The position numbers were made by a program, and so were the translations under genes. Of a DNA stretch of 64,000 nucleotides, positions 1-64,000 are shown one piece after another. How positions within the stretch are numbered: position 1 is the first letter of the stretch; each line of letters begins with the position of its first letter. Location: positions 62,001 through 126,000 of the forward strand of contig JAIXMQ010000021.1 of NCBI GenBank assembly GCA_025716855.1. Direction: 5' to 3'. The notes under the pieces are model-generated. The model was not told the origin of the DNA and did no database searches. It worked only from the letters and a program-made list of their open reading frames with translations. The stretch comes from Pilaira anomala (lineage: Eukaryota > Mucoromycota > Mucoromycetes > Mucorales > Mucoraceae).

Positions 1-78
1 CAATATGGTATCAAACAAAAGGCCGACGAAGTTGCAAAGTTAGAAAAGAAGAAGAAGGCTCTCAAGTCCAAGAAGTAA
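1..78 (+). CDS. 3' end of a Lys-rich protein-coding gene (partial)
   Basis: An open frame runs from the first base to a TAA at 76-78 and encodes 25 residues ending in a Lys-rich tail (KLEKKKKALKSKK). The codons look like real fungal coding sequence and an AT-rich, T-rich downstream region typical of a 3' UTR follows. The rest of the gene lies outside the window. I do not recognise the protein; a basic tail like this occurs in many translation and nuclear proteins, so no function is assigned. Confidence 0.55.
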   Translation, partial: QYGIKQKADEVAKLEKKKKALKSKK

Positions 79-144
79 ATATTTTCATTTTTTTTTAAAT
101 TGCACCTCCCTACATCTTTTTTTCCTTTCTCAAAAATTCCCTCT

Positions 145-175
<31 letters not shown>

Positions 176-361
176 TTTATGTTTATTTTTCTCTTTTTCA
201 TACTTTAATTTTGTTATTTTTAAAACACTTGTTTTTACTTTAGATAAAAAAAAAACAATTTACACATATCTCCTTTTTATAAAATAAATAAAAACCTATC
301 AACAATTTGATTTTATATAAAAAAAAAAAAAAAAAGCGTATTTTATAATCTAAGAACTCTT
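79..361. other. convergent 3' intergenic region with (AC)n microsatellite
   Basis: This lies between the 3' ends of the Lys-rich gene and Med27. It holds an (AC)n run around 150-175, long A and T runs and AATAAA-like signals near 285. No gene is visible. Confidence 0.6.
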
Positions 362-1959
362 TTACATTGCGTGGTTATTCTTGTACTCCATATAACATCG
401 CATATGATACACTGTACCCGGTGCATGATGTGTTACTGTCAATTCACTATTATCTGCTAAAACCACTTTTTTAGCCCATGTTCTGACCATAGGTGGAAGG
501 TATCTATATTGAGGTGAATCAAACTGAAGAATTTTATGACAACGATAACAAGGTGCTGTGAACAAATTATGATAACTTGAAAACCATTCCTATAAATTAA
601 TTTTAAAAAACCATTTCAAAATATATATATATATAAACTTACTAGCATATTATATAATGATTCTTTTCCAAAAAATACCAACATATCTTCAAATGCATCT
701 GTTGCTAATAGATTGACTTTTTGAAATACTAAATATTGTGAATCTTGCCAAAAGTTTTTCTATTCATTATGATTTTAGTTTATAGTATACTTGTATATTC
801 CTTTCCCTTTTCTGCTAAATCAAACCTCTTCTTTCACCCCTTTAATATCGTATTGATGAACTATTAATGAATCCGATTCTCGCTCGTATTCTAATTCCAA
901 ATCGGCTACTAGAGCTTTTCGTGCACAAATCTAAACATCATTATATATATATAAATATATAAATATGGAAATCTCATTTTGCCTTGTATTCACTCTCTCT
1001 CTCTCTCTCTCGAGAATTTACCTTGATACGACATGCGGATCCTGTTAATGTACGCTTTTCTTCTTCCTCAAATGTAACCGTGAAGGCAATATCCGCTGGT
1101 TTCTTCTGTGACATCCATTGCTCAATATAGGTTGTGAAAAACATTGGACTAGAAATACTTGCTTTAATTTTCAATTCTGCGTATATTCTAATTCAATAAA
1201 AAAACTTACACTGGGGTTGTCAAATTTGGTTTTTGTTCTAATACGATCGAAGATAATTGTCTATCACAAATATATATATATATATATTTTTTTTTTTTAG
1301 ATCAGTCATAAAAGGGATTTTTGGTTATCTTTCCAAACTTTTTTTACTTGTATGCATATTCTGCGTTCGCTTTAACTAAAGATCCGGATTCTTTTGCCTT
1401 TGCTGAATTAGCTTCTTCCTCTCTAAATCGAATTTCTTCTTCCGCTGCTTCTTTTTCTGCTTCGCTATCATCATCATTTTTAAACACTGAATAAATACCT
1501 TCCTGAATTTTCTCTCTTTTATTATTACCTTTTTATCAGTGCCCAGTTAAACTTATTCTCATGAGCCACAACTTGCGCATGTTCCAAAGCGCCTAAAAAA
1601 CAAGACAATTCTTTTAACAACCGTAAAAAAAAAGGGGGGGGGGGAGAAGGGAAACAGCTTACCTTTCAAGTGTTCTCCCTGAGAAGATAAAGTATTTAAA
1701 TCTCGTTTAACTGCATTAAGTCGATCGCTAAAACCATGAACAAAATTCGGTCCTTTTTTATCGGATTGTACAAGCTCTGTAAAGTACTTTAAAGAAGATC
1801 GAATTTCTGATACCTAAACAGAAAGGATATCAGTATATAAGAATATTTTTATCACTTCAAAAAAAAAAAAAAAAAAAATAAATAAAAGTTTACAGTTAGT
1901 AAAGCATGATCTATATTGGAAATATCTCTCTCAATCTCGGCAGGTTCTCTTGTTGACAT
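362..1959 (-). CDS. MED27: Mediator complex subunit 27 (Med27)
   Basis: Nine exons on the minus strand join in phase: 1894-1959, 1663-1813, 1529-1592, 1348-1464, 1210-1260, 1022-1148, 826-930, 643-759 and 362-589, giving 341 residues, close to the size of animal Med27. The C-terminus carries the family signature: an aromatic Trp-x-x-x-Tyr/His stretch, then FTAPCYRCHKIL, a Pro-Pro-x-x-Arg-x-Trp segment and a final His-x-x-Cys, with the Cys/His residues of the Med27 zinc-binding tail. The N-terminal half is helical, and residues encoded near 1348-1464 form an acidic, Ala/Glu-rich coiled stretch. Med27 belongs to the Mediator tail/upper middle region that links activators to RNA polymerase II. 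Its start lies only 60 bp from a divergent small frame, so the promoter is short or shared. Exons 3, 4, 5 and 6 depend on splice choices I made by phase. Confidence 0.82.
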
Positions 1960-2019
1960 TATGTATTATATAAAAAAAAAGATATTCGCGTTTCTTCAAA
2001 TATTTATTCCCAAGCTACC

Positions 2020-2130
2020 ATGGATACCAGTCACGAAGAAGAAGAAGCAATGTATTCATCAAACTTGAATAAGGCCTATAGATTCAATGATAAAACCGAT
2101 GAGAACCCAGGCATGATTCGATATACTTAA
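2020..2130 (+). CDS. possible 36-residue micropeptide, divergent from MED27
   Basis: ATG at 2020 opens a 36-codon frame ending in TAA at 2128. The peptide is acidic at the start (DTSHEEEEA) and ends in DKTDENPGMIRYT, with balanced composition unlike the surrounding low-complexity DNA. The ATG sits 60 bp from the MED27 start on the other strand, in the position of a divergently transcribed gene. I do not recognise it. It could be a real small protein, a first exon or chance. Confidence 0.3.
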   Translation: MDTSHEEEEAMYSSNLNKAYRFNDKTDENPGMIRYT

Positions 2131-3017
2131 TTTGGTATGTTTGCTATAAACTTACTCTAAATACGTTATGGAAGACTCTGTGTTTCTTTTTTGAACAATT
2201 GTCTGTGTCTCTTCTATTGTCGGCATCATTTGCTCATATTGCTTCAACTTCCACTTCTTCGTAAAGAGAGAGAGATATATAACGTTACTTTTGTCCTTTT
2301 TTTTTATATACCTGTATATCTTACTGATTCAATTAATTTGTACGAAAAGGATAATGTGGTCAATGACGCTATGAAAATAATATAACTATTTCTTCTTTTG
2401 TTTATATCATTATTTGGGTAATTGAATACACGATAAATTCGTTATCTTGTTCATTAAAGTTGGCATAATTAGCTCTTTTTTTTTTTTTTTCGTCTAATCT
2501 CATATACTCACAAGATGAGGCTCTTTTTATGTTGGACAACAACAAATCAGTTAATTACAATATATAAAAAACTCGATTAGATTCGTTCAAATAGAATGAT
2601 AACGTTTTATAATAAACATAATGATGTACGTAATAATACAAGTGTACGCATCTATCTATTTCATCAGTATATCTTAAAAAAAATCAAGTTATATTCAACC
2701 AAAAATAAAATAAAAAGATATACATATTCATCGCTATTACTGTCATGGGAATATCTTAAAAAAAAAAAAAAACCTTATTCATGCTTCAAAAATAGAAATA
2801 TTTATCAATGTGTGTATACGTTACATCAACTTGAGAGCATTTTTTTTTTTATTTGACTCATGATTGAGCTATTTATTTTTTTTTTTTAGAGAGAGAGAGA
2901 AAGAGAGAAAAACATCAAAATTAAGATAGCGCTATATTCGCCAAACAAGTATAAATATATAAAAATATCAAACTTTTTTTTTTTTCCTTAACTTATTTAT
3001 ATCATTCATACTTTAAT
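2131..3017. other. intergenic, AT-rich, no gene recognised
   Basis: Homopolymer-rich DNA with several T and A runs, a GAGAGA tract around 2890-2905 and short chance frames of low-complexity Lys/Tyr/Ile composition. The last 100 bases form the 5' region of the P-type ATPase gene, with TATA-like sequences around 2950-2965. Confidence 0.5.
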
Positions 3018-6000
3018 ATGGGAAAGATAGATAGAGCAGCTGTAAAGATTAAATTCAAGGATGAAAAGAAACCAGCAGAGACTGTTTCTGAATTGCGAAC
3101 TCGTCTTCGACGCACAGATTCTACTATCAGTCAAGCCATTATTGCATACCGAACTCTTTCAATCACAGTGTCTGAATCTCAAGCCAAAGGCATAAAGCCA
3201 ATTAAAAAAGTGGCCAAAGATTTAGTCGAAGGTAAGATATATTCAAAAAAAAAAACAAAAAAGGCATGTCTTTGTTTCTAATCATTTTCCCTCTTCCAGA
3301 TTTAACCGATGCACATTATCATAAACTCTCTCTTTTGGAACTCACACAACAATACAGAACAAACATAGACCAAGGTTTAGATACAGATCAAGCCATTGCC
3401 CGTGTCTCCGAGTACGGCAAGAACACAATCTCTCCTCCTCCCAGTAACTGGACAAGAAAAATCATAGGTTACTTCTTTGGTGGTTTCTGTAGTTTACTCT
3501 GGATCGCAAGTATCATCTGTTACATCTCTTGGAAACCCTTAGGAAACCCAAACCCGGCTCCTATTAACCTTGCCTTAGCCGTTATTCTCATGTTGGTTGT
3601 CTTTGTACAAGCCTTCTTTAACGCTTGGCAGGATTGGTCGACATCGCGTGTCATGAACTCCATCAATAATATGTTACCTACCCAAACGCTCGTCATGCGA
3701 GATACTCAAACCGTCACAATTGATGCCGCTCATTTAGTTCCAGGCGATATCGTTCATATCAAGATGGGAAACAAGGTACCCGCCGATTTACGTCTAGTCC
3801 AAGTCTCGGATGATTTGAAATTTGATCGTTCTGTCTTGACCGGTGAATCCGATGCCATTCCAGGTACCGTCGACTTCACTGATGAGAACGTATTAGAAAC
3901 ACATAATGTAGCTATGATGGGTACACATTGTTTGAATGGTTCGGCTGTCGGTGTTGTAGTCTCAATTGGTGATAAAACTTTAATGGGAAAAATCGCTCGC
4001 TTGTCTTTAGCTGATCCAAATACACGTACTACATTACAAGTTGAAATTTTAAGGTTTGTCATCATCATCGCTATCCTCTCCATTTCAGTCGGTTCAATTT
4101 GTTTGATTACCTGGGCTGCTTGGCTAAGACGTGAGTACCCTGATTTCTTATCCGTCTCCGCCGCTTTAATTGCTGTCATCAGCGTCATTGTAGCCTTCGT
4201 ACCTGAAGGTATGCCAATTGCCGTCACCTTATGTCTTACCTTAATTGCCAATCGTATGAAGAAGAACAATGTACTCTGTAAAGTCTTGACGACTGTAGAA
4301 ACCTTGGGTAGTGTCAACGTGTTATGTTCAGATAAAACAGGAACTTTAACAGAAAACAAGATGTTTGTTTCGGATGCTAGCATTGCTGCTGAAGCTTACA
4401 CATCTGCTGTATGTCGCTCCATGGCAACCACTCAAAACGATTTAGTTCCTCAACTCCACTTATTACAATTGGTCGCTGCACTTTGCAATGGCGCTTCGTT
4501 TGATACCTCTACTTCTCATCTGGACATTACTCAACGTACTGTATTTGGTGACGCTACCGATTCTGCCATCTTACGCTTTGCAGAAGCTTTAAATCCCTCC
4601 AAGTCGACTGTTGCATCCATGCGATCCGATTCAGAAAAGATATTTGAGATCCCTTTCAACTCCAAGAATAAATGGATGATGACAATCGTAAAACCTTTAA
4701 ATAAATCGATGGCCGGTTCCTTATCATCTGCAAGTACTCCTGTTCAATTCAAAGACTGGGTTTTGTTCTGTAAAGGTGCTCCGGATGTCATCATGAACAG
4801 ATGTACTAAGCTCTTATTACCTGATGGTCGAGAAGAAGAACTTAGTCTGAAACGACAAGAGATCTTGTTAAATTTACAAACAAAATGGGCTAGTGAAGGA
4901 AAGCGTGTGCTTTTACTTGCAAGACGTGTGATTAATTTTGATGAGACTCCAGAGAATACAATGGCAGGCACCTCAAGTTTCTCTACATGGGCTACACAGA
5001 TGAATCAAGACTTGACAGTCATTGGTATGCTTGCTATTGTAGATCCACCACGTCCTGAAAGTGCAGAAACTGTCTCAGTATGTAGAGGCGCAGGTATTCG
5101 ATTTTATATGGTAACAGGTGATTTTCCTATCACTGCTGCTGCAATTGCAAGAGAAATTGGTATCTTTACAACAACTCGACCTCATACAATTCTTAATTTA
5201 AATCGTGACAAGAACTTGACGGATATTTTACCTTATCAACCCAAGAAATTAACTACAATCAATTATAAGAAACTTGATGACGAAGAAGCTTCTTACACTC
5301 CTGACTCTGAAAGTACTTTAGATAAAAAGGAGGAAAAGGATAATAATACATCATCTGATGATCATCAATCCAGCAAATCTTTATTATTATCTGGATCGGA
5401 TTTAATTACTTTGAACGATGTACAATGGGAACAAGTCTGTCAGTATGAAGAAATCGTCTTTGCTCGTACCTCACCTGACCAAAAACTTCGTATCATTAAA
5501 GAGTTTCAAAAACGTGATAATATTGTAGCCATGACAGGTGACGGTGTTAATGATGCTCCTTCCTTAAAGGCTGCAAATGTAGGTATTGCCATGGGAGGCG
5601 GAAGTGATGTAGCAATTGAAGCTGCTGATATGATCTTGCTCGATAAATTCTCAAGTATTATTGCCGCCATTGAAAATGGACGTCTTGTCTTTGATAATTT
5701 AAAAAAGGTCATTGTATATCTCTTACCAGCTGGTTCTTGGTCCGAGTTATGGCCTGTGCTTGTGAATATCTTTTTGGGTTGTCCTCAAACTTTATCTTCC
5801 TTTCAAATGATTGTCATCTGTGTCTTGACCGATTTAACTCCTTCCATGGCGATTATGATGGAGAAACCTGAAGCTGGACTCTTGAATCGACCCCCAAGAA
5901 AGCCCAAGACAGATCGATTAGTGAACGCTAAACTCTTGATGCATGCTTATGGATTCATCGGATTAATGGAAATGCTTTCTTCTCAATTTTTGTTCTTCTT

Positions 6001-6451
6001 ATACATGTCTTATCATGGCCTTCCTCCCAGCAAGATTTTCTTTTCTTTCTCTGATTATAATTCGGTAAACGGATACATGGGTTTTACTGCGGCTGAAATC
6101 ACTGCAATGACAAATACTGCACAATCAATCTATTTTGTGAATTTAGTGATATGTCAATGGGGCAACGTTCTTTCTTCTCGTACACGTCGACTTTCAATCA
6201 CACAAGCCAATCCGTTATGGGGACCAAACCAGAACTTGTACCTGTTTGGATCAATGTTGATCTCACTTGCAATTACCCTTATTATCTTGTACGTACCTGT
6301 CTTTAATGATGTCTTGAGCACTTCTCCAATTCCTGTTCAATTCTGGTTTATTCCATTTGGTTGGGCCGCATTTATTATGGTAATGGATGAAACAAGAAAG
6401 TTTGTAGCTAGAAAGTATCCAGATAGTTTTATTGGGAGAGTTGCTTGGTAG
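3018..6451 (+). CDS. P-type ATPase, Na,K-ATPase alpha-like (type IIC)
   Basis: Exons 3018-3231 and 3300-6451 (68-nt GT-AG intron) encode 1121 residues. Hallmarks in order: actuator TGES (about 252), Pro-Glu-Gly of M4 ([11 protein letters not shown]), the phosphorylation loop [11 protein letters not shown] with catalytic Asp about 416, the nucleotide-binding KGAPD, and the hinge [10 protein letters not shown] near 817-825, followed by ten or so membrane helices in the usual pattern. The segments [20 protein letters not shown] and [14 protein letters not shown] match the Na,K/H,K-ATPase (IIC) layout rather than SERCA, PMA1 or ENA pumps. It should pump monovalent cations at the plasma membrane or an endomembrane. 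Odd points: M4 reads PEGMPIAV rather than PEGLLATV, M5 has [10 protein letters not shown], and M6 has [10 protein letters not shown], so ion-site residues differ from animal pumps. An acidic Asp/Ser-rich insert lies before the hinge. No beta subunit is seen nearby. Confidence 0.9.
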
Positions 6452-6620
6452 TTAACTATCGCTATCATTTCATTATCTATAACTGTTATTGTATTATTAT
6501 TATAATAAAATTTTATTAATCCTGCAATTTCAAACGTCCCTGTTTATAAATAACGCTCTCTCCTGGTTTTTATCTACCTCTGACTCTCTTCTATAAATAT
6601 ATATATAAAACAAAAGATCC

Positions 6621-8928
6621 ATGAAGGAACAAATACATGGTTCAATCGAATCTTGGACATTACTTGCATTGATCTATAGAGATCTAGACGATGGAGACTA
6701 TCGTAACGGGTTATTCCTGGCCGAACGACTCTATGCTATTGATCACAACAATACCCATTACCAATACGTCTACGCCAATTGTTTATTTCGCCTTTTAGAT
6801 TATTCTGCCAGTTATACAGTATTGAAACCAGCCAAGTCAGTACCTTGTTTAAACTTGTTTGCAAAAAGCTGTTATGAGCTTGGAAACTTAGAGGAGTCCT
6901 ACGAGAAACAAAGGAAATATTGGGAAGAAGGATCTCAAGCTTTACGACTTGCACTTTCACTGGATGAATTACCACAAGAAATATATTGGGGCGATGGTTA
7001 GAATATATATATATTTATATGTGTCCATATTATTTATTTAATTCTTTTTCTTTATATATATGTATATAGAACTTGCTAGTGCTGCAGTTCGACACCATAT
7101 GCCAAGTAAAGCATCCTTATATAATTTGCTAGGTGACCTTTATACTAAATTGGATAATATCAGGGCAGCCGCAATTTATTTCTGGGAATGTTTGAAACAT
7201 AATCCATACAAGATTTCTGCCTATACAAAATTATGTGATATTGCACCGGATTGTATTGATTTCACTACAGCTAAATTACCTAAAGATATATTTACAGACT
7301 TTGAACTCTCTGAAATCCATCTCACTAAATCGCCTCATACTTATTTACCGCCACGTCCTTCTCCTGATGTATCCGATATATCTTTTCAAGAGACCTCAAG
7401 CTTTGTTCGGAATCAGTTTTCGGTACCGGATATTAAAGATGATTATCAGGAAATTACTGTGGATCAATTAAGAGCACTTGTTAGATACTCTCCAAAAGTG
7501 ATTGAAGATGAGGATACCTTATTACATACTGAATATGAGAGGTATTTATTACTTTTTTTTTTTTTTCTATAGAAACAGTTTTACTTATTTATCATGTTAG
7601 AGGTGATTTGGAGTTAAAGAAAAATCTTATTATTGATTCAATCAATCATGATATTCAAGTCATGAAAGCAAGTGAAGAATATAGAAGCAAGCACGGCTTA
7701 CACAAAAAACCTACAGTTCAAACACAACAGAAGGCCAAGGTTATATTAAATCAATTAGGAGACGAAGATATTGATGAAGGAAATAAAGAAGGAGAAAGAG
7801 AATTATTTGAATCAATGCAAAAACGTAATCCACCACGTCTATTAAAACAAAAGGGCATAATGAATGATGATCCACGACCTAGTAAAAAGCTTAAGTCGAC
7901 AATGGGTGGAAAGAATCAAGTGCTTGATGGGTACTTCTTATTACAAACAATGAATCAATATACGAACCAACAAACAGATCAAAGTATTGTAGATGGTATG
8001 AATAAAGTATTACGGGTACTTTGTATTATTGCAAATGGATACCTTTATCAATCTTTTTATTATTGTGAGAAAGCTGCTTTGGAGTTACAAAAATTAGATG
8101 ATCGACAATATAATTCGCCACGTGTATTATGTATTTTAGGAAAAGCTTATTATGATGCAGGCGATTATCAAAGTGTAAGTCATTTCTTTGATATAAAGAA
8201 ATTCCTTTAAAATAATTAAATAATAATAATAATAGGCCCGTGCGTTTTTTAAACAAGCGTTTGTGATTGCTCCTTGGTTTTGTGATGAAGTGCCTACTTA
8301 TTCCACATGCTTATGGTACTTGGAAAAAGAAAAGGAATTAAATATATTAGCCTACAAGATGAAAGATAATCGATCACATCTTTATGAAGCTTATATTGCT
8401 GCAGGAAATTGGACGAAATGTTCAGGAGGTGATAACGATGCAACTCAATGGTTTCAAAAAGCAGCTCAATTGGATCCAAACCGATCTTATGCTCATGCAC
8501 TTTTAGGATACGAAGAATGGGAAAAAGGAAATAGTTTAGGTGCAAAGCAACATTTCGTAAAAAGTATGATTACGAATAAAAGATCCTATATTGGATGGTA
8601 TGGTATGGCAGCAGCCTATCAAGGAATGGAAGAATATATTCAAGCAAAGACATTATTGTTTGAAGCAATAAGACTTCATCCTAGACATCCTGTTGTGTTG
8701 GCTACAATGGCTGAAGTGTTGTATGAATTAGAAGAATATGATGAAGCTTCTAAATTTATTGAAAAGTCTTTATTGATTCGAGTAAGTACTGCTAATGAAA
8801 AATTAAAAGAAAAAATCTTGTTGAAGTTACGTATGGAAGAAGCGGCTGCTGCTGCTGAAAAAGAAGAAGAGGGGGAGGAGGAGGAAGAATTGGAATTACA
8901 TTTACATGATGATTCGAATTCTATATAA
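6621..8928 (+). CDS. CDC27: anaphase-promoting complex subunit Cdc27/APC3
   Basis: Four exons (6621-6996, 7070-7541, 7601-8174, 8236-8928) give 704 residues. The N-terminus starts with the TPR array typical of Cdc27 (YRNGLFLAERLYA, then LFAKSCYELGNLEES), followed by a polar, Pro/Lys-rich linker, and then the C-terminal TPR superhelix with family landmarks such as YSTCLWYLEKEKEL, SYAHALLGYEEWEKG, GWYGMAAAYQGMEEY and RHPVVLATMAEVLYELEEYDEA. Cdc27 is a scaffold TPR subunit of the APC/C ubiquitin ligase. In known complexes it binds the Ile-Arg tails of Cdc20/Cdh1 and Apc10 and so controls exit from mitosis. The protein ends in an Ala/Glu-rich acidic tail partly coded by a GAA/GAG-rich tract. The start is supported by the family's N-terminus and by TATA-like sequence at 6595-6608. 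Confidence 0.88.
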
Positions 8929-9108
8929 TTTTATTTTATTTTGAAATAAAGAAGAACAATATATCTACAATAATGTATTGCTGACATCTTTAGTTCTACT
9001 TTTTGCACCAATAAGCAATGTAATGTTCAACATACAATTATTAAAGTAAAATAATAAATATACCCTTTCTTTTCATGTAGTTGTTGTTATAGCATAATAA
9101 TTTTTTTA

Positions 9109-11021
9109 TTAGAGGACATAATTGGCGCGTTCAATAAACTTAACTTTGTAAGGAGGAGGTGACAAAGTTAAACCAGTGTTAACAGAATGTTTAATATTGG
9201 GTAACACATCATTTCCATCATTATCTTGAAGGGGCTCAATACGACATCTAGAAATCACATGTACAAATGTAATAAAAAGTTCCGCTTCACCCATATAAGC
9301 ACCTGGACAGCTACGTCTATATAATATAAAAAGGATGAGTTATTTCATTAAATCTTTTTGTGTTATGTATTACCTTCCCCAGCCAAAACCGTAATGATCA
9401 CGAGCTTCTATTTTGCCTTTGGATGCACTATCCATTAATTGAAGATTATTGGCAAATCGTTCAGGATAAAATACTTCTGGGTTAGGATAGACTTCAGGAT
9501 TTTGATGGATACTTTCCATGTTGGTAAAAAGAGTAGCTCCCTTAGGAATGTGATATCCGTCCACAAAAACTATTTCAAAGCCAAGTTAGAAAAAAAAATG
9601 AATATGTAATATAATAGCAATAATAAAAAAAAAGAGACTTTACTATCTTTGTTTGCTTGATGAGGAATACCAAATGCAGTTACAGGCTTCAACCTCATGA
9701 CTTCTTTAAGTAACGAAATACAATAGGGTAAACTCTCTCTTTCAGAAAAAGCTGGAAGACGTCCATTTAACTTTATGAAATTATCAATCTCGGAAGCAGC
9801 TTTAGTTTGTGCCTCAGGATAATTACATAGAATGGCAAAAGCCCAGGCAAGTGTTACAGAAACAGTGTCCGTACCGGCACCAATCAAGTCGGCTAAAAAA
9901 AAAAAAAAGGAGAGAAATGGTTTAGTAACTCATATTGATTGTTCTCTTATAAAAATACTTACACATTATCACCAGCTTATCTTTCTCATCAAAATCATAC
10001 TTTTCGAGTTGCTTAATCAAGTTATTATCCTCTTTGGTAAGTGCCTCTTTAATGTACTTTAAAAAAAGAGGATCACGTTCGTTATCAATAAAGTCTCTCA
10101 TCATCTTAAGCTTTCCTGAGAGACTTTCTACGATTGAAAGAATAGGAAAGTAAGCAGACAAGTCGTGTTCAGGACCTGCTAAACTAATGGATCTAAGGAT
10201 AGTGGCAGAAACTGAGCGGAATTCTTCATTTTCAATACTATCAAATCGTTTACCAAAGGCAGAACTAAAGATGATATTCATTGAATTTAAATGTAAATGA
10301 TCGAAGGGATCGATGCCATTTTCTCTCTCCGAGTACTTGATTAGTCGATCTGTTAAATCAACTGCTTCTCTTTTGATAGGAATTATATAGTGCTTATCCA
10401 CATACTTTTGTGAAATAATAGAAGTAACTTTTTTTTTGTGTTTTGGTTAGCAGAAACTCATAGGTATATTTTTATATACTCGCTTACCTGCAGATCTAGC
10501 ATCTTTCCATGGCTTTTCAGGTGGACAAAAGGCTACGCCTCTAATTGAATTAAATTTTTGTGATTCATTAATTTTAAATTAAATTAAAAAAAAAATGGGA
10601 TTTTCTACAAAATATGTTACCTTCCCTGATGACTATAAATGTCAATAAATGTGCCGGGAGATCGGTGGGAAGAATCAACACCGTGAGTAACAAAAACTTT
10701 ATGAGCCAAGATCGGATCATCAATTAAGATCCAGGTTTGAATACCCATTTTGAGCTTCATGATATGACCTGCTTCTTTATGCCATTCAGATAACTTTTGA
10801 CTAGGTTCATCACCAAGTGAAAACATGTGGCCTACATAAGGATATGCACCACTAGGAGATGGAATCTCCTTTAATCCTACTTGTCTCTTCTTGCTGTTAG
10901 AGATCATTTTATAAGAGGAGTATAAGATAGTGACAGCTGCTGCGATACTGACAACTGGCATAATGTGTTCTCGCTCAAGTCGGTGAGGAAGCGAGTTGAT
11001 TAAAGCATTTACTTGGTCCAT
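9109..11021 (-). CDS. cytochrome P450 monooxygenase (CYP509-like)
   Basis: Six exons (10621-11021, 10488-10540, 9963-10427, 9644-9892, 9374-9569, 9109-9316) join in phase to 523 residues. A hydrophobic anchor lies at about residues 22-40 (VVSIAAAVTILYSSYKM), then a Pro-rich hinge (PSPSGAYPYVG). The I-helix oxygen-binding motif AGTDT is at about 312-316, the ExxR of the K-helix at about 370-373 (KEVMRLKP), the PERF-type motif in PERFANN, and the heme loop FGWGRRSCPGAY with axial Cys near 458. It is an ER-anchored class II P450. Length and motif wording resemble the Mucorales CYP509 family, which is an inference; the substrate is unknown. No biosynthetic cluster partners are nearby. Confidence 0.88.
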
Positions 11022-11551
11022 ATTTTTTTTTTTTTAAAAAAAAAAAAAAAAATTAATGTAAGTTGAAAGAAAAACGAAAAACTGTGTTTGTATTTTTTAT
11101 CTTAAATATTGGCTGTGCAGTCGCACAACAGATATATAGTCTATTCTCAGCAAAGTTTTTTTTTTTTTCGACAAAAAAAAAAACGGTTTTCATGTTTGAA
11201 AATAACAAAAAACAAAATACATGATAAATAAAAATATTTTTTATAAATGAAATAGATGTTTACAAACCATTTTTGCTATGCAAATTGAAAATTACTTGTC
11301 AAAATTGTGAAAGTTTTATTACACAAAATTATCTTGTGTTCTCTCAATCTTGTTTGTTTGCCCAAATTGATCATTAGACGGTGTCTGTACGACTCTGTTA
11401 TACACTAGTTTTAAAAAAAGATGTATTGCTAAACACTTACTCATTAATTGCTTTTAAAAAAACCTATGTTTTAAAATACCTTTTCAAATCGAATTATATA
11501 CCTCACATCGTACAAGAAATTATTCTTTTCGAAAAAAAATTGCAAAAGTAA
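11022..11551. other. P450 upstream region, AT-rich
   Basis: This is the 5' flank of the P450 gene and the downstream side of tRNA-Cys. It holds A/T homopolymers (11025-11055, 11155-11185). A T-run read from the minus strand just below 11545 fits a polymerase III terminator for tRNA-Cys. No coding sequence is seen. Confidence 0.5.
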
Positions 11552-11624
11552 AGACCACGCCGTGATTCGAACACGGGACCTAAGGATTTGCAATCCTTCG
11601 CAACTACCGCTGTGCTACGCAGTC
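11552..11624 (-). tRNA. tRNA-Cys (GCA)
   Basis: Read on the minus strand, the sequence folds into a 73-nt cloverleaf: a 7-bp acceptor of GACTGCG with CGTGGTC, TA at positions 8-9, a D arm, the anticodon stem AAGGA/TCCTT around loop TTGCAAA with anticodon GCA, and the T arm CCGTG-TTCGAAT-CACGG. There is no intron. The T-run just downstream fits polymerase III termination. Two E-box hexamers lie 59 bp upstream (see separate entry). Confidence 0.95.
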
Positions 11625-11683
11625 TTTATATGAAAATTTTTCAAAAATTAAGTATATATATTTAATTTATTTTGAAATTAGAT

Positions 11684-11700
11684 CACGTGAGAACCACGTG
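11684..11700 (-). promoter_or_regulatory. paired CACGTG boxes upstream of tRNA-Cys
   Basis: Two perfect CACGTG hexamers (11684-11689 and 11695-11700) are spaced 11 bp start to start. Their near edge is 59 nt from the tRNA-Cys 5' end at 11624. A TATATATA run lies between them and the gene. The same arrangement recurs at other tRNA genes in this window, so I infer an upstream element of the polymerase III promoter, probably bound by a bHLH factor. Confidence 0.6.
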
Positions 11701-12228
11701 ATTAGTTGTAGGAGGTTATGCTTGTAGGATGAAGAAGTGAAGTATCGATCAAAGCGAAATGAATAATTCGAACCGCAAGGTTCCATTTAATAGATTTATC
11801 TAGATCAAATTACATATTTCAACACATACTTCTTTTTCAATTACTACAAGCTTATTAAAAGCCAATGTAAAAAGTACAGAGTTTATTTACTTTTATTTAT
11901 TATTTTTAAATACTGCTTTTGGAACTCGAGAAAAGTATAGTGCTTACGGTGGGCTTTTCTAAATCCTAATTTGCATTAAAACTAAATTATTTTGCGCTCT
12001 TCCTAACGCAAGTTTGCGTTGCTTTATTTTGTTATGTAAATTAAATGGGGAGCTCGTTTAAATAGTCTTCAAATACTTTAACCAATTGCTGTAAAAAATT
12101 AAGAAGAACCTGATCGCATGTCTCGGATATTCTAGTTTTAAGATCCTCTGTGTTGCCAAATTGGCTACGTCTAACTTTTCCTTTTCATTGGCTTCTGGTC
12201 AAATTAACTATAAATGCTCTTTATTTAA
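11701..12228. other. intergenic with traces of decayed coding sequence
   Basis: No intact gene is visible. Read on the minus strand, 12045-12165 gives an open stretch with protein-like composition (ISETCDQVLLNFLQQLVKVF) ending in TAA at about 12045, broken upstream by stops and frame changes. It could belong to the same decayed unit as the next entry, but the strands disagree and I cannot say which is real. Confidence 0.3.
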
Positions 12229-12738
12229 GAATTTAGAGAAACAGTTTATATAATTAAGCAAATATTCAACAAGAGCATTTTCACTTCTCTTCCTGATCAT
12301 TATCCAGTCAGAGTTCTTCACCAAGTTTTCTACTGTGTAGTATGTTATGAGAATTATGAACGTGAAGATGAGAAGAAAACAATGCGGATACCCGTTGAGT
12401 TTGAAGGTTTGATTATTGTACTAGTTGGGACAATGTCTATGTAAGATATGGATTCGCGTTAATGAAACTTTCAGGTGCTCTAAGCCGGGTATATAATACT
12501 AAGGCCAAATGGGACATTAAATCCATCCTTCACAATGGGTATCATCAACGCAGGGAAACAAGACAGTAGCAGCGACAGACTCAAACAAATTCCAAGTCAG
12601 AGAAAGCCCAGACAAGAATATACATAGAAGGAAAACGAAGTCGGGGAAAAGAGTAGTAAAAAAAAAGGTAGTAAAATCACGGATGACTTTATCGGGATTT
12701 ATAAAAAGTATAACCAGGCACATCGTCACGTGAATAAG
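12229..12738 (+). pseudogene. degenerate coding remnant, at least two frameshifts
   Basis: Three successive plus-strand frames have protein-like composition and hand over to one another. 12229-12441 is open for 71 codons (SLPDHYPVRVLHQVFYCVV in the middle), then stops. From 12444 a frame shifted by two reads GFALMKLSGALSRVYNTKAK and stops near 12569. A third frame carries a stop and then KKKGSKITDDFIGIYKKYN up to about 12738. No canonical introns reconcile the frames. I do not recognise the family; a dead transposon-associated or lineage-specific gene is possible. Part of the last segment recurs inverted at 13250-13292. Confidence 0.35.
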
Positions 12739-12787
12739 GTTTTTTATAACTTTTGCATGAAATACACCATTACATCAATTTTTTTTT

Positions 12788-12872
12788 CACATGGCATACA
12801 GGCAGGTTTTTTTCTTATACGCCAGACAAACAGGGGGATTTTTTTTCACAAACAGGGGGTTTTTTTTTTCAT
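12788..12872 (+). repeat. ACAAACAGGGGG-T(n) tandem copies with a distant relative at 23281
   Basis: Two near-identical copies of ACAAACAGGGGG followed by 8-10 T lie at about 12825-12870. The preceding segment (CACATGGCATA ... ACGCCAGACAAAC) resembles 23282-23331 (CACACGACATA ... ACGCCATACAAAC) at roughly 70 percent by eye. It may be a degenerate dispersed repeat. Confidence 0.35.
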
Positions 12873-13138
12873 TATAAATAATCCTTTTTTTTTATTTTGT
12901 TCTTTTCTTTCACTTTCTTCTTTTTACATATATTCCTTCCTTACCGCTCCATTTTTAATCTCTTCTTTTTCCACACTCCTTATCCAAAGAAGAGATTGTT
13001 CCAAGAAAAAAAAAAGACCCGCATAACACATATTGTTATCAACAGTAAGTCTAATAATTTTATCAAAAAATAAATAATTCATTTTGTCTAATAAATCTCA
13101 AATAGAAAATAATCCTTTTTTCTTTTTTGTCCAAAGTG

Positions 13139-13225
13139 AAAAAAGAACAAGTATTGTACTTGTTTTTTCTTTAAAAAAAACAAGTATTATACTAGTCTTT
13201 TCTTAAGAAAAAACTGGTAAGTATT
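13139..13225. repeat. tandem palindromic hairpin units
   Basis: Two adjacent units, about 13139-13172 and 13172-13206, each form a near-perfect palindrome around ACAAGTATTGTACTTGT and ACAAGTATTATACTAGT, flanked by A-runs and TTTTTTCTT. A partial third unit follows to about 13225. This can form cruciform or hairpin structures. It sits between the inverted-repeat arms and about 170 bp before the start of the next gene. Confidence 0.5.
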
Positions 13226-13396
13226 TTGATAGCTAGTTGGATAAAATTGATCCGTGATTTTAATACCTCCTTTTTTACTACTCTTTTACCCAGCACCACA
13301 TGCTGGTAATAGCATTTCGCTATTGTGTGAGGCTGGTAAATTGTTACTATGATAGTAATGCAATAGTATCACTAATTTAGTATCTTCAAGGGAGTA

Positions 13397-15645
13397 ATGA
13401 ATTACAAACCAGTTTCGATTGATTGTATTTCAATCTTTAAGCAATCATTCAAATACTATGCAAGTAATTACAAGTCAAACGATGCACGTTTGAAGCTTGC
13501 CATGTCAAAATTACTCAGTAAATGCGACAAAGTATTGGACTCAAATCCAGTGCGAATAATCTTAAGCCAAAAGTATATTGTTGTAGGTTTCAAGTTTTCC
13601 ACATACTTTCTTTCTTCTAATTCCCTTTTACGGATAATAGCAATTGAAGCCTAGTGTAGTCGAAGAAATAATAAAGGACAAGTACAAAGGGCTTAAATCG
13701 GATCCATTACGATCACCGATACCAGCACCAACACTAACACTACCAAATTCGCTTTTATCATCCAAAAGAGGTTCCAATAAGAATTCAGTTCCATTTCAGG
13801 AAAAGAAGCCCAGAAGTTTGAGTGCCGCTTACCTTAATACCTTATCGTTAAATGAGAAATTGAGTTGTCTTACATGTTCCTAGTAAGAAAGTTTCCAATT
13901 TTGTGTATCTATTCAATCACTGTTATTCATTAACATTTCTTCCTGTTTTACCTAGTGGTAAGAATAATATCTTAGATCTTTCCTCTCCTGGTATACTCCC
14001 TTATAAACTTGCAGGTATCATGAAAGAAATCGCCTCCGAATTGACATTGGTGCTGCCATTAGTCTACAGCCCACAGGAACGAGAGATTTTAATGAAAATC
14101 TCCAGATCAACTTCATTAACTGATATTGAGATCATTGCCAAATCAATTTCTCTTATTCCACGTACTGGTTTACAGTCCTATTTGTATATTTCCTTATCAA
14201 AATTGTAAGTAACACTTTGTATTTTTAACGAAAGCCAACATACATACGAATTATTTTATTAGATTACTACTCTATCAAAGCAATCAGCTATTAGATACAA
14301 CTCACAAGGAAGGATGGTTTCAAGGACATGTTTACGCCGATACATTCTATGCCGTTTTTTTATTTGACCCATATTATATCACAAAAAGGTAAAAACTTAA
14401 GATATTGAGTTCGTATGATGGGCTGATAAAACATACTACTTTTTATTTTACCATAGAACGGAATATCTGGCCAGTACAATCAAATATTTGAGGAAGATAA
14501 AACAAATAGATGGAGATGAGAAGGATGTAAAGGCTAATCTTTTATTATTCAACAGTCAACTTGGGGACGTGTTCTCTTGCGAGGATAAGCCTACTAGCGC
14601 CACCGAAACCGAAGTTGAAGCTGATCTAAAGAAAGCAACTAACTTGAGAGAGAAGAGATTGAAATACATTCAATCATTGCTACCTTACCCATCTTGTATT
14701 CAACATATCTGTGACAATTGGTAAATTTATTTATTTATTGTTTGTTTGGTAATAAAATGTAAGAAAGACAAGAAAAGAAATGAGCCTCTTTGTGATCCTT
14801 TATTTTAATGGAGAGTAATTCATAGTAAAAATTAGTGTTCCTTTTATACCAAATTATCACTTTTAATAACAGACATCGTTCTTTCAATATAGTTCTACCG
14901 TATAAGGATTTGTCAAGATAAATTTATTGGTGAAACCTGAGTTACTGCATAAAGATATATATCACCTTAAATGCCTGTCACTGACCGCGGAAGGACTACT
15001 GTTAATAATAATTTATAGTGATCCGCTGTGATAGGTAGAGAAGGTAAACTATAAATTAAAGTAGTTATGATTCGAATAGTAAGGACTTGAATGTGTCACT
15101 TAATATACCAATGTTATAATATATCGTGTATATTATAACTATGAACTATATAAGATGTAATTGTATTATTCTGTTTAATTATAGGAGTAAATACGACAAT
15201 ATCGAAGTAATCAGCGCACAGTTTCACGGTCTTATTTTGACTGTCTATGGCTCAAGAATGACTAAGGATGGAATCATCATACATTATCAGAAAAGTACTG
15301 CTACCATCCCCTCCCAAGCCTCTAATATGTCACAACTGGCATATTTTCTCTTGAATGTAATGTCTTTGCAAGTAAGTATGACTATTAACTTCTCTGTGGC
15401 TATTGCCAATTGTCATTAATACATTAAAATAATAGAGAGCAATCATCATCAACCTCAAAAAGCTTATTGCTATCTATGAAGCTGGCTTCCAAGACTCGAT
15501 TGGATTTCTGGACTCCACCTTTAACAGCACCAATAACAACATAATTTTCCGTGATGATTTGCCTGAGCCATCATCAAATTCAAATAGCAATGAAGATGAT
15601 ACTGGTCTTGAAACTATTGGCGATAATTGGATCGAAATGGAATGA
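13397..15645 (+). CDS. unrecognised seven-exon protein with in-frame TGA near its C-terminus
   Basis: Exons 13397-13582, 13641-13882, 13956-14204, 14263-14388, 14457-14720, 15185-15371 and 15436-15645 join in phase, all GT-AG, to 487 residues. I do not recognise the family. The order is: a short basic N-terminus, a Ser/Pro/Thr-rich linker encoded by 13690-13850, a helical middle (ILPYKLAGIMKEIASELTLV), an aromatic block (GWFQGHVYADTFYAVFLFD), a charged helical stretch and an acidic Asn/Ser-rich end. Intron 5 (14721-15184, 464 nt) is far longer than any other here. After the TGA at 15643 the same frame stays open for 33 coding-like codons to TAA at 15745, suggesting either a recent nonsense change or readthrough. 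Placed in a repeat-bearing stretch, it may be a lineage-specific gene in decay. Confidence 0.6.
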
Positions 15646-15747
15646 GCAAGTAGGGTGCTTATGTTGATTGAGGAAAGAATTAAAGAGATTGGGCACGATG
15701 ATGGTGTATTAACCTGTGATGATTGGGAAAGCATTATTTTTCTTTAA

Positions 15748-16725
15748 CCTGCTTAAATTTACCCCTCCTCCCCCCCCCCCCTGTATGTGTATATGACTAT
15801 AACTCACCTCATTATACCAGTAACCATCAAATATCTATGTAATCGAAAAAAGGAAATTCAATAACTATTAAAAAATAGTCTCAAATAAATAAGCTGTATT
15901 TGCTATCCTTATCATATATACAACGGCCCGCAGAGCTGGATGTCCTAGGTGAGGCTTTTAGCAGACGATAAATTTCTCTTTAAATAAGTATGTAATATCA
16001 GGATGTACAGTGCTTCCTCACAACTTTTGAGAAAATTTAAGCAAGCAAATTTGGAAGTAAATCAAGTAATAATGAGCCCTTAATCAGATACTGTAATTCT
16101 GTAATACAAGACCTAATGTTTTTACTTTTAAGATTAAAAATGGTGCGCGTATCTATCCCCATAAATAATTTTAAATTGCTTTTGAAAAAAAAGAAATAAC
16201 CAAAAAGAAGAAACAACCAAAAAGATTAAAAAAAGGATGTAAAGAAGACAAACAAAAGCGATGACTTTCTCACACACCCAAAACTTAGAAAGTTTTTTAG
16301 TTTCTCGTTATTCTGATGAGCTCAAATTTTGTACCTCGAAAATTTAAGCGTTTGTTCGAAATACATCAAATACCATTTTCGCCTTTTCTCATTTTAATAA
16401 AAACCTCACACTTTAAACATTCGATTTTTTTAAAAGTTTTGAGCTATGTATACTTCAAATGCTTAATGGTATTGTGCACCTTAAACACTGCTGAGCAAGT
16501 GGACATAGAAAGTAAAAAAAATAAATGATTAAAGACTACTGAAAATCATTGATCGAAGACTACTGTAAAATATTAATTGTAGCCCACCGCAGGTGCTACC
16601 ATAATGTAACTAGTGGCAGTTTTAAAAGGACTCGTAATTTCTGAATATAGTAATGTATGCTTTAAACTGCAGAAATAAAAAGAAAAATTATTTTTGCTCT
16701 TTCTTCTTCAACATAAATAAACGAA
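15748..16725. other. intergenic, no gene recognised
   Basis: There is a C-run at 15769-15781, then AT-rich sequence. One 70-codon chance frame at 16316-16528 has no recognisable features. The last part forms the 5' flank of the HAD phosphatase gene. Confidence 0.5.
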
Positions 16726-17545
16726 ATGACGGTTATTACACACTGTATTTTTGACATGGTAAGTCTATAGTATAAAAGGAATATATGTAAACTTCTTTAA
16801 CAGTTTCTATCAGGATGGTCTTCTTTTAGACACAGAACGTGTATATACCGACGTGACTCAACAGATCTTGGATAAATATGCAAACGGTGTGAAGTTTACA
16901 TGGGATGTCAAAAGTAAACTAATGGGTAGAACTGGAGACGAAGTATGTGCTTTTTAAAAAAGTATTAAAAAGACACACACAATTATTAACTAATATGTTT
17001 ATTTAAAAAAAAAAAAGTCGGCTACTATGGTAGTCGAAACGTACAAGTTACCCATGACCGTGAAAGAATACTTGGACATTACTTCTGTAGTCCAAGAAGA
17101 TCTCTTTCCTCATGTCACAATCCTTCCCGGTGTAGAAAAGTTTGTCCGTCACTTAAAGAAACACGATATTCCTATGGCTGTTGCAACTTCTTCCACTCGC
17201 TCTAAATTTGAACTCAAGACTTCTTTAAATAAAGAATTCTTTGAGCTATTTGATACCATTATCTGTGGTGATGATGCCGAGATCAAGAACGGAAAACCTG
17301 CCCCTGATCTCTTTTTAGCTGCTCAAAAACGTCTTGGTAATCCTCCTGCTGAGAATTGTCTTGTGTTTGAAGATGCTGTGAACGGTGTTCAGGCAGGTTT
17401 GAATGCCAAGATGAATGTAGTATGGATTCCTGATGAAAATATCAAGGTCTTGACAGGGGATGAAGAACATGGCGCTACAATCGTCTTAAATTCTATGGCC
17501 GATTTGGTACCTGAAGATTTTGGTCTTCCTCCTTATGATAAATAA
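16726..17545 (+). CDS. HAD-family phosphatase, pseudouridine-5'-phosphatase-like (HDHD1/PUDP)
   Basis: Three exons (16726-16758, 16814-16942, 17018-17545) give 229 residues. The first intron splits the HAD nucleophile motif: FDM from exon 1 joins DGLLLDTE from exon 2, giving nucleophile Asp10 and acid/base Asp12. Motif II is the Thr/Ser of [11 protein letters not shown], the motif III Lys lies in [10 protein letters not shown], and motif IV is [12 protein letters not shown]. The wording through the cap domain ([19 protein letters not shown]) and the end ([17 protein letters not shown]) closely follows human HDHD1/PUDP, so pseudouridine-5'-phosphate dephosphorylation during RNA turnover is the best guess. 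Related fungal DOG/GPP sugar-phosphate phosphatases remain possible. Confidence 0.87.
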
Positions 17546-17584
17546 ATACAATTATATAAATAAATTTTCTTTTTATTAATGTTG

Positions 17585-19587
17585 TTACATAAATATATTA
17601 TCAAAATCTGATGGTTTAGTAGTATTAGTATTTCGAGAGGTGTTGGGTGCACCAAAAAGTGACGCTAAGTCATCATTTACAGAAGATTGTTTAAAGGCAC
17701 CACCATCATCTTGAACTGAGAGTGTGTCAAAAGCAGATAAATCAAATCCATATTTAAGAGCTGATTTTGATAATGGCAATTTTGCTTGGGCCCCATTATC
17801 ACTTCGAGGAGACATGATCGAACTACCAGAAAATGATGAAGGTGATCTTGTAAGCTCAGGTAAAGAAGACATAAAAAGCTTATGATTAGGCGTTGAAGCA
17901 TTAGAAGAATGACCCGATAATCCCTCTCTTTTTTGTTGTTCAATCTCTAATAACTGTTCTGCTTCCTCAGCTTTTGCTCGTGTTATGTCTAACTCGTGTT
18001 TAGCTTCGTTCACTTTCATCTCCAATTCTTGAACTGCTCGTTTTTCATCTTGATATTGATATAGTATTTCATCGGCCCGTTTTCGTTGGAAATTTATTTG
18101 TTGTTTAATTTCTACTAAATGATTTTCAAGTTCATATATTTGATTCATATCTTCTGTTGTTTGATTAGAAATAATAGGTGATTTTGGATAAAGTTGTGTT
18201 GGTTGAATATCTAGAATCGTTGAATCAGTGTCTTTTTTTTTTTTTTTTTTTTTTGTAAAAAAGGTCTTACATTTATCAATGCTTTCACCAGATTTTCGCA
18301 TCTTAATTAAATGCATTGCAACACTAAAGTCATGCAAATCTAACTTTCCCAAATGCCTACTATCAGCAATCTCCCAAATAACGCCAAGCTCCGAATCAGG
18401 TAAGTGAGAATGACTGAAGAAATAAACTGCTTCTTCAGCATCAATAAATCCTGAGTTATCAGTATCTAACTGAGAAAAGTAATTCTTGTATTGATCAATT
18501 TCTTGTGGTGCTAATATAACTTTCTGTTGAGGAATGTGATCCAATAAACCAGAAGAAGCAGTATGACTTGTTCTTGGTGATAAAAACGCACCACTTTGGC
18601 TCATTACTGGTGATAAAAGTGATGGGTTTGGGCTTCTGTTTTGAATTGAAGGTGATGTAACAGTTGTATTATGTCTACGAATAGAGTCGGCAAAACGACC
18701 TGTTGCCTCTGCATAAGTTTGAGAGGGCAACGTCTGTGGTAAAACTAATGATGGATTGCTCATGCATCTTGATATATAATGCATAGCAATAATAAATTCT
18801 GTCTTATTTAATGCATTTGAATTTCTTGTGTCTGCAAGCATCCAAATCGAACCTAATTTATCCATTGGAAGGTTTGATCGCATAAATATATTTCTTGCTT
18901 CCTCTCCTAATAATAATAATAATAAAAAAAAAAAAAAGAAAACCCAGTATATCAATATCCAAGCTATTTACATGTTTCTTTCTCTCTCTCCTTTACCGTA
19001 TAATAAGCCATCAGAAAGTTGGCATGACTGAAATATACTTATATACTTCTCTCGTTCTTCTTTAGTAATTGGAGCAATATCTACAATCGGTGGACGGATC
19101 ATGATGTCTTTGAATTGAGGTAAAGAAACTGTGTTTTATTTAGTTGCATTATTTATATCAATTTTTTTTTCACTTTTGCTTTTACCTTGTGTCGCAAGGA
19201 TGTTATCCTGTGCCTCGACCCCGTTTTGTGCACAGGCAATAAGTTTCAGGGCAACGTAAAATTCTGTTTCAGTAATATAGTTCTTCTCTCCTTCATCAAC
19301 CGTTTGCCAAATCTAATAAAACTATAACTTTAGAAACAGAAAAAGATCTCGGCCTCTTTTTTTATTACCTCTTCTAAAAAGGCAGATGGAATACCAGTCT
19401 TTGAAAAAAACGAAATGGCTTCATTCTTTCCCAAGAATGCTTTTTGTTCTACATCAGCAAGTTTGAAGTATTCTCTATAAGCGTATTTTTCTTGTGCGCT
19501 GAGATAAATTTCTATTTGTACATTTATGAGATATTTCAAGAACGATACTAGTTAATATTGTCTCTTTTTTTTACCTGGGCTAGTCAT
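17585..19587 (-). CDS. EH-domain endocytic adaptor (Ede1/Eps15-like)
   Basis: Six exons (19575-19587, 19369-19511, 19186-19312, 18997-19128, 18271-18906, 17585-18231) give 565 residues. Three EH domains are visible. The first is from about residue 8 (AQEKYAYREYFKLADVEQK), the second from about 115 (REKYISIFQSC ... DKLGSIWMLADT), and the third from about 255 (YKNYFSQLDTDNSGFIDAEE ... LGVIWEIADSRHLGKLD), which keeps a good EF-hand loop. A Gln/Glu-rich coiled coil follows, then a Ser/Asn-rich tail. EH domains bind Asn-Pro-Phe peptides and act at clathrin-mediated endocytic sites. The protein is much shorter than yeast Ede1 and lacks its UBA end. The penultimate intron is only 39 nt, a multiple of three, and stop-free. 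Confidence 0.82.
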
Positions 19588-20226
19588 TAGAAAAAAAGTG
19601 TAAAAAATAAATAAACAATCGTATGTTAGGAAAAAGAAGACGGCTGTACTAATTTTATTTCTATTAATAATGAGGTTGTAGCACGTGCCCTTATAATATA
19701 AGTATAAATGTGCAAAGTGTTATAAAAAGCTGTCGCTATTAATAATGCTTCTGGAGCCTGCATGCACGATTAGTTGGATCAAGGTTACAAATGTTTATCT
19801 AGTACGAATCAGAAGTTGCCTTAAGATCCTTTCTTCAATGCCAGTTTTTTATTTTGTTTGAATATAAGTACATAATTTTTTTTATTTATTTATTTATTTT
19901 TTTTTGACAGCTTGTTATAAGTAAATTCAATTAAAGAGGATTTTTGTAAAATATCGTCTTTTTAATTGTTCAAGACCTTAGCAGCTCATTAGTATTATAG
20001 CATTTTATTTACAAAGTATGTAATTGAATTACCAATGATGTAATCATTGATGGTTATACAGAATATTCGATAATTGGTATCCTTTTTCAGCAACTGTGTA
20101 TCAATTGAAAACATGTAAATTTAAGCAATAGAAAAAAGATTATTATTAACTTTGAAGGAACGTAAAAAAAAAAAAAAAAACTCAGGAAAGAAAGAGTTTT
20201 AAACGAAAATGAACCAAACTAGTATT
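19588..20226. other. intergenic with dispersed repeat
   Basis: AT-rich sequence between the EH gene and the intronless gene. It contains the repeat described at 19965-20060. A palindromic GCACGTGC occurs at 19681-19688. No gene is seen. Confidence 0.5.
19965..20060 (+). repeat. dispersed repeat, copy 1 (related copy at 63920-64000)
   Basis: This segment shares AAGAnCTnAGCAGCTnATT, then an AT-rich block, then GATGTAATCATTnATGGT, with 63921-64000, at roughly three-quarters identity by eye and in the same order. Both copies are intergenic. The second copy runs to the window edge, so the element's length is unknown. Confidence 0.55.
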
Positions 20227-21564
20227 TTATTTGAAATCGCTTGCGCATGCAGATCTGAAAGCCTTCAATCTCGAGTCAACTCTCGACCCATAGCTTTGAA
20301 AGTATTCTACAATACCATTTAAGCCAAAGATTAGATCACCCTTATCTTTAATATCGATAAGTGATGTACCAGTAGAAGCTGATCTTAAGCCTTGATAGTC
20401 TCCATCTTGGGAAATTGAGCGTTTGGGTACAGAAGAGCTCCAGTAATGCCAAATCAGTTGAGCTTGAGTACCAAAAGGATTCAAAGGTTGTTCTGTCAAG
20501 TTGAAGATTCTACTCAAATTAATATCGCTATTTAAATAAATGTGAATGTATGCGTCTGTAACCAAACTAATGAGCATGTTATCATGGCTATAATCATTAT
20601 AATATATAACTTTCCAACCCATATAACTGAGTAAACCTTCAGGTGTAATATCAACATTTAAACATTCAGCTAGTTCAGGAATTAATTGGCGAATTTGAAG
20701 TTTCAAATTAGGTTCACGGAACCAATAAGTTTGAGCAAATGTCAATATCCCCCAGTAAAGAACATTCATAATATCAGGTAAAGTGTAATTCAATTTGAGT
20801 GTCCATGCTATAAAGTTGGTAATCGTAGTCTCGAAGTTATCTGAAACTTCTAGTCTAGGATAGCATAAATTAGCATTTCCATCTTCATCTTTTAAAGTAA
20901 CTTCAAAGCTATTAGTACAATACAAAGCAAGTCTTTTTCCAGCTATCAATCTTAATTTTTCAGTTGAAGCTTCATCACCAAAGTGAGTGGTATTAAATTC
21001 CAACGAATTAAAAAAACCTTTTTGATTGGCATTATATCTGTACTTGTTTTCAGAATGATCCAAAAAAGTTTTAGCGATATCCAAAGCGAGACTGTGAATA
21101 GTGAAAACAATATTTTTCGAGCGTATTATTAAATTAGCATCGTTGGTTTCGCCGAAAGTATCAATAATAGTAAACATAAAGGAAGGAGTATGTAAATCGA
21201 GAGCATTTGTTATCTCCTGATAACGTCTAACTTTTGATTGATTTGAAGGAGATGTCGAGATGATAAGTTTCTTTAAAAAAGCACAACGTGAAACTAGTTT
21301 GGTGTCAATGAGAACATCTTCTTCATATTTCCAATTAGATACAGTAGAGTGACACCTTACATGTTGTAGGTAGACCTCATCGAAGCGATTAATAACATCA
21401 AACACCACTTCAGCTTCGACGTTACTACTAAAAGTAACCGAAATTTCAGGGGAAAAAATTTCAAGTAAACGTCTTTGAGCATCAGATTTGAAAGCATCCT
21501 TGTTTCTTTTGTTTTTTGCTCCTTTTTGGGAAGGTTTTGATTTGTTTTGATTTTGGGCTGACAT
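20227..21564 (-). CDS. intronless 445-residue protein of unknown family (possible virus-derived origin)
   Basis: A single uninterrupted frame of 446 codons in a genome where most genes have several introns. The N-terminus is strongly basic and low complexity (KPSQKGAKNKRNKDAFKSDA), and the rest is a mixed alpha/beta protein rich in aromatic residues with no signal peptide or membrane helix. The C-terminal half has segments such as LNPFGTQAQLIWHYWSSSV. I do not recognise it. The basic tail, size and lack of introns would fit a captured RNA-virus coat-like gene or a retrocopy, but nothing here proves either. It is intact, so probably expressed or recently acquired. Confidence 0.65.
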   Translation of the reverse strand: MSAQNQNKSKPSQKGAKNKRNKDAFKSDAQRRLLEIFSPEISVTFSSNVEAEVVFDVINRFDEVYLQHVRCHSTVSNWKYEEDVLIDTKLVSRCAFLKKLIISTSPSNQSKVRRYQEITNALDLHTPSFMFTIIDTFGETNDANLIIRSKNIVFTIHSLALDIAKTFLDHSENKYRYNANQKGFFNSLEFNTTHFGDEASTEKLRLIAGKRLALYCTNSFEVTLKDEDGNANLCYPRLEVSDNFETTITNFIAWTLKLNYTLPDIMNVLYWGILTFAQTYWFREPNLKLQIRQLIPELAECLNVDITPEGLLSYMGWKVIYYNDYSHDNMLISLVTDAYIHIYLNSDINLSRIFNLTEQPLNPFGTQAQLIWHYWSSSVPKRSISQDGDYQGLRSASTGTSLIDIKDKGDLIFGLNGIVEYFQSYGSRVDSRLKAFRSACASDFK

Positions 21565-22421
21565 ATTCAGTTGATAGATTTATTGTTCTTGAAATTCGGA
21601 GGCGTTGTTTATCTCTTTACTGATAAAGTTGATACATGTACTGAATTCGCGGTTTAATAAGTAAGTCAACTGTTGATTTAAAGAAGGATGCGACGCCTAT
21701 TGAGATTATCTTGGTGTTAATTTACACAGATACTAAATCCTTATATCAACTTAGTAGCAATAATGATCTACCTAATTACTTTCCTTAAATACAAGAAGAA
21801 AAAAAGGATAAAGGCCAAAATCCAAAAAAAAAAGAATGTGAAATAAAATATTCAAAAAAAAATAGCCTAAAAATATATAACAAAACACTAATACATAACG
21901 TAATGCTAATTAATGATAACATACTATAATACTTAATAATACATAAATAAAAACAAAAACAAAAGAGCGAACACGCTCAAAGTAAATTAATAAAAAAAGC
22001 CAGAGACTTTTTAATTATTACATTGATAAGACATATAGAGAAATATATGTTTATCTTTATAAGTTCAACCATTAATTTATCATTATCAGAAAGTAAGTTT
22101 TTAGAAAAGTAATGGAACATTTCTGAGATTTGATTTCATGCAAATAAATTTTAAATAATATGCCACATATCATAAGCATAAATCCTGTTTGCTGCATAAG
22201 TCTAACGTAATAATGAAACCTACAAGGCTTAAATCAAAGGTTCCTGATAAGACTAAATATATTTTTAGAGAGTAAATTATACATAATTGTGACGGGTAAT
22301 GGAAGAGAAATTCTTTTATTTATAGTTATTACTTAATTCTATAACTAGTAGGATCATCAGGAAAAAAGTAAAGATGCTATTTAATTTAATGTGCTTTAAA
22401 CAGTAAAGACAGCCTGATAAT
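21565..22421. other. intergenic, AT-rich, no gene
   Basis: Very AT-rich sequence with no frames of protein-like composition. The first part is the 5' flank of the intronless gene. Confidence 0.5.
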
Positions 22422-22449
22422 CACGTGCATATCATGTGAATGTCACGTG
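22422..22449 (+). promoter_or_regulatory. triple E-box array upstream of truncated tRNA-Ile
   Basis: CACGTG at 22422-22427, CATGTG at 22433-22438 and CACGTG at 22444-22449, each 11 bp apart. The array ends 60 nt before a 15-nt exact copy of the tRNA-Ile 5' end at 22510. Spacing and distance match the arrays at intact tRNA genes. Confidence 0.6.
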
Positions 22450-22509
22450 TGTTTTTTTGAGAATTTTGCAGTTCTGTGATAATATTTTTTTTGGTTGACT
22501 GAACAAGAA

Positions 22510-22524
22510 GCTCGCTTAGCTCAG
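22510..22524 (+). pseudogene. truncated tRNA-Ile 5' fragment
   Basis: GCTCGCTTAGCTCAG is identical to the first 15 nt of the intact tRNA-Ile at 23073 (acceptor 5' strand, bases 8-9 and start of the D arm) and then diverges completely. It keeps the upstream E-box array at the normal distance, so it looks like a tRNA gene that lost its body rather than a chance match. Confidence 0.6.
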
Positions 22525-22987
22525 GTTAAGAAAGTATGGTTTTTATTAATTTGTCAATTTTAATTATTATATGGAGGGGCTTTTATCTATAGATATATTG
22601 CCTATATAACAAGGACCGGTATATAAGGTGGAAGTTACATGCTAAAGAAGGGAAAACTTTGGAATATACAATTAAACAAATATAAATACAATTGATTGGC
22701 TAAGACTTCTTTGGCTGTTTGCTTGAAGAACTGTTGCTTATTTAATTCAGGGGTTTAGAATACCGCAAAGGAATTAAATTTGAAAATTGTTGTTCTGCAT
22801 CATTACCACCGCTGTAACACAACGGTAAACCACCTTTTTGTTGTTGGGTGAAGCGAGCTTCGAACGAATTGTACTGACATAATTTGAGTCTTGAGCGAAA
22901 CATTGAGGATACCTCGTCCGACAGGACGTGCCAAATAACGGCTGGTACAACTAGGACACACAAGTTATAATTATGATTATCAGATGC
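22525..22987. other. intergenic between tRNA fragment and tRNA cluster
   Basis: No supported gene. A minus-strand frame at 22742-22963 (73 codons) has mixed composition but no start context, splice sites or recognisable motif; it may be a remnant of something older. Confidence 0.35.
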
Positions 22988-23067
22988 TCTTGGTGGGATT
23001 CGAACCCACGGACCCCGAGAGGCCCTTCAAGAAACGCAGACGTTATAACCACTACGACAAGCAGACA
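22988..23067 (-). pseudogene. tRNA-like remnant with intact T arm
   Basis: Read on the minus strand, the sequence has a perfect T arm (GTGGG-TTCGAAT-CCCAC), a D-arm-like GTAGTGGTTATAAC and a possible long variable arm (GGGCC TCTC GGGGTCC). No 5-bp anticodon stem with a 7-nt loop can be formed, and the acceptor strands (TGCTTGT against CAAGAGCA) pair poorly. It is best read as a decayed tRNA gene, head to head with tRNA-Ile and only a few bases away. A structure-based tRNA search would settle it. Confidence 0.5.
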
Positions 23068-23072
23068 TCGAT

Positions 23073-23146
23073 GCTCGCTTAGCTCAGTTGGTTAGAGCGT
23101 GGTGCTAATAACGCCAAGGTCAACAGTTCGACCCTGTTAGTGAGCA
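23073..23146 (+). tRNA. tRNA-Ile (AAT)
   Basis: A 74-nt cloverleaf: acceptor GCTCGCT/AGTGAGC, TA at 8-9, D arm GCTC-AGTTGGTTA-GAGC, anticodon stem TGGTG/CGCCA around loop CTAATAA (anticodon AAT, read as inosine-AU), T arm AACAG-TTCGACC-CTGTT, discriminator A. There is no intron. A T-run for termination follows at 23158-23164. Unlike the other tRNA genes here it has no E-box array 60 bp upstream, where the tRNA-like remnant sits. Confidence 0.96.
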
Positions 23147-23358
23147 ATCATTCTTAACTTTTTTCAAGTTAAAATTATTTTTTTAACTTTCGAGATTATA
23201 AATGTGGTAAAGGAAGTAGTAAGGAAAAAGAATTCGAGTATAAAAACACTCGCTTGATTGCTATTGACATTTTATTTTTTTCACACGACATATGTACGGA
23301 AAGGTTTTATTTCTCACGCCATACAAACCAGTTTTTTTTTTTAGCTTTATCATAAATC

Positions 23359-23392
<34 letters not shown>

Positions 23393-24474
23393 AAAAGATA
23401 AAGTACCCTACGTAGTTTTAAGTTCTTATTTTTCTTAAATAAAATGTTGTCCGGCCATAGCTTTTCTTAACTGACATGTAGAATATAGTTCAAATACGTA
23501 TTTTATAATTACAAGAATTATTTTGTGTATACATAGAGTAACAGTGTTTCAATCAAAGGCTATCAAGGTTCTCTTGACGATGTAACATATATATGTTACT
23601 GTAGAAAACAAAGTATATGTCATGGAAATAAAAGGTATGATTATATCTCAACAAAATGTACGACAAGTTAAGGTAAAATTTCAGGATTAAAGTCAGTTTA
23701 ACAATAATGTTCAATATTACATCCATAAGCATGCATCAGAACTGCCGAAAGGATCTACGTTTGGATGAAAGAAAACACCAAGAGTTTGATTATTTGTCTA
23801 GATAAAAAAAAAAAAAAAAAAAAAAAAGGTTCTCACTAACATCTACTTGAAGATGCAAAGGAAAAAGTACTTTTATTATTGTATGTTCTATCCATCATAT
23901 TGTACCCTCATTCACCATGATGGAAAGTTACCAGAACTATTGTATACAGATAGTTATTTTGGTCGTTCAACCTTAGGAGAAGTTCACAGTGTCGAAACAA
24001 AATATATACCACGAAGTACTCGCAATCGCGATTCACTCTTTTTTATTGTGTGGTTATAATAAATCTAAAAAATAAATATCCTTGTCTAATAATCATCATA
24101 AGCGGTGGAATATGCTCTAATATCATAAATACTATAATATTATCCTTGTTACCAACCTGAATATGAATCAAAAAAATAAAATAATTTACGATGAACAATT
24201 TATTGTAACTTGAGAGAAAAGAAATAATTGCATATTATTGTGTTTCGTAACTTTACCCATCACTTTTTATTAACAATATTTTACTTGAAAGGATATGCCT
24301 TGTTTGCTATATTAGGTCAATAAATGCTTCTAGTAAAACCAGACCGTGGCTGCTTATTTATGGTTTACAATATTGCGATTATAATGGTTGTACAGATAAC
24401 AGCTTATCATAATCTCTTTCTTTTTATTTGTTGCCTTTTCTTTTCTTCTTTTTTTTTTTTTAAAAAAAAAAATT
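23147..24474. other. intergenic with degenerate repeat and simple repeats
   Basis: Contains the relative of the 12788 repeat (23282-23331), a (TTA)n run at 23368-23391 and an A-run at 23804-23827. A 70-codon frame at 23847-24059 has fairly protein-like composition, but nothing joins it to neighbours. The final part is the 5' flank of the TPS2-like gene, with T and A runs right before the ATG. Confidence 0.45.
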
Positions 24475-24837
24475 ATGACCCGTTCTTTAGAAATAGAAAA
24501 AAAGGGTCGTCTTATAAACGTTACTCACCAAATACCTTATGAAATAAATTCAGATGACACTGGTGAATGGGAATTCACTCCTCGAAGAGGCCATGGTGCC
24601 ATGTATGGAGGTATTCATTCCTTACAAAATACCTGGGAGCTTGTTCATATTGGTTGGACTGGTCTTATTAGTAAAAATAATGTGGTGATAGAAGAGGATT
24701 TACCACAGTCGGATAAAGATGAACTTTATAGTATCTTGAAAGAAAAACATTCTTGTTTGCCTTTATTCGTAGATAGTGAAACTGTATCTGGTCATTATGA
24801 CGGATATTGTAAAACAAGTAAAGTTATATTATGCGTG

Positions 24838-24872
<35 letters not shown>

Positions 24873-25418
24873 AGTGTATAAAAAGTCAAAAGAGTATTAA
24901 TTAAATATTAGTGTTATGGCCTTTACTTCATTATATCATTTGGAATGATGCTACGGATGGTAGAGTAGAAAGTACACAATGGGAGGCATATAAAGCAGTA
25001 AATCAGCAATATGCTGATTTTGTATCTGAATTATATCAAGATGGTGATATTAGTAAAGTATTTTTTTAAAAATAATTTGATTTCACATGGCAACAAATTA
25101 ACAATCATTTATAGTTTGGGTACATGATTATCACTTGCTGTTAGTTCCATCCATGATACGAGCAAAACATCCTGAAGCTAGAATTGGATTATTTATACAT
25201 TCACCTTTTCCTACTTCTGAAATATTTAGATGTTTACCTAGTAAAGTTCATCTCTCTATCGAAAAAAAGCAAATCAATTCATTCAAAATTAACAACTGTA
25301 TATTATTATTTAGAAAGACAAGAAATCTTAATTGGCATGATTGGAGCAAACCTTGTAGGATTTCAGGTACAAAAATTAAACATTATATTTTTTTTAGGAG
25401 TCAGACAACAACTTACGA

Positions 25419-25452
<34 letters not shown>

Positions 25453-27204
25453 GACATATGCTTATGCTAGACATTTTATTTCAACATGTACAAGAGTACT
25501 TGGATACGAATCAACACCAGATGGATTAAGATGTTTAGACGGATACTTTTGTCATGTCGGTACATTTCCAATCGGTATTGATCCAGAAGAAATAGAAGCT
25601 CGATGTAACGATCCAACCGTACAATCGAAATCACAAGCACTTAAAGAATTATATGCAGGAAAGAAAATTGTCGTAGGAAGAGATAAAATTGATCTAGTTA
25701 AGGGTGTACTTCAAAAATTAGCCGCTTTCGAGAAATTCCTTACCGATTTTCCAGAATGGAGAAATAATGTCGTATTGATACAGTTGACGGATGGCGCTAC
25801 CAACGAATCAGCTAAATTAGAACATAAAGTATCAGAAACCGTCGCTCATATTAATAATACCTTTGGATCACTAGAGTTTACTCCTGTACATCATTTTCAT
25901 CATCAAATACAACTGGATGAGCATTATGCTCTTTTATCAACTGCCGATTGTGCTGTAATTACTGCAAATAGAGATGGTATGAATACAACAAGTTTAGAAT
26001 ATATCGTATGTCAAGAGGGTGAGAATAAACATGGCCCATTAATTCTTTCGGAACTTACTGGTACTGCTGGTTCATTAAGTTCTTCATTAATGGTAAACCC
26101 TTGGGATTATGCCGGTGTAGCTAAAGCAATTAATGATGCACTTGTTATGTCCGAAGAAGAAAAGATATCAAGACATATGGTAATTTAAATCTATTTACTT
26201 ATTTTCATTCAAGGTAGTAATATCTTTTTTTTTTTGTAGCAAATGTTGGCACATGTTAAAACTCATACTGCCTCCTTTTGGGCAAAATCCTTTGTAAAAG
26301 TATTAGAGAAATCAATTGCTGCTTCAGAACAATCAAGTTATACTCCTCTCTTGGAAATCGAACCACTTTTAAACAATTATAGACAAACCAAAAAACGACT
26401 TTTATGCTTCGATTACGACGTAAATATTTCAAAAAAAAAATACTTTCTTTTTAACTAAATTAATTTTTTTTTTTGTGTTGGTAGGGTACATTATCAGAAG
26501 TTCGAAGATTTCCAGGCTCAAGTGCGCCTAAATCATCCATGATCTCAGCACTTCAGCTACTTTGTGATGATCCAAATAATGCAGTCTGGGTAGTCTCCGG
26601 CAGAGATGAAGCAACACTTGATAAATGGCTTGGTCACGTACGAGGTATTGGGCTCAGTGCAGAACACGGTAGCTTTGTAAAATACCCTGGAAGTTCAAAA
26701 TGGATCAATTTACTAGAACATTTTGATATGGGTTGGAAAAATGATGTGGTCGAGATATTCAGTTATTATGCTGAAAGAACGACAGGAAGTTTTATTGAAC
26801 ATAAACGTTGCTCAGTGACATGGCATTATTCTCTTGCTGACCCAGAGTATGGTGCATTTCAATCAAAAGAATGTCAAAATCACTTGGAACATGCCATCTT
26901 ATCAAAGCTACCTGTTGAAGTTTTAGTGGGTAAAAAGAAATTGGAAGTGCGGCCAACCACAACCAATAAGGGGGAAATTATTAAACGTTTATTAGCTGCG
27001 AATGAAGATATTGATTTTATCATGTGTTGTGGAGATGATAGAACGGATGAAGCCATGTTTAAAGCATTGAAAAATGTCGTAGATCCTTCATTACCTGTAT
27101 TTTCAATTGTCGTTGGTGCTAAAGATAAAAAGACTTTGGCCACTTGGAGAATTGCAAGTGTTCAAGATGTATTAGGTGCTCTTACTGCATTAACAAACAA
27201 TTAA
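24475..27204 (+). CDS. TPS2: trehalose-6-phosphate synthase/phosphatase (TPS2 type)
   Basis: Seven exons (24475-24817, 24912-25052, 25115-25240, 25314-25366, 25454-26179, 26240-26419, 26485-27204) give 762 residues. The N-terminal GT20 glycosyltransferase region is marked by INVTHQIPYE, WVHDYHLLLVP, GLFIHSPFPTSEIFRCLP and GRDKIDLVKGV. The C-terminal HAD phosphatase starts with LLCFDYDGTLSE (nucleophile Asp about 521) and ends with motif IV CGDDRTDEAMF, so the phosphatase should be active. It would convert trehalose-6-phosphate to trehalose for stress and spore storage. The synthase part resembles the regulatory, often inactive, domain of fungal Tps2. Intron 1 contains a long (GT)n run. The stop lies 188 bp before the chitin synthase start. 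Confidence 0.92.
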
Positions 27205-27392
27205 ATAAATAAAAAAACATCATTTTTTCCGAAGTGAATATATTATATGTATATAATATACATATATTTTAATCAGAACCCATCTAAAGAATGCTTTTGT
27301 CAACTGTAAAATAAAATAAAAATTTTGACGTATTGTATTTTATTACCTTTTCTCTCTCTCTTTTTAGTTCCTGATTTACAGGCTTAAAAATC

Positions 27393-30300
27393 ATGAGTAT
27401 ATCGGAAAATAAACAGGAAAAGGCCGAAGAGGATGGGTCACAGAATAATAACGATCGAGAAAGAAAATCAAAAAAAAATACGAATTCTAGTAGCACTAAA
27501 TTATCAAATAATGCGCTTAAAGTTGACACTTCAAAAACGAAAAGATCCACAAACAATCCTGATCCTACTCAAAGTCCTTCAATTAATGTAATACAGACCC
27601 AATATCGACATAGATCTAGTATCGGCGGTGGAAACACAACCGAATTATCTACAAATACTCGACCTAAAAGAACTCAGAGATCTGAAGATTTAAAAAGAGC
27701 TCAATACCTTACAACAAATCCTACTCTAGATGATGTAGAAAAAGAAGATACAACAAAAGTCAAAAATAACACAAAACCCCCACCTTCGTGCTGGATTACT
27801 ACGAGTTGGATATTAACATGGTGGGCTCCTCCATTTTTGTTACGTACTTTCGGTAAAATAAATGAATAAATTCATACGATTTTTTTTTTTTTATCTAATA
27901 CAATTTTTATATCTAGGTATAAAAGATAAAAACATACAACAAGCATGGCGTGAAAAAGTAGCATTAGTTCAAGTGATTATATTCTTGTGTGCATTAGTCG
28001 GGTTTTTAACGTTTGGATTTAACACTACAATATGTGGTAGACAACCGAACCGAATTCGTCCTACAGGTGTTGAATACAACCATATTGTTATTTCTGGAAG
28101 AGCATTCGACTTGAAATCATTTAGACACCCTACTCCTGTCGCAGATATGCCAGGTAGTGGTGATCTTCAAGAACTAGGTGTAGGTGGACGTGATTTATCT
28201 TTCTTGTTCCAAACCGTGAACTATAACTGTAAAGGAATTCTAAAACCTATTCAAGAAGACGATGCAAATGGAAACGTAGCAAATTATTTTCCTTGTGTTT
28301 CATTAGATAGATATGATCCTAACGTTGACCCTACTGATAATCCAGAAAGAGTTGGGTGTCATATCAGTACAAAGTCTCGTATTGCTCTTCGTCGATTAGA
28401 TGTTGTAGGTGATATATATTATAATTGGACTGATATTCAAAAGCCTGGTACTAGTTTAGTAGCATTTAACGGGTAAATAACTTTTTTATATATAAAAAAA
28501 AAATCTTAATTTATTTAACCCATCTTAATTTCTTTTTTAGAAATGTGCTTGATTTATCTCGTTTACGTTATTTAACTCCAAATATTCCTTTACCTATTCA
28601 AGTAGCTCAAATTGTTGGTCCTGGAAGTGCATTTATTGGAAGAGACGCTACCTACTGGCTCAGTACAACTGCAGATCGTTTACAAATCGGTAAATGTCTT
28701 ACTGATATCTTGAAAGTGGGCGTGGTTGATACCAGATCTACAGGCTGTATTATTTCAGATATTGTCTTATGGGTCTCCTTGGCTGTCATTCTCGGTGTTG
28801 TTTTGATTCGCTTCTTTTTAGCACTTGTATTTGGTTGGTTTGTTTCTGGAAAATTAGGAAGTATCCGAGAAGAATCGGATGCAGACCGAAAGAAGCGACA
28901 AGATCAAATACTTGAATGGGAAATGAATAATGAGGAAGATATGCATTATCCTAGAACCCAAAGTATTGCATCCATAACTGTACCTACATCTATTATTCAT
29001 GATACAAATGCTACTACTGCTAATAACGCAAACCCATTAACAAATGAAGAAATCATATCTGCTTCTCAATCATTACCTGCCTCTCAATCATTACCTACCT
29101 CTCAATCTCCTCAAGGTTTAAAAAAACGTTTCTTTCCGTCCACCTCTCGTTTCACTCATCCTTCCTCTCCTAAATCACAAAATGGTTCACGTACTTTTGA
29201 TCAACAAATGACATATTCTCCAAATATACCTTACACATTGAGCTCACAATTTTTCCAGAATTTTGAAGACACTCGTGGAACTCAAAGTATTTCAACAGAT
29301 AATATCCAAGCAAAAAAACAATACAACTTTAACTTTGATCTTATTCATACATTCATGGTCGTGACCTGTTACTCTGAAGGCGAGGAAGGGTTAAGAACAA
29401 CACTTGATTCACTTGCTAATACAGATTATCCATCTTCCCACAAATTACTTTTGGTTATCTGCGATGGTATCATTACAGGGTCTGGAAATGGTAGCTCTAC
29501 GCCAGATATTGTATTATCTATGATGAAGAATGATATTGTACCTCGAGATCAAGTTCAGGCTTCCTCTTATGTTGCTATTGCTGACGGTATGAAAAGACAT
29601 AATATGGCCAAGGTCTATGCTGGTCACTATCGATATAATACAGACTCTATTACTTCTGAAATTATTCCAGAGGATCAACAACAAGAAGTTCCAATGATTG
29701 TTATTGTAAAATGTGGTACAGAAGCGGAAGCTATGGATAAGAAACCTGGTAACAGAGGTAAAAGAGATAGTCAGGTTATTTTAATGAATACAATGCAAAA
29801 AGTGTATTATGGTGAAAGAATGTGCGATTTGGAATATCAGTTCTGTAAAGCTATTGTTAAATTAACTGGATATCATCCCTCACGTTTTGAAACTTGCTTA
29901 ATGGTAATGTTTTTTTTTTGTTCAATTCCTTTTTTTTTTTTTTCTAATATATTGCGTATATAGGTTGATGCAGATACAAAAGTATATCCAGATTCTTTAG
30001 CACGTATGATTGCTTGTATGTCAAGAGATCCATATGTTATGGGTTTATGTGGAGAAACTAAAATTGCAAATAAAGCCGATAGTTGGGTAACCGCTATTCA
30101 AGGTAAGTTCGAAACAAAATTTTAATTTCGATTTATTAACTCACTGTAAAAAAAAAAAAAATTAGTATTTGAATATTACATTTCTCATCACATGAGTAAA
30201 GCCTTTGAATCAATTTTTGGTGGCGTTACTTGTCTTCCCGGTTGTTTCTGTATGTATCGTATTATCGCACCAAAAGGAGACCGTTACGTTCCTATATTTT

Positions 30301-31136
30301 GCTCGTCCGATATTGTTGAAATGTATTGTGAGAATGTAGTGGATACTTTACATAAAAAGAATTTATTACTTTTAGGAGAAGATAGATATTTAACAACACT
30401 GATGCTACGAACATTTCCAAAGAGAAAAATGATATTCGTACCGCAGGCAGTAAGTTGTTATAACTCATTATTTAATTGAATTTATTCTAATATACATGAG
30501 ATCTCTTTTTTTTTTTTCTAGGTTTGTAAGACTGTTGTTCCTGATACATTCGAAGTTCTTTTATCTCAAAGAAGAAGATGGATCAATTCAACAGTACATA
30601 ATTTATTAGAACTTGTTTTAATTCGTGATTTATGTGGTACTTTTTGTTTCTCTATGCAATTTGTTGTTTTTATGGAATTGGTCGGTACTGTTGTTCTTCC
30701 TGCAGCTATTTCATTTACTATTTACCTCATCATCATCTCGTTTTTTGTGACACCAATTCCAATTATTCCATTATTACTCTTGGCAGCTATTTTGGGTCTG
30801 CCTGCAATTTTAATTGCATTAACAACACGTAAAATGGTATATATTGGCTGGATGTGCGTGTATTTATTCTCGCTACCTATTTGGAATTTTGTTTTACCTG
30901 CATATGCTTACTGGCATTTTGATGATTTCTCTTGGGGTCAAACTCGTATGGTTGAAGGCGCTGCTGCGGAAACAAAAGAAGATCATGGACGTCGGGAAGG
31001 TGAGTTTGATAGCAGCGGAATTGTCATGCGTAGATTTGAAGAATGGGCACGTCAAGAAAGAAAAATAATGGCAGAAGAAAGAATGGCATCTTCAACAGTG
31101 TCACGAAATTACCCTAAAGTTTATTACGGTCACTAG
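27393..31136 (+). CDS. chitin synthase, class IV (Chs3)-like
   Basis: Six exons (27393-27852, 27917-28472, 28541-29903, 29964-30102, 30166-30449, 30522-31136) give 1138 residues. A Ser/Lys/Thr-rich cytosolic N-terminus is followed by two membrane segments ([11 protein letters not shown] region and [16 protein letters not shown]), an extracytosolic domain with N-glycosylation sites and a further membrane helix near [18 protein letters not shown]. The GT2 catalytic core shows [42 protein letters not shown] (about 910) and the class-defining QRRRW (about 950), then a C-terminal membrane cluster. It makes chitin (in this group often deacetylated to chitosan) at the plasma membrane. No myosin domain is present, so it is not class V/VII. 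Placement directly after the trehalose enzyme may be chance. Confidence 0.92.
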
Positions 31137-31466
31137 TAGAATTATTTGATATATATTGACATTAAATTAGATTCACAAAAAAAGTTCATTTCCAACCTAA
31201 GATTTTTTCTTTATTATTATAAATGCATAATAAAAAAAAATCATTTTTTTTTCTGTAAATATGATTAATAAATTCAATAATATATGCATTACTCTCTATT
31301 GCTCTTAATTAGTTTAAAATAAAAGACCTTAGTAATAAAGATTGATACTATTCTTAAATTAAAAAATACAAGAATCAACACCAAAACATAGTACTTAATG
31401 CATTCAATTAACAAAGGTAATGCGAAACAAGTTGTACTGGCATAGCTCATCCTAAGCTGCAAAAAA
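31137..31466. other. intergenic, no gene
   Basis: The 3' flank of the chitin synthase with T/A runs and AATAAA-like signals, followed by AT-rich sequence without coding potential. Confidence 0.5.
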
Positions 31467-31494
31467 AACGTGAAACTCACGTGAATATCATGTG
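31467..31494 (+). promoter_or_regulatory. E-box array upstream of tRNA-Ser
   Basis: AACGTG (31467-31472), CACGTG (31478-31483) and CATGTG (31489-31494) lie at exact 11-bp pitch, ending 57 nt before the tRNA-Ser 5' end. A TATAAATA sequence lies between them and the gene (about 31516). It has the same layout as at tRNA-Cys and tRNA-Glu. Confidence 0.6.
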
Positions 31495-31551
31495 ACTTTT
31501 TTTGTAATTTTACGTATAAATATTAAATTAAAGTTCAAGAAATCATCAAAA

Positions 31552-31633
31552 GTCGCTTTGTCCGAGTGGTTAAGGAGTATGACTAGAAATCATATACGCT
31601 CTGCGTGCGCAGGTTCAAATCCTGCAGGCGACG
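31552..31633 (+). tRNA. tRNA-Ser (AGA)
   Basis: An 82-nt type II tRNA: acceptor GTCGCTT/AGGCGAC, D arm with AGTGGTTAAGG, anticodon stem TATGA/TCATA around loop CTAGAAA (anticodon AGA), a long variable arm (TACGCTCTGCGT), T arm GCAGG-TTCAAAT-CCTGC, discriminator G as usual for serine. A T-run follows at once (31638-31643). Confidence 0.96.
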
Positions 31634-32003
31634 ACATCTTTTTTACTCCTTTTTGAAAGGACTGTAGTGCGTGTAACGAGTGTCTCTTTTTTTTTCGCAA
31701 TTAAGTGAATGTTTTTTATTAAAAGATCGAAAACAGCATAATAAAATAAGTACATCAAAGCTAAGAACCGGTTCCTGTCACCAGTTACAAAGACTTTATA
31801 AATTAAAAAGAAATTTATGTTGGTAGTTTTTGATATAGATACGGGAATAAGTTTTTGAGATTTAAGGGAATTTAAGTATGAAGTTAGTAACGATCACAAT
31901 AAATGATAGATTTATTACGATAAACGCAATTTTTAAATTTTAAATTGGTATTTTAATTTATTATGTACATGTACTCTATATGTTTCTCAATGGTGTATAT
32001 GAA
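31634..32003. other. intergenic, no gene
   Basis: AT-rich sequence between tRNA-Ser and the 3' end of the F-box gene. Nothing recognisable apart from T-runs. Confidence 0.5.
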
Positions 32004-33217
32004 TTAGTTCAATCTCCATTTAACAATTGATTCATTTAATTCACAATATTCTGGGCCAACGATATCATCTAAATAAATCAATTAATATTCAATATCTGAA
32101 ATCAATCATTAAAATCAATATATAAAAAAAAAATTTACCTGAAGTATAGATTTTTCCAGCCAATCCATAAGTATTAACAAGATAATCCCACAAAAATGGA
32201 GTGACAATAGAGAAGCCACCTTTAAAGTTTCCACGAGGTCTGGCACGATGGTTCAATTTACCTGGACGCTCTGGGTCTTCCAAAGCATCGTTAGCAATTG
32301 GTCCTTCCCCAATCTTACCGTCACATAAACGTAAAAACCATGTTAACAACCATAATCTTTCAACAAAATAATATTTTCCTTGTGAGACAGATTTTCTATC
32401 TGCTTGTTCGGCATAAAGTGAACGTTCTCTAATACATTGTTGTCTTCTCTCCATTGCCTCTCTACCCTTAACACTATCATGTGTAAGAGTCTTTAATAAA
32501 GTATCGACATGATAAGATTCGCTGGAATCTCCTCTAGATTCACCGCACTAAATAAATAATTTTTTTTTTAAAAAAAAAATCACATTAATACAAACATAAA
32601 CAAACTGAAAGCATTATACAATTACTTTACCAATCTCTTACAGTCGAAGCAAAACATTTGCAAAACATTCATACGAATCAAGATACCATGACCCTCTACA
32701 GCTTTGTGATAAGAATAAGCACAATCCTTACAACCTATAAAATTTTAAATCTCGGTCAATTATCACACTCATACAAGAAAAAAAAAAAAAAGAATCTTTA
32801 GGCAAAGATATACTTACGATTTCTGACATTTCCTTTCCAAACATAGAGGCATAATCCGGTATCCTTACATACAGAGCCACAAGTGCTACAATTCAAATTC
32901 TTTGGTAACCAATTCAAAACTTGTTGATATTTAACTGCATAAGGTTCCAAAATTTTGGGAGTAACGTGTCCAATATGAGGACACATTTTTGAATGTCCAG
33001 GATCTGTTGTTTTACGAGCGTACATATCCTTCCAGTCTTCATCAGGAAGCTTATAGTTAATTCCATAGTCATTGTAAAGTCTCTCTTTCCAAACAGCATC
33101 ACTATGAGCAATAAGTGCAAACTTGTGGCAAACAAACGAGAAAGTTTTGAGATCTTCTTGAGGAAGGAGACCTGCAATAGTAATCAATAATTCGTTGTTG
33201 ATATCTGTAAGACGCAT
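32004..33217 (-). CDS. F-box protein with UBP-type zinc finger and DUSP domain
   Basis: Four exons (32818-33217, 32631-32734, 32139-32547, 32004-32068) join in phase to 325 residues. An F-box lies at residues 3-45 (LLITIAGLLPQEDLKTFSFVCHKF ending in VWKERLYNDYG). A UBP-type zinc finger runs from about 78 (CPHIGHV) through CSTCGSVCKDTGLCLYVW and CKDCAYSYHKAVEGH to FCFDCKRL. A DUSP domain near the C-terminus is recognisable from YYFVERLWLLTWFLRL ... GEGPIAND ... GGFSIVTPFLWDYLVNTYG. ZnF-UBP and DUSP are normally parts of ubiquitin-specific proteases such as USP20/33; no protease domain is present here. It is probably an SCF substrate adaptor that reads free ubiquitin ends or deubiquitinase partners. 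Function is inferred from domains only. Confidence 0.8.
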
Positions 33218-33696
33218 AGTATTATAAACGGTACTGGAAAGAAAAAAAGAGAGACGAGAAAAAAAAAAAAAAAAAAAAAAGAAAAAAAGAAAAAAAAAAT
33301 TCGATTTTTATTTGTGTTTTCTTGAACTACTTTACTTGTAGATACCATTTATAGTCCGCTTGTCATTATTTCTACACTTTATAACATACAAACACTGTAA
33401 TTGAGATATATGAAGCTAGAATATGCTTCATAGAACCTTATTAGTATCGCTTCGTTGTGATACTGTAACATTGTATGCATTATAATGCACAAATTCAGGT
33501 CATATAAGCATAAGCCACTTAGAACCAATGAGAATCTCACAGGACTGCTAATAAGTATATTTATAATCGAAGTTAATTCCAAAGCACATTAACAATTGAA
33601 AAGTAGAACAGCGATAACTTGCAAGATTTATTTTTTTTTTTTATAGTAATTTATATTTGAAGACGGACATTTTATTTCCTCGTTTATCTTCCGTAT
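33218..33696. other. intergenic, A-rich 5' flank
   Basis: Long A-tracts (33258-33299) directly upstream of the F-box gene, then AT-rich DNA. A short chance frame at 33379-33582 is not supported. Confidence 0.5.
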
Positions 33697-34670
33697 TCAT
33701 CCATAGAATTTCTTCCCTCTTCTTCTAAATCGTGTAGATGAAAGTGATTGATAACTGTTTCTTTTAGAAGCCTTGTTTTGAAGCTCTTCTTGGAGATCAT
33801 CTCTCTCTTTTTTAGCGGCCTCTAGTTCAACCTTTGTTGCTTCAAGCATAACCTTGGCAGTTTCCAACTCGCTTTTAATTAGAATATCTTTAATAGCCTC
33901 ACGGATTTGGCGAATAGTAACGTCTGTGATTTCCTTGTCGATGGTACCGAAGTTAATATCAGAACGAGAATTTTCGTTCAATTTTTTAGTAGCTTGTCCT
34001 ATTTTATAGGCTATTAGAAGTTGTTCGAAATGACATTCTAATTTTTCCTTAAACAGTTTAGAGTCGGTTAGCTTTTTTCTGTAGTTATCTTCTTCTTTTT
34101 TCTCTTTTTCTAGAGCTGATAATTTGCTCCTGGTATTCCATAACTCGGTCTTTTCTAAACTAAGGATTTCCTTCAAATCCTGAACCTCTTGTCGCAATTT
34201 GACGTTTGCTTGAACAGTTTGGTTATGAGACTCATCATCATTGGTTAGCCGAATGGCTTGAATACCCTTCTCAAATTGCTCAACAATTTTATACGCTGTC
34301 TTATCAAGGTGTTGTAGTATTTCCTTACTAATTTGGTCTTGTTTGCTTTTCACTTGCTCAAGAGCATTTTTATGTTTAACATATTCCTCTGAGGCGGTAG
34401 CTGATTCGACATTTAGATTATCCAATAAACTCGGGTTATTAGCAATTAATTCCTCATCATAATCACTCAATTCAGTAAGTTCTGTATTCGAGAAGTATAT
34501 ATATTAGTATCCGCAAAAAAAAAAATAAAAAAACTTGTTCAAAAGATACCTGTAACGGAAACCAAATCCTTAGATTCTATCAAACTAAGAGTTAATTTTT
34601 CATTTAAAATACCTAAGTTGTGTTTATTACCATCAGTATTGGATTGATTCGTTTCTTTTGAAGTCGACAT
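33697..34670 (-). CDS. coiled-coil protein, unknown function
   Basis: Two exons (34550-34670 and 33697-34481; intron 68 nt, GT-AG) give 301 residues. The N-terminal 60 residues are polar and acidic. Nearly all the rest is Glu/Lys-rich helix with heptads (about 70-265, for example VKLRQEVQDLKEILSLEKTE and ELETAKVMLEATKVELEAAK), and the protein ends in a basic tail (RFRRRGKKFYG). There are no membrane segments. I do not recognise the family; low-complexity coiled coils give spurious similarity to myosins and kinetochore proteins, so no function is given. Confidence 0.7.
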
Positions 34671-35230
34671 AATTATGAGTTTTTCAAAAATAAGGAAGCA
34701 AGAAAAAAAAAAAAAGAAAAAAGGATAATATAATATATATTTATTGAGATATTTTTAACTTGAAACAATCTCTCTCGACGCCATTTGAGTAGATCATCAA
34801 TAACGGTTCCCAAATATTTACTAAACTAATTTTATTACGTAAAATAAGTGTCAAATGCTTATTTTAATAGCTGTATTGTCTGTAGTAGTAGGATTGGGTT
34901 TCAGACAGTTCTCCTTTATCAAACACCAAAGGCTCGAGGATTACTTTATATAACTCTTTCATACATAAGCGTATTAGATGTGTGTTATATATTATTCTAA
35001 TCCTTCATAAATCAATAATAAAATAACGATTAACTGTTGAGGAGACGATAAATTATTAGTGTATCTTCTGCCAATTTGGAATAATTCATGTCCATTTGAT
35101 AAAAGCAATAGGCAGATTAATTTCGATTATTTAACGTAATTGTAAAATAACTGTACACAGTGATACTGCTATTCGCCCGAAATAACTAAACAATAATATA
35201 TATTTTCAAACGCAATTCAATGAATAAAAA
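34671..35230. other. intergenic, no gene
   Basis: The 5' flank of the coiled-coil gene followed by AT-rich sequence up to the tRNA-Glu promoter. No coding potential is seen. Confidence 0.5.
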
Positions 35231-35247
35231 CACGTGAATATCACGTG
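35231..35247 (+). promoter_or_regulatory. paired CACGTG boxes upstream of tRNA-Glu
   Basis: CACGTG at 35231-35236 and 35242-35247, 11 bp apart, ending 59 nt before the tRNA-Glu 5' end. TATATGTAA at about 35273 lies between. The AATAT spacer is the same as one at tRNA-Ser. Confidence 0.6.
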
Positions 35248-35306
35248 ATGATAATTCACTAATTTAGACATTGATATATGTAATAAAAGTTCAATCGTTA
35301 AGCAGC

Positions 35307-35378
35307 TCCTCAATGGTCCAACGGCTAGGATTTATCGCTTTCACCGATACGGCCGGGGTTCGACTCCCCGTTGGGGAA
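35307..35378 (+). tRNA. tRNA-Glu (TTC)
   Basis: A 72-nt cloverleaf: acceptor TCCTCAA/TTGGGGA, D arm with TCCAACGGCTAGGA, anticodon stem TATCG/CGATA around loop CTTTCAC (anticodon TTC), T arm CGGGG-TTCGACT-CCCCG, discriminator A. T-runs follow at 35384 and 35391. Confidence 0.96.
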
Positions 35379-37110
35379 ACATCCTTTTTGATTTTTGTTT
35401 TGACTGGCTTACGTAAGTTTTATTCCTTTTTTTTTTAGAGTTGAATATGTTTCATTAGAAGAGGTTTTCAAAAGGCTGGAGGCTTTATAATAGATGTAAA
35501 TACTATTGAGCTATAGACTTAATTTACTTGGAGACAGACAGACGGAAGGAAAAGATCAAACGGTGTGCCTTTTGATTAATCCTTTATCTATATATTCTTT
35601 TGGGAATGTATGTATAGGAAATAAATTCACAAGAAGTTACTATTTACAATGTCATCATGCACATAATAATATGCCCTTAGTCGTTATCAATGCAGTAATA
35701 TATTGTTACACATTGTGTGGTGTCATTTTTAAGAAATTGTAATTTAAAAACGAGAGTAGATCAGATTCTTGATAGAACTAAATAATTTTAAGATGAAAAG
35801 GATTGACCTAAATAAAGAAAAAAAAAAAAAGAGATCTTCCAAATAGATACAGTAATTGGAATAAAGTTAGAGTTTGATCATTTTTAATAAAAAGGTTCAA
35901 GGACAGAAAAAAATAATTGCATGTTATTATTTCAAACCAAGCATAAAAAAAAATGTCATATAATAAAAGCGGGAACGGGGTTTTACATCCGATATGTACC
36001 TACAAGTATATAAATATGGAGGAGAAATTTTGAATAGTAGAAATGTATCTTACTACTACTTTAAAATTATGATATTCAAATACAATTCTTTTTCGTTAGA
36101 TTAGAAGAATGATGAGTGTAATGAACAAACAGTAAAGCTGTCAAACACAATTTGGTAGTTAACTAATTATTTTCATTTTATATACTTGTTGACTTAAAAA
36201 AAGGTTACTGCAAGAGAAGAGACGTTACTGTACTTATGTTCCTGTGATATTTACCTTTAAAGAAACCGGAAAAACCCCTGAGAGTAGAATAATGCTCTGA
36301 CATTTAAAAAAAGAGAAAATTGCGTTTCATTTTGCTTCTAAATATGACGAGTAGTAAACACATCTACTAAATCAAATGTTGATTGCAACTGGAATACAGA
36401 TATGTAATAATAATAATAATAATCATCTTTTTTAACAAAAAAAAAGTCCATAGGATTAGAATCTTAACCATGAAAACAAAACTTTATAAGAAAAAGAAGA
36501 AGAACGTTTTAGAAATAATTTGTTGCTTAAATATTGGGTCTGAATCTTACTCAAATAGATTCAACAAAATGACGATAACAAATAAACGGATATTCTTTTT
36601 TATGCGTAAAAACTTACTTCCACTTTCTCTAGACTTTTACCTGTTTTTTTTTATATTTGAAATCGTCATTTTTGTGGAACCTGTCACCTATACACATTCA
36701 AAAGCATACTTCTTTTATATTTTTGCTCAAACATGAATAATACACTTTTTATTATGTCGGTTTCTTAAACTATTTATCCATTAATTTCATTTTTTTAACA
36801 AAGAAGTACAGAAAACCTTTTCTATCGAATATAGAGTTTGTTAATCTAGAAATTTCATTCCCACTTTATCCACATTTGAACAAGGTAACTCTAATTGGCT
36901 GATAACAATACAACTGCAAAAAAAAAAAAAAAAAAAAAAAAAAGATTTTTTTTGTGTATTGGATAAATAAAAAAGAAAAAAGTATTTTCCCTTTCTTTTC
37001 TCTCTCTCTCTCTCTCTCTTTCTTTAAAAGCTCACTTTCATAACTTTATACTATCTTCTTCAAAAAGACCAAATAAGAAATATCTCAAGAAACAAAAAAC
37101 AACGCAACAA
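35379..37110. other. long intergenic region, no gene recognised
   Basis: About 1.7 kb of AT-rich DNA with a (TAA)n run near 36403-36420, an A-run at 36916-36943 and a (CT)n run at 37001-37020 just before the PHD gene. Frames at 35506-35742 and 36383-36736 are low-complexity and unsupported. Confidence 0.5.
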
Positions 37111-38752
37111 ATGAGTAAGTTGACGCCATTTGACTTTTTTTTTTTTTTCTCTGTGTATATAATACTAAACACCAACTTATAAAAAGTAGCTGTGGTTCCC
37201 TCTAGAAATAAAGTGACAAATACTGGAAGAAGAAAGCAACAAAAGTTACCTGATCCTGTCATTGTATCAGACGAAGAAAGTGTTGAAGACGAATCAATAA
37301 CGAGATGCGTCTGTGGTGAATCACGTATGTTATTAAAAGCTTGTTATCTTTTTTTTTAACCCGTTTATTTAAATATTTTTTTTTTTCTAGATAGCATTGG
37401 TTTAATGGTCTGTTGTGATCAATGTGAAGTGTGGCAGCATTGTGAATGTATGGGTTTAGAAGAACAAGAGATCCCAGAGCAATACTTTTGTGAGTTGTGT
37501 AAACCTTCTGACCATGTTGAAGTCAAGGGCTATGATAAGTAAGTTATTTTTAAATATTTCTGTATAACAAAATAAACTTACTAAACAAAAAAAAAAAAAA
37601 AAAAAACAAAAAAAAAAAATAAATAAATAAATAGAACGCGTAGATATTATAAACCTTCTTCGCCTATTGCTCCAGAGTTTGATAAAAGAATACCAAAGAG
37701 AAGAACTACTTTTAATAGTAGAGAAGCTTCTATCTCAATAGACAACGTTTTAGCTTTTAGAAACGCAATTGAGATTCCTAATGAGAACGAATATGAAGGT
37801 ATTCATTCTATTGAAGATGGTATTACTGTCTTACAAGATTATGGTAAAAAAAAAAAAAATGAATAATAACGATAGAAAACAAAGTTTTTTTTTTTTAATT
37901 ATTTTAAAATCAATAGATGAAAATGAAACTATTACAACAAGACAAGTTAGACCAAAAAGACAAACCAAAAAGACAGAGAAAAAAGTATATACCCGTCGTC
38001 CTCAACAACAACAACAATCAACAGTCTCAATATCATCGCCATCTCAATTAACAACTCCACAATTAGTACTTGATGAGAAGAATCAAACCCAGTACTACTT
38101 TCGTGAAAACTCTCCACCGGCAAAAGTTCGGTTCCCATCGCATCGTATGAGTATACTTGAAATGAACAGAAGAGCAAACCATATATTAGAATACATTTGT
38201 TCTTTACAAGTCGAATTAAGGACTAAAAAAAGAATGAAGGAAGAAGAAAATGATGAAAATCTATTAAAAAAACGTAAACAATTAATTGATGCTCAGATTT
38301 CTGAAGCCATGACAAAAGCTGCTATTCAAATTGATCAACAAGAAGTAGAAGAAAGATCTTCTTTTACCAGTGCGGGCACTGAAGAAGACAGAAGACCAAC
38401 TCCCATTCTTATACCTGGAAAATTCGATCTTTCCTCTTCTCCTTCTTCTTCTCTAAGTAGTGCAAGTACTTTACCTCTAGAGGATAATCATCATCATTTA
38501 TTACATCATGAAAAGAGTGTTGCTGAAGAAGCCCTTGAAAAAACCAGAAAACCAAAACAGGTTCAATCTTCAATGGAAATCATGGATTTACTCACAAGAG
38601 AAGTCATCAAATTTCAACGTAAATTCGGTGCTTTATCTTATCCTTCATTAGATGATACTGGAAATGAAAGTGATGGCCCTGTAACTAGAAGTCGTGAAGT
38701 AAGCCACCACAAATCCAATAGTCTTGATAAAACATCTACTTTTCATATCTAA
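37111..38752 (+). CDS. PHD-finger protein, Cti6-like
   Basis: Five exons (37111-37114, 37190-37324, 37391-37538, 37635-37843, 37917-38752) give 443 residues. One PHD finger spans about residues 45-95: TRCVCGE ... GLMVCCDQCEVWQHCECMG ... YFCELCKP, the Cys4-His-Cys3 pattern with the aromatic Trp of H3K4me3 readers. It is followed by KRRTTFNSREA, a motif seen after the PHD finger in Cti6-type subunits of the Rpd3L/Clr6 histone deacetylase complex, then basic and Gln/Ser-rich disordered sequence. The start exon is only 4 nt (ATG A), inferred from a GTAAGT donor. The next acceptor is a tandem AAG/TAG pair that would change the N-terminus by one residue. The assignment to Cti6 is by motif and moderately sure. 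Confidence 0.75.
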
Positions 38753-38937
38753 TTCTTTTTTTTTTGCCCTCCCCATCGTTATACACCTCTCTGTACATTT
38801 ATTCCCCTCCCACCCCCACCCCCCTTTTTTTTTCTCTCTCTCTCTCTCTCTCTCTATCCACCCTTTCCTTTCTTCTTTTTTTTTTTCTTATAAAAAAGTC
38901 TTTTGTAAATATATATAAAACAAATGTAAATTTTTTA
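38753..38937. other. convergent 3' region with (CT)n microsatellite
   Basis: C-rich and T-rich tracts (38806-38833) and a (CT)n run (38834-38855) between the PHD gene and the repeat protein, which end towards each other. Confidence 0.6.
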
Positions 38938-41900
38938 TTATTTGGTTAAATCATCAAAACTAAATGTCACTTCACGTGGCGCCTTTTTCTGTTGTTGTTG
39001 TTGTGGTGGTGGTGGTTGAACAGGCTGATCAAAATCGCTCCACTTCAGTGAGACTTCTTGAGGTTCTCTTCTTTGTGGAGCTACTGTATTGTTACCAGTA
39101 CTGGTAAAATCGCTCAATTTCATCGTCGTAATAGTTTGTGCTGCTGGTTTATCAGCTAAATCACTAAGACGAAAAGAAATATTCTGTGATGCCTTTCTTG
39201 CACTCGAGGTTTCATCAAAATCAGATAAATTAATTGATATCGTTTGTGGTGCCTTTTTTCGATTATTGTTAGTGGCTGATCGATCTAAATCTGCTAAACT
39301 AAGTGTGATCGTTTGAGGTGCCTTCTTATCATTAGCTGCTGTTCCTTGTTGCAAGTCGGCTAAATTCAATGAAACCGTCTGTCCAGGGTTTCGGTCCGTT
39401 GCTTCTTTCAAATCCGCTAAACTAAATGAGATTTGTTGAGGTAAGCCTGGATTCTCGGCTTGTAATTCACTTAAACTGATCGAGATCTCTTGAGGTTGCT
39501 TGTTGTTAGCTTTTGGCTCTTCTTGTAAATCGTTCAAGCTGAAACTGATCTCTTTGGGTTGCTTGTTGTTAGCTTTTGGCTCTTCTTGTAAATCGCTCAA
39601 GCTGAAACTGATCTCTCGAGGTTGCTTCTTAGATGGTACTGTCTTTTGGTCTTGTACAATGTTCCAATCGTTTGATACAGCAGCTGTCACTGGCTTTTGT
39701 TCTTGTACAGTGCTCCAGTTACTTGATGCGGTAGGTATAGCCCATTTACTTGCAGCTGTACCAGCAAGCTTTGGCTTCTGTACCGTATTCCTGTCATTTG
39801 ATGTAGCAACAGGAGCAGGCTTCTGTTCTTGTACCGTGTTCCAATCATTTAAAGCAGCAGTAGGCTTTGGCTCTTGAGCAGTATTCCAAGTCTTTGATAA
39901 ATCAACGGACTCAGCAGGTTTCTTCTGCACTACAACAGGTTCAGCAGCTACAGTCTCAGCAAATGATTTCCATCCAGATGCATTATCTTCCACAACAGCA
40001 GGTAACTTGGCCTTCCAAGTATCCTTGATCGCTGGCTTCTCTCCCGTATTGTTATTCCAAGCAGCTGTCTCTTGTTCCTGTGCTGGAGCAGCAACAGCAC
40101 TAGTATCCCAAGAAGGAGCTGCTTGTTCTTGAACTGGAGCAACATCAGCAGTAGTAGTAGTAGTATTCCAAGAAGGTGATACCTGTTCTTGAACTGGAGC
40201 TGCAGCTGAAGGCGATCCTGCGTTACCCCAAGAGACATGACTATTCCACGAACCTTGATCTTTTTCTTCTTGCTCAATAGCACGTGCTGAAGCATTCAAA
40301 GCATTCTTGTTCCAAACAGATTCGTTCATAACAACAGGTGATTCCACCTTCTTTACTGTTTCACCCAACGCATCCCAAGCACGTAAAGCGTTCTCTTCAT
40401 CCGCTTTCGAAATAGGTTTTTCCTCAACTACTTGTTGCTTTACTTCTGGCTTGTATTCTTCTAAAGAGCCCCAAGTATAAACAGGTTGTTGCTCTTTCTT
40501 TTCAACCACAGCTGGTTCTTCTTCTTGTTTAGTAGCTGCTTCCCGTTTGGGTTCTTCTTCTTCTAAAGCGCCCCAAGTAAATGTGGATGAAGATGGTGGA
40601 GATGATACTGCCTCAACTTGTTTAGGTTCTTCTACCTTAGGCTCTTCTTCTTCTAAAGCACCCCAAGTAAATGTGGATGAAGATGGTGGAGATGATACTG
40701 CCTCAACTTGTTTAGGTTCTTCTGCCTTAGGTTCTTCTTCTTCTAAAGCGCCCCAAGTAAATGTGGATGAAGATGGTGGAGATGATACTGCCTCAACTTG
40801 TTTAGGTTCTTCTACCTTAGGTTCCTCTACCTTAGGTTCCTCTACCTTAGGTTCCTCTACCTTAGGTTCCTCTACCTTAGGTTCTTCTACCTTAGGCTCT
40901 TCTACTTTAGGTTCTTCTACCTTAGGCTCCTCTACGTTAGGTTCTTCTACGTTAGGTTCTTCTACCTTAGTTTCTTCTACTTTGGGCTTTTCTTCTTCCA
41001 AAACACCCCAGGTAAAGGTTTGAGGTACTGTGTTTTCTTTAGTTTCTTCAGCAGGTTTAGGCGCTTCTACTTCCGATTTTTCTTTTACTTCTTCCAAAGT
41101 ATCCCAAGCAGAGGTTTGAGGTAAGGGTTTTTCTTCATCCACACTAGGTTCTCCAACTTCTCGAGGCTTCTCTACTACAGTAGGTTCTTCTTCTTCGAAA
41201 GGTTCTTCTGGTAATGGCTTTTCGGTCTCTGTCTTTTCAATTGGTTCCTCTTCTTCTTTCTTTTCAACCTCTTCCTTTTCAACTTCTTCAAATGAACTCC
41301 AATCGTTGCCAGAAGCAGCGGCTGTTTCCTCTTCTTCTTCCTTTTCCAAAATCATATCGTAATCATCATCCGAATCATCAATATCATCAGCCCAAGAGAA
41401 CGAAGGAGGTAAAGGCTTGAAACCTAAAAGAGAAGGTAATGCCTTTTTCTCTTTTTGTTCAACAGGTTCCTGTTTAGCCACAGTATTTTGTTCAACCACA
41501 GGCTTTTGTTCAGCCACAACCTTCTTTTCTGAAACAACAGGTAATGGCTTTTCTTTGACGGGTTTATCAACAGGTGCAGGACTCTCCACTACATCAGGTA
41601 ATGGTTTATTATCAACAAACCGTTTCTTGATATGATCGTTTTCATCCGCAGGTGGTTCATACGCATTCCATTTCCGAATCGACTCTTTCTCTTCTTCAGT
41701 TAATGGCTCAATGGGTTTTTTAGGTTTAATAAAATTCGCTTTATTATCAAACCCACCATTACGATCATAACTATCGAATTCCTTATCATAATAATTTCTT
41801 CGACCATATCCTAAATTTAAATCATTAGATGTTTATATACGAACTATGTCTATTTTTTTTTTTTTTTTTCTTTACCTGAGAAATCTTCAGCAGGCGAAGG

Positions 41901-43322
41901 TTCTTCAAACGCGCTACGGTTTAATCTACCACCTGTAGCAAGGGGTACTGGGTCTTCAAATGCACTACGGTTCAATCTACCACCACTGGGTCGGTCAACA
42001 AAGGTATCGTATTTGGATCGAGAATTGCTGAATTTACTAGATGACGAAGGTGATGCCCATTTACTAGCACTGGATCCATGCTTGATAAATGATTCGTCTT
42101 GAGGGCGTTCCCAGCGAGATGATACTCTAGGAGAAGAATCGTCTCTTAGACCATCCCAGCGAGAACCTACTTTAGGTGCATCTGCTTTAGGTGGATCGGG
42201 TGCTGTTGCCCATCGACTTGCTTTTGCGCCCGTAAGAGGTTTTACTTCCTTTTTAGATTCTTCCTTGGGTTCTTCCTTAGGTTCTTCCTTAGCTACATCC
42301 TTAGCTACATCCTTAGCTACATCCTTAGTTTCTTCCTTAGTTACATCCTCAGTTCCCTCTTTAGGCTCTTCTTTAGTTAATTTCTCTACAGGTTCTTCCT
42401 TAAGAGCTTCATCTTCGTTGGACTCTTCATTTAATTTAATTCCATCCTCGTTCTTTTCTTTCGTATCATCTTTTTTCGACTCTTCCTCGATCGACTCTAC
42501 TACTTTATTAGGTTCTGCCTGAACATGCTCTTCTTTTGTTACAAGTTTTTCATCTTTTGATTCTTCCTCTACAGGTATTACCTCCTTAGATTCTTCCTCG
42601 ACAGGTTTTATCTCCTTAGATTCTTCCTCGACAGCAGGTTCTTCTACTTCCTTATTAGATTCTTTTTCTACAACAAGCTCGACTTTCTTAGATTCTTCCT
42701 GAACACATTCTTCTTCTTCTTCTTTTACTGGCTCTTCTTCCTTTACTGGTGCTTCTTCCTTTACTGCTTCTTCTTTTTTTACAATTTCCTCTTTTACAAG
42801 CTCTCCCTCTTTAGTTGGTTCGTCCTTTACAATGTCTTGTGTAATTTCTTCCGTAACAAGCTCTTCTTTTTCTTTGACAGGCTCTACCGACGCTTCTTGT
42901 TTGAGAGACTCTTTAACCTTTCTAGGCTCTTCTTCAGAAGTAAGGGGTACAGATACAGGTTGTACAACGTCAACGCGTTCTTCACTCTTGATATTCACAA
43001 GCTGTTCTTCTTGTTGAAGGTCTTGTTCCTTTTTAGGTACTTGTTCTACAGTTGAATCTTCCTTTTTAAGTGGTTGCTCGCTGGGTACTTTAGAGAAAGA
43101 GGGAGGTAGTAGATCAGAAGAAGTGAACGACTCCTTGTGAAGTGATGGGTTTGTAGTAGTAGTAGTAGTAGTACTATGAGAGATTGTTTCCTCATCGTCG
43201 TCGTCGTCAGGATGTAATCTCTTTTGTTGTAGTTCTTCCTCCTCCTCTTCTTCTTCTTCTTCTACAATATCAGCCCATGATTTTTTGACGGTTGGACTTA
43301 GTTGAAAAGGATCTTTTGACAT
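38938..43322 (-). CDS. 1439-residue disordered acidic repeat protein
   Basis: Two exons (41876-43322 and 38938-41810, intron 65 nt) join in phase. The start at MSKDPF is chosen over an upstream in-frame ATG that would add a hydrophobic run coded by 5' UTR. The order is: a long Glu/Lys-rich region of Lys-Glu-Glu-x repeats; basic/aromatic SRW and SKW motifs (SRWATAP, SRWDGL, SRWERP, SKWASP) with two GGRLNRSAFE copies; a Pro/Glu region with about twelve tandem VEEPK pentads; six or more Trp motifs of the type TFTWGALEEEEP; a region of spaced SWN/DWN/NW motifs; and finally about eleven copies of a 10-15 residue amphipathic motif like QEISFSLNDLQEE. No folded domain, signal or membrane helix is seen. 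I do not recognise it; repeats of this sort suggest a multivalent scaffold. Confidence 0.75.
40567..40806. repeat. three long tandem repeats within the disordered protein gene
   Basis: Three near-identical units of about 87-90 bp lie back to back, each encoding a WGALEEEEP motif followed by a Lys-Gln-Val-Glu-Ala and Pro-Pro-Ser-Ser-Ser segment. Near identity at DNA level indicates recent duplication or gene conversion. Confidence 0.8.
40807..40990. repeat. 15-bp coding minisatellite (VEEPK pentads)
   Basis: About twelve tandem copies of a 15-bp unit (plus-strand form close to TCTACCTTAGGTTCC) lie within the repeat protein and encode VEEPK pentads. Copies differ by few substitutions, so expansion is recent. 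Confidence 0.85.
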
Positions 43323-43520
43323 GAATAAAAAATAGAATAGAACCGAAAGGAAAATAAAAGAAAAGTGTAGTATTAATGAAGAGGAAAAAAAAGTGCGGAG
43401 TGGTAAAGAATAGAGTAAAGGGTGTGGTAATAACATTTTATTTTATAAGAAAGTGAAAAAAAAAAAAAGGATAATAATAATAAAAAAATTTTATCATGTT
43501 ATATATATATATATATATTT

Positions 43521-44805
43521 TTAAAATTCGGATACAAATACCAACTCTTGGAAACAATAACCTTCTACCACGGTCTTTTCATCCCCAATTGAAATTTCTG
43601 CAGTTGCTTTGTCAAGCCATTGATAAATATAAGGTTTCACAATAAGCGATTGAACAATCTTTCGAAGGAAATAAGGAATTTCACTTAAAACATCAATCTT
43701 ATCAATCAAATTCTTGACTTGAACAATCATCACAATCGAAACATCCTTTGTCTCTTCTTCTTCGTCTGTCTTGATCGTCTTTCCTTTCCAAGTCAATTTA
43801 ATCTCTTCAGGAATCTCATAATTTGTATCCACATCCAATTTCTTATTCATCAACTCAACCGCATTATCAACCGACACACACACCAATTTCCCATTCAACA
43901 CAACCGACCCTTGATTGATATTCACACTACCATACTGTTTCGTAGTTTGAAACTGCATCATCCCAATCGACGCTTCCTTTGAATGAAAGTTCGCGAAATT
44001 CCAATTCGATGCAATCAATTGAGGCTGCATCCCTTGAATCGCATGAATAAACATACCATCGCCTTTAACTTCATGAATCTTTTGATCCACAATAAATGTA
44101 CCGGATGCTTCACAACGTGGCCAAAACTTGTGTGAAACAAACCCGGCTGCTGACGATTTATCTCCACCTAAATACGTCTTGCCTTCTCCTACTTTAAACC
44201 CTTTATCAACTCGTTTAAAATCAAGTGAGACCACAATTTCTGGATGCGTGATATTAATCTTGTACTTCTCTTGCGCTTCATCTAATTGAATACTGAAATA
44301 ATCTGTCTTGACCGATCTTTTATCCTTTGAAAGTTCAAATTTAGACATATTGATGTTTTTAAATACACTTGTTTGGCTTTCTGGTTCATAGAATCTACAC
44401 GTAAATGAAATCGTAGGATTCCAAATACTTTTTTTTTTTTTATGGTGGGTTAGTTAGTTTTTCATGATATATATATATATATATATATATTTTACCCAAT
44501 ATTGGAGTGAATTAATTGAACAAATCCAAAGGCTCCTGAAGGTGTAGTAATATAAAATACTTGATTTTCTGTCGAAGAACCAGAAGCTAAAGTCCAGTCA
44601 AGATCATGTTCATCAAGTGCCGTATAGTATTGTCCATCCTTTACCGTTTCCGCTACCGTCTGAATAGACTCAACTGTAGCTCCTAAACCAGTAACGTTTG
44701 AAACCGTACTTTGTATTTGTGAGACTAAACAAGACTTGTTAATAAAAAAAAACGTGTCTATCTATGTTTTCTTTTCTTTTTGTTAACTTTACACCAAGAC
44801 GACAT
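43521..44805 (-). CDS. SVF1: Svf1 family protein (survival factor 1)
   Basis: Three exons (44793-44805, 44496-44724, 43521-44427) give 382 residues. Exon 1 is just 13 nt; the GTAAAG donor gives MSSWFSQIQS, matching the MSxWFS start of the family. Landmarks follow in order: GQYYTALDEHDLDWTLASGS, a VFYITTPSGAFGFVQLIHSN strand pair, WNPTISFTCRFYEP, LSKDKRSVKTDYFSI, FWPRCEASGTF and GMFIHAIQGMQPQ with NWNFANF. Svf1 is a lipocalin-like fold; yeast Svf1 is required for survival under oxidative and cold stress and affects ceramide transport between ER and Golgi. The domain is complete and near the length of fission-yeast relatives. Confidence 0.88.
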
Positions 44806-45216
44806 TATATAGATGAGAAAAAAAAAAAAAAAAAAAAAGATAACAATAACAACAACAACAAAAACAGAGTCCCCGCTTAATATTATAAAAACTTCATAAA
44901 AAAAAAAAACCACACTTGACTTAATTTGGGAATATATATATTCTTCAGCCAATGACAACTGAATTGAAAAATACATTATTCAATCAAGCCAATAGACAAC
45001 ACCATATTTAACATGCCCATTGTTTGTAAAATAACAATAATCTATTTACCGATTTTTTTTTTTTAAATAAAACAATGAAGTAACCTTTAAAGAGAAAATC
45101 AAACTCGTTAGCATAGTAACAAACTTTTGCGTTGTCATGTGTGATCATTTGAACAATTTAAACGCGTATACCTCACTCTAAAAGAAATTCGGAATTGTGT
45201 CATAATTGATATATCC

Positions 45217-45250
<34 letters not shown>

Positions 45251-45394
45251 ATAAAATCCCTCCTTCTTTTTCGCATGACCCAAAAATAGGAAATACCGAA
45301 GTTAATATGAAGAAAAAAACCCCCTCCCCCCCCCATCTCTTTTACTTTTGTCCCTGATTATTTTTTAGGGTTTAACAAACTGTCTGTGTATCTA

Positions 45395-45430
<36 letters not shown>

Positions 45431-45775
45431 GATATTTAAAATTGTGGCTCGATTTATTTATTTTTCATAAAAAAAAAAAAAAAAAAAGTAACACAGAACT
45501 TTTTGAAACCTTTTATATAAAAGGTGATCTTTCATGTACTACAATAGATTAGACCATGGGGGAACGCGCTTGCAGTTTATACATTACATGATTCGTCATA
45601 CAAGAAAGAAAGGGAAAGAAGTTTTTTTTTTTTTATTATTATTATTATTAATAAAAATTTTTTTTTGGTAAGGGAAAAGTGTGAGTGGGATATAAAATAA
45701 TACAGTATATATATATATATAAATAAAAATAAGAAGGTTTATGGGGGGGGGAGGAGGGGGGTATGGAGGATAATT
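44806..45775. other. intergenic rich in simple repeats
   Basis: Contains an A-run (44819-44839), (GA)n at about 45218-45247, a C-run (45322-45333), (CT)n at about 45402-45425, an A-run near 45471-45487, a TTA run (45635-45652) and a G-rich tract at 45743-45761. No gene is seen. ACGCGT occurs once near 45162. Confidence 0.55.
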
Positions 45776-46681
45776 TTAGATGGTGGATGATTCATCAAAC
45801 CAGCCTAATTGACCAAATGCAGTCCAAAGGGCACTTGTTTTATTGACATCGACTCTACATAACTTTTGTGCAACGGATTTTGTGAATGGTATGTGTTGTA
45901 ATTTCAATGTACGAGATGCCAAGATTAATGTACGTTTACAACGCAAGTATTGAATTGGTGATAACCTTAAAATACTTGCCATTGAAGATTCAACAGGATG
46001 TAAAAGATCATGATAGGGTTGTTGATGAATTGAAAGTGGTGCACCTGAAACAAAAAAAAAAAACCATGTTAAAGTTTATTTATTTATTTATTTATTTGTA
46101 TATTTACCTTTCCAGTATACTTTTACGGGAACAAGATCAAGTGCATTGGAATGTGGTACCCAACCCATTGGATAGAATTCTTGATCTATAGTATCTATAT
46201 CAATTGAATCAAAAGCGAGTGCCGCTTCTTTTCCTGTAGGTAATAAAGATGAAACGCGCTTTCTTTTCACCACTGGTACAGTTAGACTTGATTTCTGTGG
46301 TTGAATTGCTGGTAATTGTTGTTGTGTTGGTACTACATCAATAGCAGCAGTAGAAACAACAACAGGAGCAGCAGCAGCAGCAGCAGGAATCCGTTCATCT
46401 TCTTTCTTTGTTATTGATGGTTTTAAATACATATCTCGATACACATTTAATGCAAATATACTATCACCACCATTGGGTCTTAAGTAAGGCACCATTTTAG
46501 AATAAGATTGAATGAATTCTTTTCTTTGCCGCCTCTTTGTAATAGGGTAATTATAAAAACTTTCATGTGTGGCTTCCGTTGGAGTTAAAGGAGGTGACAT
46601 TAACGAATCGTTTGTCATCGTTGGTTGTTCCTTTTTATGATGGAATTGCATTATACGTAATGATTTTGGAGAAGAAGTCAT
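45776..46681 (-). CDS. SWIRM-domain protein (Fun19/Laf-like)
   Basis: Two exons (46108-46681, 45776-46044; intron 63 nt) give 280 residues. The first 150 residues are disordered, with Ser/Pro and Ala/Gln tracts and basic patches. The last 90 form a SWIRM domain: ESSMASILRLSPIQYLRCKR, then helix TKSVAQKLCRVDVNKTSALW and the end AFGQLGWFDES, with the typical YL-x-x-K and CR(I/V)D-x-x-K signatures. SWIRM domains bind nucleosomes or DNA in chromatin complexes. This short, N-terminally disordered form matches budding-yeast Fun19/YOR338W and fission-yeast Laf1/Laf2, the latter linked to the Clr6 deacetylase complex. No other catalytic domain is present. Confidence 0.8.
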
Positions 46682-47020
46682 TTTTTTTTTTTTGAACAAG
46701 TAGAATAAAAAATATGTAAAAGAAATGTTTATAAATTAACTTTTTTTTTGAGGTTGGCTGATTTTATTTTGAAATGAATTTTTTTTTTTTTTTTTTTTTG
46801 TTGCATCACACAAACTTGAGGGATGAGACCCGATACGCTCAGTCGGTATCAGAAATCTTTTTCTTATTCAACCAAGTTTTTTTACAATAGCATGACAAGT
46901 TTTTACATATAAAAAAAAGAAAAGTGCCTCTCCTTGTTTATTTTAATTACCTTGAACCTTGCCCTTTTTTTTTTAAAAAAAAAAGAAATTCAATTGAGCT
47001 ATTTCTTTGAGGCAAAAGGA

Positions 47021-47057
<37 letters not shown>

Positions 47058-47165
47058 TTTGAACTCAGTGTAAAAAAAAAAAAAAAAATGTTACTTTATA
47101 ACATGACCCGTTTTTTTTAAATAATCACAGGAACCCCAATAATAATAAAAAATGGGATAAAGCTA
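46682..47165. other. intergenic, homopolymer-rich
   Basis: Contains T-runs (46681-46694, 46780-46799) and long A-runs (47020-47054, 47070-47087). No gene is seen. Confidence 0.5.
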
Positions 47166-49349
47166 TCACTTTGAAGGCTGCGGTCTACTCCAGACACGTA
47201 TCCTACCACGTCTATCTGTCGTCACAATTGAATCCATTCGATACACAATATCCACACAAGGATCAGGATGAATCGTTTGTTTAACGATCGGTTGCAGAAA
47301 AGGGACCTGACATTTCTTGAGTGCGGGATGAATGGTCGGAAGTTGTTGTTGTTGTTGATGCAGTAATAACTCGGACGTACTATTTCGAAATAAAAGGGAT
47401 GACCTTTTACGCTTATTCTTTTTCAATGCATCTCCCTTCTTGAAGAATGACATTTCAGAATAATTTCTTAATACTGATAACCTATTCATTGACTAAATAA
47501 AACAGGTTACTAACTACCTTTTTTTTCATTTCATTTCATTTCCCGGAATACCTCTTTTCTTAAAGTTTTGGGTTTTTACCTGTTTTGGTTGATGTAACGC
47601 GTTCACGGAAAAGTCCCATAAGATAAGTTTACAATCTTCTCCTACACTTGCAAAACGATATGCTTTATCATCACAATGCAATGGATCAAATGCAACACCT
47701 GTCACCTGTTTTTTATATATATATTAATTTTAGATATTGTTATTATTATGAAGTGAGAATATTTTTTTTTTTTTTTTGATTCACATGAGTAAGATTTTTT
47801 TTTTTTTTTTCGTACCCATGATCTATGACCTTGACATCGAGCTATAATCCTAGTTTCTTTAAAAGACCAAATCGTAACCAAATCATCTTGTCCACCCGTC
47901 TTTTAGATAAATTAATTCCCTCTCTTTATCAATTCAATTCAATTCAATTTTATCATTATACCAAGATATAATTTCCATCTGGACTCCATGCAACACATAA
48001 AAATCTACCATAGTAACTAACAAAAACATCACACAATCTATTTTTTTTTTTTTTTTTAGTTTTGTCATACCCTAATTTTTTTTTTTGTGTCTAACCTTTC
48101 ATTTGTGTAATCAATTGTTCTCATTAAACCATCTTTTCCAACAATACAAATAAATTGTCGATTAGGCGAGAATGCAAATGCTATAAAGGTAGAAAATCAA
48201 TAAATACAAATCTTGCATATCATGACATCCTTTGTTTTGTTTACCTGTGATCCCTTTATCACTCACACGCCAATGAGCTACAGGATTATGCCTACTGTTT
48301 TTATTTGTAGGTTTCGTGATCTGAAAACTATAAAAAAAAAAAAAAAAGGGAAATCAAAAACAAATAAAAATGTATTCCACTACTTTTTTTTTTTTTTACT
48401 GTTCTTTTAATATATCAGGTAAACTAAATGATTGATCTTCTCTTTCTTTATCTAATATCATCATCGATCCATCATCAAATGAAGCCATAAATAAATGTTC
48501 ACTGTCAGGTAACCATTTCACCATGGTAACTTGAGATGAATTCATGATTCCCTTTTTATTTTTTACAAGTTTTTTAACCTTTTTTTTTTTTTCATATGTC
48601 TCTCTCTCTCTCTCTCTCTCTCTTTTGCCTCTCTGTACAACATCAAAAAAAAAAAACTATTGTAATACACTTACATTCTTATTCATTCTTGAATATCGGT
48701 TACATACAATATCATACCAAACAAAATCACCTGAAGAAAACCCAATGATGACATCGACGTGATCTTTACTACTCGTCATTAAATTCACATCATGACATGT
48801 TGGATACGCTTTAGAGAACGATAATTTAGAAATTGGCTCCTAACACATATATATATTTAGACTTATCAATCCCATCAATTGATGAACTATATAGAGTGTG
48901 TGTACCTGAAGGTGGTGAGACTCATCATTCCAAAAGAATTTCAATCCAACATTATAAAATATATTTGAATCTGAACTCGATCTCTGATCCGTCACTTTCT
49001 GATCATGAATCACATAATCAATAAAACAAGACTTGGATTTAGTTAAATTCGTCTTTGGCTTTCGATGTTTATTATGATGATGAAACAAGAATCGACCACC
49101 ACCACCACCACCACTGCCATTATTATCCATCGTCGGTTTCAACGAATCATAGGAGGTCTCTGACGATGATCGAGAGAGCGGTAAATCATTTGATTGTCCA
49201 AAGAAAGAAATATGTGTACCCACTGTGTAATATGGAAATGTACCGGCTTCATAAATCTCTTGTTGAAGTCGGTATGTACCTTCTGGTGTATGAATCTCGT
49301 TACAATTACACTTTGTAGACGCTGGGCATGCTAATATACATGCCGCCAT
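47166..49349 (-). CDS. creC: WD40 protein CreC (WDR20 family), deubiquitinase cofactor
   Basis: Nine exons (48906-49349, 48675-48839, 48400-48551, 48245-48327, 48096-48180, 47962-48016, 47816-47899, 47580-47705, 47166-47492) join in phase to 506 residues. Diagnostic CreC/WDR20 stretches: [74 protein letters not shown], and [18 protein letters not shown], ending with [10 protein letters not shown]. In Aspergillus, CreC binds and stabilises the deubiquitinase CreB and is needed for carbon catabolite repression; WDR20 does the same for USP12/46. Gly/His-rich and Ser-rich low-complexity segments lie before the propeller. The length is a little below Aspergillus CreC. Confidence 0.86.
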
Positions 49350-49617
49350 AATTTTCCGCTTTTTTTTTGCTTTTATATCTAACTGAAGAAAAAAAGAAGA
49401 AAGAAAGAAACTGTTTTAAAAAAGAATTTGTTTTCGTCGTCGTCGTCTCTTGCCGGTTATTAAATGAAAGCATGAACTAATTTTTTGATTGGCAAATGAA
49501 TAGAAATAAACATTGTGGGAAATCCTATTTGTCACAACAAATATTTATATAAAAAATTAGTTTCCAACTAAAAAAAAACAAAAAAAAAAAACTTTTTTTT
49601 TTTTCTCTTCATTTAAA
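49350..49617. promoter_or_regulatory. divergent promoter region, CreC and hydrolase-phosphatase
   Basis: A 268-bp region between two divergent start codons, with purine-rich tracts near the CreC end, a TCGTCGTCGTC stretch at 49435-49447 and A/T runs before the second ATG. No specific operator was recognised. Confidence 0.5.
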
Positions 49618-51594
49618 ATGTCAAAAATAAGTATTCCCAATGACCAAGGCAATGTCCTTGTCGGCATCTTGGAAAAGAAACCAGAAGGAGATATCGGTTC
49701 AACTCGTCCAAGAGTAGTTTTCATAACGCACGGTGTATTAGGTAAAACTTCCAAAGTAAACCCCTCTCCTCTTTTCTCAGTTTATTCATTTTTTTTTTTT
49801 TCGCCAGGGCACAAGGATTATTTGTTTCATAGAGTATTAGCAGAGGCATTACCATATACTTCCTTTCGATTTGATTTTAGAGGAAATGGAGAGAGTACAG
49901 GAACTCCAGGCTATGCTCATATGGAGGCAAGTTTTTATCTTTTTATCTTTCTCTTTCGGAATCCATCATCATTAAACTCTCTCTCTCTTTTTTATTATTA
50001 TATAGGAGGATACAGAAGATATTTTTACAGTCGCTACTTATTTCGAGAAATTAGGGTACGAAATATACGGTATCGTAGGTCACTCAAGAGGTAAAATAAA
50101 AATAAACAAATCCATCTGTACAACATACTAAAACACACATCATAAAGGTTCAATTGCTGGTCTCAAGTATGCTACTTCTTGTGAAAAACCTCTAAGATTC
50201 TTTGTGAATGTATCTGGTCGTTTTAAAATGAATGATAATCAAATCTATAGAAATCGACCTGAAATTGGACAAGGATTAAAAGAAAAAGTAAAAAATTCAT
50301 AAAAAAAAAAAAAAAAAGAAACTTTTTATTAATTTTTTTTTTATTATTATTATTCAGGGATACTTTGATTGGCGCGTAAAACAAAGGGATCGTATGGTAA
50401 CTATCAAAGTAACTCAAAAAGAAGTAGATCGATTTATTCACTGGTCAAATGAACACGGTAAAATATATATATATATATATATATAAATGATATATACATA
50501 AATTGAATGATAAACTAAATTAATATATATATATATAAAAGTCTCGAGAATGCCAATGTCAACAAGTGTATTGACATGCCATGGATTAAATGATACAGTA
50601 AAGACCCTTATTAAACCAAACCCCCCCCCCCCCTTTTTTTTTATGCAAATTCAAAACTCATTTATTATTATTATTATTATTATTATAGATTGTACCTCCT
50701 TATAATGCTGCCATGTTTGCAAATAAGATTCCTAACCATACATTATCTTTAATTCCTGAAGCCGATCATAATTTCAAAGGTCATTTTCATCAAGTCACTG
50801 ACGCTATCATTCAATTCTTGGACAAGCTAGATCATTATCAAAGAGCTAAATTAATAGGTCAACATGTTGGCTTAGTCATTCCTAGATGGATTGATATTGA
50901 TGGTGTTAGAAACTTTAGAGATATTGGTGGTTGGCCTGTGAAAGATGGTTCTGGTTATATTCGAGAAAGAATCGTGTTTCGATCAGGGCAGTAAAGTATA
51001 ATAATAAAAACAAAGAATACCTATAATAGTATATAAAAACTCATTTTTTTTTTTTTATATATATTTATAGTTTATCTAATTTGACAAGTCAAGGTGCTAC
51101 ACAACTCTCTAAATTAAATATAAATGCTACATTTGATTTTAGATTAGGGCATGAAATTAAAAGAGATGGAATTATGCAGTAAAATTTACAGAAAAAAAAA
51201 AAAAAAAGCTTATATTAAATTATTATTTTTTTGACAGGACAATACCAGGTGTTACAAGATTTGCTTATAATCTTTATGAAAATGCAATCAAAACTCCTGA
51301 CGATCTTTTTAAAAACCTTACAGTCTTTCTTGATGGTGAACAAGGGTTTGCAAAAGGTTATTCCATCATTTTAGAATCTGGTAAATCTTTAATCGGTCAA
51401 GTATTCAAATACATGATCCATCAATTATCCATCCAAGAACGTAAAGCCATCTTGATTCATTGTACCGCTGGTAAAGATCGTACCGGTGTATTCATCATGA
51501 CCTTACTTGGTTTATGTGGGGTAGATGATGAAATCATTGCAAAAGAATATGAGTTATCAAATATTGGTTACTTTGGTAATATATATATATATAG

Positions 51595-51625
<31 letters not shown>

Positions 51626-51986
51626 ACACATATACACAGATTATGAAAAAGATTTAGATGAAAGAGCTAGAAAAGTAGGTGTTTCCGTAGACCAAATGCG
51701 TGCTGCATTATCAGCCAGGTAAATAGATATATACATATACACATATATTTTCATTTACAAAAAAAAAAAAAAAAAAGAAAAAGATAATTAAATTTTTTTT
51801 TTTTTCTGTTCTAGTTATGGTGGAATGAAATTAACAATAAGTCAATTAAAAGAAAAATATGGTTCATTTGAAGGATATGTTCGTGATGGTTGTGGATTAT
51901 CAACCGAAGAAATTAATTTAATTCGTGAAATTATGGTTGTACCAGTTCCATTTGAAGAACGTCAATTATATAGACCAAAGATATAA
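49618..51986 (+). CDS. alpha/beta-hydrolase fused to a tyrosine-phosphatase domain
   Basis: Eleven exons (49618-49741, 49808-49926, 50006-50090, 50148-50287, 50358-50457, 50542-50597, 50689-50990, 51071-51178, 51238-51575, 51640-51718, 51815-51986) join in phase to 540 residues. The N-terminal half is an alpha/beta-hydrolase with nucleophile elbow GHSRG (Ser about 108), acid in CHGLNDTIVPP and His in EADHNFKGH; FRFDFRGNGEST is the usual strand before the lid. The C-terminal half is a Y_phosphatase3-type domain: DGVRNFRDIGGWPV, FRSGHLSNLT and the P-loop HCTAGKDRTG (Cys about 420, Arg about 426), so both halves look catalytically complete. The second intron uses a GC-AG donor (GCAAGT at 49927). 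Because exons run continuously across the domain border in one phase, I read this as one gene; two merged genes are less likely. Confidence 0.82.
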
Positions 51987-52336
51987 TAAATTATTTCTAA
52001 ATGAAAAAAGAAAAAGAAAAAAAAAAAGGGGGGGGGGAGAGAGAACTTTTTTTTTTTTTTTTTTTTTTGCTATTTTCTATATGAATGTATAACACAAAGA
52101 AAAAAAAAAAAAGAAAGGGGTCTGTGTACACACACTTAACAAAATAATAATAATGCAAATGTATGTACAGAATAGACTGCAAATAAAATAATTTTGTTGT
52201 TGTATATAATATGTGCCTCTCTCATAATAACAACTAAAAAGAATATGAGTTTTAAAGAATGTTATAAAATATTGATACACTGTTAAAAAACCTCCGTTAT
52301 TTTATTCTTACCTTCTCCCCAATAAATAACAATAAA

Positions 52337-52373
<37 letters not shown>

Positions 52374-52498
52374 TTTGTACTTTCTTTTTCTACATATAAT
52401 CTTTATTTTTTTGTACATATAAACATTCTTTCTTTCTTTCATATAATTTTTTATTTATTTTTCTTTCTATCTTTTTTTCTAACTTTTTTTTTATCACC
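51987..52498. other. intergenic with long T-runs and (CT)n
   Basis: Contains a G-run (52028-52036), a T-run (52048-52068), an A-run and a (CT)n run (52339-52366) in the likely 5' UTR of the F-box/LRR gene. No gene is seen. Confidence 0.55.
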
Positions 52499-53806
52499 AT
52501 GGAAAATCAACAAATGCATTTAGCTTTATGTTTACCTGAAATCATCAGTCATATCTTTTCATTCTTAATTCAAACTCAAGAAGAAACAAAAAAGAAAATG
52601 TATGTCGATCTTTTCTCCTGTTTAATGGTAAATCGTCTGTGGCATGATAACTCCAGTCGTATCATCTGGAGAAAAGCTTGTTTTGAAGATACAAAAGATG
52701 ATCTCGATACATTTTTAAAATTCGCTTCTGCCCTACAAGGTTTACCTCAACTCGTCTCCACCCCCACCACCACCAATACTTATTATCCATCTCGTTCTTC
52801 TTCTATCTCAAGTGTCTCATCATCCGATATGATCAAAACACCCATAGAATATTTAGATGATTCGGAATACTTGATATCCGATAAAATCATCTCTCCAGAA
52901 TCTTTATTTGCCGAAATAGAACACAGAACAACTATACAACAAACACCTACTACTACTGTTGCTGCTGCTGCTGCTGCTGCTGCTTCTGCTTCTGCTGCTT
53001 CTACTACTACTCTTACTACAGATGATGATGATTCTTCTTCTTCTTATTTCATCGATCCAAGAATTTCAAGTTACAGAAACGCTCTAAGAGTATTATCCAT
53101 ACGTAAAATCAAGGAAAAATCAGTCAACGACCCATTATCTTCCATCGGTCAAAACGCAACCAACCTACAACACCTAGACATCTACATCTGTGACCACTTC
53201 TCAAACGAAGCTCTCTACCCATTTCTAGCCCACCAATCCCTCACCTACCTTTCATTAGCCGGTTGTCATAACATCTCTGACCAAGCTATTTTAAAAGTAG
53301 CAGAATACTGTAAACGATTAGAGCACTTGGACCTGAGAGCATGTGGTCTCGTCAGTGATCTATCTCTTTCCGCCATTGCCTTGAACTGTCCAAGGTTACG
53401 TCACTTGAACGTAGGTCGGATTCGAGATCGTGATAAGGTCAGTGTCAAATCCATTGCATTGATCGCTCAACATACTCAGGCCGCCGTCTTGGGATTAGCC
53501 GGTTGTGATGTCGACGATACCTGTATGCAATTGTTAGCAAAGTACCGTACAACAGGTCTTGAACGTGTCTCTGTCAATAGTTGCTTCAAAATTTCAAATC
53601 AAACTGTCTATGCTTATATACAGTATTGTCCAAATTTATCTGTTTTCGAAATGAAGGAATGTCATAAGGTCAATGATTGGGAGGCCGTGGCCGAGTTGGT
53701 CGAGAGGAAGGTCCTTTTGACTTTATGTGATCAACAGAGTAGAGCTTGCTCCGACTGGGCTAGGTTGCGTGGTAAAACCTTAGATGTCAAAGCCCCACTC
53801 AAGTAA
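52499..53806 (+). CDS. F-box / leucine-rich-repeat protein
   Basis: A single exon of 435 residues. An F-box at about residues 9-60 (CLPEIISHIFSFLI ... VNRLWHDNSSRIIWRKACF) is followed by a Ser/Thr/Ala-rich disordered linker with an Ala tract (GCT repeats near 52962-52998). Amn1-type leucine-rich repeats start at about residue 215: LQHLDIYICDHFS, LTYLSLAGCHNISDQAILKV, LEHLDLRACGLVSDLSLSAI and LRHLNVGRIR. It is presumably a substrate receptor of an SCF ubiquitin ligase, like yeast Grr1 or Amn1; the target cannot be told. The 3' half is unusually GC-rich for this window. Confidence 0.85.
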   Translation: MENQQMHLALCLPEIISHIFSFLIQTQEETKKKMYVDLFSCLMVNRLWHDNSSRIIWRKACFEDTKDDLDTFLKFASALQGLPQLVSTPTTTNTYYPSRSSSISSVSSSDMIKTPIEYLDDSEYLISDKIISPESLFAEIEHRTTIQQTPTTTVAAAAAAAASASAASTTTLTTDDDDSSSSYFIDPRISSYRNALRVLSIRKIKEKSVNDPLSSIGQNATNLQHLDIYICDHFSNEALYPFLAHQSLTYLSLAGCHNISDQAILKVAEYCKRLEHLDLRACGLVSDLSLSAIALNCPRLRHLNVGRIRDRDKVSVKSIALIAQHTQAAVLGLAGCDVDDTCMQLLAKYRTTGLERVSVNSCFKISNQTVYAYIQYCPNLSVFEMKECHKVNDWEAVAELVERKVLLTLCDQQSRACSDWARLRGKTLDVKAPLK

Positions 53807-53873
53807 ACACACACACACATTCTCTTTGGAAATTCATCATTATTTTTGTATTATATCTCTCTCTTTCTTTCTT

Positions 53874-53923
<50 letters not shown>

Positions 53924-54046
53924 ACCCTTTATTTAATTTAATTTAATAAAAATACTATATACCAATTTAAAAATTGTTCATTGATAAAAGAGGTCTTTAT
54001 TTTATCATAAAAATGTTTAAAGAGAGAAAGAGAGAGAAGAGAAACT
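53807..54046. other. convergent 3' region with long T-run
   Basis: Two genes end towards each other here. It contains ACACACAC, a T-run of about 30 (53890-53919) and AATAAA-like signals. Confidence 0.55.
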
Positions 54047-54949
54047 TTAGATATCAACCAAAGCATTCGGATTCACTTCCCGAATTTCACGTCGCAACCT
54101 ATACGTTGTATCCTTGATAAACACCTCAATCCTTTCCAACTCACGCTCAAGCGCAACAATCGTCACTATCATCGCATCGGACCTGACCCGAATTCTCACA
54201 TCTGTATCCGGTTCCAACCTAGCATTCAATTTCGTATTTTCAACAAACAAATCCAACTGATGTCGCATATCCAAAATCTCTTGACTGCATTCATCCACTC
54301 CTGAATATAAAGTACCCACTTTTCCTCGAACTTCCTCTACCGTCTCACCCAACCGTCTCATCTTTGCCATCTTGGCATTCTTTTGACTTTCCGTCACTAG
54401 CCGCGTCGCCATAGCTCCACTGCCAAACAACAAGATCCCACCTACTGTGGGTGTATCCATCACTTGCAACACCGAAAGACTGACTCGAACAACCGCAGAC
54501 AAACTATGAACCATCACGGAGCTATACTGGCCACACCTTTCTTCTTGAATAAACTCCTGTTGATCCCGTAAATCCCTTTTAAGTTTCTTCAAGTCATATT
54601 TAGTACGCTTCGTCTGTTCATGCAGCTCTTTAAACGAGCCCGAAAGTCGTTCTGATTCACGTTCCATTTCTCCTAATCCTCCTTCGTTCAAGTCTAACTC
54701 GGCTCTCGCTATCTCCAGCTGTATCTTAATGTTATTGAGCGAGGACTTGGTCTGTCTACAGGTCTTGCTAAAGAATAAGAGAAAATTAAGGAACTCAACG
54801 TAGTAAGTGTGGCTAGCTCGGATTTGTTTACGCACTTCCAAATGATGCATTCGATACCTCTTCTCCCAATTTTGGTTAAACTCAAATATCTCCAGCATGA
54901 TGGAAACATATTCTGCAATTTCAAGAAATAACTCTAAATCAGCCGACAT
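54047..54949 (-). CDS. intronless helical protein with central hydrophobic segment, unknown
   Basis: A single exon of 300 residues. It is almost entirely predicted helix by eye: two long amphipathic helices (about 20-145, including LNNIKIQLEIARAELDLNEG and KYDLKKLKRDLRDQQEFIQE), a central hydrophobic stretch (about 155-190, SLSAVVRVSLSVLQVM and GGILLFGSGAMATRL), then more coiled helix (200-295). No signal peptide. The arrangement of long helices around a hydrophobic hairpin recalls helical membrane-inserting or membrane-tethering proteins, but that is only a shape resemblance and I do not recognise a family. GC content is higher than in its neighbours. Confidence 0.68.
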   Translation of the reverse strand: MSADLELFLEIAEYVSIMLEIFEFNQNWEKRYRMHHLEVRKQIRASHTYYVEFLNFLLFFSKTCRQTKSSLNNIKIQLEIARAELDLNEGGLGEMERESERLSGSFKELHEQTKRTKYDLKKLKRDLRDQQEFIQEERCGQYSSVMVHSLSAVVRVSLSVLQVMDTPTVGGILLFGSGAMATRLVTESQKNAKMAKMRRLGETVEEVRGKVGTLYSGVDECSQEILDMRHQLDLFVENTKLNARLEPDTDVRIRVRSDAMIVTIVALERELERIEVFIKDTTYRLRREIREVNPNALVDI

Positions 54950-55085
54950 GATTAAAGTAAAAAAAAAAAAAAAAAAAAAAAAAGAGAGAGAGAGAGAAGA
55001 AAGAAAGAAAAAAAAAAAGGGTTTACGAAGTACTTTATTTTATCAATGAATCAAGTGAATAACAGGTTTTGATTATAAATCTATT

Positions 55086-56707
55086 TTAACAATACTTGAC
55101 CCAAACAATAAATATAACAATCGCCATAATGATTCGCATGATAAATTCAACATTATCATATTTACGTGTAGGTCGACCTCCGGACGCCAACTCCTCCAAA
55201 ATATCTTCAAATTCATCCGCAAACGTCTCTAAAGAAAACTTGCTCTTCACATGCTCTCGACCTGCTTTCCCCATCGCCTCGGCATCGTATTTACTTTGAA
55301 TGAACCCAGCAATGCCTTCCGCCCATACCTCAGGTTCAGGACTCAAGATCAACCCTGTCACTTGATCCTTCACCGTCTCTAAAGGTCCACCACTATTCGC
55401 TGCAATCACAGGTACGGACCCGTACATCGCTTCCACAGGTGTAATCCCAAAATGTTCATTGGAAGGTGTATATAATAACAAAATAGACGTATCTAATAAA
55501 TAAGTACGTTGTGCGTCATTAAAAGAACATAAAAAGATCACTTGGGCTGTTTCTGGTACGGATTCTGTACTGGAAGGGAAAATCGTGAATGTCTCGAGCC
55601 CAAATTCGGAAGTGGCTAACGTGTCTAATTCTTTCAGATACTCTACGTTTTCAACCACTCGTTTATCGTATCCACCTGCAAGCACTAGTCGGTACTGATC
55701 AAATGTATGTTTTGGTATCAACTCATTCTTTGCAAGTAATGCAAACGATCTAAGAGCCAATTCAACATTCTTCTTCTTTTCAAATCGATTAATTGATACA
55801 ATCGTCTTTTTATGTCTATTTTTTTTTTTTTTAAAAAAAAACACATGTTGAATATATATATCACACATATCAAAATAAAAAATAAAAATAACATTTACTA
55901 CTACTTTACGATTCAATTAATTGTACTGAGGGGTCAGATAAATCCACTTGTTTATCATACGCTTTAAAATTAATAGGAGGATAAAGTACGCGCGGAGTCT
56001 TTAAAATTCTCGGGAATGCCTTCCTAAACATGCCAGCTGTAAATTGACTATTGACGGTAATTGTATCTGCCATTCCTGTTGATAATTCTTCCAGCTTATC
56101 AATTGGAACTCGATATATTTCTTTCATTGTTGAATCTCGTTTCGTTAAAAGTTTATCTGGGAAATGACAGTAAAATAAGACCTAAACTTCACCCCCACCA
56201 CCCCCCAAAAAAAAAAAATTAACAATCTATTTTAGCAAAAATATATGTATATATCTCTTTCGTACCTTGGCTGGACAAAACCATTTCAAAAGTGGTACAC
56301 AAGCACTCAATTGATCAACAAATATAATATCATACGTTTCTTTCTCATATTGAAGTATCCACAACACAAGTGCTACTTGTCGAATAATAGCAAATATGAT
56401 ATAGAAACGACCGAACAAGTCCCGAGGTAACTTGTTTCCATGGACACGAACTTGAAGCGTACCGTCTCGCGTTTCTTCAAAACAGTGGTTTGGGTCATGA
56501 TGACTTGTGTACACGACCACTTTATGTCCTTTGGACTGAATACCAACAGCTGCGTCCACTACCAGTCTTTCCGCACCTCCTGGTTACTTATATTAGTTAT
56601 TCAGCAGAAAAAAAAAAAAGTTCTGTATCCATTTTTTTTTTTTTTTTTTTACCGATGCCCAAGTCAGGATGAATAAAGGCTATTTGAAGTTTAGCATTCT
56701 CTGTCAT
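55086..56707 (-). CDS. ALG2: alpha-1,3/1,6-mannosyltransferase ALG2
   Basis: Four exons (56653-56707, 56266-56579, 55910-56181, 55086-55815) join in phase to 456 residues. The N-terminus [21 protein letters not shown] and the following YTSHHDPNHCFEE are characteristic of ALG2, as are VLFYCHFPDKLL and DTITVNSQFTAGMFRKAFP. The C-terminal GT4 domain carries the donor-site EX7E motif in NEHFGITPVEAMYG. A hydrophobic C-terminal segment (FIMRIIMAIVIFIVWV) anchors it to the ER membrane. ALG2 adds the second and third mannose to the dolichol-linked N-glycan precursor on the cytosolic ER face. Length and domain order match yeast and human enzymes. Confidence 0.92.
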
Positions 56708-56853
56708 TGTTTAAAAAATAAAGAAAGGAAGAGAAGGTAAGAACCATTGAAACTCCAACACACTTTCGATAAATTAAAAAAAAAAAAAAGTGACTACCGT
56801 TTTAAAGCTTTTTTTCTTTACTTCCTTTACTTTCCTTCTTTATTAAAAACGCG

Positions 56854-56885
<32 letters not shown>

Positions 56886-56897
56886 TACATATTTATA
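56708..56897. promoter_or_regulatory. divergent promoter, ALG2 and LSM8
   Basis: 190 bp between the two start codons. It has an A-run near 56776-56789, a CT-rich stretch and one ACGCGT at 56849-56854 next to a T-run of over 20. No activator site can be assigned with confidence. Confidence 0.5.
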
Positions 56898-57374
56898 ATG
56901 AGTTTACTTCAACCTTTTGTTAATCGTAAGTTTATTTTTAGAGAATGTTATAAAAAAGTCAAAGTTTATTTATTTTTATCCTTCTTTTTTAGTTGACGTT
57001 TTAGTTATTACATTGGATGGTCGAGTATTGGTGGTAAAGATTCAAAAAGATAAATATAAGTCCTTTGTTTTTGCTAATATTAGTCTTTTTTTTTTTAGGG
57101 TAAATTAAGAGGAACAGATCAATCTTCCAATCTGATTATAGAAAAATGTGAAGAGCGCGTATTTTCAAGTGAAGGAACTGAAGTTGTTCCACTTGGATTA
57201 TTTTTATTAAGAGGAGATAACCTGTAAGTTTTTTTTTTTTTTTTTTCTTAACAGTATTCGTATACTTATAATAGTTTATTTAGATGTACCGTTGGACAAA
57301 TCGATTTGGAAAAAGATCAAGCATTAAATATAGAAGAAATTAAAGCAGATCCATTATCAGAAACTCGATTATAA
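56898..57374 (+). CDS. LSM8: U6 snRNA-associated Sm-like protein LSm8
   Basis: Four exons (56898-56925, 56993-57033, 57099-57223, 57284-57374) give 94 residues, the usual LSm8 length. The start MSLLQPFVN is followed by Sm1 (DVLVITLDGRVLVGKLRGTDQSSNL in pieces) and Sm2 (LGLFLLRGDNLCTVGQID). LSm8 closes the nuclear Lsm2-8 ring that binds the U6 3' end and is required for spliceosome assembly, fitting the intron-rich genes around it. Confidence 0.9.
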
Positions 57375-57467
57375 ACAAAACAAAAATCTCACAATTGTAT
57401 TATATATATAACATAAAAAATTAGCTTTGAATAAATAAGGTTTTTTTATTTTATGTAAAAAAAGAAA

Positions 57468-57502
<35 letters not shown>

Positions 57503-57503
57503 T

Positions 57504-60500
57504 TTATAAGTTGATTTGTGATAATAATTTTGAAAGGTCAACATGTCGATATCCTGAACGATCAAGATAACTTTCTACGATATGTTGAGTAGATAATAAC
57601 AATTTATAATGTTGATTCACGATCGTTTCCAATTGCACTACAAAAAAAAAAAGGTCAGTTGAAACTAATACTAAAAAAAAACTTGTTTTACTTTTCATTT
57701 AAACTTTACCAGACATGTGTTCAGGAACAGTTGTATTTCTTGCTTTGATAGGATCAAATACCATTGATAAATACAAAAGTTGGGTATACAATTGCTTATC
57801 CGAGTACTCTCGTTTCATAACGCCTCGACAATTATAAGTAAGACATCGACGCCCAAACACTGATAATATACGTGTACGATGACCACATGTTACTTCATCA
57901 CAAACATACCAACTATCATAATATTGTTGAATAAACTTTCGAATCGCTAATATAACCTGAACACGAAGTGAAATATATGAAATATTTTGATGACATGCAG
58001 GACAGCTTAATCCACTTTCAATCGAATTTCCTTCTTCTTCTTGTTGACGTACAATACCATCGTATTCAATCCCCTTTTTATCACAATGACTACAATTCAA
58101 CAAAAGTCTTTCACAATATTGAAATCTTTCTTTATCATCAATTTGTGAATCCAATGTAGCAAATTCTGAGTCTTCATTTTCTGTATTGGCTGATCGACCA
58201 AAATTATATCGCTTTGAATCTAATCCAAGACACTCTGCTAATCGAGCTGGATCTGTACCTTCAATAGGTGAACAAAGACGAGTCAAAGGTGGATGTACTT
58301 GTTGATGAAGGTACCATTCAATATCCAATTGCATATTATTCTTCATCACTTCATCAGGATGATAAGCACGTAATGCTGACCCCTTTTTATCTCCACTCGT
58401 AGTTTCATCTACTTTGCAAATCACATAAGGTACTGTATCTCCATTCTTCACATTATGTCCTGCCGCAATCAAACGTAACGCAACTTGAACATGAGGTTGA
58501 TTCTTAGCATCCGCATAATCTTGAGGTCTCTTCGTCAATTGCTTATTAATCGCATATTTCTCTAACGGAATATCTCCTTGACGAATCTTTTCCGCTACCA
58601 CCTCTAAATAAACATGAATTTCATTCACTACAACTTCTCGTTCTTTATCCGATAAGATCAAATTCAATACATGAGAGGACACATCGTGTGAGAGATCACA
58701 CCAATCACGACGCACAAGATCCAAACCCTTTGTCTCGGTTGTCTCGATTATTTCTCCATTCGCCTTTTCTTCCACCAAAAGTGCAGCATACTTCTTTTTC
58801 TTTAAGAGTAACATACGTTTATAGTACCCATCAATACCAATCTCCAACAGTTTATAATGCTGATTCACACTCTTTCTTAACGTATGACCCATCTTCTTGA
58901 CTTCATCAAGTTCGGTTGAGTTCGTATAGACCATGATAGAATCTGTATCACCATAAATAACATTCATCTCCAAATTACCTGCTAAATTCACTGTACTCTG
59001 AAGAATCTCTCGACCTTTATGTGTGATTAACATCGCTAAAGGTTTAGCGTAGAATCGTGAATAGGTAAAACCGAGACAACCGTACATACTATTGGCTGTT
59101 AACTTTAATGCCTTTTGTCGAATATCAAGTTGCATATATGCTGCATCGGATAAATGACCATGCATCATATTCTTCACTTGCTTACGACGATCCACTAAAG
59201 TTTTAATCAAACGAGGTAAAATACCTTGTGCTAATGCTTCATCAGGGATTTCAGGCACCTTTTCTTCTCCATTATTCTATATATAAATAAATAAATAAAA
59301 CAAGTTAAATATTTCATTTCTTTTTTTTTAAAAAAAAATTTGCTTTACATCAGTGCCCTCAATAAACGCATTACGATCCACCGTAGTAAAACAAACGTTA
59401 TATTCTTGAATAATAGAAGGATACAAACTGTTGAAATCAAGCAACATGACATATTTATCATAAAACCCTTTTTTAGGTTCAAGCACTAACCCACCTGCAT
59501 AAGCAGGCTTACGTTTTCCAGACGTTTTCTTTTGTGTACTAGACGCCATATCCATCGCATCTTCATCTCCATCTTGTTCTGCTGCCTGTATCACTGCCGT
59601 CTTGGGTCCACCAAACGTCTTTTCAGGACAAATATATTTAGCCTTATGAAACTCGTGTAATAACAAGAACTCATTTCTTTCGGCTCTTGCACCTGTCATC
59701 GTTCTTGACCACAAATTACCAGCCAACGTCGTCAATTGATGTGTTAAAGGCAAGATCTGAAGCTTAAACATCAAAGCAGAGGCTAAAAATGCATCAAACG
59801 AACAATGCTTTAATAAATGAATTAATGATTCCGATTTCTCAAAGTACTGTGCCGATTTTCCAAATTCTATATCTTCTCGTGCAATCTTGAGTTGAGATTG
59901 GGCTAGGTCGGTCATACGGTAAGATTTACTACGGATTAAATCTTTTGATGCCAAGTAGGTGTCGCATACTAATCGACCACTCATGATCAATCTTTCTTGA
60001 AAAGTAGATTCTCCTGCACCACCTGCACCGGCTTGTAATCGAGGCCATCTAATTAAAAAATAAAAAAATCATTTAAAAAATCAATTGATTTCTAAATTTC
60101 TTGTTTTAAAAAACTTACTGTTTACGCTTGAGTCTACCTAATCGATGCCAATGTTGAATACTCAACGCTTTCATACGATGAAGAAGTACATCTAGATCAA
60201 ACCCTGCAAAGTTATGACCTACAATAATATCTGGATCACACATATGAATTCTTGCTATATAAAAAAAGAAAAGAAAAGAAGAGGATTAGCCACCAAAAAA
60301 AAAGAAAGAGCATATCTATAAATCTTCATACCAATTAAAAAGTTTAAAAGAGATGTTTCGGTTCTTTCTGCTTGAATATTAAATCCATTCTCTTTTTTTT
60401 CTTTTGCAACCATTTCAAGGAAATTAGCTGGATATGGGTTATTATCCAATTGACGTACAACCGTAAATCTCATCTTGGATTGCTTTTCAATCGGTGTCGT

Positions 60501-62374
60501 ATCGTCAATCTTGACTTGATCACATACAAGTGCACTAGCTGCCACAATTTCGTTCACGTTCTTCTTTGAGTTCATGATCGTACGTAAACAAAGTGACATG
60601 ACTACAAGTGGAGGCATATCTGTTGGTCGGTTACCAGTTGCATCTACAAATGGTTTGACTGTCTTTGGGTCATCCACTGTGATTTCGATTTTACACCATG
60701 TTTCCTATATCATAACATTTTAGTCTCTCTCTTTTTTTTTTTTTTTTTTATTCTATATAAACATTCGATTACGATTACTTACACTGGTTGAACTTAATTT
60801 AGCATCTGAAATATCTAACCAACACGGTCCCATAATATCTCGTTTAATTAAAAAATGTTCAAGAGGACCCGTTTGTGCACCAAAGACATGACTGAACGTC
60901 TTTCCTGATTCTTGACCAGTAAAAGCAGGTTGTTCATAATCATACAATACTTTTAAATAATTCGATTCAGCAGGTACATCCGACAATTCAAATGCGTATT
61001 TTCTAGATACTTCCTTTGATGCGAATTTTTTAATTCGGTATTTTGAACATATTTCAGACACTTCTGCATAAACATCAGACATCTCTACTTCTGTATCTGT
61101 TTCCGTATTAGTTTCTATAAAGAAAAAAAAAGTTAGATATTAAAAATAGAGAGCATTTAAAAAGAAGAAAAAAAAAATACTTTACGATCCAATTCAAATT
61201 TACGAGGCAAGAAAAACAAATTTCTTTCAATGTTTTTTACTGTAACACAACAACTGACATATTTATTCGTCTTCTTATTCAGGACTTTACCAAATATATA
61301 AACGTATCCCTTTTCTTTTCGTTCATATGCATCGTACCACCACATCTTCAAATGTTGATCTTTTTCAAAAATATCCATGTTTTGACTTTCTGTTCGTACC
61401 GTATCTTGATTAAATGTATCCACCATACCTTCATCTGCATTTTTCCAACTTTGAAGGTCTGGACGTGGATCGCTTTTGTTGGACTTGATAAAATTGGGTT
61501 TTACGGTTTCGTTAATACTCAAATTATCCACTTCCTTCTTCAACAACTCTTCATCAAACATCATCGCATCGTCGTCAAATTCAGCAAATTCATCATCCTC
61601 GTCGATTTCAATATGTGTTGATTTACTGCTGGATTCAAATGAAGAAACGCTTTGTGGGATAGGCTCTGGCTTGATGAATTCTGTCTTTTTCATTGTAGAA
61701 AATGTTTTCTTTTGAGCATTAACTTGAGCTTTAGTCTTGATAGGTTTAGAGGATGAACTAAATCCTGATAATAAATCAGACATGAAATCTTCTGTTTCTT
61801 CTTCATCTTTCTAATAAAATACATTAGTTTCTATTCACATGATTTATTATAGAAAACTTACAGGTTTAGGTTTAGGTTTCAAAGCAGCTCTTAAATTTGA
61901 ATTCTGAAAGAATTTGTTGATTTGTTGTTCAGGTTTAGCTAAAGACTTTTCCTTCTTTTCCTCTGCCTTATTTGTTTTCACATGTTTTCTTTTTCTCTTT
62001 CCTGTTTTTTTTTTATTAGTATTGACTATAATAAAGAGCCCTGTTTTTTTTTTTACCATTTTTTGTAAGGTCTGCTCCGTCATATTCATCAGAAAAGTGT
62101 TGATCGTCTACACCGTTATCGATATATCCTGCATTATCATCGTCTACAACAAAGTCTTCGTCATGTTGTGCATATTCTTCTTCTACTTCGTCATAAAGAT
62201 CTTCGTCTTCCTACAAAAAAAAAAAGGAGGGGAATCTTCAATATATGTTTACTTTTTTTTTAAAAAAAAAAAAGAAAAAACAAGGTAAGTTACCTCTTGA
62301 ATTCTTGGTTTATTCTTAAGTCTGGATTCTTTTAATTTCTTTAAACGGTCTCCACGTTGTATTCTAGAACTCAT
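57504..62374 (-). CDS. POL1: DNA polymerase alpha catalytic subunit
   Basis: Ten exons (62294-62374, 62057-62210, 61862-62001, 61186-61810, 60783-61114, 60332-60704, 60119-60254, 59349-60048, 57710-59276, 57504-57637) join in phase to 1413 residues. The acidic N-terminus (residues 25-80) and the basic KRKRKH are typical. The exonuclease-like domain shows PDIIVGHNFAGFDLDVLLHR. The polymerase core has motif A DFNSLYPSII (about 818), motif B KLTANSMYGCLGF (about 905) and motif C YGDTDS (about 955). Two C-terminal zinc modules follow: CSHCDKKGI ... CPACHQ, then CDEVTCGHRT ... CLTYNC. It extends RNA primers at the start of every Okazaki fragment. An ACGCGT box lies about 110 bp upstream (separate entry). 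Confidence 0.94.
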
Positions 62375-62448
62375 ATTGAATAAAAAGAGAATAACAAAAA
62401 AGAAAGGGACCTGTTTTTTCTAATCAAATTTTTTTTTTTCTATTTCTT

Positions 62449-62490
62449 CTTTCGCTTCGCGACTTCGCGTTTAAATAACCGACGCGTTTC
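62449..62490. promoter_or_regulatory. possible MCB/SCB-type cell-cycle boxes upstream of POL1
   Basis: Within about 45 bp there are TTCGCTTCGCGACTTCGCG and GACGCGTTTCG, the latter containing a perfect MluI cell-cycle box (ACGCGT, 62482-62487), 108-113 bp before the POL1 start. In yeasts MBF binds such boxes to switch on replication genes at G1/S. A single hexamer could arise by chance, but the local cluster of CGCG sites in AT-rich DNA is unusual. Confidence 0.5.
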
Positions 62491-62905
62491 GTTTTCAAGA
62501 TATTACCATCATTTTTACCGAAGTAATGGATTTTTTCTTTTTCTACTGGTAAAAGCTTAGAATCATTTAATTCCATAGAAACAGTATGTAAACTAATTTA
62601 TTGCTTTGCTGCAATTTAAAAATAGATTTGACACAATTTGCTCAAATGAATGATCGCTCAAAAAAAAACACCACGATATATAAGTTTATATCACTTTTGA
62701 TCACCCAATTGAGCAACCCAAACTCGTACGATATTTTTAGAAAAGCTTGAATTATTATTTATATTTAAACAGGTCAATTGCATCGACCTACATTTTTTTG
62801 ATTGAAAAGAGAATTTGATTTAAAAACGATAGTGTATTATTATTATTGTTATTATTATTATTATTATTACTATACAATAGGAAAAAAATTGTGAGAAAGA
62901 CATTT
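62491..62905. other. intergenic, no gene
   Basis: AT-rich sequence between POL1 and the 3' end of the membrane-protein gene, with a TTA-rich run near 62835-62870. Confidence 0.5.
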
Positions 62906-63604
62906 TTATACTTTAATATCTCGACGCTGCTGTCTTATTTGCAATATCGTAAACTTCCACATCGTGGCCGTGTCTCGTAAAGTTTGATAAGTATGAATAA
63001 AGAACATCAACCAAAATCTATAACTGATGACAAGAGCAAACACATAAATACCACATAGAATCGCTTCATAGCCTATCGCATAGGCACTATAGTAACGGTA
63101 CTGCAAATAATAAGCAGGTCCTACAATCGTATAAAGTGTATACGGAATAGCCAACGTAAAGATCCAATTGAAGATCACAACTGCAAAAATAGGTTTATCT
63201 CGATGCTTTTGAATCGGAAAAACCTCTCGTTCTGTACCAAGAACAAATTGCAAGATTAAATAGGGTCCAGATGTCACGATTAAGAATATAATACTGTAAC
63301 AAAGGATATAAGGTCGTATATAGCGTCCATGGAAATAAACTGGATTATCTTGACCTCGTTTTGTACCATCTGACATTAAGAACGCAAGTATAAAAGTTGT
63401 ATAACATTCGGCTATCGCTCGTAAATACGACTCTTTATTCACTGTCTTGGTCGTAACGATCGCATCTTTTATTGAATACGTCTTTTCGGATACATGAAAG
63501 TACTTGTTTTAAAGTTGTGAGGTGAGTTTGGTTTGTTTTTCTTTTTTTGTGTTTGTTTGAGGACTCACCTCTTCTGTAATTGTTATCAGTTCTTCTTTGC
63601 TCAT
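62906..63604 (-). CDS. multi-pass membrane protein, unknown family
   Basis: Two exons (63569-63604 and 62906-63502; intron 66 nt with a GTGAGT donor) give 210 residues. After a short charged N-terminus come four or five membrane helices, for example YILCYSIIFLIVTSGPYLIL, FAVVIFNWIFTLAIPYTLYT and AILCGIYVFALVISYRFWLM. The C-terminal tail is basic (ILQIRQQRRDIKV), probably cytosolic. I do not recognise it; small four-helix ER or endosomal proteins are possible, but no motif supports a choice. Confidence 0.7.
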
Positions 63605-63920
63605 AGTTTTTCTTTTCTTTTCTTTTTTTCCAACAAAAAAAAAAAAGGAAAAAAAAAAGAAAAAGGGAAGCTAATTCAGAAATTGAAATGATTTGTATCC
63701 AATTTGTACCTGGGGGAGCAAGCAGTCACGTGTAACTTGGCCCTTATTGGCATTTGGAGTAGGAATAAACCCCACAACCCCGTTCCTGTTTGTTCATGCA
63801 TAATAGGGGAGAAGAGTTATGTATTTTTGGTGGTTGGAACAGAATATAATTTATTTGCTTCTTTACTTTTATAAATTAAATACGTGTTTTATGAGCCTGT
63901 GGTATAGTTTATAATAACTA
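63605..63920. other. intergenic upstream of membrane-protein gene
   Basis: The 5' flank of the membrane-protein gene with A/T runs, then a more GC-balanced stretch with a single TCACGTG at 63726-63732 and C/G-rich patches (63769-63786). No tRNA lies about 60 bp from this box in either direction. Confidence 0.5.
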
Positions 63921-64000
63921 CAAGATCTCAGCAGCTGATTATAACATTTTCTTTATAAAATAGGTAGTTGAATCATAAACGATGTAATCATTAATGGTAT
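63921..64000 (+). repeat. dispersed repeat, copy 2, cut by window end
   Basis: This is the related copy of the repeat at 19965-20060, same orientation, sharing AGCAGCT and GATGTAATCATT blocks. It reaches the end of the window. Confidence 0.55.

Follow-up and report, generated by a model that had tools for sequence, protein, structure and literature searches.

Promoters of tRNA genes are commonly portrayed as lying within the gene, aided to a small extent by an AT-rich or TATA-like stretch upstream. The window analysed here, a stretch of 64 kb of Pilaira anomala DNA, raises the question of why E-boxes of the CACGTG type stand in pairs and triples, at one pitch and at nearly one distance, upstream of tRNA sequences. 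An earlier note on this window had reported four such sites, considered them very unlikely by chance, and proposed an E-box-marked polymerase III promoter class. A pattern search of the window found all four sites where they had been placed, each with the 11-bp pitch, and the recomputed gaps to the tRNA 5' ends agree with those reported (Table 1). The claim of rarity also held, as the window has 13 copies of CACGTG against a shuffle mean of 3.96 (largest shuffle 9), and the E-box pair pattern has 8 matches, both strands counted, against a shuffle mean of 0.10 (largest 2).

Table 1. E-box arrays, tRNA genes and the inserted element in the 64-kb window
Feature	Position	Strand	Remarks
E-box pair CACGTG-N5-CACGTG of tRNA-Cys	11684..11700	-	59 nt from tRNA 5' end
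tRNA-Cys (GCA)	11552..11624	-	Rfam 55.9 bits; ARAGORN 11551-11625
E-box triple CACGTG, CATGTG, CACGTG, 11-bp pitch	22422..22449	+	60 nt before duplicated tRNA-Ile head
15-nt copy of tRNA-Ile 5' end ("truncated tRNA-Ile")	22510..22524	+	identical 15 nt at 23073
548-bp inserted element between both tRNA-Ile 5'-end copies	22525..23072	-	
tRNA-Ile (AAT), intact, no array of its own	23073..23147	+	ARAGORN 23072-23147; upstream listing
E-box triple AACGTG, CACGTG, CATGTG, 11-bp pitch, of tRNA-Ser	31467..31494	+	57 nt upstream
tRNA-Ser (AGA)	31552..31633	+	ARAGORN, Rfam
E-box pair CACGTG-N5-CACGTG of tRNA-Glu	35231..35247	+	59 nt upstream
tRNA-Glu (TTC)	35307..35378	+	ARAGORN, Rfam

One site had been described as the array of a truncated tRNA-Ile. 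The array does stand before a tRNA head, but that head is a short duplication beside an insertion, and we read it as a target-site duplication. The triple is originally the upstream element of the tRNA-Ile that now lies intact beyond the inserted element. On its minus strand the element has a stretch that resembles a tRNA and includes a B-box word at 22996-23006; judging its class from these features, it may therefore be a SINE antisense to tRNA-Ile.

Across the genome (34.25 Mb, Mucorales by its protein matches), CACGTGN{0,30}CACGTG has 171 matches against 19 for the reversed-pattern control, and MAYGTGN5MAYGTG has 199 forward and 201 reverse matches against 29 and 14 for its control. The array places listed are the first in contig order (C1 to C99 for CACGTG-N0-30-CACGTG), and among these CACGTG-N0-30-CACGTG places the gap is 5 nt, that is an 11-bp pitch, in 47 of 50. 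A chance origin of the pairs is rejected by these control counts together with dinucleotide shuffles. On contigs of less than 66 kb, 16 of the 20 array clusters listed have neither a tRNA nor a tRNA head, and most arrays listed on small contigs lie within dispersed repeats. An Rfam search of 20 tRNA-less array loci gave two weak matches below the cut-off, both at L002, a chance-type pair.

With TCACGTGA there are 534 genome matches against 188 for the reversed control, so many E-boxes stand elsewhere, and the array might serve an adjoining Pol II gene, its proximity to tRNA genes being secondary. We regard this as very improbable: the position of the array is set relative to the tRNA, and on contigs of more than 100 kb 24 of the 25 exact arrays listed precede a tRNA gene, which is intact in 21 cases and truncated in 3.

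For a measure of array frequency, 83 tRNA genes were found independently of the motif, 61 with RF00005 and 22 through the B-box word. The RF00005 search scored 63 of 1882 candidates, and the tRNA set is therefore a sample. The B-box word gave 56 matches, of which 10 were already in hand and 46 were fetched, yielding tRNA genes in 23 and then 22 cases; L143, a 227-nt tRNA call with a long intron, was lost from this set under a shorter intron limit. L134, which resembles a tRNA-Gly missed by ARAGORN, was left out of the count. Far from lacking the array, most sampled genes carry it: the 11-bp pair is present in 52 of 83, with two exact CACGTG in 45, and at least one CACGTG is present in 62. A single CACGTG is found in 10 genes, neither pair nor single in 21, and 31 genes in all are without the pair. 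Among the spacings between tandem CACGTG words in the sampled upstream regions, 46 of 55 equal 11, and none of 200 dinucleotide shuffles of these regions contained the 11-bp pair. At least one pair was found in 16 of the 17 anticodon families of the motif-independent sample, and pair-bearing families number 26 of 29 once tRNAs reached through arrays are included; tRNA-Gly(GCC) had no 11-bp pair in any of the 4 genes sampled. Arrays are also not equally frequent away from tRNA genes, as only 2 pairs occur in 80.7 kb flanking 30 tRNA loci.

The distance to the gene is narrow. The 3' edge of the array lies a median of 57.5-58 nt from the tRNA, and in the RF00005 set the 3'-most pair starts between -105 and -69 in every one of the 42 genes that have a pair. 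The proximal CACGTG is the better site, preceded by T and followed by A, and TATA-like words lie downstream of the array at about -40 to -31. The flanks themselves are not conserved: isodecoder copies (157 pairs) share an identity of 0.31-0.36, which is near chance, and the value between families is 0.31-0.37. The distal box, though not the alignment anchor, has an identity of 0.75 between isodecoder copies. With flank identity near chance, an origin of the arrays by recent copying of tRNA flanks is rejected for most genes; an upstream flank is common to a repeat or another isotype in up to 9 of the 52 pair-bearing genes. A BLAST test for shared repeats was positive in 40 of the 52 genes with a pair and in 4 of the 10 with a single box. 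Most of these matches ran across the array, and such counts alone fail to separate the array classes. Matches of 80-93% between isodecoder loci take in unmasked tRNA bodies.

We consider it likely that the arrays serve the tRNA genes of P. anomala as a conserved promoter element on their upstream side, at which tandem bHLH dimers would aid TFIIIB. Two, sometimes three, CACGTG-binding bHLH dimers would sit side by side on one helix face, abut the upstream edge of TFIIIB and hold the upstream stretch open, aiding TFIIIB loading or reloading, and most tRNA genes would thereby come under one sequence-specific factor. That a factor binds, that it does so on one face and that the array acts as a promoter is what we infer. 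The reading is favoured by the frequency of the pair among the sampled genes, its fixed pitch, its narrow position, its persistence within diverged flanks and the presence of candidate bHLH genes. Against it speak the 31 sampled genes without an 11-bp pair, tRNA-Gly(GCC) among them, the 11 genes that have neither CACGTG nor a clear repeat, the arrays on dispersed repeats away from tRNAs, and the pair-bearing genes whose upstream flank is shared. The array could instead mark tRNA genes for a role other than transcription, as a boundary, nucleosome-free anchor, clustering site or guard of neighbouring genes. Cbf1 has chromatin and centromere roles, and a place beside TFIIIB suits a barrier as well as an activator; the narrow spacing to the tRNA start and the TATA-like stretch, however, fit promoter geometry better, and we hold a marker role to be unlikely.

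The proposed class is narrower than "polymerase III", because CACGTG was absent from the 190 nt upstream of four U6-type, three 5S-type, one RNase P and one SRP loci. The interpretation of the earlier note is partly supported: neither of the two conditions that it set for refutation is borne out, and its fungal group fits by one protein, but U6, SRP, 5S and RNase P genes lack CACGTG in these stretches and the truncated tRNA-Ile is an insertion product. A general Pol III upstream element of the PSE/USE kind is rejected. The divergent U6 locus L114 has two CACATG in its 190-nt upstream stretch.

Several known systems resemble the arrays in part. Upstream sequence aids TFIIIB at tRNA genes in fission yeast, plants and yeast (PMC7279448). 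Fission yeast and plants have TATA-assisted promoters and yeast a composite motif upstream, in each case, as in the present one, at type 2 Pol III genes, and a TATA-like stretch is upstream here as well; Pilaira differs in adding a tandem CACGTG site, at 11-bp pitch, further upstream (about -58 to -75). In mammals, the CACGTG-binding bHLH pair Myc/Max acts at Pol III loci, with Max at tRNA genes, whereas the E-boxes concerned are found within the 5S spacer and close to 7SL genes, and the portions of this source that we draw on do not describe tandem E-boxes at a fixed place before tRNA genes (PMC4482074). CLOCK:BMAL1 sites likewise consist of two boxes of the CACGTG type with a defined spacing, on which bHLH dimers sit next to each other, but their gap is 6 or 7 nt and they lie in Pol II promoters (PMC12424780), whereas the gap in Pilaira is 5 nt and the genes are tRNA genes.

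HLH matches in the genome number 41, and 20 of the 41 sequences were examined further. Among the fetched HLH proteins, one matches Cbf1 at 1.8e-18 and one matches MITF at 6e-14, and a Cbf1-like protein or an MITF/USF-type relative is the most likely candidate for binding the array. The yeast Cbf1 word is RTCACRTG, and the T preceding the proximal CACGTG and the A following it resemble this CDEI type. Yeast Cbf1 sites, unlike the Pilaira arrays, lie at centromeres and in Pol II promoters; a literature search found no tRNA role of yeast Cbf1, and the one "cbf1" match concerned Cbf12.

In two element families, T1 and T2, the array stands at 47 and 53 nt from the element end. By hand count, these ends lie 9, 10 and 11 nt before tRNA-Lys, -Glu and -Ser, and the distance to a tRNA-His head is 10 nt, so that the spacing of array to tRNA is nearly native. 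Such an end near the Pol III start site is Ty3-like, Ty3 itself lying at the start site and T1/T2 about 10 nt upstream of the tRNA. One T2 copy alone (L041) gave weak matches to PFV integrase (6.1e-5) and Ty3 Gag-Pol (0.0011), and its Pfam integrase matches were below the cut-off. The arrays might accordingly be relics of Ty3-like LTRs integrated at tRNA start sites, with E-boxes that the element used in its promoter or in targeting and that persisted or were later adopted at tRNA genes. In favour of this, next to the ends of the two families, upstream flanks like T1/T2 occur in 7 of the 52 pair-bearing genes (L041, L164, L064, L065, L145, L151 and L130), and Ty3 elements of Rhizopus are often at tRNA genes (PMC2699053). 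Most array-bearing genes, however, share no flank with T1/T2, in keeping with the between-family identity given above, and the elements may equally have acquired the array from tRNA genes. Some arrays might go back to very old, decayed LTRs; we nevertheless think an LTR origin improbable.

A wider form of the promoter reading, which we put forward tentatively, takes in these elements. Transcription of tRNA genes in this Mucorales lineage would rely on tandem bHLH dimers that form a platform on the upstream side of TFIIIB. T1 and T2, unlike Ty3 itself, bear the array of the host with a spacing close to the native one; as putative Ty3-like elements at tRNA starts, they may have evolved ends with the same platform, so that an insertion would rebuild the tRNA promoter it displaces. 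LINEs, by contrast, would duplicate the tRNA 5' end and leave the platform behind. The arrays point to a common switch, bound to DNA, that would govern tRNA production, the same array being carried by some mobile elements, and if it is widespread, a single sequence-specific factor could adjust a large part of the tRNA supply of a fungal lineage, perhaps in response to nutrient signals. Element-borne arrays would be an experiment of nature that shows how mobile elements avoid doing harm at tRNA genes.

A dispersed repeat stands in place of the array at 10 of the 21 tRNA genes without CACGTG, and a clear repeat was not found at the other 11. In one resolved array-less case a LINE has duplicated the tRNA 5' end, and an intact tRNA gene therefore remains. 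This LINE is a non-LTR retrotransposon, with an APE-type endonuclease (Exo_endo_phos, 2.3e-6), a reverse transcriptase (RVT_1, 8.4e-18; both Pfam) and a target-site duplication, a 17-bp direct repeat that begins at the tRNA 5' end. Non-LTR elements of the TRE/NLTR type that target tRNA 5' ends are known (PMC5911963); the Pilaira LINE differs in sitting after about nt 15 inside the tRNA. The truncated tRNA-Ile of the window is likewise the product of an insertion that duplicated the tRNA 5' end. For four tRNAs split by a LINE the remaining half was predicted at about 5 kb; the stretch fetched did not contain it for L167, L168 and L170, and for L169 it was located.

Pairs of CACGTG-type hexamers (E-boxes) at a pitch of 11 bp precede most of the tRNA genes sampled in this genome (34.25 Mb, 225 contigs). 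We collected 83 tRNA genes independently of the motif, 61 with the tRNA profile RF00005 and 22 further genes by the B-box word, and scored a pair as present if it lay at 11-bp pitch within -120 to -55 of the tRNA. A pair was found in 52 of the 83 genes, with both boxes exact CACGTG in 45; ten have a single CACGTG, 21 have neither, and seven carry three boxes in step. None of 200 dinucleotide-preserving shuffles of this set produced a pair in the same interval. The earlier note's idea would have failed if most tRNA genes lacked the array or if it were as frequent at random intergenic positions. The pair is borne by the majority of the genes sampled, and the sequence flanking 30 tRNA loci, 80.7 kb in all, contains 2 matches to the pattern, together with 11 CACGTG. 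Genome-wide, MAYGTGN5MAYGTG matched 199 times forward and 201 times in reverse, against 29 and 14 for a reversed-pattern control, and CACGTG pairs with any gap of 0-30 numbered 171 against 19 in the control. Among the 50 CACGTG-pair places listed, the gap is 5 in 47, and 4, 25 and 26 once each.

Position is narrow as well. The spacing from CACGTG to CACGTG upstream of sampled tRNA genes is 11 in 46 of 55 cases, and all 42 pair-bearing genes of the RF00005 set have their 3'-most pair beginning between -105 and -69, its 3' edge lying a median of 57.5 nt from the tRNA. The four window sites were confirmed as two or three such hexamers at 11-bp pitch, 59, 60, 57 and 59 nt from the tRNA start. At least one pair occurs in 16 of 17 anticodon families of the motif-independent set, and in 26 of 29 once tRNAs reached through arrays are included. 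Gly(GCC) has a pair in none of four genes, tRNA-Asp has no pair and one CACGTG with CACATG 11 bp ahead of it, and the family of the window tRNA-Ile has no pair of its own, the array being displaced. A window open frame with PKVEE-type repeats contains two lone CACGTG (Table). The one window protein compared, a P-type ATPase, matches an unnamed protein at 97%, Mucor flavus at 87% and proteins of other named genera of Mucorales at 65-81%.

The anatomy of the array was read from 83 anchored genes out of 106, array-selected genes included. The proximal (gene-side) CACGTG has T before it in 96% and A after it in 75%, the distal box has the expected letters at 83-93% per position, and the median gap to the tRNA is 58 nt. 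TATA-like words are most frequent at -40 to -31. In 68 array-bearing genes the interval -120 to -81, immediately 5' of the array, contains CCAAT/ATTGG 19 times, where about 5.7 are expected from locus flanks, a modest extra signal of about threefold enrichment. Isodecoder copies, compared in 157 pairs, have an identity of 0.31 across 48 nt upstream of the array and 0.36 across 30 nt downstream; between representatives of 27 families, flank identity is 0.31 and 0.37. The distal box, which is not the anchor, reaches 0.75 and 0.87, respectively. Because the flanks have diverged to near the level set by base composition alone while the boxes persist, the comparison argues for selection on the boxes.

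The polymerase III promoter class proposed in the note would be narrower than Pol III genes generally. We viewed three U6 matches above cut-off, one U6-like copy below it, three 5S matches (two strong), RNase P, and an SRP RNA gene accepted by a metazoan model; CACGTG is absent from the displayed 190 nt at all of these, so among the Pol III genes viewed the array marks those for tRNAs. The upstream word CCCACAACTTGTCCAT, followed by TATATAAGAAG, is common to two of the U6 genes and to the SRP gene (L112, L113, L120). It may be a PSE-like element, different from the array, and the U6-like copy (L115) has a degenerate form of it. A divergent U6 gene has two CACATG upstream and no PSE-like word.

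Candidate factors are among 41 HLH matches, one to Cbf1 at 1.8e-18 and another MITF/USF-like. Dimers of bHLH proteins would occupy both boxes on one DNA face, bordering TFIIIB, and may assist TFIIIB loading. No report of a tRNA-upstream CACGTG array was found in the literature on tRNA genes with E-box/bHLH/Cbf1 or Mucor/Mucoromycota, subscription papers being mostly outside its coverage. The nearest likenesses found are the mammalian Pol III genes at which Myc/Max acts (PMC4482074) and tandem E-boxes with gaps of 6-7 nt (PMC12424780).

Arrays were also followed to tRNAs on the first contigs, where the 47 exact pairs listed form 45 clusters: 24 with an intact tRNA 40-110 bp off, four with a truncated tRNA 5' end (head) and 17 with neither. 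On contigs above 100 kb the 25 listed clusters divide into 21, three and one; on smaller contigs the 20 listed divide into three, one and 16. Since at least 13 of these 16 have flanks in common with another array locus, the tRNA-less clusters on smaller contigs look like copies of dispersed repeats. One repeat lacks a tRNA and has two arrays separated by about 450 bp, and a decayed tRNA-like family, one member of which is interrupted by an insertion, stands alone or follows element-borne arrays on small contigs (Table).

Some arrays lie on mobile elements. A tRNA-Lys locus (L041) and a tRNA-Glu locus (L164) are 98.5% identical over 197 bp that include the array and extend to within 4 nt of the gene. 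The open frame upstream in L041 has weak integrase similarity (Pfam below cut-off, PFV integrase 6.1e-5, Ty3 Gag-Pol 0.0011). The family to which these two loci belong, T2, ends in GGTTGAYA or a close variant, and related flanks precede four more tRNA genes (L064, L065, L145, L151). A second family, T1, ends in TATGACA before a tRNA-Ser (L130) and a tRNA-His head (L014), the protein similarity being confined to T2. Counted by hand on printed alignments, 9-11 nt separate the element ends from the tRNA, and the array stops 47 nt (T2) or 53 nt (T1) short of the element end, a spacing close to native if transcription begins about 10 nt before the tRNA. Two further loci, L028 and L069, are 85% identical over 137 bp reaching the array. 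Ty3 is reported to insert habitually at such a place ahead of tRNA genes (PMC5911963), and Ty3 elements are reported to be frequent at tRNA genes in Rhizopus (PMC2699053).

One cause of array loss is resolved, as read from the sequence: insertion would duplicate the tRNA 5' end and separate the intact gene from its array. On contig C1 an array and tRNA-Lys start are followed by an opposite-strand LINE encoding endonuclease and reverse transcriptase (Pfam), and an intact array-less tRNA-Lys starting with the same letters lies 5045 bp beyond the head, the direct repeat being 17 bp. What had been called a truncated tRNA-Ile gene in the window has the same layout, and is instead a 15-nt 5'-end repeat beside a 548-bp insert. 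Three further arrays lead into a truncated head; the His and Leu heads match exactly over 13 nt, and the third has two mismatches. The intact partner of the Leu head lies about 5 kb off (L169); for the three other predicted partners nothing was found within the fetched stretch. At several loci the LINE family and shorter elements interrupt a tRNA gene after about its nt 15 (Table). The 548-bp insertion contains a tRNA-like stretch, antisense to the tRNA-Ile and including a B-box word, that is possibly a SINE head.

Coordinates and loci of features in the window and elsewhere in the genome
Feature	Sequence	Position	Strand	Loci
Array and tRNA-Lys start before LINE	C1	914810		
Locus containing this head and LINE	C1	914600-920050		L111
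tRNA-Ile repeat and insert	window	22510-23087		
tRNA-like stretch in insert	window	22985-23071	minus	
883-aa open frame	window	38938-41589	minus	
Lone CACGTG in this frame	window	38973, 40281		
Divergent U6	C35	300760-300877	minus	L114
tRNA-gene insertions after about nt 15				L111, L005, L014, L082, L097, L169, window
Array-carrying families T1/T2				L041, L164, L130, L014, L091, L099, L110, L177, L178
Repeat with two arrays	C45, C47, C65			L100, L105, L109
Decayed tRNA-like family				L098, L110, L137, L171
Array-less genes with upstream match to array-less tRNA of another isotype				L022, L024, L025, L038, L042, L057, L060, L061, L127, L135
CCGG-rich repeat				L042, L061, L148, L086

Ten of the 21 array-less genes match an array-less tRNA of another isotype over 40-197 bp upstream, at 74-100% identity. 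The sole match of another (L029) is 40 bp, to an array-bearing gene, and the other ten have no such upstream match. A CCGG-rich repeat (TCCGGACTAGTTCGG and similar words) lies near tRNA genes or arrays at four loci, and at L042 and L061 it occupies the place of the array.
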